A stretch of 64,000 nt of DNA, from NCBI RefSeq assembly GCF_949628265.1, contig NC_088790.1, forward strand, positions 2,050,545 to 2,114,544, read 5' to 3'. Position 1 is the first letter of the stretch. Each line of letters begins with the position of its first letter. Below are positions 1 through 64,000 of the stretch, one piece after another. The stretch comes from Cloeon dipterum. Taxonomy: Eukaryota; Arthropoda; Insecta; Ephemeroptera; Baetidae. The notes below the pieces were generated by a model. The model saw nothing but the letters and a program-made list of their open reading frames with translations. It was not told the DNA's origin and made no database searches. Made by a program: the position numbers and the translations under genes.

Positions 1-282
1 CAATCGACGCGTTTTGAACATTTTATATAAGTGCAGATTTGAAGGGCGGCAGCTATCGGGTCTAGAAGTCGCAAAAATAACGTATTTTTTTATTTTTGCA
101 CCCAAATTAAAAATTCATACCATGCTACAAATATCATTAAAATAATAAAACCGTAAAAGCTGTAAAAGCATTTTTAAATAATAATAATTGTAACATGTGT
201 ATTTATTTATGGCTCAATTTTTAGTGGCGGACATATTTGAAAATATCCTCTGCCTCAATTTACTGGAACCCTTCATTTCTAG
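1..282. other. intron of XRN1 with repeat end
   Basis: No exon seen. The first 60 bases resemble the start of the dispersed repeat also seen near 8096 (CAATCGACGC...GCAGATTT...GGCGGC). The acceptor TTTCTAG at 276-282 opens the first visible exon. Confidence 0.5.
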
Positions 283-2366
283 GCATCAAAGTGTGCCGGT
301 TCGTGGGCCTGCCCGCCGCCACGGTGTCCAAAGTGACCGGCGTGCTGCTGATGGCGAACCCGAAGGAGCCTCGCAACCGAATAAACATCGGACTGGGTCT
401 GAAAATGCACATGCAGAACAAGGCGGTTCCGGGTTACGCCAAGAGGGACAACAACGAGTGGAGCTACTCGCAGAAGGCGGTCGACCTGCTGCGCGAGTAC
501 ATTCGCCGCTTCCCCGAGGTGTTCAGCTTCTTGCAGTGCAGCAGGGACAGGCCGCAGAACAGAAACGAGTACATCAAGTCCACAGACATCTTCACCCTCA
601 ACTGGTAGTTTTATTCATTTATTTTAAAAAGTAAAGTCTGCTAAAAGCGGCTCTTTTGCAGCGACGAGCGGCTGGAGGAGCTGAAAAAGTGGCTCTCAGA
701 GCAGGCCGGCAGCAGGATGGACGCGAGGAAGTGCGACTCCCTCGCGCTTGATCCGCTTGACGTGCTGGCGCTCGAGAAAATGATCAGTCAGTGGAGTGCA
801 CACAAGGTCGACGCATGCACACGCAAGCTTGAGCTTGATCCTCAGTTTTTGTTTAAGGTATAACGAACACCAGCTGGAAATTTTTACCAATTTAGGTCAT
901 TTTTCGGAGCAAAAAAAGTCTAGCAATATGGGAAAATGTTTTGGTCTTTTTGGTGATACCTCTTAATGTATTTTTACGAATTTGATTATTATTTTTTATT
1001 TATTAATTTTTCCTTTTATTATTGAAGTTTGTGGTGTATAATCTTTTTTCCGTTCGGTTCATAGAGGGCATAATGGATTAATAATTACATTTCAATAGAC
1101 ATAAATCCAAACTTTAAAAATAAGCTAAAAAGGAAGGATCAAATAATTAAAAAACTAAAAATTATTTTAAAAGGCTTTTGAAATTTAGAAAATGCATTTA
1201 AAAGTGGTCCCAAGACAAGTTTGGACTTTGCACAAAGTTTAATAGCGATCGATTTTTTGTTTTCAAGAAATTATATTTCAAAATTCGAAAAAATATGAAT
1301 TTTTTAAATTAATATTTTTGAAACTCCAAATCTTGGGTTCTAACTACCAGAATTGCGAAAACTACCCACCGCTGGACTCATATCGACCTGCTGAAGAGTT
1401 TAGGGGTGCTTCCACCACAAAGTTGCTCTCCTTCAACCCCCTGGAAAAAATAAAAAATTTTATTCAGTTAATTTTTAGTTTATTTTTGAATATTTAGAAA
1501 GAAGAGACTGGGTAGTAGATGGGAGTAAAAATATTTTTAATCCCAGAGGAAGCATACAATTTTTTAACAAAATTGTAGCAATCGTGTTGAAAGGGGATGG
1601 GGGTGTGCACCCCTAAACATTTTGGCTGGTTAGTGGTGATCTAGACGAGTCTAACGGTGGGTAATTTTTGCAATTCTGATAAGAACCCGAGATTTGGAGG
1701 TGCAAAGAACCCAAGAAATCGAAAAATGTAATTTTTTTAATGTTTGAAGAGGAAAATTTTGAAAACCTTAAATAAAACCAGGCTGGATTTTTCTTATTAT
1801 ATTATTGTTATTTGACGAAGGAAAAATGTTAAATTGCAGCCTGTGATGGACTTTGGGCCAGTCATAGTGGACCCCACAGTGGAATTCCTCTTGCTGGACA
1901 GAGTGGTCTGCGTTCGAGAGGACTTTTCGGTGCCTCTGGGCCTCATGGGAACTGTCATAGGTAAGGCTGGACGAAAAACTGTCCATCAGCGTCTTTTATT
2001 TGAATTATTTCAGGTATCGACATGGAAGAGGGGAGCAAGCCGAAGGTTCAGGTTCTGTTCGACAAGGAATTCGCTCAGGGACAGGCGTCGTGGGGGTGCG
2101 AGCAGAGACGCTGCTTCTGCCTGAGCAAACCGGACGTGATCAACCTGAGCCACGGGCGGCGCAAGCTGCTCGCCAAGCCGGCAGCGCCGTCGCCGAGCGC
2201 CAATGCGTGGACGCAGCGAGAGTCGATGCGCTCCGCCTTTGCCACCGTGCAGAAAGACGGACGCAAATCCGGCACGCCGACGCCCAAGCCGCCCAGCCCG
2301 CAGTCCTTGCCCCTGCCCAACGACTCGGACGTCAAAATCAGAGCTTTTTTTACGGTACAAAAGTAA
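283..2366 (+). CDS. XRN1: XRN1/Pacman-type 5'-3' exoribonuclease, 3' part only
   Basis: Coding exons 283-604, 662-857, 1840-1960 and 2014-2366 join in frame; the 5' part lies outside the window. XRN1 degrades decapped mRNA from the 5' end in the cytoplasm; the nuclease core is not in view. What is seen is the region after the core: a KVCRFVGLP...KVTGVLLM stretch and an SH3-like barrel with LLDRVVCVREDFSVPLGL, VQVLFDKEF and VINLSHG, all matching XRN1 family motifs as I know them. After the barrel only about 80 residues follow, rich in Pro and Ser, before a stop at 2364-2366. An alternative ending splices from 2355 (donor GTACAA) to a strong acceptor before 2525 and stops at 2543-2545 (RALTPS). 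Either way the tail is far shorter than in fly or human XRN1. Family call is firm; the 3' end is not. Confidence 0.85.
1323..1699. repeat. inverted-repeat element (MITE-like) in XRN1 intron
   Basis: The left arm (about 1323-1412) contains CTCCAAATCTTGGGTTCTAA, AATTGCGAAAACTACCCACCG and TTTAGGGGTGC. The right arm (about 1610-1699) carries their reverse complements with mismatches: GCACCCCTAAAC, CGGTGGGTAATTTTTGCAATT and GAACCCGAGATTTGGAG. No coding potential lies between the arms. This is the pattern of a non-autonomous DNA transposon; target duplications were not resolved. Confidence 0.65.
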
Positions 2367-2799
2367 TTTTTTTGGCCATCAAATTTGTTTTTCATTTTTT
2401 TTTAAAAAAAAGGAAATTCTCTTTTTTATTGTAATATTTTTTTAAACGAAAAATCGTCTCTTTTTATTTTTTCTTGTACATTGTTCTTCAATTTTGCTAA
2501 TCATTATGGCTCTTTCTGTTGCAGAGAGCACTAACCCCAAGCTAGACAACAAGCTTGGACAAATTTTTAGCAAAAAAACAACTTTTTCTTCGTTAAAAGC
2601 AGCGATAGGCCGATTAGAGAAAAAATGTATTTTGATGAAAAAATAAACGATCTTAATCGAATAATCGACGAAAAACTCTTATCTTATGGGTGTGCAAACG
2701 TCATTTTTCACTTTCAGGGCAAATAGAGAGTTAAATATCAATTTTCAATTTTTAAGGTAATGTAACTAACCTAGGATGCTCAATATTTCAAATCTGTCA

Positions 2800-3180
2800 C
2801 CAATTTTGAACTCCTGAGGGTCGAAAACCTTGGAAATGACACCAAACTCGATAATTTGTGTCTTTGCCCTGAGGGTGGCGTCAGGGTCGTACCCTGTGAG
2901 AGGAGAAATTTATTTGACCTCGAATGTGCTCCATCAGCTTTGATGCTCTTTTGCAGTATATATCAGGGAAGTTTTAATCCAACCTTCAGGGTCCGAACCT
3001 GACATGACCCTGAGGGTCTTAACTCAAATTATCGACTTTGGTGTCTTTTAATAGATTTTCCGCTATGCGGATTCCAAATTTGCTATCAAAAATGCTTTTA
3101 GAGCATCGGAAAGACTAAAATTCTAATAAGCATTACTTTCAGAAGCATTTTATTTCGAATTCCGATTGTTTTTGCGAGTA
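2800..3180. repeat. dispersed repeat, copy 1 (second copy about 4060-4390)
   Basis: Shares with 4060-4390 a diverged block: AGGGTC...GACCCTGAGGGTC, then CGCTxTGCGGATTxCAAATTTGCT and ATTCCGATTGTTTTTGC. It contains several short GACCCTGAGGGTC-like palindromes. No ORF was recognised. It lies between XRN1 and the CCDC50-type gene. Confidence 0.55.
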
Positions 3181-3262
3181 TAGGATTACTCTTTTTAATT
3201 ATGAAAAGCTAAATAAAATTCGTTAGTAATTTACTCGCGAGAAATTAGTTGAGCTGCGCGGT

Positions 3263-3488
3263 TTAATATAAAATAATTGGGTGAGGTCGGTCGTTGAAGT
3301 CGCCACCAGAGGTCAGTGGTCGGTGGTGTTGGATGTTGAGTCTGCGGCTAGAGCCGGAGGCGTGGCAACAGCGCGTCGAGATCGTCGCTGGCTGGCTGAG
3401 TTGTTGGACGGACGGACGGATGGATCGGGAGCAGGTCTTCGGGACGCGCACTCAGGACCTGCCAGGTCGGGTGCACGACCTGAGGAAC
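3263..3488 (+). promoter_or_regulatory. probable 5' UTR/promoter region of the CCDC50-type gene
   Basis: More GC-rich than its surroundings, directly upstream of the chosen start. The frame stays open upstream to an ATG at 3294, so 65 further residues cannot be excluded. The start at 3489 is preferred because the sequence after it (MSKNKGETETMPRRGKV) leads straight into the conserved N-terminal domain. No TATA box was recognised. Confidence 0.3.
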
Positions 3489-6400
3489 ATGTCCAAGAAT
3501 AAGGGCGAGACGGAGACGATGCCGAGACGGGGAAAGGTCAGCGAGGGTGAGTCATTTTGGCGTTTGTCCCACGCAATTCCGAGAATAATTTTAAATTGCG
3601 ACCCATTCGCGAGCGTAGAGCCTTTTCCGCAGTTGGAAAAAATGTTTTCTCCCTCGGATGAGAAGCCTTATTTGTGCCTTCTTTGTCGTTTGTTTTGGAT
3701 GCGTGACCCGTGACCCGGTTGGTAATTAAATCGTGACGTCACCGCGTAATGTATTTTGCTTTGGATGAGCCACTTGTTGAGCGAGCCAAAAGTGGAGCAG
3801 ATGAGACATTCGCCGCTATAGTCTCTAGAGGAAACTTTCTTTGCATCGCGCACTCTCGTCCCAGCTCTCAGCTCTCAGCTGCTGACTAATTCCAAGAGAA
3901 AATTAAAGAAATCCATGCGGGCTCGTAAAGCAAAAAAACATCACTTTTTAATACACTTCAACTGCCAACCGCGTCAAAAAACTATAACTGCCTTTCCGTT
4001 GTTAGTAGATTCTTTTTTCAGAGCCACTGAAGTGGGGTATACTGGCGATATTAAAATAAAATACCTTATTTCACGTCTGGCATGAAATTTTTGTCGTGTC
4101 AGGGTTGGACCCTGGTAGAGTTGAATTTTAATTTACCTCTTTCGTGCTATTTTACTATCAGTTTTTGTGCCTTTTTGAAGTATGCCAGGAATGGTATAGA
4201 CCAAACTTTAGGGCCCGACTCTGACGTGACCCTGAGGGTCCCTTGAGTTTGGTTAATTTTTTAGGTTTTCAGCGCTGCGGATTTCAAATTTGCTTCTAAA
4301 AGTGCTATTTGAGCAACAGAAAATAATTTTCAAAATCATTTTAGTTTTAATCGGTTTTAATTCCGATTGTTTTTGCAAGTAGGGCGCGACAAAAATAATT
4401 TGTTTAATTTTTTACATATTTTAAATTCAATTTAATTCATTTTATTTGACTTTCAGCACGGTCAACATTAATATTCGAAATTGTTAAATATCTATAAAGC
4501 CAAAAAATTGAATTTTTTTATCTTGAAAAAGGTTTTACATTAAGCAAAAAAGGCGACTTTTTTGTTAAGTTTAAAAGCAGCAATTAACACCAACCGTCCA
4601 AACACAATTAGCTGTTCGTTGTTTGTAGAAAGTGTTAGCACTGCTGACCCGTGCAATTACCGACTCCAAAATCATTTCCCTTGTTTTGAAATTTAATTTA
4701 TGTGCTAAACTGCCCGACAAATTTGCGTTCGCTGAGGCGTGTCAGATGAAATTCATCCGACCTTGGCACTTGGCTTCGCATCTATAAAATAATTCACACA
4801 CTTTCATGCGCAGGCAACACTGAATAATTTCATAATTAGTCCCTTTTTTGTTCCAGTGTGCCGAGAGTGGCTTGTCCACGAAGACGGCGCCCTCGCTTAT
4901 CAGCTGCAAAACCAAGAAAGTGAGTTTAAATATATTAGTTTAATCTGTTTTTAAATTTGTTTGTTCTGCCTCAAAAAATTGATTTCTAATGAAATAAAAA
5001 ATCGAATTTGCTTATTAAAATATATAACGAGATATTTTGGTCAGTAGATTGACCAAAAAATTAGTGAAAAATCCCAAATCGTTCTAAAAAATTAAAAATA
5101 AATATTTCTTGGCATTAAAAACCCAGGAAAAACATTTTATGCACGTTGCTTCGGCGCGCGAAACGTTTGAACCTTTTGGTCACTACTGCGCAAGCGTCAC
5201 CCCCTCTTTTCTGACGTCTCACAGGGGTGACGCATGCGCAGTAAGGACAAATAGGCGCGCGGTTGTTCAACGTGCGTTTTGCTCGCACGTTACATAAATT
5301 TTCGATCGGAAAAACTAATGACCTTATCTATCGGAAATCAATTTCAGTGGTTGTTACAAATTGTTTTTGTAATTTTCAGTAAAGCAACACTACTCTGGAA
5401 ACAAAACACGGAACGCGACTGTGCGGGAGGACATTCCGCACGCCAGGACGGAGCAGCAGAGGGAGGAGGAGGAGGCCGCCTACATCAAGGCCATGTACGA
5501 GCAGATGCTGCGAGACCAGTGAGTGCATTTTGCATTGCTCTCTGAGCCAACTAATTACTAATTGCTGGATGGCGTTTGGCGCGGCAGAGAGGAGCAAGAT
5601 GCCGAGATCGCGAGGAAGCTTGCTGAGCAGCTGGAACGCGAGGAGCAGGAAAAGAGACTCAGGGCCGAGAGCTACGACAGGAAAATCGCCTCCCAGCTGC
5701 AGGTACAAAAACTGCGAAACAGGGATACAAAATTTAACCAAATATTGGGGGCGGCAAATGGACATAAAACACGCAGAATTTTATGACGAGTCTGAAATAA
5801 GTTTTTTTTTACTTTACGACGCTTAGAAGCTAAGCTATTATTTTTTAAAGGAAAAAAATACAATTTGTGACACCTGCCAACTGTGGTTTTTGGGGCCCAG
5901 GAGGGGCCCTATGGGCCGGACGACGCCAATTTTTCACCAATCGAAGCCCCTTAATGACACGCGTTCGCCCTTGTTTTCCTAAAGCAGACCGTTTTTCGGA
6001 TTTTAAAGAATTTCTCTTGGCCCAATTTTCGTAAAGTTGAAATTTTCAATGATTTCCGTCGATCTAACTCCGGTCGAGGACAATAATTTGAATAAAGGCT
6101 CCTCAGCCAACGCTAAATTTATCTGGAATTATTTTAAGACCAAATACAAGCCGATCCGATAAAAATTCGAATTTTTAATCTTAAAACGTGATTTTTGCAC
6201 CGACTTCATCGAAAATAAAAAATGTTTTTCTTAACGGTGAAAACTTAGTTTTACCGACTGCATCGCACGCTTAAAGATTGCCGTTGGTCTAGAAACCGAT
6301 TTTCAGATCTTTTGCCTGCATAGAAAAATTAAAATTCATTTTATACGGATTTTTGGCCACAGGGATGAAAAAGGTTTCATTTTTCTTAAAATTCCGCCGC

Positions 6401-9249
6401 TCGTCGGATCGTCGACCACGACCCCTCATTGGACAGGTTGTTGGGTGGTACCTTTACTTAGAATACCCTTACGACCTTTTTCAGGGTCCCCCGACCTGAG
6501 ATCCGCTCATAGACCGGTTTTAATGCGTTTTTTCACTAACTTTAAGCACATTTGGCGACCAATTTTCACCCTTGCCTGTCCCCGACCCCCGACCTTCCTC
6601 AGGTCACGCGACCTGACGGTATTGCCACCACCATCGCTTATATTTGAGTCTTTTGGACTTTGATTTAGTTGTTGAAATTTTTGAAAATTGCTATGAATTT
6701 TGGTAGTGAAGAAAAATTAATTAGTTTATTTCTGTCGAAAATTTTCAGATGCAATCGCATCAGGCGCAGGAACAAAAGCGGCCGCGTTCGCTGGACCAAA
6801 GAATGAGGTAGGATGAAAAGCGTTTCTGTTTCTGCTTATTGACCCAGATAATGCTTTGTTTGCAGCCAAATGAGTGTGTCTTCTGATGTACCTGGGCCGT
6901 CCGGTCTGCAAATGTCGCGGCGAGCGGCGCCCCTGCCGCAGCCGGCAGACCTGGACGACCTCACAGACTTTTGTCTGCAGCCGAACGCGGACATGAGCGA
7001 AGAAGAGGCGCGGCTCTTCCAACAGGAGCAGGACGAGGTGGGTCACCGCCGGTCACCGCGTTTAATAATGAAAATTCAGAAGAAAAAAATGTTCCTCCGG
7101 CTCTGTTCTCAGTGGGTGTTGATTTAGTGCGTGTTTTTTGAGCTCATGACTAGAGAAACACTCGCTAAGCACGCAGCCGACCGCAGCTGAAATTGAATTT
7201 TGATTGTCTGAGAAATTATTGTGCCTTTTTTACAAAGGGGTTGACTGGCTTTGCTTTGGTTTTTAGGAATTGGCGCGGTTGCTGCAAGAGCAGGAAATGA
7301 AGCGCAGGGGCGACTCGCACATCGACAAAGACAGGCAGTTGGCCGTCGAAGCTCAGGACCACGAATTTGCCAAAATGCTGCACGACAAGGCAAGTGTTGT
7401 TCAGTGGGGGTTTAAACATACAAAGACCAGGGGAGAGGACCCAGGCTTGTTTCCCAGCTGTTTCTTTGCTTAAAATCGTGCAAAAATCTTATTGGATTAA
7501 TTTGTGCACATTCCTCCCCTTTTAATTGAGTTTTTATTTAAAGAAAATATTTTTATAATTCTCGACGCGTTACACATTTACATCTAAAAGGGACAAGTTT
7601 TGTGCATTTTCGAACTTTGATATCGAAAGGCCACCCCCTGTGATAGAATTTCTTGTTTATTTTCTTATTTTGGTTCAGTTTTTGTCTCCATTTTTTTAAA
7701 AATAAATCACGAGGTTAAAATCATTAAGGGTAATCAAGCTGTTGCATCATCCCCTAAACAAGCGCTAAAAAGCATTTGTGGTACCGTGTCTCTTGTTAAG
7801 AGCTCGCCATTGAGTGTATTTTTATATTTTAATATCTTTGCCTAAAATTCATTTCATTCCATATAATTTAACCATCCCCATCCTTGAGCCCTTATTCACC
7901 CTAAAAACTATCCCTTTGAAAGAATTCTTATATTTATTTATTTTCATCAGGATTTTAGCCGATTTTCATGAAAAAAAACATTTTGACTAATTTTACTAAA
8001 CTATTTACTGCTTCAACCCCTTATAACCACTCCTTAAATAAACCCTAAAGCAGGGGCCACTCGCCAAAACCGCGGATTACGCCGCTAAACTCAAACAATC
8101 GACGCCTTTCAATGCGAAACGAAGTAAAATGCAGATTTTGGGGGCGTCGGCGGGGGTGTACGGTGGCTGCGATCTGACTATACAGACTAAATTTCACGGC
8201 GAGTCTGATTAACTTTTATTTTTTCCTCTACGACCCCTAGCCGAGTAATTTTTTTTTACATGTGAAATTTCAAAATTTTGTTTTCGGGGCTGTATGGGCC
8301 GGGCGGCGCTGATTCCAGCACCAATCGACGCCCCTTAGTAGGGAGTGTCTGTCCGTTTGTGGTTTTCCAAATTCAAATCATATTTCGAATTTTCACAAAT
8401 TTATTTTGCCCGAATTTAGAAAAAAGTCGAAATTATTTCTCCTCGACCCAGATTTTACAGGAACCAAAAATGCATATGAGGTTAATTTTAGAGGGTTGTA
8501 CTCAAGTGAAAGGAAAAAGTGGTTGAATTGATTGTATTAAACCAGGTTGTGGGTTATGATAAAATGGATTAATTAGATCAAATCAAGGGATTTAAATAAA
8601 ATTAGCTATCAGAGGGGTGGATTTAAATGGGAAATTTTGTTAAATTTTTTGTTTGAAAAATTTTCGGTAGTAAAAATGGGGTTTAAGTCGCAAGGATTTA
8701 AAATAAAAAAATAATTAAATTTTTTGAAATTGTGGACGTGTAATGTTTTGTTTTATTTAAAATTTTCGACTGCAGAATTTCTTTTTTAAAAAGTTCCTTA
8801 ACCTTGATTGAAAATAAACACATTTCCGCAGACCCTTCAATTTTTTTTTTAATTTCGCGTTTTAGGAGAGGGCGAAGCTGCGCCGAGCTAAAGAGAGAGC
8901 AAGACTGAGGCGGCAGCAGAAGGATGAGGAGGAGGCAGCTGAGGCGGGGGTGGTGGGGGCGGCAGGCGTGCCGAGGGGGACGGGAAAGCCGCGCTACCCT
9001 GACCCCCCGCAGACGGTGGCCCAAAATATCGCGGTGGCCATCGACCCGACGTACAAGATGGCGTCGCGGCCGCCGCTGGGAGTCAGTCCAGAGCCGGACG
9101 TGATCACCACCGACCTGGACCATGAAGTCTTCGTGGACGACGAGGAGGAGGAGGAGGAGGCGCCGCCGTACATGCCCATTCAGGGCCAGCGGAGGACCTC
9201 ATCGCTCGAGAAGAAGAAGAAAAAGGACCAGGGGTGCAAGCAGCAGTGA
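3489..9249 (+). CDS. CCDC50: CCDC50 (Ymer)-type coiled-coil protein
   Basis: Eight coding exons join in frame: 3489-3546, 4857-4919, 5380-5518, 5588-5702, 6749-6807, 6866-7037, 7267-7389 and 8866-9249, giving 370 residues. The N-terminus carries the CCDC50 domain (VCREWLVHEDGALAYQLQNQEIKQHY; known members have [21 protein letters not shown]-like sequence). Then come long charged helices with repeated E-I-A-R-K-L or E-L-A-R-L-L-Q-E motifs, which resemble ubiquitin-interacting helices, and an AKMLHDKERAKLRRAKERARL block. The tail is acidic (DDEEEEEE) and ends in a lysine cluster. The human protein is a phosphorylated, ubiquitin-binding adaptor in EGFR/NF-kB signalling and autophagy; function here is inferred. 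Intron 7 has a GC donor (AAG|GCAAGT). A polyadenylation signal AATAAA lies near 9421. Confidence 0.85.
4060..4390. repeat. dispersed repeat, copy 2
   Basis: Diverged copy of 2800-3180 inside intron 1 of the CCDC50-type gene. The shared landmarks are GACCCTGAGGGTC, GCTGCGGATTTCAAATTTGCT and ATTCCGATTGTTTTTGC. Confidence 0.55.
5141..5275. repeat. short hairpin element (MITE-like)
   Basis: Ends GCACGTTG...CAACGTGC pair. The inner parts GCGCGC and CTGCGCAAGCGTCACCCC pair with GGGGTGACGCATGCGCAG and GCGCGC. It is about 135 bases, GC-rich against an AT-rich intron, with no ORF. Confidence 0.6.
5880..6620. repeat. dispersed repeat family R1, copy in CCDC50 intron 4
   Basis: Shares blocks with 8040-8360 (GGGCCGG[AG]CG[AG]CGC...CAATCGA[AC]GCCCCTTA) and with 48690-49610 (GTCGACCACGACCCCT, GACCTGAGATCCGCTC, CGATTTTTCACCCT). 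No intact ORF was recognised. Probably a decayed transposable element of unknown class. Confidence 0.55.
8040..8360. repeat. dispersed repeat family R1, partial copy
   Basis: In the long intron 7 of the CCDC50-type gene. The blocks CAATCGACGCC, GGGCCGGGCGGCGC and CAATCGACGCCCCTTAG match the other R1 copies. Confidence 0.5.
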
Positions 9250-10046
9250 TTTCATTTTTTTTTGTTCTAACCTAGCATTAGACACCGGAAGCTGAAGGCT
9301 AGTCAGACCAATCTGGAAATAGGGTTTTGTTAGTTTAATCTGCATTTTAAGATGATACAAATACTCCTCTCTCTACACAACCACGTTTTTCTTTCTTTAC
9401 TCTATTGTTTTTTATACACGAATAAACCTTTTTTATACAAAACATGCGATTTTGCTTTCCTAAATCCCTTTTTAAAATTTATTTCAAGATCTTTGGCTTT
9501 TAATAACGTCTAAATTGATGGATTAAAAATCACCAAGTGCCCTGACCATGAGATAAACTATTAATTCTGGCAATTCTGCTCAAACTTGTAATTATTAACA
9601 AATCCGATAAGAAGAATTTTACCAGATCGAATGTTGTTTCGGGAATAAGTAGCGAATCTGGGTGAAATTAAATAACTCTTTAAACAACCAAATATTAAAT
9701 GATAAGAAACAAGAAACCCCCAATTTTATTTGCATTCCTCGCAAATTTTTAAGTTTCTAGAGAGCTGAAACAAATATTTAATATTGATTGATTTCTGAAG
9801 TATCTAGTTTTTAAACTAATAAATGTAGAGTGATTGTAAGCAGAAGGTTATATACTTTGAGGTTTGTCATATACAAAAGATAAAATAAAAATTGGGAATT
9901 AAATAAGACATTCTTTTAACTATTAAGCATTCAAATTCATTTGAAATTATATAAACGTCAGTTCAGAAAGGTACAGGGAGCTAGTTTGATGGTGGACAAA
10001 CAAAAATTGCCCAGAAAATGCTCCTAAAATGAAATAAAGAAAACAA
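9250..10046. other. convergent intergenic region
   Basis: AT-rich spacer between the 3' end of the CCDC50-type gene (+) and the 3' end of RHL1 (-). An AATAAA at about 9421 fits the former. Nothing else was recognised. Confidence 0.5.
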
Positions 10047-12738
10047 TCAAGCACCGACTTCAATGTGCTCCAACGCTGCTTTTTCTGCGAGTCTGGTGGC
10101 GTAGACATAACGCTTCGGCTCGGCATCTTTTTCAATCAGCGTCTGTAGGAGCAAATTGAGAGTGACGAAATACGGAGCAGAGACGATTGGCTTACCCAAT
10201 GGAGGGATACCAGCTCGCTGCCGGCAGCGACCACCATGACCACCGCCATCTCGCTCGCGTCCTTGCACCGATTCAACGCGTCAGGCTTGAATTTCGCTGC
10301 CAGACGAATCGAGCAGTTCATCAACTTTTTGCAGCTTGTATGAATGTCCAAATATTCAACGCCTGCAAAACACATTTTAACTATAAATACCAATTAAAGA
10401 TTGTCTATGACAGAGTTTCTAAGCACACGAATCGATTTCTGAGAGTCGAATTAGGGGGAAAATGAACATTTTTATGTCCAAAGGGCGTGCGGGCTTTTTT
10501 CCCCGCCAAAACAATATGATCTGGCACTTGAGTCATCCGTACAGGTGGTCTCTCTGCAAGTGCTCAAACCAGCGCAGTTCTCGCATTCATATTGTTTTGG
10601 CGGGAAAAAAGTTCGCACGTCGCGCTGGACTTTAAGGTTAGAAAAATATCCATTCTACCTAATTCGACCCTGAAAAATCGATTGCATGGTCTGCTCAGAA
10701 ACATCGTCAAAGACGGTCTTTGAAAAAATATGGAAGGAAATTTTTACTCGTGCGTTAACAATATTTTATAGCCTGATATAATATACTACGTTTTTTGCTC
10801 TAAAAGTAGTCACTAAAGAATTACAAAGTCTAGAATCATTAATGTTAGAAAAACGACCCACTGGTCAATTTATCTCATTGAACTGAGTGTCTTTGAGAAA
10901 ATCCATGAGAAATCACAATAAACTTACAAAGTTTATATTTATTCCATTTCTGGCCTGTTAAAAAATTGTATTTCAAATAAAAAATTGACAGATAACGCCA
11001 CTTGTAAAGAGATTTCATCTCGGCAATAATACTTTGGTTTTGCTGAACATATTTGCAAAATTCCTTTCTCGACAAAAACCTTTTTGACAATCTTGTCAGA
11101 GCCTCTCTGCTTATGAATAATAATTGCAATCAAGGCAGAAAATTGAACCTCCACAATTTTGTTTAAAAAAAATGACACAAATCTACCACTTTTTCAACTG
11201 CAACCCAGAAAAAATAATTTTCAGTTGAGAATAAAAGGAGTGATGGCTCACCATGGTATTTGGCGACATTGATGGCCAACAATGCCGCGTAGGCGCTTGC
11301 GACAGATGGAATTGGCTTGTCTCGCAGCTCGTTCACGGTGTCCATGCTACAGTTTCTGCAAAAGTCACAGTTTTAGCACAGTTTCAATCAAAATACAAAC
11401 TAATATAGCTATTAAAATGGTTTCCTTATGTTTAGGCTCAAAAAAATAAATTTCCAAGCCTTTTAGTGGCTCAAATAAATTGAATGGCCTTATTTTAAAT
11501 TAAATTGCAACGATTTTTCCGTTTTAAAAGCTGAATATTTTCTAAATTTCCAGTTTTCGGGCTCATTTGAAAAAATAAAATTGTTATTCCAATTATTTTT
11601 GCCAGTGGCATGAAATAAAAACCTGCCTCTTGTCGCCCTTGCGAAAGTAGACGCCAGCGCCGGCGTGTGTGAGGTGCTTGTTGTCTGGGTCCTTGTAGAG
11701 CAGGCCCCTCACGTACACGTTGGTGTATTTCGACTTAGGCTTGGGCGCCTTTTGGGCCTGCTGGTCGTCCTTCTTTTCCGGCGGCTGTTTGGCCTCGGCC
11801 TTGGCGTCCGGGGCACTGGCGCGGCCGACGGTTGCAGAATTGAGTGGTTTCGGTGGTGCAACCCGTGCTGCAGACTTCACGTCCTTCTTTTCCGGCTTTT
11901 TGGCCTGAACCACCTTGTCCTTTGCTTCTGGCTGTGAGCGGCAGGTGTCGAGTCGTCTTGGAGGAGCAGCTTTCTTTTTGGCCTTGGCTTCCTTCTGCTC
12001 ACTGGCGCGCCGGACGGTTCCAGTGTTGAGTGGTTTCGTTGGGGCAGCCTTCTCGTCCTTCTTTTCCGGCTTTTTGGCCTGGACCACCTTGTCCTTTGCT
12101 TCTGGCTGTGAGCGGCAGGTGTCGAGTTGTCTTGGAGGAGCAGCTTTCTTTTTGGCCTTGGCTTCCTTCTGTTCACTGGCGCGCCGGACGGTTCCAGTGT
12201 TGAGTGGTTTCGGTGGGGCAGCCTTCTCGTCCTTCTTCTCCGGCTTTTTGGTCCTGTCCTCTCTCTGGGTCTGCTGGACCACATTGTCCTTGGTTTTGTC
12301 CCTGGCCTCGGCAGTGTCGAATCGTGTCGGTGGTGCAACTCGGGCCACAGCCTTGTCTTTCTCTTCCCTGAGGACTGACTGAACCCCCTTGTCCTTGGGT
12401 TTTTCCTTGGCCTCTGGCAGTGTGCGGCAGGGAATCGCCGTGTTTAGTCGTGTCGGCGGCGCAACTCGGGCCACAGCCATGTCTTTTTCCTCGCTGAGGA
12501 CTGGCTGAGGCACTTTGTCCTTGTCCTTGGAGTTGCCGGGAATGGCAGAAGTGTTGTATCGTGTCGGCGGTAGGATACATCGGATTGCAGACACCGCCTC
12601 TTTGGCCTCCTTACTTTTGTTCTTCGGCTCATCCGGGGTCCTGTGACAGGCACCTCGCTCCGAAGGCTCCTGATCTTGAGGAAACCATCTCCTCTTGCTG
12701 ACAATCCGGTACTTGGCGGCAGGATCTCTATTAGGCAT
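10047..12738 (-). CDS. RHL1: RNase H1-like pseudoenzyme with repetitive basic N-terminus
   Basis: Exons read from high to low coordinates: 12738-11627, 11355-11252, 10362-10196 and 10142-10047, giving 492 residues. Residues 1 to about 330 are Lys/Glu/Pro-rich with two near-identical 59-residue repeats and shorter APP-x-x-L(N/D)T units. The last 160 residues follow the RNase H1 order: strand with NVYVRGLL then AGAGVYF; helix SVASAYAALLAIN; VEYLDIHTSCKKL; LVSLHW; C-terminal YATRLAEKAALEH. RNase H1 removes RNA from RNA-DNA hybrids using Asp-Glu-Asp-Asp; the aligned residues here are Arg, Ser, Ser and Thr, so catalysis is not expected. Frame across intron 1 needs a GC donor (AAGAG|GCAGGT); the nearby GT would break it. 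It heads the RHL tandem array. The role is unknown; hybrid or RNA binding is a guess. Confidence 0.7.
10394..10723. repeat. MITE family M1, copy in RHL1 intron 2
   Basis: The left end (AAAGATTGTCTATGACAGAGTTTCT) and right end (AGAAACATCGTCAAAGACGGTCTTT) are inverted repeats. The arms continue with GTCGAATTAG / CTAATTCGAC and with CCCGCCAAAACAATATGA / TCATATTGTTTTGGCGGG. A better-preserved relative is at 15217-15617. No ORF. Confidence 0.7.
11887..12242 (-). repeat. 177-bp coding tandem repeat inside RHL1
   Basis: Two copies (about 11887-12065 and 12066-12242) differ at few bases. Each encodes about 59 residues containing PEKKDEKAA, LNTGTVRRASEQKEAKAKKKAAPP, LDTCRSQPEAKDKVV and QAK. Low divergence implies recent duplication or gene conversion. 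Confidence 0.8.
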
Positions 12739-14723
12739 GATCACCTTAAAATAAAATATAGAGAAACGTCTATGAAAAATTTTGTGCCACAAAAAGGGTG
12801 CATTTTTACATTAATAAAACGAACTCTCCGCAGTGTCTGTGTGATCCAGAGTAGGTATGTATACATAATTATGTATGTTATGTGAACCGCTTGCTGGCCA
12901 TTCAATTTTGGCAAAACAGAAGCGCTAGCATGCAAATATGTCCAATGCATTCAGAATAAATTAGCCAACTCACCCAAAAACGAAGACAACCCGAACCAAA
13001 ACACAAGCGGTGCTACTGAACGTAAGCAACTTCAGAAAACCAAATAGACGAACATGTTCCGACAGCTTTGCATACAGTCAGGAATCAGCTCTGCCGCCTG
13101 CAAAGCTCAGCCTCTTCAGCCAATGAGCATCCGTGAAAATGAAAACACCGTGTATCGGTTTTTAACACGCAATTTAAGCTTAGAAAAGCGGGATTTTCCG
13201 GATTGTGTTGAACCTCTCTGTATTTATGTACATAAGCTTTTCAATTTTTAAGCTTTTTTCTGTCTTGAGATTTTCTGTCGGAAATAAACCGGATTTTTTA
13301 ATTTTTTAAACCGCGAGAAAATACATTATCGGTACAGCGGAACGAAATACGAAACAGGCGAAAGGCGGAATAGAACTCGACCACGCCCTCAAAATGGTGG
13401 ACTGGACATAATGAATTAATGCCCTAATCAAGTTTGAATCGGTCGAAAAGTATAAGTTCTCGTGCCTCCCCGGTCCGGTGTAGTCATAGTCACAGTAAAA
13501 TTGCTAAACGCGAATTTGCTCTGATTCTCGCGTAACTCTTAAGGTTCTTATTCTTAATCGATTTATAATTTACCGAAATGAATGCAAAATTAGTTATGTA
13601 GATAGATACTACTTTGGCGGATAAACATTCTCGCGAATTTTTTTCAGGCGGAGCTCGCAAAGGTCTCCGAAAGAGGTGCATGTCCATGGTGTTGCATGTT
13701 ACTTCCTTTCTAAAGGTATAAGATAAGCAGGATTTGGATTTTTTGCCTGACAAAAAGGAACCAAGCAACACTTTTTGCAAAATTTCCCGTGATGTGTAAT
13801 CAAACAATTTTGTAAAAATTCCATTAAACATAAAAATTTATTTCCAATTTTAATAGAATGAAAATTAAATTATCATATACGTCCCCTTACTGTTAAAAAT
13901 TCAACCTAGAGAGACTATCTGGCAGTCAGAAAAATTCATTTATTTTTTACCCGAATTACAATTGAATTTGTTTGAGACGAATTTAATTTTGGCAAATGGA
14001 ATGAATTTTGCCTGAACTTAACAGCCTTTTGCCAGGCTGTTTTCACTCTGGTGATGCCTTGCTTCTTGCAGTATCGAGGATTATTTTTGAAAGAGCAAGA
14101 AAGTGCTGCATTTTACCGGCTATCGATAAAGAAAATCTTGAATCATAGGCCGGTGTTCTCTTGACGTAAAATCCCTGCTTGAAATCTCAACTCGTTTTTA
14201 TAGAATTTAGAACTATAAAGTTATCTCCTCTAGAGGTTGGAAGAAAGATTCCCCGATTCGATTTAAAAATGGCAACAGAGAACAGAGGTGCCAAATTGGC
14301 ATGGCTCCAGCGGGAGGAAGGGGCCAAGTTTGGAGACCTATCACTATTTTTTATCCATACTGCTCACTTTATACCGCATGCCGCCCCCCGCCCCCGCCTC
14401 AACAGTCGCCTATTATCTGACGAATATAATAGTGCGCAAGTAAACGCTGTCAATATTATTTGTAACACACCCACACGACCCCCATTTGATACCGGAGTCG
14501 TGATTTAAATTTAATCCTCCAATGGAATTATCACCGCAAAACTAGTTAAATTGTTATTAAATCAGTCTATTTCACAAAAATTTTTTCGTTGGAAAAAACG
14601 AGGAATCAAAAAAGGCGAAAAAGGTTTGGCTCGATCCTTTTTGCTTTCGGAACAGTCAGAAATTTCAAGTCTCTTTAATAACTACGTAATAATCAACATT
14701 TTCAACAACTGTAAGTAACAATT
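12739..14723. other. RHL1 upstream region and start of segmental duplication
   Basis: Just upstream of the RHL1 start, TATTTTAAG|GTGATCATG could be an acceptor, so a non-coding 5' exon is likely farther upstream. From about 13700 the sequence is duplicated at about 22240-23965 in the same orientation: a shared block runs from TTAGAACT...CTCTxGAGGTTGGAAGAA through ATGGCAACAGAG and GCCAAATTGGCATGGCTCCAG. The ORFs here look accidental. Confidence 0.5.
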
Positions 14724-16048
14724 TTACATTGTAAATCCGGAGTGGGCTCCTTCGAAAGCCCGTTTGAAGGCGAGACATTGGCCGGCAGACAAAGAAGGCA
14801 CGCGGCTCTGGGGAGAAAATAAAATTAAAAATGGCGGTCTGACTGAGGTGAAAAGGGAGGAGCAATCTCACCCACTGTATGTCCATCCCCGAAAATACCT
14901 CCCTCACGTTGGGGGAGAGAATCGCTTGCATGCCCTCGAGTGGCGCACCCCTGCGGTGACGGTTAATTGCAGCCCTCAGCCTCCTGCTCCAGTGTGTGCA
15001 GATCAACAGTTTGTACAGGCCTGCAAAATACAAATTGCAAAATGTTGTCCACATCGCAGGCACGCACAATTCTCGGCCAACCTGCGGACTTTGCGTTCTT
15101 GCACGCAAACGTGGCGGCCATCACGTACGCTTCAAGTGCGCTCCAGCGCAAACGCGGGTCCAGCGCCTTGCTCACATTGCTGCAACAATTAGGAATGAAT
15201 GTTATATATTTGAAGTTTTAAAGACCGTCTTTGATGAAGTTTCTGAACGCAACACGCAACAATTATTATTGATTTTTGAGGGTCGAATTAGCTAAATGGG
15301 AATTATTTTCCGGCCAAAAAGTAAAAAGCGCGACGAGCGAACTTTTTTTCGCCAAAACTTGAACCTACACAATACATGCGAGAAGTGCGCATGCGTCAGA
15401 GCTAGTTTGAGCACTGACTTGCAGAGACTTCTTTGTTAGATCTAAGCCATGCAGCTCTGACGCATGCGCATTCATATTGTTTTGGCGGGAAAAAAAGTTT
15501 GTACGTCGCGCTGCACTTTTTAGTCGGAAAAAAGCCTCTTCGCCTTTATTAATTTGACCCTCAGGAATTAAATGGTGTGCTCAGGCTCAGGCTCAGAAAC
15601 TTCGTCAAAGACGGTCTTAAACTAATCCTGAAAATTTATAAAAACACTCAAGGCAATTTTCAATTAACACCCTTTTTAAAGAGATTCTTCGCAGTTACGG
15701 AGTTGAAAATTAAATATTTAATTCATGTTATATATATAGATAAAAATTTAAAAAATTCGATGCTTACCACGGATGGTTGAAAGAAAAAAAGGCGCCGACG
15801 CCAGCCACGAGCTGCGAAGATTGCCAGTCTCTGCAGAAAACCTCTATGTGGACGGTGCAGGCGCCAGTAGCGGGTTCGAAGAAAAGGGGACCCGGCGCCG
15901 GCAGCACCACACTGCTCTTTACCAACCTCTTACCAGATGTTGCCTTTTTTTGCTCTTCAGGCTCGTCTTTTTTGCGCTTTATTACTTTCTCGTCCATCTT
16001 CTCAAGCTTTGTCAAGGGCTCTTCCTTTAAACCGGCTATGTAATACAT
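14724..16048 (-). CDS. RHL2: RNase H1-like pseudoenzyme, short form
   Basis: Exons 16048-15768, 15179-15082, 15020-14872 and 14807-14724 give 203 residues; acceptor TTTCCAG before 16057 implies an upstream, perhaps non-coding, exon. A 60-residue charged leader precedes the fold: TVHIEVFC...LVAGVGAFF, NVSKALDPR...LEAYVMAATFAC, LYKLLICTHWSRRL, REVFSGMDIQW, and AGQCLAFKRAFEGA. GMDIQW and the NVS spacing match RNase H1 closely. The active-site Asp positions hold Phe, His and Phe; the helix Glu (ALEAY) seems kept. Intron phases 2, 1 and 0 are identical to RHL3. The fold assignment is good; loss of activity is inferred from an alignment done by eye. Confidence 0.7.
15217..15617. repeat. MITE family M1, copy in RHL2 intron 1
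   Basis: The ends AAAGACCGTCTTTGATGAAG and CTTCGTCAAAGACGGTCTT pair almost perfectly. The inner arms CAGAGCTAGTTTGAGCAC and GCGCATGCGTCAGAGC / GCTCTGACGCATGCGC also pair. Related to 10394-10723, but in a different intron of the paralog, so it was an independent insertion. Confidence 0.75.
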
Positions 16049-16057
16049 ATCGCTGTT

Positions 16058-17037
16058 CTGGAAAAAATATATCAAATTGCATGATTTTATGCAAAATTTA
16101 GGTTTCGGTGGTAAATTTCGTAAATTTACAACCCCCATAATGTAATGTAATGTTTTTAGTATCATCATTCAATTTTTGCGATCAGCTCAAAAGAGAAAAA
16201 TCAGAAATACATAAACGAATGGATGTGTAAATTAGGTATGCAGTTAATTTTGAATCACTCCTGTCGCCTCGGCCTGCGATTGCGATAACATACATAACTT
16301 ACCCTTTGTCATAGGGCGAGACCTTCCACAGGTACAGGTATGTCGGGTGTCAGGCTGAGCCAAATCAGGTAGTCAAGGTACTAGGTCTATAATCTCCAGC
16401 TCCAGAGACAAGAATAATCAAGCAGAAAGTGGGCGTAACCATAGAAAAGTTTTTTACGTTCCGCACTCCCGCGAAGCTGATTCGCTGCTGCTGCTGCCTA
16501 GCAAGTGGCCAACCAGGTGTCAAACAGCTGTGCTTACGTCCAATTTAATTTTCAAAAATATTCTCGTTTTTAGTTTGTGAGAGGATCCCTATAAAACCTG
16601 TTTTTTACTTCCTCTGTAGTATAATTTCAACCTCTGGATTTTGCATGGTTCTACAGTATTCTCTGATATCCTGGATTTTTTATAATTTTCATTTAATCAA
16701 GATGAACAATAACTCAATGATGTGAAAATGATAATATTCTGAACAGCAATAAATAAGATGTCTTTTTGTTTTCAACCATGTTTGCTTAAACAATTCTGGG
16801 AAAAAGGTGGGATCTAATGTTGTGCGGTAAATATTTTTTCCTTCAATCTCTTCATCCTTCATTCAGGTGCCATGCTAGAGTCGTGAGATCTTGAAACTTC
16901 TCCTATAGATGCTATTCGAACACAAGGATTTTATTCTGATCTGCAAGAAATAGTCGGGAAAATATTTCTTACATAATTTGAAGGGTTGTTTAAAAAATTT
17001 TTTTCTCGGTGTATATAATATCAAGTAAAATTTAAAT
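16058..17037. other. spacer between RHL2 and the foldback element
   Basis: Expected to hold the RHL2 promoter and 5' exon. No coding exon or core promoter motif could be fixed. Confidence 0.35.
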
Positions 17038-18858
17038 TACACTCACAGAAAAAATTTTCACTATGAGTATGAAAATGCGGCTCTCAAATTGATAATGCAA
17101 CTTTGAGTCTCACAGTGAGTATCAAAGGCGTCCGGACGCTTCTCGTACTCACTGTGATGACCAAACACTCGTTCTCAGTTGATAATGAAGCGAGCGAGCA
17201 TTTTCGTCATCACAGTGAGTACGAGAAGCCGCCGACCGCTTTTGATACTCACTGTGATGACCAAACGCTCGCTCTCAGTTGATACTGAAGCGAGCGAGCA
17301 TTTTGGTCATCACAGTGAGACTGAAAAGCGGCCGACCGCTTTTGATACTCACTGTGATGACCAAATCGCTTGCTCGCTTTTCAGTCTCAATCTGAGAGCG
17401 AGCGCACATCTCTTTTAAGTACTCACATACCCTGCAGATCATGGTTTCAGTCATTTTTAATCATTTTATAATTCATTTGGATAAGATCTCATAAATTTAC
17501 ACACTCGGCGGCATCCATGTTTGATTTGATTGACATTCTCGAGAGTAGTGTCAAGGACGAGGAACTTAGGACAAGCATTTACTTAAGTCGCTAATGGACA
17601 TTTTTTTCATTTTTATTATGTTTTGGCCGATATAAGTTGCCTTAATTACGAATAATCGCAGCCAAAAGAGGCTTAAATCAGCAAAATTTAGCCAAAAAAT
17701 ATTGGCAAATGAATAAAAATAAAGAAAAAACGTGAGTGTTCAAATATCTAATGCGCTATCTCCTTTCTCTACATGCATTGCTTTAACAGCTGAGTTTTAA
17801 TTTTTATGTACACGCCTCTCTAAATGTAAAAAACAACTAACTACTACTGGTTTTACTTGCATAAAGATAAAATAGAATAAATCATATTATAATCAACATT
17901 TTGTTCAATTTATAATATTATGTGTACAAGATTGACATAGGTTAGCTTCAGAATTAGAGCATAAAATATGTAAAAATTACAGTTTTCGCCACCCATTAAA
18001 ACTCAGCTGTTAAAGCAATGCATGTAGAGAAAGGAGATAGCGCATTAGATATTTGAACACTCACGTTTTTTCTTTATTTTTATTCATTTGCCAATATTTT
18101 TTGGCTAAATTTTACTGATTTAAGCCTCTTTTGGCTGCGATTATTCGTAATTAAGGCAACTTATATCGGCCAAAACATAATAAAAATGAAAAAAATGTCC
18201 ATTAGCGACTTAAGTAAATGCTTGTCCTAAGTTCCTCGTCCTTGACACTACTCTCGAGAATGTCAATCAAATCAAACATGGATGCCGCCGAGTGTGTAAA
18301 TTTATGAGATCTTATCCAAATGAATTATAAAATGATTAAAAATGACTGAAACCATGATCTGCAGGGTATGTGAGTACTTAAAAGAGATGTGCGCTCGCTC
18401 TCAGATTGAGACTGAAAAGCGAGCAAGCGATTTGGTCATCACAGTGAGTATCAAAAGCGGTCGGCCGCTTTTCAGTCTCACTGTGATGACCAAAATGCTC
18501 GCTCGCTTCAGTATCAACTGAGAGCGAGCGTTTGGTCATCACAGTGAGTATCAAAAGCGGTCGGCGGCTTCTCGTACTCACTGTGATGACGAAAATCGTC
18601 GCTCGCGTCAGTCTCAACTGAGAATGAACGTTTGGTCATCACAGTGAGAACCAAAAGCGTCCAGTCGCTTCTCGTACTCACTGTGATGACCAAAATGCTC
18701 GCTCGCTTCATTATCAACTGAGAACGAGTGTTTGGTCATCACAGTGAGTACGAGAAGCGTCCGGACGCCTTTGATACTCACTGTGAGACTCAAAGTTGCA
18801 TTATCAATTTGAGAGCCGCATTTTCATACTCATAGTGAAAAATTTTTCTGTGAGTGTA
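17038..18858. mobile_element. foldback element with long inverted arms and nested palindromes
   Basis: The left arm is 17038-17800, the right arm 17996-18858, and a 195-base loop separates them. Outer ends TACACTCACAG and CTGTGAGTGTA are perfect complements, and TA at each edge could be the target duplication typical of Tc1/mariner-type insertions. Within each arm is a tandem array of units of about 100 bases, each a palindrome of its own (CTCACTGTGATGACCAAA ... TTTGGTCATCACAGTGAG around CGCTCGCTCTCAGTTGA). The right arm has one extra unit (about 18595-18700). No transposase is encoded. The element ends about 100 bases past the RHL3 stop codon, possibly in its 3' UTR. Confidence 0.9.
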
Positions 18859-18959
18859 GTTTCTATTAAATCAATTTTTTTTAAGATTTAACAACTTTTA
18901 TTTAAGTATATCTCAGTGTAGCACACACAGTTAAAGAAGACTTCGCATCAAATTGAAAG

Positions 18960-21663
18960 TTAGCAAATTACTTGCTGGTCGGCAGTCAACCAAATGGGGC
19001 CAACCTGGTCGCGGGCTCCTTGGAAGGCGAGCTTGAAAGCGCAACATTGGCCCGCAGAGATTGCAGAAACGATCGTCTGGGCAGAGACAGAGACAAAAAT
19101 TAGAGAAATGGCGATTAAAGGCGGAGCTTGTATACTCACCCACTCGATCTGCATGCCGAGAGTGGCGAGTCGCATGCTCTGCGACAGGTGCGTCTGGATT
19201 CCGATGGGCGCAGCGCGCCTCTGGTGACGCTTAACCAGGCCTTTCAATTTTTTGTGGCTGGTGCAGATCCTCAACTTGTGCAGCCCTAAAAAAACATATC
19301 AGAAACGGCAGTTTTGCGAATGGAAAGTCAATTACCTGCTGCTCTGGCACGTTGACAGGCCAAGATGGCGGCCACGACTGCCGCGTCGTCCTTGTCCCAC
19401 TCCACACGAGAGTCCAGCGCGCGGCTCACGTTGCTGAAAAACAGAACAAAAATTCAGATTTCACTGCCAGATTTATTGTTACTACAGGTCTCAGCCGCGG
19501 CTGACAGTATTTTGACAGTGGAGTTTGATCATGCTTTAACGGCTCGAAAAGCCGGGAGACATTCTTTCTCCTGCACTTTTTAATTTCTTACCCACGGCAG
19601 GCGTGGCTAGCGCAGCTAATTTTAAGTCAGATTCACGGCGGCTGGCGCGGCTGCCGACGACGTGATCCAAAATTTGCTGGCTGACGCGGCACAGCGTGGC
19701 TGGCCGACAACGAGACCTCGATTTTTTATTTATATACATATTTAAGGTCTTCACCAGCCGCGACCGACATCCGGCGTATTTCGGGCCAGCCACCGTGAAT
19801 GTGGCTAAGCTGCGCTAGCAACGCCAGCCGCCGGTGAAAAAGAGTCGAAATTAAAAAGTGCAAGGGAAATGTCTTGCAGCCTTTCAGGCCAACAAGCACT
19901 ATCAAAATACACGTTGAAATATATGTCAGTCGCGCCAGTGTCGCTTTTTGTGAAAATGACCAGCCGCCAACGCGCGCCAGGCAAATAAAAATTTGGCAGT
20001 TCTTGCCAACTGTCGCCTTTAAATCTCAACGGAAAAATTCAAATTTTAATTACATCAGTTAGTTGGTGTTAACTCTCTATGCTGAAAGTCGCCAACAGAT
20101 AGCGCCACCGATTAATTTATTAAAAAAATTATTTTTGAGGTACTTCCGCTGCAATTTAATCAGACTTAATCCTGAAACTGAGCATTCTTCACTTAATATA
20201 TATGCTATCTTTTGACGTGCTGAAAACCGGTGGCGCCATCTGTCGGCGGCTTTCCAACACTAAGTGAGGGCCTATAAGCAACTTGCTAATTCTTATTTTT
20301 TAAGAGCAGTGATATTATACTGAACATATTTTCAAATGTCTCAAACACCACTACCCTGACGTCGAGCGATGTTGATCGCGTTCAAAGAAGAATTTTTTAA
20401 AGTGCAGCAAAAAATCCCGAATTTTGCGAATTTATATCCACGCCTGACAACTTTCAAAACCTTGAAAATAAAAATTCATTCTTAATAATGACTATAACAT
20501 TAAAAAATTATTTAAAATTATTCTCAAATATTTCCGTGCAAAAATCAAATAAAAAATAATCAATTTATATACCATGGATGCCAAAAGGCGAAAAATGCAC
20601 CAACTCCGGCCAAAACTTGGGGAGTCTGCCACTTGCATCCGTAGATATCGATGTGGACGATGCACGCGCCGCTTTTGTCGTCGTCGACTAAGAGTAAGGG
20701 GCCAGGCATTCGTGTCTCCAGATGCACAGGCTCCTTGTAGTTGATCTTCGCCACCGGCTCATCGATGGTGACCTCCACCACCTCCAAATCTGAGTCACCA
20801 GGCTGCTGGGGCTGTTCGACAACCTTTTCCTGCAGCGGCTGCGGCTCCTCGTCCTCGACAAGGACGACTTCGGGCTCATCCACACGAGCGATCGCGTCCC
20901 TGCTCTTCTGGAAGTGGATGTAGGTTTTCTGCAGCGCGGCAAGGCCTTCCGCCGCACGCAGTCTTGCCATGCTGATCGTCTGGCCCAAGTCTGCCTTGGA
21001 CGATCCGGCCACCGCATCCTGGTTGTCCGATCTCGTGGGTTTCTCGTCGGCTAGGAACCAGGGCAGAGGCACCGGGGCCGGGCAATCAGAGACCCAGCTG
21101 CAGCCCTCGGATGTGCTCAGCACCACCTGATGATGTGACTCGGGCTCCACTGACACTAAATCGGGCTCAACAGTCACCAACTCAGGCTCCTGCGTCCACG
21201 GCGGGCCCCCATCCGTGTCACCAGCAGGTGTTTTGACTGAAAAAACACGGATATAATGAGAAAATTCGAATTTGATCATTTAAGTAATTTAAAGCCATAC
21301 TTTTACATATTATTATGGATGTACAAATCATACATTAAACATTGAAAAAAGTGCAGTTTCGCCGGGTTACACACATCTTGCCAATTCTTATGAGGATTCT
21401 ATAAGAAAATATGGATGGAAAAAACTGTTTGTCGGCGGCGAAAAGTGTAATATTTTCCTATCATATTTTACATAGTTATTATTACATAATGTACATACAT
21501 GCATATTATGCAAACACAGCTAAGATGTATGTACGTGGTTCTCTCAAAATTTATGAATACCTACCTGTTTTGACATTAAAAATGCATAAACATACATAAA
21601 TCAGGGCTAATTACTGCAAATTATGTGTGCAAAATGCATACCTGGAGATGAAAACAGCGACAT
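18960..21663 (-). CDS. RHL3: RNase H1-like pseudoenzyme with acidic N-terminus
   Basis: Exons 21663-21642, 21236-20573, 19433-19336, 19285-19140 and 19076-18960 give 348 residues; the start MSLFSSP is a 22-base exon that fits phase. Residues 1 to about 195 are acidic and Pro/Glu/Val-rich with a possible helix (SMARLRAAEGLAALQ). The RNase H1-like part follows: VHIDIYGC...VLAGVGAFFAFWHP, NVSRALDSR...KDDAAVVAAILAC, LHKLRICTSHKKL, LGMQIEW, AGQCCAFKLAFQGA. The active-site Asp positions appear as Tyr, Ser and Phe, and Glu as Asp. It shares exon phases with RHL2. Only the C-terminal domain is related to RHL1 and RHL2, so the N-termini evolve freely. Confidence 0.72.
19505..19915. repeat. inverted-repeat element in RHL3 intron 2
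   Basis: Arms CAGTATTTTGACAGTG...GAGACATT...CCTGCACTTTTTAATTTC...GGCTAGCGCAGCT pair imperfectly with AGCTGCGCTAGC...GAAATTAAAAAGTGCA...AATGTCTT...ATCAAAATAC. It is GC-richer than its surroundings and has no ORF. Confidence 0.65.
20056..20266. repeat. small inverted-repeat element in RHL3 intron 2
   Basis: TTAGTTGGTGTTA...GCTGAAAGTCGCCAACAGATAGCGCCACCG pairs with CGGTGGCGCCATCTGTCGGCGGCTTTCCAACACTAA. Short MITE-like hairpin. Confidence 0.65.
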
Positions 21664-22240
21664 AACGCTTTCGCAGCGCGCTCAGGATTACGTCGATTCT
21701 CGTGTCACAACTACTGTGCTCTGATTGTGAGCTGTGAGCTCTCACTGCTCTGTGATTTTGTGACTGCGGCGGTGCCGCAGCCGCACCAATCAGCGACGAG
21801 AGCAAGAACAGGACGAGCAAATGAAAAATAAGCTTTCTTAATCGTATATATGTATCGGTACAAATTTGAAAACATTTCGGATCTTGAAGCGGTCAGAACT
21901 CGTGATTTGAAATGAAAAATTCAACTCATTCAGTTTTTTGTAAATTTGTACTAAATCCTCTTGATTTAATTCAAAATGCAAAATAATTGTTTTAAGTACC
22001 GGTTTTCATAAGAATAAAAACTGCGGCTACAGAATATCTAAAGTTTTATAATCAAAGGAATGAGTGGAACGGAAACGAACCAAGCAAGCCACGCCCCCAC
22101 CGCTTCCCCTTCTAGAGTCAACTACTATCGCACTATCCGCATTATCATCAATTTAGTTAGACATTTTTCATCAGATCCATTAATTTTTCTGATTGTGCCG
22201 ATTCTCGAATAAAGGTCCATGTAAGATCAGGATTTTGATT
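21664..22240. other. region upstream of RHL3
   Basis: AT-rich with scattered short repeats. It should hold the RHL3 promoter, which faces leftward; no TATA box could be assigned. Confidence 0.3.
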
Positions 22241-23965
22241 TGCCTGGCAAAAAGGGAATCAAGCTAAACTTTTGCAAATTTTCCCGTGATGTAATCAAAT
22301 AATATTTCGTAAAAACAAGTAAGTAAACTATGTAACACAAACATAATTATGGCAATAAATTAAACCAGGCTTCATCTTCGTTGCAAAAATTGTCGTACAT
22401 ATTACAAACATAATAATTCTGAATTCTTTTCAGGACAGAAATCCGGCCCTACAGAGTTTTTGGTGGCTTCCTGATGCGTCAACAGCTTGAGCTACAGCTG
22501 TCGTGGGCTGCTGGCTATTACCTGTGTGCATCAGCAAGTTCAGGCCCAAGCTTTGCCACATCAGCGACATCGGCTTTCACAAACCTGTGGATGTCGGATC
22601 CAGGTCGGTTCCCTGCTGCGGTTAAAAGCCTTTGTCAACTACACAGAGTCAAATTATTTGCAGGTATTTTCATTATTATTATGCTATTCATTCCTTCAGA
22701 AAAATCCATAGCGACGAAAAATGAAAGAATATCACACATATGTTGATCAATCGCAACTATCCAATTTCAGCATGAAAAGAAATCTGCGAACAATTAAAAA
22801 TTCACCTATTAAGAGAGTGTGATTTCTGGCAGTCAGAAAAATTTGTTTTTCTCAAACTGGCTGGAATACATACGCTGAGCTAGGAGGATTTTTTTATTGA
22901 AACTGCCAAGAAAATGTGCTGCATTTTGCAGGCTGTCGAACAACTCAATATCTTAAAGCGGGCGTTCTCTTCAACTAAAATTCCGCCCAAATCACAGGAT
23001 TTTTATTTGAAAATAGGAACTTTTGAAAATATTGATTCATTATTAATTTGGATTGGAATTACCTGAAAAAAGGTATTTTGTACAAAATGTTAACAATTTT
23101 ATTCATTGATATTCTCAGTCAGATCTTCAATCCTGTCCGCTTATTTTCCTGCTTGAAATCTCGACTCTGTCTTAGAATTTAGAACTCCTCTGGAGGTTGG
23201 AAGAAGGGTTCCCCGAGTCAATATAAAAATGGCAACAGAGGTGCCAAATTGGCATGGCTCCAGCGGGAGGGAAGGGGTCAAGTGTGGATCTATCAATTAT
23301 TTTTATCCATTCTGCTTACTTTTAATACCACACACATGCTAACCCCTCAACAGTCGCTCAATATTTAATTTAATTAAATTGATGTATTTATTTGCATTAC
23401 ACAACGGTACAGAAAAAGAAGATCCTCTATATTCCCAATTCCCACCCGCATGTTTACAAATTTAGTCAAAATACAAGATTCAAATTAACAAATAAAAGAA
23501 ACATAATAGTGTGTACATTTCGCAATATGTGTGTGTTATATTTGTAACACCCATATACAACCCCCCCCATTTGATATCGGAGTCGTGATTTAAATTTAAT
23601 CGTCCAAATGGAAGTATCACCATATTAAAACTAGTTACATTTTTATTAAATCAATCTATTTCACACCAATATTTTCGTTGGAAAAAACGAGGAATCAAAA
23701 GTTTTCGCCTCTTTGTTTACAGAACAGTGAGAACAGTCAGAAATTTCACGAAATAATCAACATTTTCAACAACTGTAAGTAACCATTTTACATCGTAAAA
23801 CTCCTTCGAATTCCCGTTTGAAGGCAAGACATTGGCCGGCAGACAAAGCAGGCACGCGGCTCTAGGGAAGAGTAAAAAATTAAAATTGGCGATCTTGGTA
23901 AAAGGGGAGGAGCAATCTCACTCACTGAGTATCCAACCCCGATAATTCTCCCTCACGTTGGGCTC
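22240..23965. repeat. segmental duplication, second copy of about 13700-14960
   Basis: Collinear blocks are shared with 13700-14960: ATCAAACAATTTT/GATGTAATCAAATAA, CTCTGGAGGTTGGAAGAAGG, GGCATGGCTCCAGCGGGAGG, ATCGGAGTCGTGATTTAAATTTAAT, and GAAATAATCAACATTTTCAACAACTGTAAGTAA. The copy has gained extra sequence and ends in a decayed RHL2-type 3' end. Confidence 0.7.
23796..23965 (-). pseudogene. RHL2-type pseudogene fragment (last exon and part of previous exon)
   Basis: The reverse strand reads SRVPALSAGQCLAFKREFEG, nearly identical to the last exon of RHL2, but it loses the RHL2 ending and runs on. Upstream (about 23930-23965) is a damaged match to the end of the previous exon: AACGTGAGGGAG is kept, but GGGATGGACATACAGTGG has become GGGTTGGATACTCAGTGA. 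No other exons remain upstream. Confidence 0.75.
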
Positions 23966-24166
23966 TAGAAAAGAAAATACCGGAAAGAAATGAGGATATC
24001 TTAAATGTATAATTCGATCGTCAAATTTATTTTCAGGTTTTTGAAATTATTAATAATTAAGTTTTTAATGCAAATCATTTAAAACAAGTAATAATATTAA
24101 AATAATTTCCTCGAGAGGAACTGCGTTTCAATGAATCTGTGGAAAACCTGAGATCAAATATCATGC

Positions 24167-24214
24167 TTGAGCTGCGACGGCAAAAATGAGAGTCAAGGCG
24201 ATGATAGTCTTCAT
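24167..24214 (-). pseudogene. orphan signal-peptide exon of the S1 family (MKTIIALTLIFAVAAQ)
   Basis: The reading frame is intact and equals exon 1 of genes E to I, with the family leader GTTGGAGTGATTTAAATTAACTGC upstream. The donor position reads GCATGA instead of GTATGA. No downstream protease exons are found between here and the RHL fragment, so this is a relic of a lost copy. Confidence 0.7.
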
Positions 24215-26088
24215 TCCGGCGTTGGAGTGATTTAAATTAACTGCTTTCCTAGCCCTAATATATGCAATGGTGCAGCTCAAATTATCGCAATTTTTCATGG
24301 CTAATCAAAGCGTATTTTTTGCGCGCAATCGCAAGAATAAACAACAACAACGGTGTATCGATATAATGAAGTTAGACTTCAACAATATTTACTTCGGATA
24401 TTTCCTTAAAGCTAAAATTGTCTTTAACTCGTTTATGAGGAATTTTTGTTTTGTCTTACTTAAAATTGTTGACAATACATGATAATTTTGTAATTTATTT
24501 TTTCTGTTCATAATTGATAATGAGATATTAAGGCACTTCAAAATTTGTGTCGCCAAAGAGTGAAATGATATGCACCCCGCACTGAACGACTGTTCAGCGG
24601 CACAGTTTCATTCCCAATGTAAGGCGTACTCGATGGAGATATTTTAAAATGCATGATTACTGCCAACTTGATTACCTTTACAGTACTTTTAATTTAGAAA
24701 TTAATAATTTAATTGGAAATTGTGAACATTCAATTAATAAAAAAATTCAAATTTAGACTGACCTAATAATTGCTGATTTGTTGTCAAATCAAGTATGATC
24801 GTCCTTTTGCGAAAGCGTGTCTTCAGGGTGATGTACACCATCGCACGTCAGCAGGATGCCGTTTCCTAGCACCGTTGCATTTGTTACCTTGCTCCGAAGG
24901 TCCTCTACAATAAATATGGCTCGAAACAAAAAACAAAACTGAAAATCAAGGCTGAAAAAACAGCGCTGTTGCGTAAAAGTCTAATCATTTCGCACACTAA
25001 TAAACTAGGAGGTTTCTCCTGATAATGCGAAATGTTAATTTGTAAATGCCATCAGGTTCGCTATTATATATATTGAGTGCTTCATGAATAATAGTAGCAT
25101 TGGATTTTTTAAGGCAAAATCTGTCAGATTTTCAGCAAGATATATTTTTCGAATCAGTTTGAAGTTCAATCATGATGAAAACTGACTAATTTGCTAAATG
25201 AAAAGCAAACTTCCGGGTTAAAATTATGCTGAAACTATTCCAAACTGATGCTAAATAAAAATAACACTTGAATTTGTATGCTGGCATTAAAGTTCCCTGA
25301 AAAAACTGAATTTCTTTTGTCTTGGTTCACCTGACATTAATCCATGTGTGGCTACTTGTTTACCTAATAGGAACGCCCTTTCTCGCATACTTGAAACCTG
25401 TAAAAGAAAAATTTAATAAGAAATTGGGTAATAAGAAAAAAAATATTTTGATTGACCCCGAAACCTGGAACATAACTAACGCTGATTTGTTGTCAATCAA
25501 TCAGCTTTCAAATGGGGTTCAATTTATACCATTATTGCTGTTCTGAAAGCCGATATAATCGAATTTATAGGTTTTTCAAAAATCAGCTCCTTTTTGTCAC
25601 TTATACCAACGGAAATTAAGAGCCAATTAGTGTTTTGGAATGTCTCTTATACATTGTAAATTACCACATTATGACACTCAACGGGCTGGGAGGCGCACCG
25701 GCGCCGACTCGCTACTTGCTGCTTTGCACCTTTCCAGCATGCGTGATTTGGCTTCACGGGACGAATGTCTAGCGTTTCAATGCAGTCATCTGTGCGGAGG
25801 CAAGTGGCCCTTGAGTGGGCTGGGTCCCTGTGCGGCCTGGGGCGCCCATGTTATCCGTTCGCGGTGTTATTGGGACCCGGGTTTCAGCATTCGTGCTAGT
25901 GCAGTGCGCGCCCTTCCCGGCCCTCGCACATGGATAAAAAAAGAGCAAAAAAAATTTCTCTATAGAGAGAAATATGCTCCTAATTTTAATAGTTAAAAAT
26001 TCGATGCAAGGGTTGCTCAAATGATATTTCAAAAGTTTGATGAGTAGATAATTTATTGCTTTATTACAAAGTAGTCCTCGACAGAGGT
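24215..26088. other. intergenic region with S1-family flank relics
   Basis: Holds a degenerate copy (about 24547-24660) of the block coding for the unknown ORF at 56598-56912 (CCGCACTGAACGACTGTTCAGCGGCACAGTTTC) and a GC-rich dispersed repeat at 25677-25925. TTTATTGCTTTATT at 26051-26064 supplies AATAAA signals for gene A on the minus strand. No gene seen. Confidence 0.45.
25677..25925 (+). repeat. GC-rich dispersed repeat (related to 34800-34988 on -)
   Basis: AACGGGCT[GT]GGAGGCGCACCGGCGCC...TTGCTG.TTTG..CACCTTTCCAGC..., CGAATGTCTAGCGTTTCAA and TGCGGAGGC are shared with the reverse strand of 34800-34988. No coding function recognised. Confidence 0.6.
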
Positions 26089-27560
26089 TTAATGGCGGAT
26101 AATTACATCACCCAAATCACATATCAATTGTAGGAAAGATGTGACTCTGACGAAGCCATCAGGATAATCAGGTGAGCAGCGGGAGTCCACATCTGTGTGA
26201 GGTCCAAAGCTGGCGATTCCAATTTGGGTCTCCAGTCCGTCAGGTTCAGTGATGAAGAGGGGGTCACCAGCGTGTCCCTGTTGGAAAAATTTGTAAATAA
26301 ATTTTAAGGAGCAAAAAAGCGAATAAAGCGTACATCGCAAATGCCAGATCGGCTTGTGTCGTAGGTGCAAATTGTCCCTACAGTGTCCGCTTCAGGGTAA
26401 TGATGTTTGCAAACTTCTTTTTCGTTGATGATGACGTCAGTGTAGATAGGCTTAGTGTAAGAGGTTTCATCTTAACAAGCAAGTTGGGAATTACAATTTT
26501 GTCCTCTGTGGTAAACACTAAAGGGATTTTTGGTACCATTTGAAGGGCGTCCCCAGCTAGAGATTGTCGCTTTGTCTCTTTCGAAGGTTTCTGAGCACTG
26601 AGAGCTAGTCGGCAGACGGATGGTTGTGAAGCCCTCGCCAGAAACTGGAGCATCCAGGTGAATAACGCAGACACCGTCGTCCAATTTATTACTATCGTGT
26701 GACTTGTATATAGTGGATTTGCCAATCTGCCGGCTGGGTTCATCTTTACTACCAAGGAAGATGGTGAATGATTTTGCTCTGAAATTATGATTAGTTTGTC
26801 AATTCCTATATTCTTTGGCCAGGCCAACTCACTCCATGCAGCATTGATGAGCTGTCAGCACTCTATCTCTCTTAATGAGAGATCCACCACAATAGCTCCT
26901 ACCGTTGTTAATGGAAATCATGACGGTAAATGTTGGTGGTGGTGGTGTGGTGGCGGTTGTTGTTGTGGTTGTAGTTGTCGTCGTAGGTATTGGGCTCTGA
27001 GTTGTTGCCGTTCCATTATCTAATTCAATTTTATTTAATTTAATTCTCAATCAACTGCTGTCAAATGCACATTTTATATTGGTTAATATGTTTTATAATG
27101 TGCACAGATATATATGCCATCCAGTTAACTTACCACCCCTGTCTAGCAAAAAGAAAATGGTGGCCATTGTTGTAGCGGCCAGCAAAATTATCAGGAGGGC
27201 AACGATTATGAAGCGGATGCAGAAGCTGAAAAAAGTTTAATTTGATTGGATTTTGCGTTATTAATGTTCTAGTGTCACCTGCACGTTGCCATCGATTTTT
27301 CATATTTCTTCCCTCCCTCTTCCGTCTGACAGAAAGAAAGAAATTAGTGTCCTCAAAAAACAAGTTGGGAACGCAATTATAATTATGTAGAATTTGGAGT
27401 CATGAACTCTCTATATTTAATTAAGCTTCCATAACCTATCGATTTCGGAAGACCAAGACCGAAATTAACCTTCACCCCTTTGGAGTGCCCACCCTCTATC
27501 ACGCAGATGAAACCAATAAAATATATTACTTACACTGTAGGTTAATTCAGCAAGATGCAT
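26089..27560 (-). CDS. gene A: membrane-anchored S1 pseudoprotease, short stalk
   Basis: Seven exons, high to low: 27560-27534, 27325-27279, 27225-27134, 27019-26833, 26778-26537, 26470-26334 and 26277-26089; 306 residues. The cytosolic tail MHLAELTYS plus a Lys/Glu-rich exon leads to a membrane span (FCIRFIIVALLIILLAATTMATIFFLL), a short Thr/Pro stalk, then an S1 chymotrypsin-like domain with CGGSLIKRD and IGIASFGP. Triad positions: TAHQCC (His57 to Gln), LDDGVCVIHL (Asp102 to Gly), GHAGDP for GDSGGP (Ser195 to Ala). There is no IVGG activation site. Exon 4 uses a different acceptor (GAATTAG) from B to D; the ancestral one would read a stop. Expected to be an inactive cell-surface protein, N-terminus inside. 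Confidence 0.8.
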
Positions 27561-27599
27561 CTTGGAAGTTGAAGAGAGCTGCAGTAATGTCAGAGGAAA

Positions 27600-27720
27600 G
27601 TGTCTCGTTACTAGTGTCCTACTGGTAGGCTAATAGACGTGGAATCGGCTTAGCATTATTTATATTCTACCAGATAGCTGTTAAGCAGGGAAAATTACTT
27701 AATGAGTAAAGTATACTTGT
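27600..27720 (-). promoter_or_regulatory. conserved 5' flank of gene A
   Basis: A block shared with the 5' flanks of B, C and D: GACATTACTGCAGCTCTCTTCAACTTCCAAG directly before the ATG, and farther up ATTTTCCCTGCTTA...AGCTATCTGGTAGAATATAA, with a GATA-like TATC core. Conservation at four loci suggests promoter function or simply recent duplication. Confidence 0.5.
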
Positions 27721-29052
27721 ACTCTATAATACATTATCCTTTAATAACCACAAAATTACTGCTAATGGATTTAATTTTTTAATTAACTAAAATTAAAGAT
27801 ATTGATCCTCAGTGTGCTTCATTATTTTTTGTATGCAATATTAGTGGCCAGAAGCTTTTATTTACGTGCTTGAAAATCTGCAGGCCACTCTTTTGTACAT
27901 TTATTTCAGTGGAAGAAGCCTTCTCATTCCATTAAAATCTTCTCTAAAAGCGTTATTTTTGCATTTAATCTACTGTAGGTCAGGTTCACTAATATAGGAA
28001 TTTTCTCCTGTCGATGAGATCAATTGATTGTTTGCGAGTGACATCAAGCTCGCTAGTGAACGTTTCATGAATATATAGAAGCATTTGATTTTCTAAGGCA
28101 CTCTCTCAGATTTCTAGCAATATATATTTTTCGGACCCGTCAAAGTTTAATCTTGATGAAAACTGACTTATTCGCTAAATTCTGTATGAAAAGCACCCTT
28201 CCGGGTTAACACCATCATAAAACATTCTAAAAAAGTTGCAAAATCAAAATGACAATCGAAAATCAGTTTGCTGGCATTCCAGTACCATAGTTATCTCTAA
28301 AACTGAATTATTCCCTTTGTCTTGGTTCATCTGACATTCCATGTGTTTGCATTCCACACTTCATTTCGGCTTCACAGCGCAACTTTCATTCAATTTCGTG
28401 TCGTTAAAGCCTTGAATGCTATGCAACCCGCACTGAACGACTATTCAGCAGCACAGCTTCCTTCCCTATGCAAGGCGTACACGACGGCCAGATTTTAATA
28501 TGCATGTGTTTGGTGTATTGCATTCCTGGCAACTTGTTTACCTAAAAGCACGCATACTTGAATTCTGTAAATGAATAATTTAATAAAAAATTGGGAAATA
28601 AGGAAAACAATTCAATTAGCTGTCAAATGGGGTTAAATAATTTCTATCATTATCATTTGTTGTTCTAAGTCGAGCTGATTTGTTCAAATTTGTAGGTTTT
28701 TAAAATAAATATTTGTAACCTCAAGCAATGAAAATTAAGAGCCTATTTATTATTTTGGAAAGTCTCTTAAATACATACTATAGCTTAAATAATTAACAAA
28801 TAACCACATAATGATGTCTGTAGAACTAATATTGTACATATTATACCTCAATTTGTAATGAATCTATGTATCTAATTGTTAGAAAATTAAAAAATCGCGG
28901 TGTATTTTGAGGACATTATTGGCTCACTAAGTATCCTCCATTTTTTAAAAATCAGAATTCAGCTGCAAGAGTTATTCTAAAAAAATTTCAAAATAGATCA
29001 TGTAAATGTGATTTATTATGTTACGGTCATCAATATAGCGCGCTTAAGAGTT
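27721..29052. other. intergenic region with degenerate repeat
   Basis: 28386-28490 is a degenerate copy of the unknown ORF block (GTTAAAGCCTTGAATGCTATGC, GCACTGAACGAC, with an in-frame stop). The rest is AT-rich with no gene recognised. Confidence 0.45.
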
Positions 29053-29996
29053 TTAAGGGCAGATCTTGACTCTATCAGTCCACTTTTTAATCCAGTAAGA
29101 GTCTGACGTAGCCGTCAGGTCGATGCGATTCGCAGCCTACTGAAGGACCAAAGCTGACGATTTCAACTTGGGGGTTTACTCCGTCATATTCTGTTCAGTA
29201 TTTTGTTCTAGTAAACGGCCTGGAGAGAAAATTGTTAGTTATTTTGTGTAACCCTCAAATCACTTTGGGTAATCAACCACCTCGTGATTTAAAATATAAA
29301 ACTCTAATAGTTGATTACGTGTTATGATATTAATATTGTGTTGTTTTGTTGTGATATAGCTAGACGAGCGACAGCTGATAAGTTGCCTGGCTCGTCTTGA
29401 AATAAATTTTCTCTAAACAAATCATTGATAAGGAGAATCTACCAATTATTCCGTACAAATTGTGTTTCTTTGCTACATTTTATACAATAAATGACTATTT
29501 TACAATGAAATGGCTCCCGTTTGTTATGGTAAAAGCAAAAATAATAGTGTTTATTTTTTTAAATGTGATCAGATAAAAAATTATTTTGGAAAGTCGAATG
29601 CAGATCGGAAAAGGCAAAATTGATATATTTTTTGTGTCCTAAGTTAAATTATAGTAGATAGAAAATCCAGCTTTATTTTGGCCATTTTGAATTCTTTGGT
29701 GCTTGAATCAACGTTACATTTGATAAAGGAAAATATGCAAAAAAAATCGTATCAGTTTTCCGAATATGAAAGGATTTTTGATATAATGTAATTCGTCAAA
29801 TTCATTTTCTAATGTGTTTGTTCAAATCAACAACCACTTTATCGTAAAACATAAAAAATGCAAGCAAAGATATTTGAGACAGATATGCTCGTCGGGAGGT
29901 TTTACATGTCTGTTTGAACTGGCCTGGTCAAAAACCTGAGATTAAATGGCGTATCTGAGCGACAAGGATGAGGGTCAAGGCCATGACCATCTTTAT
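29053..29996 (-). pseudogene. gene K: collapsed secreted S1 pseudogene
   Basis: Exon 1 survives at about 29950-29996, but its start codon is ATA (AATAAAGATGGTCATGGCC). After a 700-base gap, the exon 2 acceptor and start (CTCCAGGCCGTTTACTAGAACAAAATAC) run directly into the end of the last exon (GAATATGACGGAGTAAACCCCCAAGTTGAAATCGTCAGCTTTGG). All exons coding for His57, Asp102 and Ser195 are deleted and the remaining frame holds stops. Confidence 0.8.
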
Positions 29997-30310
29997 TCCG
30001 GCGATGGATTGGATTTAACTTTATCTTCCTTCCACGACCCGCTATAATTATGCATCTCAAGTTGTTGCAATTTTTACTGGCCAAGGCCTCCTTTACCGCT
30101 GCTCTGGAATAATGGATGTCTAAATTGCAAGATTTCGAAGGTAAATTTTTCAGTTTACAGCCCCTTAAAGCGCAATTTTTCGCAACTTCATCTAATTTTT
30201 GCTTGACTTCTCAAGAGAAGAATGCTCTATTAAAAATATAACTTAAAATTTTAAGAGTAACAGCTTTTAGCTTTAGAGGGATGCTCCATATTTCAGAAGT
30301 TAAAAGGCCG

Positions 30311-30312
<2 letters not shown>

Positions 30313-30364
<52 letters not shown>
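30313..30364. repeat. (TA)n microsatellite
   Basis: About 26 uninterrupted TA dinucleotides between gene B and pseudogene K. Confidence 0.95.
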
Positions 30365-30368
<4 letters not shown>

Positions 30369-30559
30369 TTATCTGACTCATTATGGTAGTACATTCAGGT
30401 GATGATCTTCTCATAACATATTCCATCTGATTGCAAATCATAATACAAAAGAAAATACTAAAGATTGACACATAACAATATTATACAACGATTGGTCAAA
30501 AGTGTGAAGTATGGATCGTTTGAACTATTGCATAAACGGTCCTCGATACAGCAAGAGGT

Positions 30560-32380
30560 TCAAGGAAGGAACATTTCGATCATGTCTAGGTATTTTGTGA
30601 TTCTGGTGTAGCCATTAGGATACCGTGTTTCGCAGCGGGCAATATCTGGGGGTGGACCAAAGCTGGCGAGTCCAATTTGGGTCTCCATTCCGTCTGATTC
30701 TGTAATGGTGAGGGGGTAGCCAACGATTCTCTATTCGCAAAATGTGTGAATAAATATAAAGGAGCAAAAAACGAATAAAGCGTACATTGCAAAAGCCACC
30801 AGATCCGTATTTGGTGTACGTGCAAATTGTCCTATCAGCGTTCGCCCTAGGGTAGAACCCTTGGCAAAAGTGTTTTTTCTTGATGGTGACGTCAGAGTTG
30901 AAAAGCCGAATGTTAGAGATGCCATCTAAACAAGAAAGTTGAGAATTAATATTTTGTCATCTGGTAAACACTGAAGGTATTTTTGATACCATGTGAGGTG
31001 CTTTCCCATTCAGATAAGATAGCATTGTATTTTTCAAAGGTTTTTAAGTCCTGAGAGCGAGATGGCAGACGGATGGTTGTGATTTCCTCGTCAGAAACTG
31101 GAGCGTGCAGGTGAATAATGCAGACTCCATAGTCCAAAAGTGATGGATCGTTTCTGGCGTGCGTCTTGTATAGAGTGGACGTTCCAATCTGCCGGCCGGG
31201 TTCGACATAGTTGATACCGCCAACGAGGATGGTGGAATTTTGGATTCTGAAATTATGATAAGTTTGTCAATTCCTATATTCTTTGGCCAACTCACCCAAA
31301 GCAGCATTGACGTGCTGTCAGCACTGCATCTTTCTTAATGAGGGATCCACCACATATCCTCTCGCCGTTGTTAATGGAAATCAAGACGGTAAATATTCGT
31401 GGTGGTGGAGTGCTTGTTGTGGTTGATGATGATGTTGTGGTGGTGGTTGTCGGTGTTGTGGTGGTTGTTGTTGTTGGTGGTGGTGTTGTTGTGGTTGTCG
31501 TTGATGGTGGTGTGGTGGTGGTGGTTGTCGGAATTGTGGTGGTTGTTGTTGGTGGTGGAGTGGTTGTTGTTGTTGTGGTTGTTGGTGGTGTGGTTGTCGT
31601 TGTTGGTGGTGGTGTTGTCGTTGTCGTTGTTGTTGGTGGTGGTGTTGTTGTGGTTGTCGTTGATGGTGGTGTGGTGGTCGTGGTTGTCGGAATTGTGGTA
31701 GTTGTTGTTGGTGGTGGAGTGGTTGTTGGTGGTGTGGTTGTTGTTGTGTGTGGTGGTGGTGTGGTTGTCGTTGATGGTGGTTTGGTGGTGGTGGTTGTTG
31801 GTGGTGGTGGTGTGGTGGTGGTTTTGGCTGTTGCTGTTGTTGGTATTGGGCTCTGAGTTGTTAGAACTGAATCGATGCCTTTATCGTCATCAATCTCTGT
31901 CAAAAGCACATTTCATATTGGATGTATTATTGTGCACAGATATATATGCCATCCAATTAACTTACCACCCCTGCCTAGCAAAATGAAAATGGTGGCGGTG
32001 GTTGTAGCGGCTAGCAAAATTATGAGGAGGGCAACAAGTGTGAAGCGGATGCAGAAGCTGAAACATAGTTTCATTTGATTGGATTTTGCGTTATTAATGT
32101 TCTCACATATACCTGCACGTTAACCTTGATTTTCGATGTTTCTTCCTTTCCTCTTCAGTCTTAAAAAAAACGAAGGAAATTAAAATACTCAAAAAACTTG
32201 TTAGGATAGTCAATTACAATTATTTTTATATTGGAATCCTGAACTCTTTAATGTAATCTTCCATAACCTATCGATTAAAGAAGGCTAAGATCAAAATTAA
32301 CCTTCTCCCCTTGGAGTGCTCCCTTTCTAACACCTATAAAATATATTACTCACCTCGTAGGTTAATTCAGCAAGATGCAT
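30560..32380 (-). CDS. gene B: membrane-anchored S1 pseudoprotease with long Thr stalk
   Basis: Exons 32380-32354, 32159-32113, 32057-31966, 31896-31296, 31246-30990, 30925-30786 and 30730-30560 keep frame throughout; 444 residues. Order: MHLAELTYE tail, KKHRK basic exon, membrane span (FTLVALLIILLAATTTATIFILL), EIDDDKGID linker, about 140 residues of Thr and Pro (likely O-glycosylated, mucin-like), then the S1 fold. Triad positions: TARQCC (His57 to Gln), LDYGVCIIHL (Asp102 to Gly), RIVGYP for GDSGGP (Ser195 to Val). The basic tail before the span predicts a type II topology. The stalk is encoded by ACC/ACA/CCA triplets prone to length change. Same exon phases as A, C and D. Confidence 0.8.
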
Positions 32381-32439
32381 CTTGGAAGTTGAAGAGAGCT
32401 GCAGTAATGTCAGAGGAAAGTGTCTCGTTACTGGTGTCC

Positions 32440-32555
32440 TACTGGTAAGTGAATAGGCATGACATCAGCTAGCATTATTTATATTCTACCAGATGGCTAT
32501 CTCATAAGCAGGGAAAATAGCTTAATGAGAAAAGTATATACTCTAGATTCTATAG
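32440..32555 (-). promoter_or_regulatory. conserved 5' flank of gene B
   Basis: Same block as upstream of A, C and D: ATTTTCCCTGCTTATGAGATAGCCATCTGGTAGAATATAAAT on the coding strand, holding a GATA-type core, then the CAGTAGGACACCAGTAACGAGACAC segment. Confidence 0.5.
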
Positions 32556-35514
32556 TGCTGATGAGTATTTTGATTTTTTTTTTCAAAGAGCCGTAATCAT
32601 ATGTTACTATTTTTGTGTGTTATATTTTTGTCGATTTGTAATTGGATGGCGTGATTTGATGTTTCGCCATGTCAAGTTGTGTACATGCCAAAAGTTCAAA
32701 TAAATATATTTTTATTAATACCCTTCAAAAATTACAAAAGTACATCTAATGGATTTAAATTTTATAGGATGAATCAAAAACTTATTGAATTAAAAAGTTG
32801 GATCCTCTTTGTGCTTTATTATTTTGGCATTTATTTTTTGTATCGCTCAGACGGTTAAATTGATTTTATGGTCTGCAGCGGTTCCTGCAATAGTTAGCGT
32901 AAACTTCGTTTGTAACCTTTAGATGTCACTTGTAACTCTATGATAAGCTTTTCTCCTTTACCCTGTATAATACACCTTCACTGACCGCTCACCTTCGCAC
33001 GCTTAAGGTCATGTCACATTTACCTCTCCGGCTGGGAGCAATATGTCGTGCGCATCTTTGACGCTTATTATAACTAATAGACCCGACGTACTTTCGGGGT
33101 AAGCATTGTTTAACTGTGATAGTTAATTATTTTTGTTCTCGACTCGCATTATATAATGCTCACAAATTTATTGTTTCTAAAAGACCTTTCCTTTGGGATT
33201 TTATTGTCAATATTTTATATGCAATATTTACAGTCTTAATTATGGATTAAATGCTACACTATAAAAAAGAGACAGATGTAATTCCATTTTCCGCCATTTT
33301 CCTTGGCTCGAACCCAGTATCCCACAGTCCTCTTCTGTTTGGCAATATGTTATTCCTCGATATTTTCCAAAAAATGATAATAATAATTAGCAGAAATGAT
33401 GTTTTACATTTTTACTGAACACATCTAATGATTCTTAAACATTTTCAAAAGTGTTTTCACAGTTCTACCCTAATTAAGTATTTAGTTTTTGACGGTTGCA
33501 TCAAATAAATGGAATATATAGATAATTTGGCATGGATGTTAAATTATTCTATAAAACGTCAACGCTATATAGTGTCGCTTGGAACAAATGACGGTGTTCT
33601 CATCATGCAGCCCATCTGAGTGAAAAATTAACAAATAATGCAAAATACAGAACAAACGAGCGTCGTTTAAAACGGGACATGCAGGTGTTATGAGAGTGCA
33701 AAGAGTCCCTTGTTTTTTTTTTTTTTTTTTTTTTAAATACGCAGGGTATACTTTCTCACCAATTATTTGCATGACTCATACATATAAATCGAGAAAAATG
33801 GCAGCATGTTGTATTGAGCCAAAAGAGGAGTCTTGGCGAATACCACTCGCCCGCAAGAGCCCGTATCAAACGTTCTTTGGCAGTAAACACTTCTCGACAG
33901 TCGACTCGCATCCACTCCAAATGATTACGCCGTGTAGGACATCATTGAGTATGCGTGGGCGCAATAAACATTTAACAAGAACTGTTCGTTCACAACATTT
34001 TTATGCTGTTAATTCACTATCGTTACAGTAGTGTGGAGGCTGCCAACAATATAATTCGCATGAAATCGAACCTTTTGCTCGTAGAACGATGTCAAAAGTT
34101 AAACCAATGTTGGATCTAATTAGATTACTGATTGATCGCCAGCATTAAAATATTATTAAGTCATCGCTGTGAAAACGAAAACACTCCAATTTGGAGTTCT
34201 CTCAGTGCGACATAATTACGAACAATATATTAATGTGATAATAATAATTAATTAATTCTTGTTTTCTCGCTTTCCTCAGAGCAGAAAAAGGTCTTCCATA
34301 AAATGCACAATATTACTCGTGTAAGAAAACTGGAATAAAAGAAAGTATGCAACTCGCGGCGTTTAAAAGCAGTGCCAGTTGCAACCTCATCACTTGACCG
34401 TGTGTTTCTCTCACAATCAGCAATCAGTATATATTCTCGCTTACATTTTTTATTCGTAGGCGAGTTTAAGACGAAATTTTTAATAACAAAAAATAATTTA
34501 TATTATGTTACGAAACGAAATATAAAAAATCATAAATTCACGCTTTGAGTGGCATATTTTTAGAATAGAAAAACCTCCTTGAGAGGCAATGGGATTCAAT
34601 CAAATCCATTCCAAATCCGCTCCAATAGCACCGCCGAGCGGATAAATAAATTTGTCCAATGTTACCAGAAATCTTAGAAACGAACTGCGAGACCTGAGCG
34701 AGCAAATAAGAAATGAATCCTGTCCAGTAAGGAGATGTAAATTGATAAAAGAAAGAAAAAGTCTGAAAAAATATGTAGGCTTTAAAATTAATACTTAGAT
34801 CTGAATCATGGTGCCTGAGTGGCCCAAGTGGCCGCAAAGGAGCTTGGACCCAATGTGGCCACCTGTTCGCCTCCCCGCACCGAGGTCTTTTAATTGAAAC
34901 GCCAGACATTTGTCCATAAAGTCGCTGGAAAGGTGCACAAACCAGCAAGTGGTGCGTTGGCGCCGGTGCGCCTCCAAGCCCGTTAAGAAATTTGAGCATT
35001 TCGAGTCACTAAACTAACCACTTTTTGCCATCTCTGACATTAGGTAGCCAGTATATTAGATCTCCGAACAGCTCAAATACTTCCCATTGCTTTGACACTC
35101 CTGAGAATGCCTTGACAATGCGAGCCAACGGGCTGGTTATAATTAATATACCACATTTTGCCATGAATTTAGATGCTATCAACAATTTTAAAATCACGTT
35201 GATTTTGAAGTATATAGCTAGTGGGCGTTTTGGTTTTAATGGGAATTTGTCACAAACAAAAAACTAGCTGGGTTTACAGCAATGAGGAAAACTTAATTGG
35301 TTAGCAAAATTTATACAAAGTGAGAGAATAAGTGGTTAGTTAATGGGGGAGGAAAATGCCAGGGAAGCTGATGTAAAAAAACATCTCCAGAGCAGAAAGG
35401 GGCTTAAATATAAATTTTCTCTTTTTAAGAAATTAGAAAGCCGCTTCAAGGGTTATTCAACTGAAATTTCAAAACTTTGAAATAGAACTAACGGTCCTCG
35501 ATTGCGCTAGAGTT
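32556..35514. other. intergenic region holding the inverted-duplication edge
   Basis: 34188-34380 is the reverse complement, with divergence, of parts of 39577-40040 (AAAGTATGCAACTCGCGGCGTTTAAA; GGAGTTCTCTCAGTGCGACATAATTACG). 34800-34988 is the minus-strand copy of the GC-rich repeat at 25677-25925. A poly-T run is at 33713-33734. ORFs at 33690-34031 and 34538-34999 have no recognisable family and look accidental. Confidence 0.5.
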
Positions 35515-37225
35515 TTAAGGGCGGATTTTGACTCCTGCCCACCTTTCGATCCAGACAAGGTATTTTGTGATTCTGGTGTAGCCATCAGGATCAGACGTTT
35601 CGCATCCTTCTGGTGGACCAAAGCTGGCGATTCCTACTTGGGTCTTCACTCCGTCATATTCAGTGATGGTAAGGGGGCTGCCAGAGTCTCCCTGCGATGG
35701 CACAAATTTGTAATTAAAAATTAGGGAAAAAACAAAGCACGTACATCGCAAATGCCAGATCCTTTAGGGCCGTACGCGCAAAGCATCGCGGCAGTGAAAT
35801 CATCGAGGTGTTTTCTGCATTCCATATTGTCCATGATGACGTTGGTGTACCTTTTAGCAGTGTGTTGGAGTCGGTGTCGTCTAAACAAGCAAATGGGATA
35901 GAAATTATTTTCTTGTAGACACTAAAGGGATTTTTGTTACTATTCGAGGTGAACCCCCAGCCAGAGATGGTAGCTGATGTTTTTCCTGCAAAGGTTTCTA
36001 ATTGTTTGGCCTGGGAGCGGGACGGAAGACGGACAACGGCAATGCCCTTGCCACGAACCTCTTCGTCCAGGTGAATAATGCAGATGTCGTTATAATCATT
36101 AATGGGGTTGTATCTAGGATGAATTGTGGCTTTGGTGGAATTTACAATTTGCTGGTTGGCTTCTTCAATGCCATAGTTGACAGTGGCAAGGAAGATCTCG
36201 AAAAATGTCGCTCTGAAATTATTTAAAGTTTGTTTAGTTTTATTATTTTGTGGTCATCTTTTACACACTCGTAGCAACAATGAGCGGCAGTCGCACTTTA
36301 TCCTTTTTAATAAGGGAATCACCACATCTACTATAGTTTTGACAGTGTTCAATCCAAATAAAAACCTCAAAGGGAAGAAATCCAGCGGGTGCGACGCGAC
36401 CACCGACGATGTGCGGTTTGAATCGACTGAAAAATTATCTTCTTATTACCAGCGCGCATCACAAATTAATTGTATAACAAACCGTGAGATTCCCTGATGG
36501 CGTTTCTGTACGATTGCATTTTTTGCCAGTCCAACGGCCTGAAAAGAAAATTTGTTAGTTTTGTTCAAACTTCAAATAATCTTGTTTGGATTCAAATAGC
36601 TCGTGAATTATTAGTGATTGTTTGTGTTAAATTAACTTTTATGTAGACAAAATAGACAATTTTTGTTTATAAATAGTTACAATGAGCACGAGCTGATAAT
36701 TCTCTTGAATTTGCTGTAATTGTAAATACATTTTCTTTAAAAATAAATTTCACTGATAAAGGGAGGACGCACAATTAGTCAGTACAAATTTTTGTTTTAC
36801 ATTTTGCAACATTTTCATGATGTTTGATATAAGCTGACAATTTTACAAAAGTAAGTTAATGATAAAGTCGAAATTTAAAAATCAATGAATTGTTAAAATA
36901 ATAGATTTTCTCAAAAAGTAGTAATCTGATTAAAAATCGAATGCAGGAATGTGAAGGCCATGTGATGGAATTTGAATATTGTCTTAGTAAGCTGACCTTT
37001 TGGCCGTTTCAAATTTTTAAGATTGAATCAATGTTCCAAATTGCCTTTACGGTAAGTTAGGCAAGGGAAGTGTATCAGCTTTCCGAATTTGAAAAGATTT
37101 TTGATCTAGCAAGCATAAACAGTCCTAAATGATATTCGTCTAATGAATTTTAAATATATAAATTTTAAATGTCATACTTGAGCCGCGAGGACAAAGACGA
37201 GGGTCAAGGCGATTACAGTCTTCAT
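35515..37225 (-). pseudogene. gene E: secreted S1 protease with two frameshifts
   Basis: Exons 37225-37178, 36538-36483, 36426-36269, 36212-35941, 35880-35745 and 35691-35515. It begins with signal peptide MKTVIALTLVFVLAAQ, then a pro-region and a clear IVGG start (KPHIVGGRVAPAG). Residues for the triad are encoded: TAAHCC, YNDICIIHLD and GDSGSP. Two breaks were found: one base missing before TAAHC (GTGCGACTGCC where paralogs have GTGCTGACTGC, near 36289), and a net two-base gain near 35855 in exon 5. Between and after them the family sequence resumes in another frame, so the breaks look recent. Sequencing error is the other explanation. The promoter has a TATA box (37268-37274). Confidence 0.78.
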
Positions 37226-37460
37226 TCCGGCGTTTGGAGTGATTTAACTAACCTGCTTTGCGTCTCATTTTATAGCAAATTTTACCTGCCAATAAAAACG
37301 TAGGTTTTTCTTGCGCACGAATTGTGTAGATACGCTAAACTAATACAAACAATATTTAATTTTTGATTACTTCCTCAATGCTTAAATTATCTTTATCTCG
37401 CTCGTGAGCAATTTTTGTGTATCTTTCTTATTCTTGTGCATAAATTTGTTGTTAGTATAT
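37226..37460 (-). promoter_or_regulatory. promoter and GATA-motif block upstream of gene E
   Basis: On the coding strand TATAAAA (37268-37274) lies about 45 bases before the ATG, followed by the family leader GTTAAATCACTCCAAACGCC. Farther up (about 37381-37450) is AAGAAAGATAC...GCTCACGAGCGAGATAAAGATAATTT, a block repeated upstream of H (53440-53500), I (56515-56575) and the relic exon at 62.0 kb. AGATAA is the GATA-factor core; gut expression is only an inference. Confidence 0.5.
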
Positions 37461-38066
37461 GATTTTTTTGTTACGTGTTTTCTGTTCATAAACTAAAAAT
37501 AATTGCTGTTCATTTTTTCGCGTCGAAGATAATGGCAGATAAAGAAGAGTGACCCTTTTTTGATAAACAGAGGGTCACATTTAATTCCTCAAAGGCCACT
37601 CTTTTTCCAAACATTTGGATAAGTAAATAAGGGTCGCAATTTTCGTTACCTCAAAATTAAAATCTTTCTCCAAATCATCTGTCAGTTTAAGAGCACATTA
37701 AATTTATTTATTTGTATTCATCAATGGTACAGGAAATTGAAGCTCCTTCAGAACAATCTAATCCTTTCTACTTTTGTCATGAATCTATAGATGTTATAGA
37801 GAGTTTGATAATCACGATGAATTTCAAGAAAGGGCGATTGCGTTTTTTTAGAAATTGGAAAGCCGCTGCAAGGGTTGGGTAAAAAATATCAAAAAAATTG
37901 AAATAAACAATTTGATTTCTTAATTAACGGTCCTCGATACAGCAAGAGTTTATTCCAAGTCTGCAAGGGTTGTTCAAAAGCAATTTCATAGGACTGAAAT
38001 ATAGAGACGAATATGTGATTTATTACTTAATGGTCCTCGATGGTTCCAGATTTTTAAAAAAAGGAT
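37461..38066. other. spacer with two 3'-flank relics
   Basis: 37855-37945 and 37960-38050 both look like S1-gene 3' flanks (GCTGCAAGGGTTG...AAATTTCA..., AACGGTCCTCGATACAGCAAGAG). Only one belongs to gene F; the other marks a copy deleted between E and F. Confidence 0.5.
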
Positions 38067-39435
38067 CTAGAGTCCAGCAACCCTTTTGATCCATTTAAGG
38101 TAATATGTGATTCTGACGTAGCCGTCAGGACGAAGCGATTCGCAGCCGCCAACCCCTGGGAGAGGACCAAAGCTAGCGATTCCGATTTGGGTCTTCACTC
38201 CGTCAGATTCGGTGATGGTGAGGGGGCCGCCAGAATCTCCCTGCGTTGCCAAAAATATGTAAATTAAAGTTATGAAGCAAAATAAAGCGAATAAGGCGTA
38301 CTTTGCATATACCAGATGCGTAAGCAACGTTGTTCGTGCAAATAAGAATCGTCGAATTAAAATTTGGATAGTACCGACTGCAGAAGGTAGTGTTCATGAT
38401 GATGACGTCAGTGTACCTCAACACAGTGTTACCGGTGTCCCCTAAAAAGGGGGGAATTAAAATTTGTCCTATCCTAAAGGGATTTTTGTTACTATTTTTG
38501 GTGCGTCCGTAGCCAGAGACGGTAGCTTTTTTTCCTGCGAAGGTCCTTTTGGCCTGGGAGCGAGACGGAAGACGGATGGTGGCGATGCCCTCGCCACAAA
38601 CCTCTTCGTCCAGGTGAATTATGCAGATATCGTGTTCATCAGTTACAATGTTGTAACTCTCGTGAATCGTGTATCTAGTGGCCATGCCATTCTTTCGGTT
38701 GGGTTCCTCGATATCATAGTTGATAGTTGCATGAAAGACAACGAAAAATGACGCTCTGAAATTATTAAAAGTTTGTCAAAAAATCTATTTTCTTGGTGGC
38801 CATCTCACGCACTCGTAGCAACAATGAGCAGCAGTCAGAACTTTATCTTCCTTAATCAGGGATCCACCACAGATTTTGTTCCTTCCGTCGCGTTGATACC
38901 AAATCAGAACCTGGAAGGGAAGGAGTCCAGGGGGTGCGACGCGTCCACGGATGATGTTGGCTACAAAAAAATTATATATAATTCATTGTACATAAAAATC
39001 ATTTGTTTAACAAACCGTGAGAGATGCCGTTTCTGTAGGATTGTATTTTGTGCCAGTCAGCGGCCTGAAAAGAATTTTTTTAAATTGTAAATTATGTGTG
39101 GAATCAAATGCCTCTCGAATTAAAATAACACTCTTGTGTTATATTATATTTTATGTAGATAAAAAACCCTATATTTGTTGTGAAATAACTGCGTTTATCA
39201 GCACGTGCCGATGATTCGCCTGAATTGGTTGGACATGTAAATATAGATTTCTAATTTCCTCAAAGAATCCTTTGATGAAATGCAAATTATTATTAATTAG
39301 TAAATAATAATATTAAAATAGATATGCTCAGGAGGCTTCAGGACTGGCTTGATGATTTTGGTGAAAACCTGAGATTTAATGGCATACCTGAGCCGCGACG
39401 ACAAGGACGAGGGTCAAGGCGAGGATCGTCTTCAT
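38067..39435 (-). CDS. gene F: secreted S1 serine protease, triad intact
   Basis: Exons 39435-39388, 39064-39016, 38960-38813, 38755-38493, 38441-38302 and 38240-38067 keep frame; 273 residues. Signal peptide MKTILALTLVLVVAAQ, short pro-region, mature start near NIIRGRVAPPG (residue 35 on), CGGSLIKED, His78 in TAAHCC, Asp124 in EHDICIIHLD, Ser219 in GDSGGP. Position 189 (chymotrypsin numbering) reads Gly (SGICKGDSGG), so trypsin-like cleavage after Arg/Lys is not expected. The residue before the mature N-terminus is Asn, not Arg or Lys, so the activation route is unclear. The only intact candidate active enzyme in this array; digestion or defence are possible roles. Confidence 0.85.
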
Positions 39436-40311
39436 GATGGCGTTAGAGTGATTTAACTAAATTGCCTTCCACGCCCTAGAACAATGGTGCATTTCATGTT
39501 ATTGCAATTTTTACTGGCCAATCAAATCGCATTTTTTCTCGCGCACGAGAAGCGTAGAAGTTCGCAAATAATGGCACTGCTTTAAAACGCCGCGGGTTGC
39601 ATACTTTCTTTTATTCCAGTTTTCCTGCTCGAGGAAATCGAGCATATTATAGAAGACCTATGCTTTTTTTCTGTTCTGAGAAAGCGAGAAAACAAGGAAA
39701 TAGAAAGTAATGTGTGCCAAGGAACTCGCCGAGAAGTGGGTCTTAGTGGCTCTTAGACGTCTACTTTGCAGTTTTCTGGCATCTTTAATCTGGTCACTCA
39801 ATTGAACTTTAAACTTGACGCACAGCAGTGGATTTGCGTATGTTTATTTTTTTATGAAATTGCAGTAAAAGTCAAGGCAAATTATATATTATCCTTTCAA
39901 ATGAAATACTCTAAAATTGTTTTTAGTAAAGGGATAATTTTTGTGAAAATAACAGGGACCACAAATTAATATCACATTAAAATATTGTTCGATACTCACA
40001 CGTAATTATGTGGCGCTGAGAGAACTCTAAATAGGAGCAATGAATCATTTAACTCAGACTCAACACAGGTTTAAATTTTGGAAATTCCTGATTCATATCC
40101 TATAAAATTGAAATCCATTAGAAGCAATTTTGTAACTGTTGAAGGGTATACTTATACTTTTCTCATTAAGTTATTTTCCCTTCTTATGGGATAGCCATCA
40201 GGCAGAATAAAAACATGCTTAACTGATGCCACGTCTAGTCAATTACCAATTGGACACTAGTAACACAAACACTGTCCACTGACATTACTGCAGCTCTCTT
40301 CAACTTCCAAG
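39436..40311. promoter_or_regulatory. shared divergent upstream region of genes F (-) and C (+)
   Basis: Near F: the leader GTTAAATCACTCTAACGCCATC and GGGCGTGGAAGGCAA, with no clear TATA box. Near C: the block shared with A, B and D (TTATGGGATAGCCATCAGGCAGAATAAA; ACTGCAGCTCTCTTCAACTTCCAAG). The middle (39577-40040) is an inverted copy of 34188-34380. Confidence 0.5.
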
Positions 40312-41007
40312 ATGCATCTTGCTGAATTAACCTACGGGGTGTAAGTAATAGATTTTATAGGTTTCAACTCAACAGTGTGTTAGAGCGGGGGCATTCCAGA
40401 GGGGGGAAGGTTAATTTTGATATTGGTCTTCCTTAATCGATAGGTTTTGGAAGCTTAATTAAATTTGGAGTTCATGATTCCAAATTCTAAATAATGATAA
40501 TTGCTTTTCCAACAAGTTTCTTGAGGTTGTAATTTTTTTCATTTTTGTTAGACGGAAGAGGGAGAGAAGAAACGTCGAAAATCGATGTCAACGTGCAGGT
40601 AAAATGTGACAATAGAACATTATTAACGCAGAATCCACTCATACGAAACGTTGTTTCAGTTTCTGCATCCGCTTCACACTCGTTGCCCTCCTGATAATTT
40701 TGCTGACCGCCACGACCATTACCATAATTTTCTTTTTGCTAGGCAGGGATGGTAAGTTAATTGGACGGCATGTTTATACATGCACGATATATCCTATATG
40801 AAATGTGCATTTGACAGAGATCGATCATGGAAAATGCAGCGATTCAGGTACAACGACTCAGAGCCCAATACCAACGCCGACAACTACAACCACAACAACA
40901 CCACCACCACCACCATCAACAACCACGCCAACACAACCAAAAACCACCACTACTCCACCACCATCAACAACCACCACCACACCACCAACAACAACAACCA
41001 CACCACC

Positions 41008-41039
<32 letters not shown>

Positions 41040-42063
41040 CATCAACCACCACACCACCAACAACAACCACCACCACACCACCACCAACATCATCAACCAC
41101 CGCACCACTACCAACAATAACCACCACCACACCACCACCAACAACAACCACACCACCACACCACCAACAACAACAACAACCATACCATCACCACCACCAC
41201 CAACATATATCATCTTGATTTCCGTTAACAACGGAGAGTGGTATTGTGGTGGATCACTCATTAAGAAAAATAGAGTGCTGACTGCTCGACAATGCTGCAT
41301 GGGGTGAGTTGGCCTGGCTGGCCAAAGAATATAGGAATTGACAAACTTTAATCATAATTTCAGAGCAAACATGTACACCATCTTCCTTGGTGGTAATGAC
41401 GAACCCAGCCGGCAGATTGGAACGTCCTTTAAATCCATTACGCATGATAATTTCGACCTATCAATATTGGACGACGGTATCTGCGTTATTCACCTGGACG
41501 CTCCAGTTTCTTGCAAGGGCGTCACAACCATCCGAATGCCATCTCGCTCTCAAAAATCGGAATCCTTTGAAAGATACAATGCTACCTTCTCTGCCTGGGA
41601 ACGAACCTCAAATGGTATCAAAAATCCCTTTGGTGTTTACCAGGGGACAAAATTTTAATTCCCAATTTGGTTTTTTAGATGACACCTCTAACACTCAGCC
41701 TATTCACACTGATGTCATCATCAAGGAAAAAACATTTTGCAAGCGGGTCTTCCCTGATGCGAGCACTAAAAGGACACTGCACATACGACACAAACGGATT
41801 TGGCATTTGCAATGTACGCTTTATCGTCACTTTTTTGCTCCTTAAAATTTATTTACAAATTTTGTCAACAGAGATGCGCTGGCTACCCGCTCACCATTAC
41901 TGAATCTGACGGAGTGGAGACCCAAATTGGAATCGCCAGCTTTGGTCCACCCCAAACTGTAGATGGCGATGGCTGTAAAACGTATTATCCTAAAGGCTTC
42001 GTCAGAGTCACAAAATACCTTTTCAAGATCGGAATGTATGCAGGACTTGATTTCCGCCTTTAA
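40312..42063 (+). pseudogene. gene C: membrane-anchored S1 pseudoprotease, two frameshifts
   Basis: Exons 40312-40338, 40552-40598, 40660-40751, 40818-41303, 41364-41614, 41679-41813 and 41872-42063 follow the A/B/D plan: MHLAELTYG, basic exon, membrane span (FTLVALLIILLTATTITIIFFLL), Thr/Pro stalk, S1 domain. The stalk frame and the protease frame do not match: exon 4 is 486 bases where the paralogs require one more, and the switch is within the ACC/ACA run near 41150-41165. Exon 6 lacks two bases (AGGACACTGCACAT for AGGACA..TTTGCACAT, near 41772). Triad positions are TARQCC, LDDGICVIHL and RCAGYP, so it was already catalytically dead. It could be a pseudogene or a misassembled low-complexity tract plus a real break. 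Confidence 0.75.
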
Positions 42064-43009
42064 AACTCTTTGCTGTTCCGAGGACCGTTATGTAATTTAT
42101 CAAATTATGCATCTTTCAAACGATCTTCTGACCATTTAATCTTCAGTACGTTTCTTTCAACATCATGATATGAGAAACGCCGCGTGCTTCACTTTTACTA
42201 CAGGGAGGAGCACCGACGAAAAATGCTTTGCTGCGACGTTGAAGGCTTATTCGTTTTGAAAATATTTTCAACGCTTTTATCCCTCTACAAATATTTATTG
42301 AGGCAAACAAGAAAATTCAGTTAACATATCAATAATATGTTATTTTTGAAAACCTTTTGAATTTCTTTTACTCTAACAAACTACAAAGCCCGGAAGAAAT
42401 TATATATACATTATCTTCTTATTTTCAAATTTTTACATTAAAATAGTCGTAATAATATTATTCACAGCTTAAAAAGTGGTAGAAGCTTTTGTTCTTATCA
42501 GAATTTGCAGATGCACTCGCCGATCGCGCTGCTGTGGTACTTTTTTGTTTTGCACAGCAGGAAGTGGAAATCGTGGCACGCGTGTCGAGAGGGCGCGTGC
42601 CTCATGTCGTAGCAGTAGCACACCGATTTCCAGCTTTTGGGTTGGCCATTGCGGGAGCACCATAAAATTCCGGGTCGATTTCAGAAAACTGGATTTTCTG
42701 ATTGTCCATGAACTTTGTTGTAGTTTTGCGTTCTAGGCAGCATGCAAATTATAAATAAAAAATTATCATATCAGAGAAAAAATACACTGACATCGGTTTA
42801 TGCACAACTATCAAAAAGATCAACAAATATTCCTCAAAAACAAGATAAAGATAAATTTTTCTCTGAGTAGATGACCTTAATTTCCATAATTGTTTTTGTT
42901 TTGCCTCCTTGCATTTATTCCGTTCGTGACGTTTGCGATAAAGTGAGATCAATTGAGATATATAAGAGCCTGGAAAGCATGATGCTAGTTAAATCACTTC
43001 AACGCCAAC
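42064..43009. other. spacer between C and G, with possible small Cys-rich reading frame
   Basis: On the minus strand 42498-42664 reads a Cys-rich stretch (WCSRNGQP, VCYCYD, RHACHDF, LLCKTK, ECICKF, stop). No start codon or splice acceptor fits upstream, so it is not called as a gene. The G promoter lies at the right end: TATATAAG (42958-42965) and AGTTAAATCACTTCAACGCCAAC before the ATG. CTAACAACTACAAAG-type 3' flank follows gene C. Confidence 0.4.
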
Positions 43010-44585
43010 ATGAAGACTGTCATCGCCTTGACCCTCATCCTTGTCGTCGCGGCTCAGGTACGTCATTTAATCTCAGATTTACTTGTCACCAACCTGCGAC
43101 TTCCTGAGCATCTGTATTTAAATTATTATGTTTCTAATTTAAAAATATAAATTTTACTTTTGAGGTTTTTCAAACTTTTACATTTCTGCATTTGATTTTC
43201 CTAAAGCATTTTTAATCCAAAACGTTTCAAGATCTCATAACAAATTAAAATTTTGTGAAATTGTAATCTTTTAGCAAACACTCTTTAAATGTAGCATAAA
43301 AACACCATTTGTACTGACTAATTGGTGCGTTCCACACTTGTTGGGCGATTTTTTATTACTGTCGGAGATATTATATTAAATGTCCAGCCAGTTCAGGCGA
43401 ATTATCGGCTCGTGGCAGCTAATAATCGCCGTTATTTCACAGCAAAAATAGTTTTTCGTATCTACGTAAGAAATAATTGAACACGTAAATGACTATGGGA
43501 GGCGTATTTTAATTCGAGAGGCATTTGATTCCACACATTTTTTTAAATTTAAACGAAAGTAATGGTTTCTTTCCAGGCCACTTACTGGAACAAAATAAGG
43601 CCAATACAACCATACAGAGACGCCATCAGGAAATTTCAAGGTTTGTTTCATATTTAATTTTTGACTCACATGAAGAAAATTTTTTTAGCCTACTTAATGA
43701 ATGGTCGAGAGGTCACACCCTCTGGCCCTGGACTTCTACCATTCCAGGTGCTTATTTCCAACAGAAGGAAGTTCTGTGTTGGATCCCTCATTAAGGAAGA
43801 TAAAGTGCTGACTGCTGCTCAATGCTGTTCCGGGTGAGTGAGATTTCAATTGAAAATAAAACTCGACAAACTTTGGACAAACTTATCAAAATTTCAGAGG
43901 ACGCTTTTTCCTTATTTTCCTTGGCGGAAACAACCTTCACACTGACGAACCAAGCCGGAGGCAGATTGTCTGGTCTACTAAAGCCACAATTCACGAGAGT
44001 TACAACCCATCTAGTTTTGAAAACGATATCTGCATTATTCACCTGGACTTCCCGGTTTCTGGCCAGGGCATTTCGCCAGTCCGTCTGCCGTCTTGTTGTC
44101 TGCTCTCAGAAACCTTCGCAGAACGCACTGCTACCGTCTCTGGCTGGGAATTCACCTCAGATGGTAACTAAGATCCCTCCAGTGATTTCCACTGGACCAA
44201 ATTTAATTCCCCACTCGCTTTACTAGGTGAATCATCCACTATCAAATCCCAGCTTGTTCGCAGAAATGTAACCGTCTTAGAAAATGGGGTATGCAGATTG
44301 GCATATCCAATTGATCCTAGCAAGACAATCTGCGCGAAAGGAATATCTGGCATATGCTATGTAAGCATTATTCGTTTTTTGCATTTTAAATATTAAATTT
44401 ACAAATTTTTCAAACAGGGAGACGTTGGCGGCCCCCTCACCATCACTGAATGTGACGGAGTGGAGACCCAAATTGGAATCGCCAGCTTTGGTCCTCACCC
44501 ACTGGATGGCGGCTGCAGATCTAATTATCCTGACGGCTACACCAGAATCACCGAATACATTGACTGGATCAAAAAGTTGACTTGA
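43010..44585 (+). CDS. gene G: secreted S1 protease homolog, inactive
   Basis: Exons 43010-43057, 43578-43640, 43690-43837, 43898-44164, 44226-44360 and 44419-44585, with inner borders accurate to a few bases; about 275 residues. Signal peptide MKTVIALTLILVVAAQ, pro-region (ATYWNKIRPIQPYRD), then AYLMNGREVTPSG in place of IVGG, and CVGSLIKED. Triad: TAAQCC (His57 to Gln), ENDICIIHLD (Asp102 kept), GDVGGP (Ser195 to Val). The frame is open from start to stop, so it is likely expressed as a serine protease homolog. In insects such homologs act as cofactors or pattern-recognition partners; which applies here is unknown. A TATA box lies about 45 bases upstream. Confidence 0.8.
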
Positions 44586-45311
44586 AGTCACGAATGTCAC
44601 GATCTGCCCATAAAACTAATAAAGCATCTATACTATTATATCTACACTATATATATATATATATATATATATCTTCTAAAATAAATCAATTTATCAAACT
44701 CAAACTTTTAGAAAATTTTTGACAAAAAATTTGAAAGGATTAAAATGAATTGATTGCCTCTATTAAATGGCTGCTCTCAGGGACGAGCGCAGGACAGTTT
44801 TCGTCCTAATCATAAATTTTGAAACCATATAACGCAAACATTTTACTCAGGATTATTTAAGCCACCAAATAATTAATTAGGGAAGAGCTGTGAAAACATG
44901 TTATGAAAAATGTTTAAGAATCACTTAACTGTAATAATCAGAAAATAAACAATGTAGTATTATTTCCACTAATTAATTAAATTATCAATGTGAGCGTCTG
45001 AGCGATACAAAAAATAAATGCCAAAATAATACAGCACAAAAAGATCCAACTTTTTCTTTCAAGTTTTTGATTCATCCTATTCAATTTAAATCCATGTTAG
45101 AAGTAATTTTGTAATAATTGTTGGAGGGTTAATGGATTCTAAAGTAGACACTTTTCTCATGAAGTCATTTTCTCTGCTTATGAGATAGCCATCACGTGGA
45201 ATAAAAATATCGTAATAATCTGATACCAAGTTCATTCACTTACCAGAAGGACACCAGTAATAACATTAACACTTTCCACTCACATTACTGCAGCTCTCTT
45301 CAACTTCCAAG
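44586..45311. promoter_or_regulatory. G-D spacer with (AT)n run and conserved 5' flank of gene D
   Basis: AT dinucleotide run at 44649-44672. The block at 45150-45290 matches the flanks of A to C: TGCTTATGAGATAGCCATCA, then CATTACTGCAGCTCTCTTCAACTTCCAAG just before the ATG. Confidence 0.5.
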
Positions 45312-47064
45312 ATGCATCTTGCTGAATTAACCTACGGTGTAAATATATATTTTTAAGGTTTCCGCTGCGTGTTTTATCCAGCACCTATATAGAGAGGGGG
45401 CACCCCAAAGACGTGGTCTTCCTTAATCGATATATTGCAGGCTTTATTTTATATTTAGAGTTCATGATTCCAGTATTTAAATAATTATGATCGCTTTTCC
45501 AACAATTTTTTGAGTTTTTTAAATTTCCTTCATTTCTGTTAGACTGAAGAGGGAAGGAATAAACATCGAAAATCGAGGTCAACGTGCAGGTATATGTGAG
45601 AACATTTAATAACGCAAAATCCAATCAAATGAAAAATGTTTCAGCTTCTGCATCCGCTTCACACTTGTTGCCCTCCTCATAATTTTGCTAGCCGCTACAA
45701 CCACCGCGACCATTTTCATTTTGCTAGGCAGGGGTGGTAAGTTTATTGGATGGCATAACTATGCACAATAATATATCCTATATGAAATGTGCGTTTGACA
45801 GAGATTGATGACGATAAAGGCATCGATTTAGTTCCAACAACTAAGGGCCCAATATCAACACCACCAACAACAACAACCAAAACCACCACCAAACAACCAA
45901 CAACCACCACCACAGCACCACCACCAACAACCACAAAAATCAGCACCACGCCTCCAACAACCACAACTAAAACAACACCACCAACAACAACCACCTCCAC
46001 AGCACCACCACCAACAACCACAAAAATCAGCACCACGCCTCCAACAACCACAACTAAAACAACACCACCAACAACAACCACCACCACAGCACCACCACCA
46101 ACAACCACAAAAATCAGCACCACGCCTCCAACAACCACAACTAAAACAACACCACCAACAACAACCACCACCACAGCACCAACAACAACCACAGAAACCA
46201 CCACCACGCCACCAACAACCACACCACCATTTGCCGTCATGATTTCCATTAACAACGGCGAGAGGTTTTGTGGTGGATCGCTCATTAAGAGAGATGCAGT
46301 GCTGACTGCTGGTCCATGCTGTGACAAGTGAGTTGACCACAGCACAGTTAGGAATTGACAAACTTATCATAATTTCAGAGCAAAATCATTCACCATCTTC
46401 CTTAGCGGTATTGACAAACCCAGCCGGCAGATTGGCAAATCCTCTAAATACGTGAAGGACAGTAGAATCGACCTATCAAGTTTGGACTACGGTGTCTGCA
46501 TTATTCACCTTGACACTCCGATTCCCGGCATGGATATTGCCATCATCCGTCTGCCATCTCGCTCTCAGCGCTCAGAAACCTTTGAAGGATACAATGCTAC
46601 CGTCTCTGGCTGGGGACGCACATCAATTGGTACAAAAAATCTCTTTTATAAGTGTTTAGCAGAGGACAAAATTTTAATTCTCAACTTGCTTTTTAAGGTG
46701 ACAACTCTCTTACCTACACTGACGTCATCATCAAGGAAAAAACATTTTGTCAACAAGTCTACCCTGAAGTGGGCGCTGAAAGGGCAATTTGCACATATGA
46801 CACAAACGGATTAGGCATTTGCGATGTACACGATTTATTTTTTAACTCCTTAAAATTTATTTACAATTTTGCGAACAGGGACTCGTTGGTGACCCCCTCA
46901 CCATCACTGATTCTGACGGAGTGGAGACCCAAGTCGGATACGCCAGCTTTGGTCCTTCCCGAGAAGGAGGAGGCTGCGAAACGTATTATCCTAACGGCTA
47001 CGTCAGAGTAACAGCTTATCTTGACTTGATTGCATTTTTTGGTTTTATCTATATCCGCCCTTAA
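45312..47064 (+). CDS. gene D: membrane-anchored S1 pseudoprotease with repeated Thr stalk
   Basis: Exons 45312-45338, 45543-45589, 45645-45736, 45802-46327, 46379-46629, 46698-46825 and 46879-47064 all keep frame; 418 residues. MHLAELTYG tail, KHRKSRSTC basic stretch, membrane span (FTLVALLIILLAATTTATIFILL), EIDDDKGID linker, about 125-residue Thr/Pro/Lys stalk, S1 domain. Triad positions: TAGPCC (His57 to Pro), LDYGVCIIHL (Asp102 to Gly), GLVGDP (Ser195 to Val). No IVGG. The intact frame despite a dead active site argues that the protein is still used, as a surface receptor, decoy or matrix protein (inference). Confidence 0.82.
45906..46165 (+). repeat. 87-bp tandem repeat in the stalk of gene D
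   Basis: Three copies, the last shortened, of a 29-residue unit containing TTTAPPPTTTKISTTPP and TTTTKTTPPTT. Copies are almost identical, so the array probably varies in number between individuals. Confidence 0.85.
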
Positions 47065-47176
47065 TACTCTTGCGCCAACGAGGGCTGATCGATAATATGT
47101 TTAATTTATATGAATAAGATAAAATGCGTATTTCCCATATTATGAATTTCATTAATATTTATTTGGCGAAAATTTG

Positions 47177-48177
47177 GCGAACAGGCAGACGCTTGACATC
47201 ACCGTCACTGAAACTGACGGAGTGAAGACCCAAATTGGAATCGCCAGCTTTGGTACACCTGTTGCGCGAAAAGAGAGAAAAATCTGGAATTCTAAAGCTG
47301 ACACAAATCCCAATAATGCTCCAATAATTCCTGGCTGCTCAGCTTAACACCTCCTCGCGCTAGTGGGTTCTTTCCAAGCCTCGCAGGATATTCCTAAAAT
47401 TCCCCAAATTCCAAAAGATTGACAAGGACGATAATTCAGACCCACAGAGTTCAACAAAAATTAAGTTTATTCTAATGCTTATCTGCGCTTACAAGAATTC
47501 AAACAGTTCCCAAGAAACGCCCAAACAGCCCAAATCTCCTTATTCTGCCGACCAAATACCCCGCGCGTCCGCTCTGTCCACGCCGAAACTCTGCAGCAAC
47601 CAACAGCAGCCAGACCACGCACTCGTCGAAAACGTGGAAAGAAATTCTGAGTGCCGATCCTAAATCGCTGCTGAATTCCCTACCAAACGGTCCTTAGCGC
47701 GGCCCTTCGGCAAGCGTCTTAGGCTGGCCCAAGGTGCTCACTCCAAAAAACAGAGACTCCTACCTGCCAATGCTCAGATGATCCTGGCCTACCCTCGCAG
47801 AACACAAAATAAGTACTCGTTATGACTAGGTACATGCACTCTTACTTGGTATTCACGTGGGCCTCGATTCTCCTAGTTCCGTCCTAGTTCGGGTTTTTAT
47901 TATGGTCCTTTCTCCTCCTGCGTCTAGCTCCTCCTCGCTTTCCACATCAACCCCTTCCTATGCCTATCGTCTTTTAGAGGGTAGTTTTGTTTCCCCTAAT
48001 AAAGAAGGGCACCCTCATCCCCACTTCCTTAAAGCACCCCTGCCCTTGCATCACAGCACACCCCCAGATGATGTAGACGGGTGCGAAGCGTATTTATCAT
48101 AACGGCTATACGTCATAGTCGCAGCTTACCTTAACTGGATCTAAATTTTGTCTGGATTAGTCGATTTCCGCACTTAA
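47177..48177 (+). pseudogene. relic S1 last exon split by an insertion
   Basis: Left part 47177-47267: acceptor GCGAACAG, damaged GDSGG region, then ITVTETDGVKTQIGIASFG. Right part about 48064-48177: GDGCEAYLS..NGYTS-like sequence and a CGCACTTAA stop. Together they equal one last exon, cut after AGCTTTGG by about 790 bases. No other exons of this copy remain. Confidence 0.75.
47268..48063. mobile_element. about 790-bp insertion, possible solo LTR
   Basis: Flanked by ACACC on both sides (GGTACACC|TGTTGCGCG ... CACAGC|ACACCCCC), consistent with a 5-base target duplication, and starting with TG. No long ORF; AATAAAG near 47999. The class is uncertain: the expected CA end is not clean. Confidence 0.5.
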
Positions 48178-49830
48178 AACTCTTGCTCTATCGAGGACCG
48201 TTATATGTAATAAATCAAGCAAATTATCCGCATTTCAAACTCTTGAAATTTATTTTGACCAATCCTTACAACCGCTTTTTAACGTATAAAGTAAAAAGCA
48301 TTCTTCTATACAGAACGAGTAGAAATAGAGGAGCTTCTTTTTCTCTACCGCCGTGTAATGCAAATAAAAAAATTACTGTTGATTTGCTAACAGTCAACAG
48401 TCATTTTTTTGAAATAATATACAAACACATTAGGTATGTAATTAGGAAAATTTGATATTTTTCCGACCAAAAAGTACTGCTTTTCTAATTCATGGCACAA
48501 TGCGATAAAATTAATAATTTTTCAACAGACGTCATGTTATAATGTAGTAATTTTTAACTATTTAAGCTCTATTGTATGTATTTTAGAGACTTTCCAAAAT
48601 TAAAAAGCTCTGGATTCCCATTGGAGAGGCGAAAAAACTTTGAACCGGCCCATAAATAAGAAAAACAAAACAAAAAACGGCATTTCAGCGTTAATTTTCG
48701 GAGGGTTGGAGGTTGCGGGCGGGGGTGCCCAACATACGCAGAATCTTATGGCGAGTTTAACCAACATTGATTTTTCCCTGTACAACCCATAGGAGCCGAG
48801 CCATTAATTTTTAAAGGTCGAATATCGCGGTTTGAACATTAATTGTTTTTTTCCCGCGGCCACTATAGGTCTGCCGGGCCGCTGCTTACTCTCGAATGAA
48901 ATAGCATTCAATATCCTACAACTTTATTGTTAGTTGGAATTTTTTACGATATTAGCGCCGGATATAATCAGGGCACAAAGGGTAAGAAACTGAAAAAAGC
49001 TTAACTACCATGAGGATTACACGGGAGCTAATAATTTTTCATTTAATTAGTTGTTAAATTAATACGGCCACGATAACTACACCCTATCTTCTTTTAATTG
49101 ACAAACAATGATGGGAATCCTAGTTTGAGATTTTTCCGGCCCTTAGGCGAATTAAATCGGATTTTTCAAAAGTTTGCTTTTGCACCTTCACTATATAGCA
49201 CGCATGCACAAAGCTGCGTAAATGGGCACATGCAAGACGCTGACCCCTGGGCTATTTCTTCCCGTTTGACGTCTGATTTAGAGCGGGATAGTTTGAACAA
49301 ACTCAAATATCAAAGTTTCATAAAGTACACATTGCTAAAATTAATTTTATGCGGTTTTTTCGGTTTTGCGCACAGACGGAAGAGTGCAATAAAACAGACG
49401 AACGGCCGTTTGCTTAATTTTTTTTATTAAATTCGGCCATTAGTTGGACAGTCGACCACGACCCCTAATTAGATAGGTCTATTTTTCGACTTTTACCTGG
49501 CGTACCAAAACAACCTTTTTCTGAGGGTACCCTGACCTGAGATCCGCTCCCAGGCTGGTTTTTAATGCTTTTGAACACATTTTGGAGACGATTTTTCACC
49601 CTCGTCTGCCACTGGCATTTCAAAGGACTGCTTTTGCGTGGTTTTAAAAGCGTATTGTCGATTAATTTTTGCTCTTTCAAGTTTTCTTTTTTTAGGATTT
49701 TGCCCTCTCGGGAAGCTGCATAACGGGCACAAGGGTGCGACGGAAAGCACCCGAAGGTCCAAGGCCGCGGAGGTCAAAGTGCCATCCAGCGGGCTGACGG
49801 AATCGCTGGTCGTATTACAGAATTAATGCT
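48178..49830. other. intergenic region with dispersed repeat R1
   Basis: 48690-49610 is a diverged copy of repeat family R1 known from 5880-6620 (GTCGACCACGACCCCT, GACCTGAGATCCGCTCxxAGxCxGGTTTTTAATGC, ACGATTTTTCACCCT). No gene recognised. Confidence 0.5.
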
Positions 49831-51063
49831 GACAACATTTATCAGAAAGATAAACAAAAATTGCTCATCAGCAAGAAAAAGATAATTATTTTGCTTTGAG
49901 GACATGACCGGAATTCCATATTTGTTTACGTAACACTTCATCGGTTCTACACCATTCGTGTGCAAGGAAAAATACGCGTTGATGCTGGTAAATAGTACGA
50001 TAAAAAGGGTTGCATCATTATGTTAGGGTGTGGAATGTGCGTTCATTGGGCCCAATTTTTGCTGCCCGGGTGGACCATACCCTATAGTGACGCTACTCGG
50101 ACCCGCGCGTACCCAATTTTTTAACTCATCTCATTGCTTGAGCGCGCCTGGACCCGATATTCAGGGCCTGAGTGCGCCTGCCCTTTTAATTTAATTTTGC
50201 GGCTCACTCTTAATAAGTGCGGCGTGATATTAACTTTTTGTAATGGATCATCGATTGAAAAATGAAACACGCCCACCCCAAGAGACAGCAGCTTATTTAG
50301 ACGGCCAGCGACTTTGGAATTTGAAAAAAATGGAAATTAATTTTTACTCTATTAAGTTTTGAATTGATATACATGGCTGATTTAATTTTTTTACAATATT
50401 AGCCGCAAAAAACCGGCTGGAAAAACCCACCAGTTTTAAGTTTCCAAATTTAACCCGAAAAAAAGTCAATTTTCGCTCCAACAGAGTCTGAAAACTCGGA
50501 AAATTACGTTGAGAGGTAAAAATTTCAGTCTCTTGGTGGAACCAGTGGCTCTAATACTGATTTTGGGGATTTTGAAAAATCCCTATTTTTGGTCATCCAT
50601 AATGAGAATATTTTTATTTTCCATAAGAACGCATGTGTTTCGGAAACATGCGCAAAATTGCAGAAAAACCCGCAAAAAAAGTTTTTGGCAATGCAGTGGG
50701 TTTTTCCGGAAAAATTCGGGTTTTTGCGGACCCTGAGTGACCTGAATGCATTTTTTACTATAGAAAAACCTTCCTAGAGTGGCATTCAATTAATTAAAAT
50801 CCACCCAATGAGAATTAATTTATTTTACAATTAGCAAAGTACTAAATTATGAAGTCCGTTGATAAATTTTGTATTATTTCGCTATTTAAATGAATCCTTG
50901 CGGTGTTAAAAGACAAATTAAAGAAATGTTGAATTTTGAGGTATCCTAATGTTTTTTATAAACTAAAAAGGAGCTGCAAAGTTGTTAAAAAGAAATTTCA
51001 AATATTTGCAAGAACATAAAATTGTGTGTTTATTATTGAAAGGTCCTCGACACACCTACAGTT
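49831..51063. repeat. segmental duplication block upstream of the H 3' end
   Basis: 49831-50185 is repeated at 60870-61210; 50186-51063 is repeated at about 62565-63435, and its later part (from about 50650) also at 54745-55164. Shared landmarks: TTGCTTTGAGGACATG, GAGCGCGCCTGGACCCGATA, GGCTCACTCTTAATAAGTGC, GTTTTTCCGG. Contains the 3' flank of gene H; no gene. Confidence 0.75.
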
Positions 51064-52246
51064 TTAAGGACGGATCTCGACTCCAGCCCACTTTTCGATC
51101 CAGTCGAGGTATTCGGTGAGTCTGACGTAGACAGCAGGAAGACTCCTCTCCTCTGGTCTAGGCCCGTAGCTTGCGAGTCCAATTTGGGTCTCCTTTCCGT
51201 CAGATTCAAAGATGGTAAGCGGACCGGCGAAGTCTCCCTGTTGGCAAAAAAATGTTTGATTAAATTTTAATAAGCATAAAAAAGGAATAACGCTTACATA
51301 GCTTTCATTTCTGCCGCTGACGGAGGCGCAAAGCGTCTCGGTGGTAAATTGTGGAAAAATCTTCTTGCATACGTCATTTTGGACGATGGTGACTTCCGCT
51401 TGCATCATCTTAGCTTTCATCGTGGTTTCTTTTAGGCAATCAAGTGGCAATTAAAATTTCGTCTTACTCTGAAGGTTTTTTTGGTACCTTTCAAGGTTAA
51501 TTCCCAGCCGGAAACGAGAGCTTTCTGTCTTTCGAAGGTCACTGCGACCTGAGAACGAGACGGCAGCCGGATGGTGGTGATGTCCTGGCCGCGAGCCTCT
51601 TCGTCCAGGTGAATGATGCATAAGTCGTTCACTTTACTTGATTCGTTGTAACGTTCGTGGATTGTAGATCTTTTCGACCTGAAGACCTTCTGGGTGAGCT
51701 CGGAATCGTCACGGTTGTTAGTGCCAAGGTAGACCACGAAAGATTTCCCTCTGAAATTATTAAAAGTTTGTCAGATAAAGTTATATTTTCTGCGGCCGTA
51801 TCACCCACCCGAGGCAACAATGAGCAGCAGTCAGCACTTTGTCCTGTTTAATGAGGGATCCACCGCAGACAGCATTCTGGATGCCGGGGTCAATCGCGAT
51901 CACTGCCTGGAATAGTGGACGGCTGTTGTCGTTTCTGTAGGCCTGGAAAGAAAATTGTTAGTTTTGTGAAAATATAATTTATAGGTTATATTTTTTTAGT
52001 TATGAATTTATTAAATACAAAAATGTAATTCGCCTCATTTATTTCCAAAAATTTGTTTTAAATAAAATTTTTATTACATTTTAAAAATACTCAAAAATGC
52101 AAATTCTAAACTATTATAGTAGTAAAATATTAGAAATAGATATTATGTTCAGGAGGCTCAATGATTTTGTCAAAAGCCTGAGATTAATTAACATATACCT
52201 GAGCCGCGACGGCAAGGACGAGAGACAAGGCGATGACCGTCTTCAT
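51064..52246 (-). CDS. gene H: secreted S1 protease homolog (Ser195 to Phe)
   Basis: Exons 52246-52199, 51942-51809, 51750-51488, 51428-51298 and 51237-51064 keep frame; 249 residues. After signal peptide MKTVIALSLVLAVAAQ the protein goes straight to AYRNDNSRPLFQAVIAI and CGGSLIKQD: the pro-region/IVGG exon found in E, F and G is absent. His57 (TAAHCC) and Asp102 (VNDLCIIHLD) are present, but GDSGGP reads GDFAGP. Without Ser195 and without a free Ile16-type N-terminus it cannot work as a normal serine protease. It is closely related to I and J. Expected to be secreted; the role is unknown. Confidence 0.8.
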
Positions 52247-52372
52247 TCCGGCGTTCGAAGGATTTGATTTACCGGAGCCTTCCACGCCCTAAAATAATGG
52301 TTCATTTCGTGTTATCGGAATTTTACCGGCCAATCCAAACGTATTTTAGTCTCGCGCACGAACGGTGTAGAA

Positions 52373-53390
52373 GTGTGAATCCCTTATGGTACTTTTAATA
52401 GTAGATATTTAAAAACCACTTAAATTTAAATTATATTGTTCGCTTAACAATAACTGACTCCTAATTGCACCACAAGTGATTACAATTAAATTGCCAAACA
52501 CTCTAATTATATTGTTTTAAATACAAAGTAAACTCATTGAGGACCAAAACATATTTATTCCATTAAATCCTCAATGTCCTTGATTCAATAATATTTTCAA
52601 TAGAGGATATTTATGTCCATTTGTAAGAGTGAAGTTAATCTATTTTTTACTCGATTACCCTTAGCCATGTTTTCCATTGGGCAAACCCCTCACTTGCCAC
52701 TATATAACCGCGGACCAAATGACACTCGAGTTACTTGAGAGTTCATTTTCCACGCGTTACAACGGGTTAGTGTGGGAGACGTCCGCAGCTATTCTTCTTT
52801 AATTGGCAGAGTGAGTGTTGAGAAACTTATAGTTAACTGAGCTTATTAATTCCTCTTTTCGAATTCAATTTTGTAAAGTTTAATTCCTTTAATATTCAGT
52901 TCCTGATTGTATTTCGGGTATTTCAATAACGTTCATAACTGAGTCAATATCAAGGTGAAATATATTCAATTAAACCAAATATAAATTTTGCTGTATTGTT
53001 TAAAGTACCAGCTTAAATAATAATGTTACTTGTATATTTAACCTAAACCGGTCTCTTTCATTATTTTACCCTAGTAATTAAAGAAACTACGCGATCTTGA
53101 ACCGCTCGTCTAAAACTTATATTTATCAATTAAATTCCATTTTCTAAAGTTATTCTTTTAACGTAAATTCAAAATCTTCCATTTCCAACTTTGGGAACTA
53201 ATTAAAGTTGGTGGTGTCAGAAAAATCCTGAAAGGGCACGGATTCACCGGGAGGGTAACTACTGGGGAGTTCTGTCCTGCGGCCCGATTTAATGCCTGGG
53301 TACGCGAAGGTTGCAACATAATTCTAGATAAAGGCAAATTTTTGAATAATTAATCAGCTAGATTACTCCTGACTAAGTTTCAATTCAAAG
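52373..53390. mobile_element. about 1-kb insertion in the H upstream region, LTR-like
   Basis: In gene I the sequence GTGTAGAAGCGATGAGG is continuous; in H it is split after GTGTAGAAG and resumes at AGAAGCGATAAGG (about 53390), giving AGAAG on both sides. Inside are a TATA-like box (CCACTATATAACC, about 52700) and TGGTGTCAGAA (about 53211), which resembles a primer-binding site of LTR retrotransposons. No protease, RT or integrase is present. The element moved the GATA block (53440-53500) about 1 kb away from H. Confidence 0.55.
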
Positions 53391-53394
53391 AAGC

Positions 53395-53520
53395 GATAAG
53401 GTAATACAAAAACAATTTTGGAATTCCAGACATCTCAAAGCAAAAATTATCTTTATCTCGCTCACGAGGAATATTTGTTTATCTTTCTGATAGTTGTGCA
53501 TAAACTGTATTTTTTAGCAT
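53395..53520 (-). promoter_or_regulatory. displaced GATA-motif block of gene H
   Basis: AAAATTATCTTTATCTCGCTCACGAGGAATATTTGTTTATCTTTCTGATAG matches the blocks upstream of E and I, with three TATC/GATA cores. Separated from H by the 1-kb insertion. Confidence 0.45.
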
Positions 53521-53689
53521 TTAATATTTAATTTTGTATATCTAGAAATTTATGTCCTAGGTATTGCACGTGCCTATAAAATTTCAGGATTTTTAATTTT
53601 TCCAATTTTTCAAAAAATAAAAGGCTGTTTTTAGTTTTGGTAAAATTTAACCCTCAGAACATGCTGGGAGCACCTTCTGAGATTAGATA

Positions 53690-53845
53690 TGACCATCAGA
53701 GTAGGTGAAAATTATAACCCTGGCGTCAGAGTAGCCCTCAAACCACTTTAACGACGCCTGACGAGCTCTGTAATGTTTCAATTTGCAAGATTTGCACACC
53801 GTTAGAACGATCAAATCGAGAGTACGTGAATATTGAAAAAAGAAG
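53690..53845 (-). pseudogene. degenerate copy of the unknown ORF at 56598-56912
   Basis: The reverse strand encodes, with a broken start, LTVCKSCKLKHYRARQ and LKWFEGYSDARV, matching the C-terminal half of the 56598-56912 ORF. It abuts the LINE fragment. Confidence 0.6.
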
Positions 53846-54680
53846 TCGGCTTAAAACAGCTCCCTGAGGAACGCCAGCCTCAATACTGACCCACTGAGAC
53901 ATTTTACCATCTGAACCGCGAATTGCATGCAGTCGGCCGGACAAGTAACTCTTAAAAAACTTTATCACTTATTCAGAGAAATTGAGCTGGCGCATTTTGC
54001 CGAGGAGTAAGGCATGATCAACAATGTCAAATGCCTTTGAATAATCTAGGAAAGCCATCAGAGAGATTTCGTTGCGGAAAATGGCGAGGCGTAAATCCTC
54101 GGTTATTTTGAGGAGTGCCGTACGTGGTCGTGCTATGCAGCCTACGGAATTGGAATCCTGATTGAATATAGTGTCTATAACCTCGTGCGCCTGTAGGTAC
54201 TGAATAATTTGATCGTAAGCAACTTTTTCTAGTATTTTCGAGATGGTACACAAAATACTAATTGGCCTGTAGTCAGAGCTACATTTCAGGCGTCGCACTT
54301 TTGGCAGCGGCTTTAAAATGGCTTTTTTCCATTCGCTGGGGAATATTGCTGATTGAAGTGACGAATTTATCAGGAAAACCATTGTGGGTAAAGTTACATC
54401 AATCGACATCGTTAGCATTTTATTGGAAATTGCGTCAACCCATTCTGCTGAGGAAGTTATCCCCTTGAGAGCGTATTTAACCTCTGTAGGTGTGACGTAC
54501 TGAAAGTAAAATTTCTGCTCTCCGACAACAGTGCGAGGTAGCCGAAAGTCAGCTTTGATTTTTAATAACACTTCCGCAGCTCGTCTGATTGTGAGCTCTT
54601 CAACTATAATTTATCTGTTGGAAGGTGACTGTCAGCAATTTGAGTTTTATCTTTAATCAAGCCTAGATATCGCAGCTTTT
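53845..54680 (-). mobile_element. non-LTR retrotransposon (LINE) reverse transcriptase fragment
   Basis: The reading frame 54571-53969, continued in another frame to about 53850, shows RT landmarks in order: LPTDKL-like leader, PSEWKKAILKPLPK, SSDYRPISILCTISKILEKV, AFLDYSKAFDIVDH and GVPQGAVLSRLLF. The YxDD motif and everything after it are missing, and frameshifts or stops separate the parts. Jockey/RTE-like RT; a dead 5'- and 3'-truncated copy. Confidence 0.88.
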
Positions 54681-54744
54681 GCCCCAAACGTGATTGGATG
54701 TGGCCAGCTCATTCAGGGTGTTAAATACTATTGATTTGTGAAAG

Positions 54745-55164
54745 CCAAAATTGCAGAAAAACCCGCAAAAAAGGTTTTTGGCAATGCAGTGGGTTTTTCC
54801 GGTAAAATGCGGGTTTTTGCGAACCCTGAGTGACCTGCTGAACACATTTTTTGACTATAGAAAAACCTTCCTAGAGTTGGCATTCAATTATAATTAAAAT
54901 CCACCCAATGAGAATTAATTTATTTTACAATTAGCAAAGTACTAAATTATGAAGTCCGTTGATAAATTTTGTATTATTTCGCCATTTAAATGAATCCTTG
55001 CGGTGTTAAAAGACAATGTAAAGAAATGTTGAATTTTGAGGAATCCTAATGTTTTGTTATAAACTAAAAAGGAGCTGCAAAGTTGTTAAAAAGAAATTTC
55101 AAATATTTGCAAGAACATAAAATTGTGTGTTTATTATTGAACGGTCCTCGACACACCTACAGTT
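54745..55164. repeat. segmental duplication block, middle copy
   Basis: Near-identical to 50650-51063 and 63025-63435 (GCAGAAAAACCCGC, GAAAAACCTTCCTAGAG, GATAAATTTTGTATTATTTCG). 3' flank of gene I. Confidence 0.8.
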
Positions 55165-56337
55165 TTAAGGACGGATCTCGACTCCAGTCCACTTTTCGAT
55201 CCAGTCGAGGTATTCGGTGAGTCTGACGTAGACATCAGGAAGACACAATCCTTGCTCAGGTATAGGCCCGTAGCTTGCGAGTCCAATTTGGGTCTCCTTT
55301 CCGTCAGATTCAAAGATGGTAAGCGGACCGGCGAAGTCTCCCTGTTGGCAAAAAATGTGTCATTCAATTTTAATAAGCATAAAAAAGCTAATAACGCTTA
55401 CATAGCTTTCATTTCTGCTGCTGGCGGAGGCGCAAAGCATCTCGGCGGTAAATTGTGGAAAAATCTTCTTGCATACGTCATTTTGGACGATGGTGACTTC
55501 CGCTTGCATCATCTTAGCTTTCTTAGTATTTTCATCTAGGCAATCAAGTGGGCAATTAAAATTTCGTCTTACTCTGAAGGTTTTTTTTGGTACCTTTCAA
55601 GGTTAATTCCCAGCCGGAAACGAGAGCTTTCTGTCTTTCGAAGGTCACTGCGACCTGAGAACGAGACGGCAGCCGGATGGTGGTGATGTCCTGGCCGCGA
55701 GCCTCTTCGTCCAGGTGAATGATGCATAAGTCGTTCACTTTACTTGATTCGTTGTAACGTTCGTGGATTGTAGATCTTTTCGACCTGAAGACCTTCTGGG
55801 TGAGCTCGGAATCGTCACGGTTGTTAGTGCCAAGGTAGACCACGAAAGATTTCCCTCTGAAATTATTAAAAGTTTGTCAGATAAAGTTATATTTTCTGCG
55901 GCCGTATCACCCACCCGAGGCAACAATGAGCAGCAGTCAGCACTTTGTCCTGTTTAATGAGGGATCCACCACAGACAGCATACTGGAGGTTGGGGTTAAT
56001 CACGATCACGACCTGGAATAGTGGACGGCTGTTGTCGTTTCTGTAGGCCTGGAAAGAAAATTGTTAGTTTTGTGCAAATTGAATTAATAGGTTATTTAAT
56101 AAATCCGAAAATGTAATTCGCCTCTTTTATTTCTAACAATTTGGTTTAAATATAAATTGTATTACTTTTTAAAAATACTCTACAAATGCAAATGATTCTA
56201 AACTATAGTAGTAAAAATATTAGAAATAGATAATATATATGTTCAGGAGGCTCAATGATTTTGTCAAAATCTGAGATTAATTAACATACCTGAGCCGCGA
56301 TGGCAAGGACGAGAGACAAGGCGATGACCGTCTTCAT
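55165..56337 (-). CDS. gene I: secreted S1 protease homolog (Ser195 to Phe)
   Basis: Exons 56337-56290, 56048-55915, 55856-55594, 55535-55402 and 55341-55165 keep frame; 251 residues. Near-identical twin of H: signal peptide MKTVIALSLVLAIAAQ, AYRNDNSRPLFQVVIVI, no IVGG exon, TAAHCC and VNDLCIIHLD kept, GDFAGP in place of GDSGGP. Exon 3 is almost base-for-base the same as in H, while exons 2 and 4 and the loop PIPEQGLCLPD in exon 5 differ, which suggests gene conversion of the middle exon. Both copies keep open frames although they lack the catalytic Ser. Confidence 0.8.
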
Positions 56338-56597
56338 TCCGGCGTTCGAGGGATTTGATTTACCGGAGCCTTCCACGCCCTAGAATAATGATGCATTTCG
56401 TGTTATCGCAATTTTACCGGCCAATCCAAACGTATTTTAGTCTCGCGCACGAACGGTGTAGAAGCGATGAGGTAATATAAAAACAATTATGGAAATCAGA
56501 GGTCATCTCCTCAAAGCAAAAATTATCTTTATCTCGCTCAATGAAGAATATTTGTTTATCTTTCTGATAGTTGATACTAGAACGTCAGTATTTTTTC
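56338..56597 (-). promoter_or_regulatory. upstream region of gene I
   Basis: Contains AAATCAAATCCCTCGAACGCCGG before the ATG, GGGCGTGGAAGGCTCC, and at about 56515-56575 the GATA block (AAATTATCTTTATCTCGCTC...TTTATCTTTCTGATAG). No strict TATA box. Confidence 0.45.
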
Positions 56598-56912
56598 TCA
56601 AATATGATAATTTTTATTTATTTTTGGCAGGACATCGGAGTACGTGAAAAATCTAACCCAGGCGTCAGAGTAGCCCTCAAACCACTTTAACAACACCTGA
56701 CGGGCTCTGTAATATTTCGATTTGCAAGATTTGCACACGTTAATACGATCAAATGGAGAGCCTTCAGAATAGATATGCTTTTTAACCCTTTGGAAGTTAT
56801 CAGGGTGCTCAGTAAGCATTGCATTTCGTGCCGTTAAAGCCTTGAATGCTATGCCAGCCGCACTGAACGACAGTTCAGCGGCACAGTTTCTTTCCCAGTG
56901 CAAGGCGTACAC
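56598..56912 (-). CDS. unknown 104-residue ORF from a repeated family
   Basis: Open frame MYALHWERNCAAELSFSAAG...MLTEHPDNFQRVKKHIYSEG, then VCKSCKSKYYRARQ and LKWFEGYSDAWVRFF. A CxxC pair followed by a basic/aromatic stretch could bind metal or nucleic acid, but I recognise no family. Damaged copies exist at 53690-53845, 28386-28490 and 24547-24660, always near S1 genes. It may be an exon of a transposable element or a small gene carried by the duplications. Confidence 0.4.
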   Translation of the reverse strand: MYALHWERNCAAELSFSAAGIAFKALTARNAMLTEHPDNFQRVKKHIYSEGSPFDRINVCKSCKSKYYRARQVLLKWFEGYSDAWVRFFTYSDVLPKINKNYHI

Positions 56913-57840
56913 GATGGCCAGATTATATTACTCATGTGTCTGGGCTCACTCCGGCTTTGACTTTCTGCGCCTTTTCTCGCTTACTGCATATTTTGATTGG
57001 TAAATGAATTTTAAACGAAATTCTAAACAATTAAAATAATAAATTCACAGTTTTTAGTGACCTAAAACATTAGGGAACTTTTTTAGAATTGGAAAACCTT
57101 CCTATCTAGAGAGGCAATACAATTCATTCAGAACTTTTTTTGTACGTCTTCTAAATAAATAGTGCGGCGCTTTAATACAAATTACAAATATACGTTATGA
57201 AGGCTTTAAAACAAATATGTTTTATATCGCATTTTTCCACATATCTAGATTTTATAAAAAAATTAATATATTGAGGAATGACTATAATTTTCATTATATT
57301 CAATCACACGAAAATTAAATTAAACAGTTCACAATCCTAGATGAAACAACAATTAGCGAAAGCACATAAATTTGACTAAAACATTTATTTCTTTACTAAA
57401 TAAGCTTCACACAAAGCATTTTTTTCGACTGTAAAATAAGCTAAGCAAAAAAGAAGAATTCAGACCCTTATATCAGCACCTGCGGTGAGAGTGAGTTCTG
57501 CGATACAGGTTTTATGTGGGTTTCCCTGTGTCCGAGCCAAGCCAAATGGGCAGAACTTCTTTTCCTGTCCCACACAGGAAAGGTACATTCAAGTGAAGCA
57601 GACATAATCATTGTTTTCAACAATAAGCAACCACAAGAAAACTGCACTAAGAACAAGAGGTCACCAGCAGCACAGGTGATCAGCAAAGCAATACCATTCA
57701 GGTCCATAAATGACCAGGTCAACAAGCTGTGAGTACAAAAGCAAGTAAAGTAACGAACTGAAAGACCACAAGTGAAAAGACTTTACAAGAATCAAGTTTT
57801 GAGTGAATATTTGAATTGATATCGTTTGTAAAATCACCCG
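56913..57840. other. intergenic region, nothing recognised
   Basis: AT-rich, with accidental ORFs on both strands at 57468-57732. Confidence 0.4.
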
Positions 57841-57927
57841 CATAAAAAAATATCGCCTGAGAATATTCTAAGAATATACCGACTTCGCCCAGGATTAATC
57901 TAAAAAATTAATATTATTTGAATTTAT

Positions 57928-58110
57928 GTAACGCGTTTTCTTAATCCTGGATTAATCTGTAGATTAATTTAAGAGAATATCCTTAGAATGTTCCAGGATT
58001 ATTCTGCCGGGGTTTGTTTCAAAAAGCTCTAAAGAATGATCCTAGAACATTCTAAGGATATTCTCTTAGATTAATCTACAGATTCATCCAGGATTAATAT
58101 TTTGCGTTAC
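57928..58110. repeat. hairpin element with AGGATTAATCT arms
   Basis: GTAACGCG...AATCCTGGATTAATCTGTAGATTAA...GAGAATATCCTTAGAATGTTC pairs with GAACATTCTAAGGATATTCTC...TTAATCTACAGATTCATCCAGGATT...GCGTTAC around a loop near 58005-58035. Weaker pairing extends to about 57845 and 58260. MITE-like. Confidence 0.8.
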
Positions 58111-58260
58111 AAATCTTTACATAGGATTATTCTTTTAGGTTAATCTAAGAATGTTCTTAGGTGATTCTAATATCATTTTAAGGTTAACATAAAGTGTGAC
58201 AAAAATTATCCCTATATTATTCTTAAAATTACCCTCAGAATGTTCCTAGAATATACCAAA

Positions 58261-60750
58261 ATAATTTGTTATTGCGATTTATCTGGAATTATTTAAAAAA
58301 ATTACAAACTTCATTTAGTGTACAAAATATGCAAAATTTATTAGTTTTCAACCATATCACATATTACAGCTACAAAATTTTTTATTTTACGATGCCAGCA
58401 TCGCCGATCTTGATGCCCAAACTGCAGAACTTCAACGGTTACATCTTTTTCCGTCGTGCAAAATATCTGCGGATGGCTTGAAGCTAAAAAAGGGGAAGCA
58501 ACTCATAGGAAAAAATAAATAAAAGCTTATTTCAATTAGTTTTGCTTGGAAAATGGAAGGTTCAAGTATTAAAAGTTCAAGCATAATATTTTTCCATTTT
58601 CCTTGCAACGCCAATTGAATCAGAATGTGTAAGGCATGCCATTCTAAATTCTCGCAAGCGAAAAAGAAATGTCACCGTAATTTACATGGAAAAATTACAT
58701 TCTTCCTCACCGATTCACAGTTTCCGCCACCCAAACTTATTTACGGGGTTCTAATTGATAACTTAAGGACTTGCGAGAATCCCATATCAAAATATTGGTG
58801 GCGAAAACTGCATAAGTAGCGGCGAAAAGTGTAATTTTACCATAATACCGTTAGATTTTCAAATTGCGCGATCAGATCTAATTTCTTTGGACGCAAATCT
58901 ATAAAATGAGACTTACCCTGTTAAACGCAAGATCCAGGCCATCCGTCCGAGTCCGCGGGACGTCCGTGTTGTCCCTTACTGGCGGCGTCCGGCGTCCTGC
59001 GTCCGTTAATAACTTTGATTTGAACGGCGGTTGACCGTTGACGCGTTAGACAAAGAGCGAGGCAGATGCACAAGTATTGAGGTTTTCTTAATTAATTAAT
59101 ACACGTTAACTGAAACTTACACGTCAGTTTTTTGTATTATGCATGCAAGATCCTGCTAAATCTGCTTTAATTAATTCTTCAATTATTGATCGGTATTTGT
59201 CTCGATTAGTCAAGAACACCAGAGGGTACCTTTTAAATTTTACAGGTATTTAATTAATCGCCATATTAATCACCTTGCTAAAGAGACATTACACGGTATA
59301 TTTCTTTAATTTAACGACGAAGAATTGTATTCATTATTTTCATTCTATTTTAGCGAACGGTTTTCTAAAAATTAGATAATATAAGCAATTTTTTCCCTTT
59401 TCAAGGCAACAAATCGGACAGCCTTTCAAACGTGTTCAAGAAGTTTACTTTGTTTTGTTCAGATTAGGAAATCAAGGGGTACAACGCGAAAATCGTTTCC
59501 TTATTAATTTTATTTAATTTTAAGCTGGATATTCATTTGCCAGAACTTAGCATACTTTAATTTATCAAGTTACATTATATCACATAAAGGGTTAAATTTA
59601 TTCCACATTAACATTTTGCTATCGGAGTATTTTATTCTTTTTTATTTTCAATAGTCGCGATTTATTAACAAGAGCAAAAAAGACAACATCCAACCTGTAT
59701 AATTCATACATATTTTTTTCAGAGATTGATTTGTGAAACGTTGCTCACCAAGTCATAACGAATGAGAGAGTTTCAGTAAACATCATAAAAGTTGCAGCCA
59801 AGTCTCCTGGCTAAAACTCAACACACCACTGCAAGCGTGCATGGGACTCTACACGACACATCGCACAAGGCGTCATTCACCATCGAGGCATGCTTTGCCC
59901 TCGAAATTATAACAACAACTGACGACCACCAAGATATCATTCGCCAACATCACACCTAACCAATAAGTCGCTCACACCATCAACCGACAGCATAAGACAA
60001 AGCCATTCAACATGCAACTCTCTTCGTTTTTACCCACTTTCCTCGCTTGGTTATGAGCAAAGGATTTGCTTATCATTTTTCCTCGAATTCTTTTCATCAT
60101 TTAATGTGCTCAACATTTTATTTTAATTGTTTTATAAATTTCGATTTCAAATTTGCCAATTTTTTTCTTTCCTGGTTGGAGAGGTAGAAGGTTTTCTACC
60201 ATTTAATTACAACTAACTTTTAATATAAATCTCCGAAAGTGAAAGTTAGACACATATTAGAAAACACATACACACACATCTACACATTAAATACATACTT
60301 AGTTAAGATTTGAAAGAAAAATTAGATTTAACTGAAGTATAATTAGGGCACACAAACACATGACTACACAATTATGTCCGAAATAAAAATGTAAACGCGG
60401 GAAATAAATCAAATGTTAGAATTAGGGTTGAGAAAAAAAAAGAAAAAAATCCAAACCCCAATGAGATGTCAGGGTTTTACCTGACGATATTACAATCAAT
60501 ATTATTTGTAACGAAGCAATGAATGTAAAATATTCGGGAGCCCAAAGGGGAGCGTGGAGGGAGAGTCTCAGGTTATACAACCACCCCTGCTCACGGAGGG
60601 GAGCGCTCGCACACACACCCGCGACGTCTCTCGGCTTCGCCTGCTGGTGGCGGACCGGTCAGGTCGGGCCACCTCTAGCTCTCTCCCTTTGCTCATCCCT
60701 TGGGTAGCCGCAGTGTAACTCTCATCGCAAAGGACACCATTAAACCGCCA
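58261..60750. other. intergenic region, nothing recognised
   Basis: Low-complexity AT-rich DNA with a short GC-rich stretch at 58930-59050 and a CT-rich stretch at 60530-60700. No exon could be supported. Confidence 0.4.
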
Positions 60751-60822
60751 TAGGTATGGATTTCAAACCACCAACCCTGCGATCCTTTATCGACTGGCTA
60801 AATACGCAGTCAACCCCTTTCC
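60751..60822 (-). other. tRNA-like sequence (possible SINE head or tRNA relic)
   Basis: The reverse strand reads GGGGTTGACTGCGTATTTAGCC...GGATCGCAGGGTTGGTGGTTTGAAATCC. GGTTTGAAATCC resembles a pol III B box (GGTTCGAxxCC), and an A-box-like stretch lies about 35 bases before. No proper acceptor stem could be folded by eye. Confidence 0.35.
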
Positions 60823-60869
60823 GTAGTTATGGCTAAGACAATAAAGCTCAGGACTCGTGAGGAACCGGC

Positions 60870-61210
60870 CCTGATGACAATAAACAAAAATTGCTCAGAA
60901 GCCAGATAAAGATAATTATTTTGCTTTGAGGACATGTCCGGAATTCCATATTGTTTATGTATATACTTCATCTGCGTCGGTCGTGTGCAAGAAAAAATTA
61001 CGCGTTGATGCCGGTAAATAATGCGATAAATAGTATAGAGTCGCATCATTATGTTAGGGCGCGGAATGTGTGTTCATATTTTTGCTGCTTGGGCAGGATT
61101 GTACCCTAGTTACGCAACCCGCGGACCCGCTCGTACCCGATTTTTTAACTCATCTCATTGCTTGAGCGCGCCTGGACCCGATATTCAGGGCCTGAGTGCG
61201 CCTGCCCTCG
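60870..61210. repeat. segmental duplication, copy of 49831-50185
   Basis: Shares ATAATTATTTTGCTTTGAGGACATG, CGGAATTCCATAT, TACGCGTTGATG and ACTCATCTCATTGCTTGAGCGCGCCTGGACC with the first copy. Collinearity breaks at about 61210 and resumes near 62565. Confidence 0.75.
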
Positions 61211-62004
61211 GTGTCAAAAAAATTAATGATATTTTTTTATTTTTTATGCATTTTAATGTCAGCAGTATTTTATTTGCATTTTAAAATTAACATACATACT
61301 CTGCAAAAAAGAAATAATGGAGGCCATGAGCTAATAATAAGAAAATTAAGTAAAACTGAGGTGCAAACATTGCCTGCAAGAAACTGCGGTTAAAATTGAA
61401 AATAAAAACGCCTTTTACCGCTGCAGTAGTGCGTTCGCCGGGCCGGGTAATGTTTTGGTGCCCGAAAATTCTCGGGTAACCCCGGTACCAGGTAATTTAT
61501 TCTCTCGTCGGGCCGCTTTTGGGTTCTGTCTACTGGTTACGGGTATTTTAAATAACCCAATCGTGCGCTTCAACCAGAAAAGAACCTCATACTCTCATAC
61601 GCTCTCAGAACAGAAATTCAAATGCATTGCGATTTTATTGCACATTCTTGTCAACCAGAAAGCGAAAAGGGCTGGGTGGGCACCGTGGGGAAAAACCAGG
61701 GTTGCAAAAACCCGCGTTTAAAAAACAAAATGTTGTACAGCGGTAATAATGTTTGCACCTCAGTTTTCAACTAATAATTTTTTAATTACTATAGCTCATC
61801 ATGACTTCCACTTATCACAAATTGTGAAAATGAAATGTTTTTAAAAATTTACGCAGCAAAATGACAATTTTAAAGAAAAATGTTAGTTTTAAAATGCAAA
61901 TAAAAATACTGCACTGATATTAAAATGCATTAAAGAAATTTTTTAATTATTTTTCGACACTGTAGGCGTTCGCACTCGGGCCCTGAATATCGGGTCCAGG
62001 CGCA
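61150..62004. repeat. inverted-repeat element of about 850 bp
   Basis: GCGCCTGGACCCGATATTCAGGGCC(T/C)GAGTGCG at 61150-61204 pairs with its reverse complement at 61967-62004. The arms continue with AATGCATTTTAAT(G/A)TCAG, TATTT(T)ATTTGCATTTTAAAA and GAGGTGCAAACATT. No transposase seen. Only the terminal about 45 bases are present at 50140-50185. Confidence 0.7.
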
Positions 62005-62043
62005 ATGATGAGAGTCAAGACGATGACCGTCTTCTTCCGGCGT
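62000..62043 (-). pseudogene. relic S1 signal-peptide exon, start codon lost
   Basis: The reverse strand GGAAGAAGACGGTCATCGTCTTGACTCTCATCATTGC matches exon 1 of the secreted S1 genes, but ATG has become AAG. The family leader (AAATCACTCCAACGCCGG) and GATA block (62200-62262) are still upstream. It abuts the inverted-repeat element. Confidence 0.75.
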
Positions 62044-62400
62044 TGGAGTGATTTAATTTACCTGCCTTCCACGCCCTGATACAATTATTCATTTCAAAAT
62101 CTATCGCAATTTTTTGCTGGCCAATCTTCACGTATATTTTTCTTGCGCGCGTGTAGATAAAATGATGTATGCATAAACAATATTCACTTGTCCTCAAAGC
62201 TAAAATTATCTTTATCTCGGCCACGAGGAATTTTTGTTTTTCTTTCTGACAGTTGCTGTCAGTATTTATTCTGTAAAATGATAATTTTTTATTTATGAAT
62301 TTTTTCTGCTCATAAACGAAACACTTTCTGTTATAGTTTACAAGTTCTATTCAATTCAAAATGTTAAAAATCGAAAAATTGAATAAAGATTCTTAATTGC

Positions 62401-62564
62401 TCGGTGACGCGAACGACCGCGGCACCAGCGTCTGCAGCCGCCGCCAGCGCGCAGTGTTTGCGCGGCCAGTGTGCTTTTTCCTTCAGAGCGGTACCAACCG
62501 TGCGGAACGATCTGCCAGCAGAGTTCAAGGACGGCACCGTCAACGTGATTAGTGACAGAAATTT
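62401..62564. other. short GC-rich block of unknown origin
   Basis: GC-rich against its surroundings, open on both strands; the + frame reads SFRAVPTVRNDLPAEFKDGT, which vaguely resembles a retrotransposon C-terminus. No call is made. Confidence 0.25.
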
Positions 62565-63435
62565 AATTTTGCGGCTCACTCTTAATAAGTGCGGCGTGAT
62601 ATTAACTTTTTGTAATGGATCATCGATTGAAAAATGAAACACGCCCACCCCAAGAGACAGCAGCTTATTTAGACGGCCAGCGACTTTGGAATTTGAAAAA
62701 AATGGAAATTAATTTTTACTCTATTAAGTTTTGAATTGATATACATGGCTGATTTAATTTTTTTACAATATTAGCCGCAAAAAACCGGCTGGAAAAACCC
62801 ACCAGTTTTAAGTTTCCAAATTTAACCCGAAAAAAAGTCAATTTTCGCTCCAACAGAGTCTGAAAACTCGGAAAATTACGTCGAGAGGTAAAAATTTCAG
62901 TCTCTTGGAGGAACCAGTGGCTCTAATACTGATTTTGGGGATTTTGAAAAATCCCTATTTTTGGTCATCCATAATGAGAATATTTTTATTTTCCATAAGA
63001 ACGCATGCGTTTCGGAAAAATGCGCAAAATTGCAGAAAAACCCGCAAAAAAAGTTTTTGCAATGCAGTGGGGTTTTCCGAAAAAATTCCGGTTTTTGCGA
63101 ACCCTGAGTGACCTGCTGAACACATTTTTTACTATAGAAAAAGCTTCCTAGAGTGGCATTCAATTAATCAAAATCCAACCAATGAGAATTAATTTATTTT
63201 ACAATTAGCAAAGTACTAAATTATGAAGTCCGTTGATAAATTTGTATTATTTCGCTATTTAAATGAATCCTTGCGCTGTTAAAAGACAATGTAAAGAAAT
63301 TTTTAATTTTGAAGTATCCTAATTTTTTATAAACTAAAAAGGAGCTGCAGAAGTTGTTGAAAAGAAATTTCAAAAATTTGCAAGAACATAAAATTGTGTG
63401 TTTATTATTGAACGGTCCTCGATACACCTACAGTT
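62565..63435. repeat. segmental duplication block, third copy
   Basis: Near-identical to 50186-51063 (GCGGCTCACTCTTAATAAGTGCGGCG, CCGGCTGGAAAAACCCACCAG, GAGGAACCAGTGGCTCTAATAC). 3' flank of gene J. Confidence 0.8.
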
Positions 63436-64000
63436 TTAAGGACGGATCTCGACTCCAGTCCACTTTTCGATCCAGTCGAGGTATTCGGTGAGTTTGACGT
63501 AGACAGCAGGACGACTTATCCACTCTGGTCTAGGCCCGTAGCTTGCGAGTCCAATTAGGGTCTCCTTTCCGTCAGATTCAAAGATGGTAAGCGGACCGAA
63601 AAAGCCTCCCTGTTGGCAAAAAATGTTTGATTCAATTTTAATACGCATATAGTTAAAGCGAAAAACGCCTACATAGTATATATTGCTGGCGCAAAGCATC
63701 TCGGTGGTAAATTGTGGATAAATCTTCTTGCATGCGTCATTTTGGACGATGGTGACTTCCGCTTGCATCATCTTAGCTTTCATCGTGGTTTTATCTTGGC
63801 AATCAAGTGGGCAATTAAAATTTCGTCCTACTCTGAAGGTTTTTTTGTTACCTTTCCAGGTTAGTTTCCAGCCGGACACGATAGCTTTCTGTCTCTCCAA
63901 GGTCACTGCGACCTGAGAACGAGACGGCAGCCGGATGGTGGTGATGTCCTGGCCGCGAGCCTCTTCGTCCAGGTGAATGATGCATAAGTCGTTCACTTTA
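63436..64000 (-). CDS. gene J: secreted S1 protease homolog, partial (Ser195 to Phe)
   Basis: Three exons are in view: 64000-63852 (continues beyond the window), 63794-63673 and 63609-63436. The frame is open. VNDLCIIHLDEEARGQDI carries Asp102; GDSGGP reads GGFFGP, so both Asp194 and Ser195 are changed. The last exon ends WIEKWTGVEIRP like H and I. Exon 4 is shorter than in H and I (ends LCASNIYY). Third member of the H/I/J triplication; the signal peptide and His57 exons lie outside the window. Confidence 0.8.
   Translation of the reverse strand, partial: KVNDLCIIHLDEEARGQDITTIRLPSRSQVAVTLERQKAIVSGWKLTWKGNKKTFRVGRNFNCPLDCQDKTTMKAKMMQAEVTIVQNDACKKIYPQFTTEMLCASNIYYVGVFRFNYMRIKIESNIFCQQGGFFGPLTIFESDGKETLIGLASYGPRPEWISRPAVYVKLTEYLDWIEKWTGVEIRP

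Follow-up and report, generated by a model that had tools for sequence, protein, structure and literature searches.

Gene models and exon plan

The window, that is, the whole 64-kb stretch of DNA analysed, contains four genes, A to D, built on a common plan of seven exons that runs from an MHLAELTY tail through a basic exon, a hydrophobic span and a Thr/Pro stalk to an S1 domain (Table 1). The exon-1 sequence occurs at four places within the window, and each of the four genes has both a basic exon of 47 nt and a hydrophobic exon of 92 nt. In the models of A, B and D all seven exons translate through, with AG/GT borders and incoming phases of 0, 0, 2, 1, 2, 1 and 0; C has the same plan in frameshifted form. 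The seven-exon plan is the one that the initial annotation had proposed for A to D. Rfam and tRNA scans of the 64-kb window were empty.

Outside the window, four further full-length open copies (J, K, M and N) share the exon plan and the dead triad described below, which together with A to D confirms and enlarges the initial observation. The membrane family thus comprises eight full-length loci spread over four large contigs, with the same exon order at all eight and the same phases at seven of them. Seven are open, A only with a shifted acceptor. The initial count of three open frames out of four in the window therefore stands for B and D, whose frames are open without any adjustment, but only conditionally for A and not for C. 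In A the frame is open only if exon 4 begins 38 nt downstream of the acceptor used by the other copies; from the homologous acceptor, TGA is the fourth codon. Gene C carries two frameshifts, one in exon 4 (486 nt when read to the GT at 41304, against a length of 1 modulo 3 in the seven open copies) and one in exon 6 (135 nt, against 2 modulo 3). Among the open copies, exons 4, 5 and 6 differ in length by whole codons only.

Table 1 Features of the window (positions counted from its first letter)
Feature	Positions	Strand	Remarks
Gene A	26089..27560	-	306 aa, open with downstream exon-4 acceptor; gene model, Pfam
Gene A, exons 1-7	27534-27560, 27279-27325, 27134-27225, 26833-27019, 26537-26778, 26334-26470, 26089-26277	-	
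Gene B	30560..32380	-	444 aa, open; gene model, Pfam
Gene B, exons 1-7	32354-32380, 32113-32159, 31966-32057, 31296-31896, 30990-31246, 30786-30925, 30560-30730	-	
Gene F, secreted paralogue	38070..39440	-	approximate limits; motifs TAAHCC, HDIC, GDSGGP
Gene C	40312..42063	+	common exon plan, frameshifts in exons 4 and 6
Gene C, exons 1-7	40312-40338, 40552-40598, 40660-40751, 40818-41303 (frameshift), 41364-41614, 41679-41813 (frameshift), 41872-42063	+	
Gene E, secreted dead paralogue between C and D	43010..44585	+	274 aa, open
Gene E, exons	43010-43057, 43577-43640, 43689-43833, 43898-44163, 44227-44360, 44418-44585	+	
Gene D, exon 1	45312..45338	+	MHLAELTYG; phase 0, GT donor
Gene D, exon 2	45543..45589	+	basic segment; gene model
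Gene D, exon 3	45645..45736	+	hydrophobic span; gene model, hydropathy
Gene D, exon 4	45802..46327	+	Thr/Pro stalk (87-bp tandem repeat) and S1 start, His57 to Pro
Gene D, exon 5	46379..46629	+	S1 part, Asp102 to Gly; gene model, trypsin alignment
Gene D, exon 6	46698..46825	+	S1 part; gene model
Gene D, exon 7	46879..47064	+	S1 end, Ser195 to Val, stop; gene model, trypsin alignment

Putative membrane anchor, stalk and S1 domain

In all seven open full-length copies the hydrophobic span has a mean hydropathy of 2.6 to 2.9 over 21 residues and is flanked by net positive charge before and net negative charge after, a bias that fits a type II-like topology in which the N-end would lie inside. 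The stalk, counted from residue 56 up to where S1 begins, is 30 to 168 residues long in these copies and consists of 42-67% Thr and 16-28% Pro; it would likely be O-glycosylated. The stalks are mucin-like in being Thr/Ser/Pro-rich stretches, and that of D contains an 87-bp tandem repeat. The range of 25 to 140 residues initially given for A to D accommodates A (30), but of the three stalks measured among these genes those of B (168) and D (143) exceed its upper limit.

All three proteins scanned, A, B and D, matched Pfam PF00089 (2.1e-24, 2.6e-17 and 2.9e-23, respectively), and D matched the Hypoderma collagenase sequence 1hyl at 8.7e-22. Site numbers in S1 follow an alignment to trypsin, with the last helix placed by a hand anchor. 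His57 is replaced by Gln in A, B and C and by Pro in D, Asp102 by Gly in all four, and Ser195 by Ala in A and C and by Val in B and D; Asp194 and the IVGG start are likewise lost in the membrane family. The triad substitutions and the missing IVGG had been read correctly at the outset. All three triad residues are replaced at all eight full-length loci, and the family thereby has the marks of serine protease homologues (SPHs), an S1/trypsin domain (in A, B and D) and replaced catalytic residues (in eight of eight). Cysteines 42, 58, 168, 182 and 191 are invariant in the seven open copies, whereas there is variation at positions 57, 194 and 195. To judge from the residues alone, the S1 domains would be non-catalytic. 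Because the change of Asp102 to Gly is found in all eight copies, loss of the triad very likely preceded the spread of the family. A putative type II-like anchor, a Thr-rich stalk and a dead S1 domain are supported by sequence.

Family turnover and secreted paralogues

Genome searches scored the best candidates only, so that copy numbers are lower bounds. At least ten loci carry the N-terminal module, namely the eight full-length loci, L024, which has lost S1, and L027, whose ectodomain is short and which contains a stop but no S1; L036 holds an orphan exon 7. Turnover in the family is high, as seen in the frameshifted C, in L024 and L027 and in the shifted acceptor needed by A. B and D show gene conversion: their N-terminal modules differ by a dS of 0.06 and their S1 domains by a dS of 0.36. 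A mobile-element origin of the dispersed copies was considered. In most of the pairs listed, homology between copies extends only some 130 to 280 bases upstream of the ATG, but in one of them it continues beyond 400 bases. A weak match to the TM exon on C1 (E 0.004) has no family match in its surroundings (L029).

Secreted paralogues occur in the same genome. Gene E begins with what looks by eye like an ordinary signal peptide and has H57Q and S195V with Asp102 kept, whereas the motifs of gene F retain His57, Asp102 and Ser195, as do L32a, L33 and N2 (the last apparently frameshifted in exon 6, an exon unused for it in the tests). L32b has Gln57, and in G the His57 exon is shifted in frame. 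The membrane family is monophyletic with a support of 100 in two data sets (exons 5 and 7; full S1). One tree contains 19 sequences, among them H, for which the first match was used, so that a near-identical neighbouring copy may be mixed in; the full-S1 tree contains 16, with C, G and L30b left out and N2 entered without exon 6, and neither L34, L35 nor L36 is in the trees. A sister relation of gene E to the membrane family is no longer claimed: its support by splits reached at best 54 to 61 with exons 5 and 7, and with full S1 gene E groups with H and L31 (support 70). The order in which catalysis was lost first and the anchor gained later was dropped together with it.

Selection on the S1 head

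Pairwise dN/dS on S1 is about 1, and the model average omega of 0.95 is no different from 1. By site models, some codons of the membrane family are constrained and others undergo diversifying change. Under M2a, 26% of S1 codons have an omega of 0.1 and 21% an omega of 3.6; under M1a, 35% have an omega near 0.1. The comparison of M1a with M2a gave a 2dlnL of 45.3, against a maximum of 7.7 in 116 null simulations, and that of M8a with M8 gave 47.0. Values ranged from 12.6 to 53.0 when two alternative trees were used, when columns were restricted to ungapped or strict ones (40.4 for 163 strict columns) and when each half of S1 was given its own tree (12.6 and 32.9), the trees of the two halves being different. 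The main tests used seven of the eight copies, C being added in one run. Site models have known weak points when applied to paralogues, and those used here have no terms for gene conversion or multi-nucleotide changes, both of which can inflate such tests.

A drift simulation, started from a consensus proxy and carried to the observed divergence, produced on average 22 stops over seven S1 domains (the open ones of eight, treated as independent), and none of its 2000 runs left all domains open; the real domains contain no stop. The initial view was to be abandoned if all copies evolved neutrally. The average dN/dS is indeed about 1, yet plain neutrality is rejected by the site models and the absent stops, and the kept frames and site-specific constraint agree with the initial statement that the protein is probably used.

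Omega is 0.53 for four secreted paralogues that retain the whole triad, and overall constraint is therefore weaker on the dead head (0.95). The triad-bearing secreted paralogues also reject M1a, with a 2dlnL of 11.2 to 20.2 in three sets, and since they too diversify, fast evolution can no longer be regarded as a peculiarity of the dead family.

Selected sites, called by empirical Bayes posterior probabilities uncorrected for parameter uncertainty, include four on the C-terminal helix (233, 236, 239 and 240) as well as 92, 95, 98, 127, 170, 171, 174 and 175. The fast codons of the head mostly correspond to surface-loop or helix positions of S1 enzymes. Three of the six alignable residues of thrombin exosite II are among the selected sites (Fisher p 0.0067; circular-shift p 0.005, or 0.027 to 0.087 if the site list is drawn up differently), a modest overlap noticed post hoc, after the sites were known. 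Sites 143 and 145 are fast in the secreted paralogues and quiet in the membrane family, 142 being an exception, in a comparison that covers six mixed members (F, L32a, L33, N2, L32b and G) and exons 5 and 7 only, and so leaves out the 170 loop.

Interpretation

We consider it probable that the membrane family consists of non-catalytic, membrane-anchored S1 pseudoproteases used for binding, as surface receptors or decoys. Each protein would probably sit in the plasma membrane with its N-end inside, the S1 domain being raised above the membrane on a Thr/Pro stalk that is likely O-glycosylated; the S1 fold may then serve as a binding head for an ever-changing ligand. More tentatively, these may be lineage-specific surface recognition proteins made from a killed protease on a mucin-like stalk, with a diversifying face that largely coincides with thrombin exosite II (the C-terminal helix, 92-98, 127 and 170-175) while 143 and 145 stay quiet, and with an arms-race role as receptor or decoy, e.g. 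for protease inhibitors or microbial ligands.

Alternatively, the hydrophobic segment might be cleaved off as a signal peptide, or shedding might release the ectodomain; in either case the product would be a mucin-like S1 homologue in secreted form. An apparent signal peptide does stand at the start of paralogues like gene E, but the hydrophobic run of the membrane family, of 21 or more residues, stands behind a net-positive N-terminal part of 23 to 31 residues, and usual signal peptides are shorter than such a combination, which makes a secreted product unlikely. Somewhat less probable still is that the proteins are structural mucins, belonging to cuticle, gut lining or mucus, that work through their stalk and carry the S1 fold as a cap. 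The Thr content and variable length of the stalk would suit this role; the invariant cysteines and the fast codons in the head argue against it, for a mere cap need not diversify. Of the receptor, decoy or matrix component initially suggested, a binding role is thus favoured over a matrix component, given that it is the S1 head that holds the fast codons, mostly at surface-loop or helix positions.

The sequence changes themselves could also be read otherwise. That the family is decaying, its members being pseudogenes or near-pseudogenes that drift once catalysis is lost, agrees with an average S1 omega near 1, with the broken frames of C, the loss of S1 from L024 and L027, the acceptor shift in A and the orphan exon in L036. 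We regard this as very improbable in view of the absence of stops where about 22 were expected, the codons with omega near 0.1 (26% in M2a, 35% in M1a), the rejection of M1a and the whole-codon length differences in exons 4, 5 and 6. It is also rather unlikely, if less remote, that the heads are under relaxed constraint only and that gene conversion, multi-nucleotide changes or alignment errors mimic positive selection on them: the B/D conversion, the differing trees of the two halves and the average omega point that way, but the signal persists in each half with its own tree and in the strict columns. The initial interpretation as a whole is thus partly supported.

If the reading as diversifying surface binders is true, the family would offer a case, open to testing, in which a pseudoprotease fold has been recruited to that use, in a group whose described S1 homologues are mostly secreted. 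The selected sites point to a surface worth testing for binding. Triad-bearing secreted copies, secreted copies lacking at least one catalytic residue and membrane-anchored dead copies stand side by side in one genome, so that the change of role is open to study within one clade.

Comparison with known systems

The best solved-structure sequences for D and A are those of brachyurin-type collagenases and chymotrypsins (1hyl, 1azz), which are active secreted enzymes. Type II transmembrane serine proteases (Stubble, corin, TMPRSS) consist of a cytoplasmic tail, a span, a stem and a C-terminal S1 domain. The membrane family has the same order of parts, with a putative cytoplasmic tail and span, and to this extent the likeness noted initially is upheld; unlike these proteases, it lacks the His-Asp-Ser triad, the R|IVGG activation site and Asp194, and no stem domain (SEA, LDLRA, SRCR, CUB or Frizzled) was found by Pfam in A, B or D. 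Clip-domain SPHs (CLIPA, SPCLIP1) likewise have a non-catalytic S1-like domain, with a reported non-proteolytic role. The membrane family differs from them in having a span rather than a plain secreted form, and Pfam found no clip domain in A, B or D.

PMC1761132, which also gives the order of parts in Stubble and corin, describes three honey bee SPHs with a membrane segment and an S1-like domain whose catalytic residues are replaced. SerPH570 and SerPH364 of Tenebrio are type II proteins with an S1-like domain and replaced catalytic residues and are described in PMC11172050 with SEA, Frizzled, LDL, EGF or SRCR domains. In contrast to this pair, A, B and D are Trypsin only by Pfam, on a bare Thr/Pro stalk, and their family is multicopy and dispersed. 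Searches of the open-access literature yielded no stalked, membrane-anchored family of dead S1 domains, which is weak evidence only. Membrane-linked S1 homologues are already known in insects, and what is new is the stalk-only, multicopy and fast-evolving form.

Gene models and protein architecture

The split genes of the window show it to be eukaryotic. With exons read at AG/GT borders, the membrane-type genes A, B and D of the window each gave seven complete exons (phases 0,0,2,1,2,1,0) and proteins of 306, 444 and 418 aa, respectively. The initial annotation had three of four frames open; this stands for B and D, and for A only with a shifted acceptor, 38 nt downstream of that used in the other copies, since reading A from the homologous acceptor meets a stop at the fourth codon. 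The fourth gene, C, has the same exon plan but carries frameshifts in exons 4 and 6.

Exon 1 encodes MHLAELTY in A-D and in J, one of four full-length genes outside the window, and related peptides in the other three (K, M and N). A basic segment is encoded by exon 2 and a hydrophobic run by exon 3, with a mean hydropathy of 2.6 to 2.9 over 21 residues for the run and a net charge over 15 residues of +1 to +5 before it and -1 to -3 after it (both ranges across all eight full-length genes, C included); the best hydrophobic stretch of N begins eight residues earlier. A stalk of 30 to 168 residues, 42 to 67% Thr in the open copies, stands in place of the IVGG start, and the following S1 domain matches PF00089 in A, B and D, and also collagenase 1hyl.

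In J, K, M, N, A, B and D, in that order, position 57 (chymotrypsin numbering) is Q, I, K, Q, Q, Q and P, position 195 is A, P, A, V, A, V and V, and position 194 is H, F, Y, Y, H, I and L, while position 102 is G in every one; C has Q57, G102, A195 and Cys194. The Ile16-Asp194 salt bridge is the activating switch of S1 enzymes, and as the IVGG start and Asp194 are both absent, both ends of this switch have gone together. Cysteines 42, 58, 168, 182 and 191 are invariant in 7/7 open copies, so the S1 fold is probably retained.

Copies across the genome

The TM exon and three S1 exons were used as queries against the same 190-Mb assembly, copy counts being lower bounds, and at least eight full-length loci were found, half of them in the window. 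The observation of the initial annotation is real and wider than claimed. Seven of the eight are open, with A counted conditionally. J, K, M and N (Table) have exons 1, 2 and 3 of 27, 47 and 92 nt and phases as in A, B and D; for exon 7 of J an alternative start is possible six bases earlier.

Two further loci encode an N-terminal module without S1: in L024 the stalk ends in a stop, and in L027 a short ectodomain is followed by a stop. The TM exon of L027 is more divergent than that of L024, and L027 may be either truncated or a short relative of old date. S1 motifs besides the orphan exon 7 of L036 were not found in the 4.5 kb around it. Between the inverted copies B and D, dS is 0.06 for exons 1-3 and 0.36 for the S1 domains, a sign of gene conversion between their N-terminal modules. 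In most of the pairs listed, similarity among dispersed copies breaks off ~130-280 bases before the start codon, at what would be the edge of a duplication or the limit of a promoter that the copies share.

Table. Locations of membrane-type genes, secreted S1 copies and other elements (C2-C5, large contigs; the window lies on C5 at 2,050,545-2,114,544)
Feature	Location	Strand	Description
J (L023)	C3		open, full-length, 393 aa
K (L025)	C2		open, full-length, 415 aa
M (L026)	C4		open, full-length, 437 aa
N (L028)	C5 at 1.626 Mb		open, full-length, 347 aa
L036	C3, 1.448 Mb; ~2446 in locus		orphan exon 7, J type
E-like exons	C3; ~8700-9040 in L023		secreted S1 homologue with Gln57, adjoining J
N2	~8400-9300 in L028		secreted S1
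G	window 35480-37240		secreted S1
GDFAGP copies	window 51064-51900, 55300-56000		near-identical secreted S1
213-aa frame	window 53969-54610	minus	by eye like a non-LTR retrotransposon reverse transcriptase fragment
405-aa single open frame	window 11593-12810	minus	Lys/Glu/Ala/Pro rich by eye; coding 174-bp tandem repeat
Two arrays, 100-bp unit	window 17110-17375, 18426-18794		consensus sequences related-looking by eye

Selection on the S1 domain

Neutral evolution of the copies, which the initial annotation proposed to check by dN/dS on the S1 domain, agrees with the averages: pairwise dN/dS is 0.76 to 1.31 (21 pairs), and a single omega over all S1 sites is 0.95, no different from 1. However, the stop count, site models and null simulations all speak against plain neutrality. 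Drift simulated from a consensus proxy, with divergence as observed, produced a mean of 22 stops over seven domains, against 0 observed, and left all seven open in 0/2000 runs, the copies being taken as independent and the seven being the open ones among eight. In codon site models, which on paralogues may mislead through conversion (as in the B/D N-terminal modules) and multi-nucleotide changes outside the models used, M2a gave classes with omega 0.10 (26%), 1 (53%) and 3.6 (21%), with 2dlnL of 45.3 over no third class, and M8 was favoured over M8a by 47.0. The statistic was 12.6 to 53.0 with two other trees, ungapped, on 163 strict columns and on each half with its own tree; the maximum among 116 data sets simulated under M1a was 7.7. 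In the N-terminal module the signal is less strong (2dlnL 15.3).

Mean omega is 0.53, clearly below 1, for four secreted paralogues that retain His57, Asp102 and Ser195. These paralogues reject M1a too (2dlnL 11.2, full S1), so diversification runs through the clade, and the membrane family is on average the less constrained. Two other secreted sets, of four and five members, gave 18.6 and 20.2 on exons 5+7.

Location of the fast-evolving sites

Seventeen sites of the membrane family have probabilities above 0.9 (51, 60, 64, 92, 95, 98, 127, 142, 154, 170, 171, 174, 175, 233, 236, 239 and 240), with 233, 236, 239 and 240 recurring on one side of the C-terminal helix. A mixed secreted set (n=6, exons 5+7: four with the whole triad, L32b with Gln57 and G with a shifted His57 exon) has 13 such sites: 72, 76, 84, 93, 96, 99, residue 104 of D (unnumbered), 143, 145, the two preceding Cys220, 233 and 241. 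There the membrane family has probabilities of 0.95 at 233, 0.15 to 0.70 at 93, 96, 99, 241 and the two preceding Cys220, and 0.01 to 0.07 at the rest.

Published work places the heparin site of thrombin at Arg93, 101, 126, 165, 233, 236 and 240 (PMC3495972; PMC8509272). Three of the six alignable residues of this published list are selected in the membrane family versus 14 of 214 others (p 0.0067, the match having been spotted post hoc); circular shifts give 0.005 for the overlap, and wider or longer lists 0.027 to 0.087. Positions 101 and 165 are conserved in the family, and none of eight residues of an exosite I list is selected. As a lead, spotted after the sites were known, the diversifying face may partly coincide with thrombin exosite II.

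Secreted relatives and descent

By motif reading the whole triad is present in the secreted copies F (in the window), N2, L33, L30a and L32a. Exon 6 of N2 reads in two frames and is likely frameshifted. Elsewhere the triad has eroded in various ways: H57Q in L32b, Arg at 57 in L30b, Asn at 102 with loss of Ser195 in L31, and RDAGEP where GDSGGP is expected in L34. H and I have a GDFAGP motif; near-identical window copies with this motif (Table) have His57 and Asp102, and L035 holds another copy of this type; GDFAGP for GDSGGP means that the catalytic Ser is lost in those secreted copies too. G keeps Asp102 and GDSGSP, and its His57 exon shifts frame, with TAAHCC off the exon-start frame.

Gene E, secreted and with an open frame of 274 aa, has S1 intron phases matching the membrane genes and carries H57Q and S195V with Asp102 and Asp194 retained. 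In trees scored by splits, the membrane family is monophyletic with support 100 on both exons 5+7 (19 sequences, eight membrane) and full S1 (16 sequences, seven membrane). E joins it with support of just 61 on exons 5+7, or joins H and L31 with support 70 on full S1, and a stepwise origin of the family through E is not supported. Because Asp102 to Gly is common to 8/8 full-length membrane loci, the triad was very likely already dead when the family began spreading. The E-like exons beside J suggest that one duplication may have copied a membrane gene together with an E-like neighbour.

Comparison with known systems

The membrane family belongs to the S1 homologue class, and falls outside the definition of type II transmembrane serine proteases by three criteria: the triad, the activation site and the stem domains. 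Clip-domain homologues indicate that non-proteolytic roles are possible for dead S1 domains. The best-supported reading of the sequences is that the dead protease fold would bind at the cell surface, as receptor or decoy. Published studies describe three membrane-linked S1 homologues in honey bee (PMC1761132) and two type II S1 homologues in Tenebrio carrying SEA, Frizzled, LDL, EGF or SRCR modules (PMC11172050). In contrast to the Tenebrio pair, the membrane family of C. dipterum has a bare Thr stalk and is multicopy, dispersed and fast-evolving.
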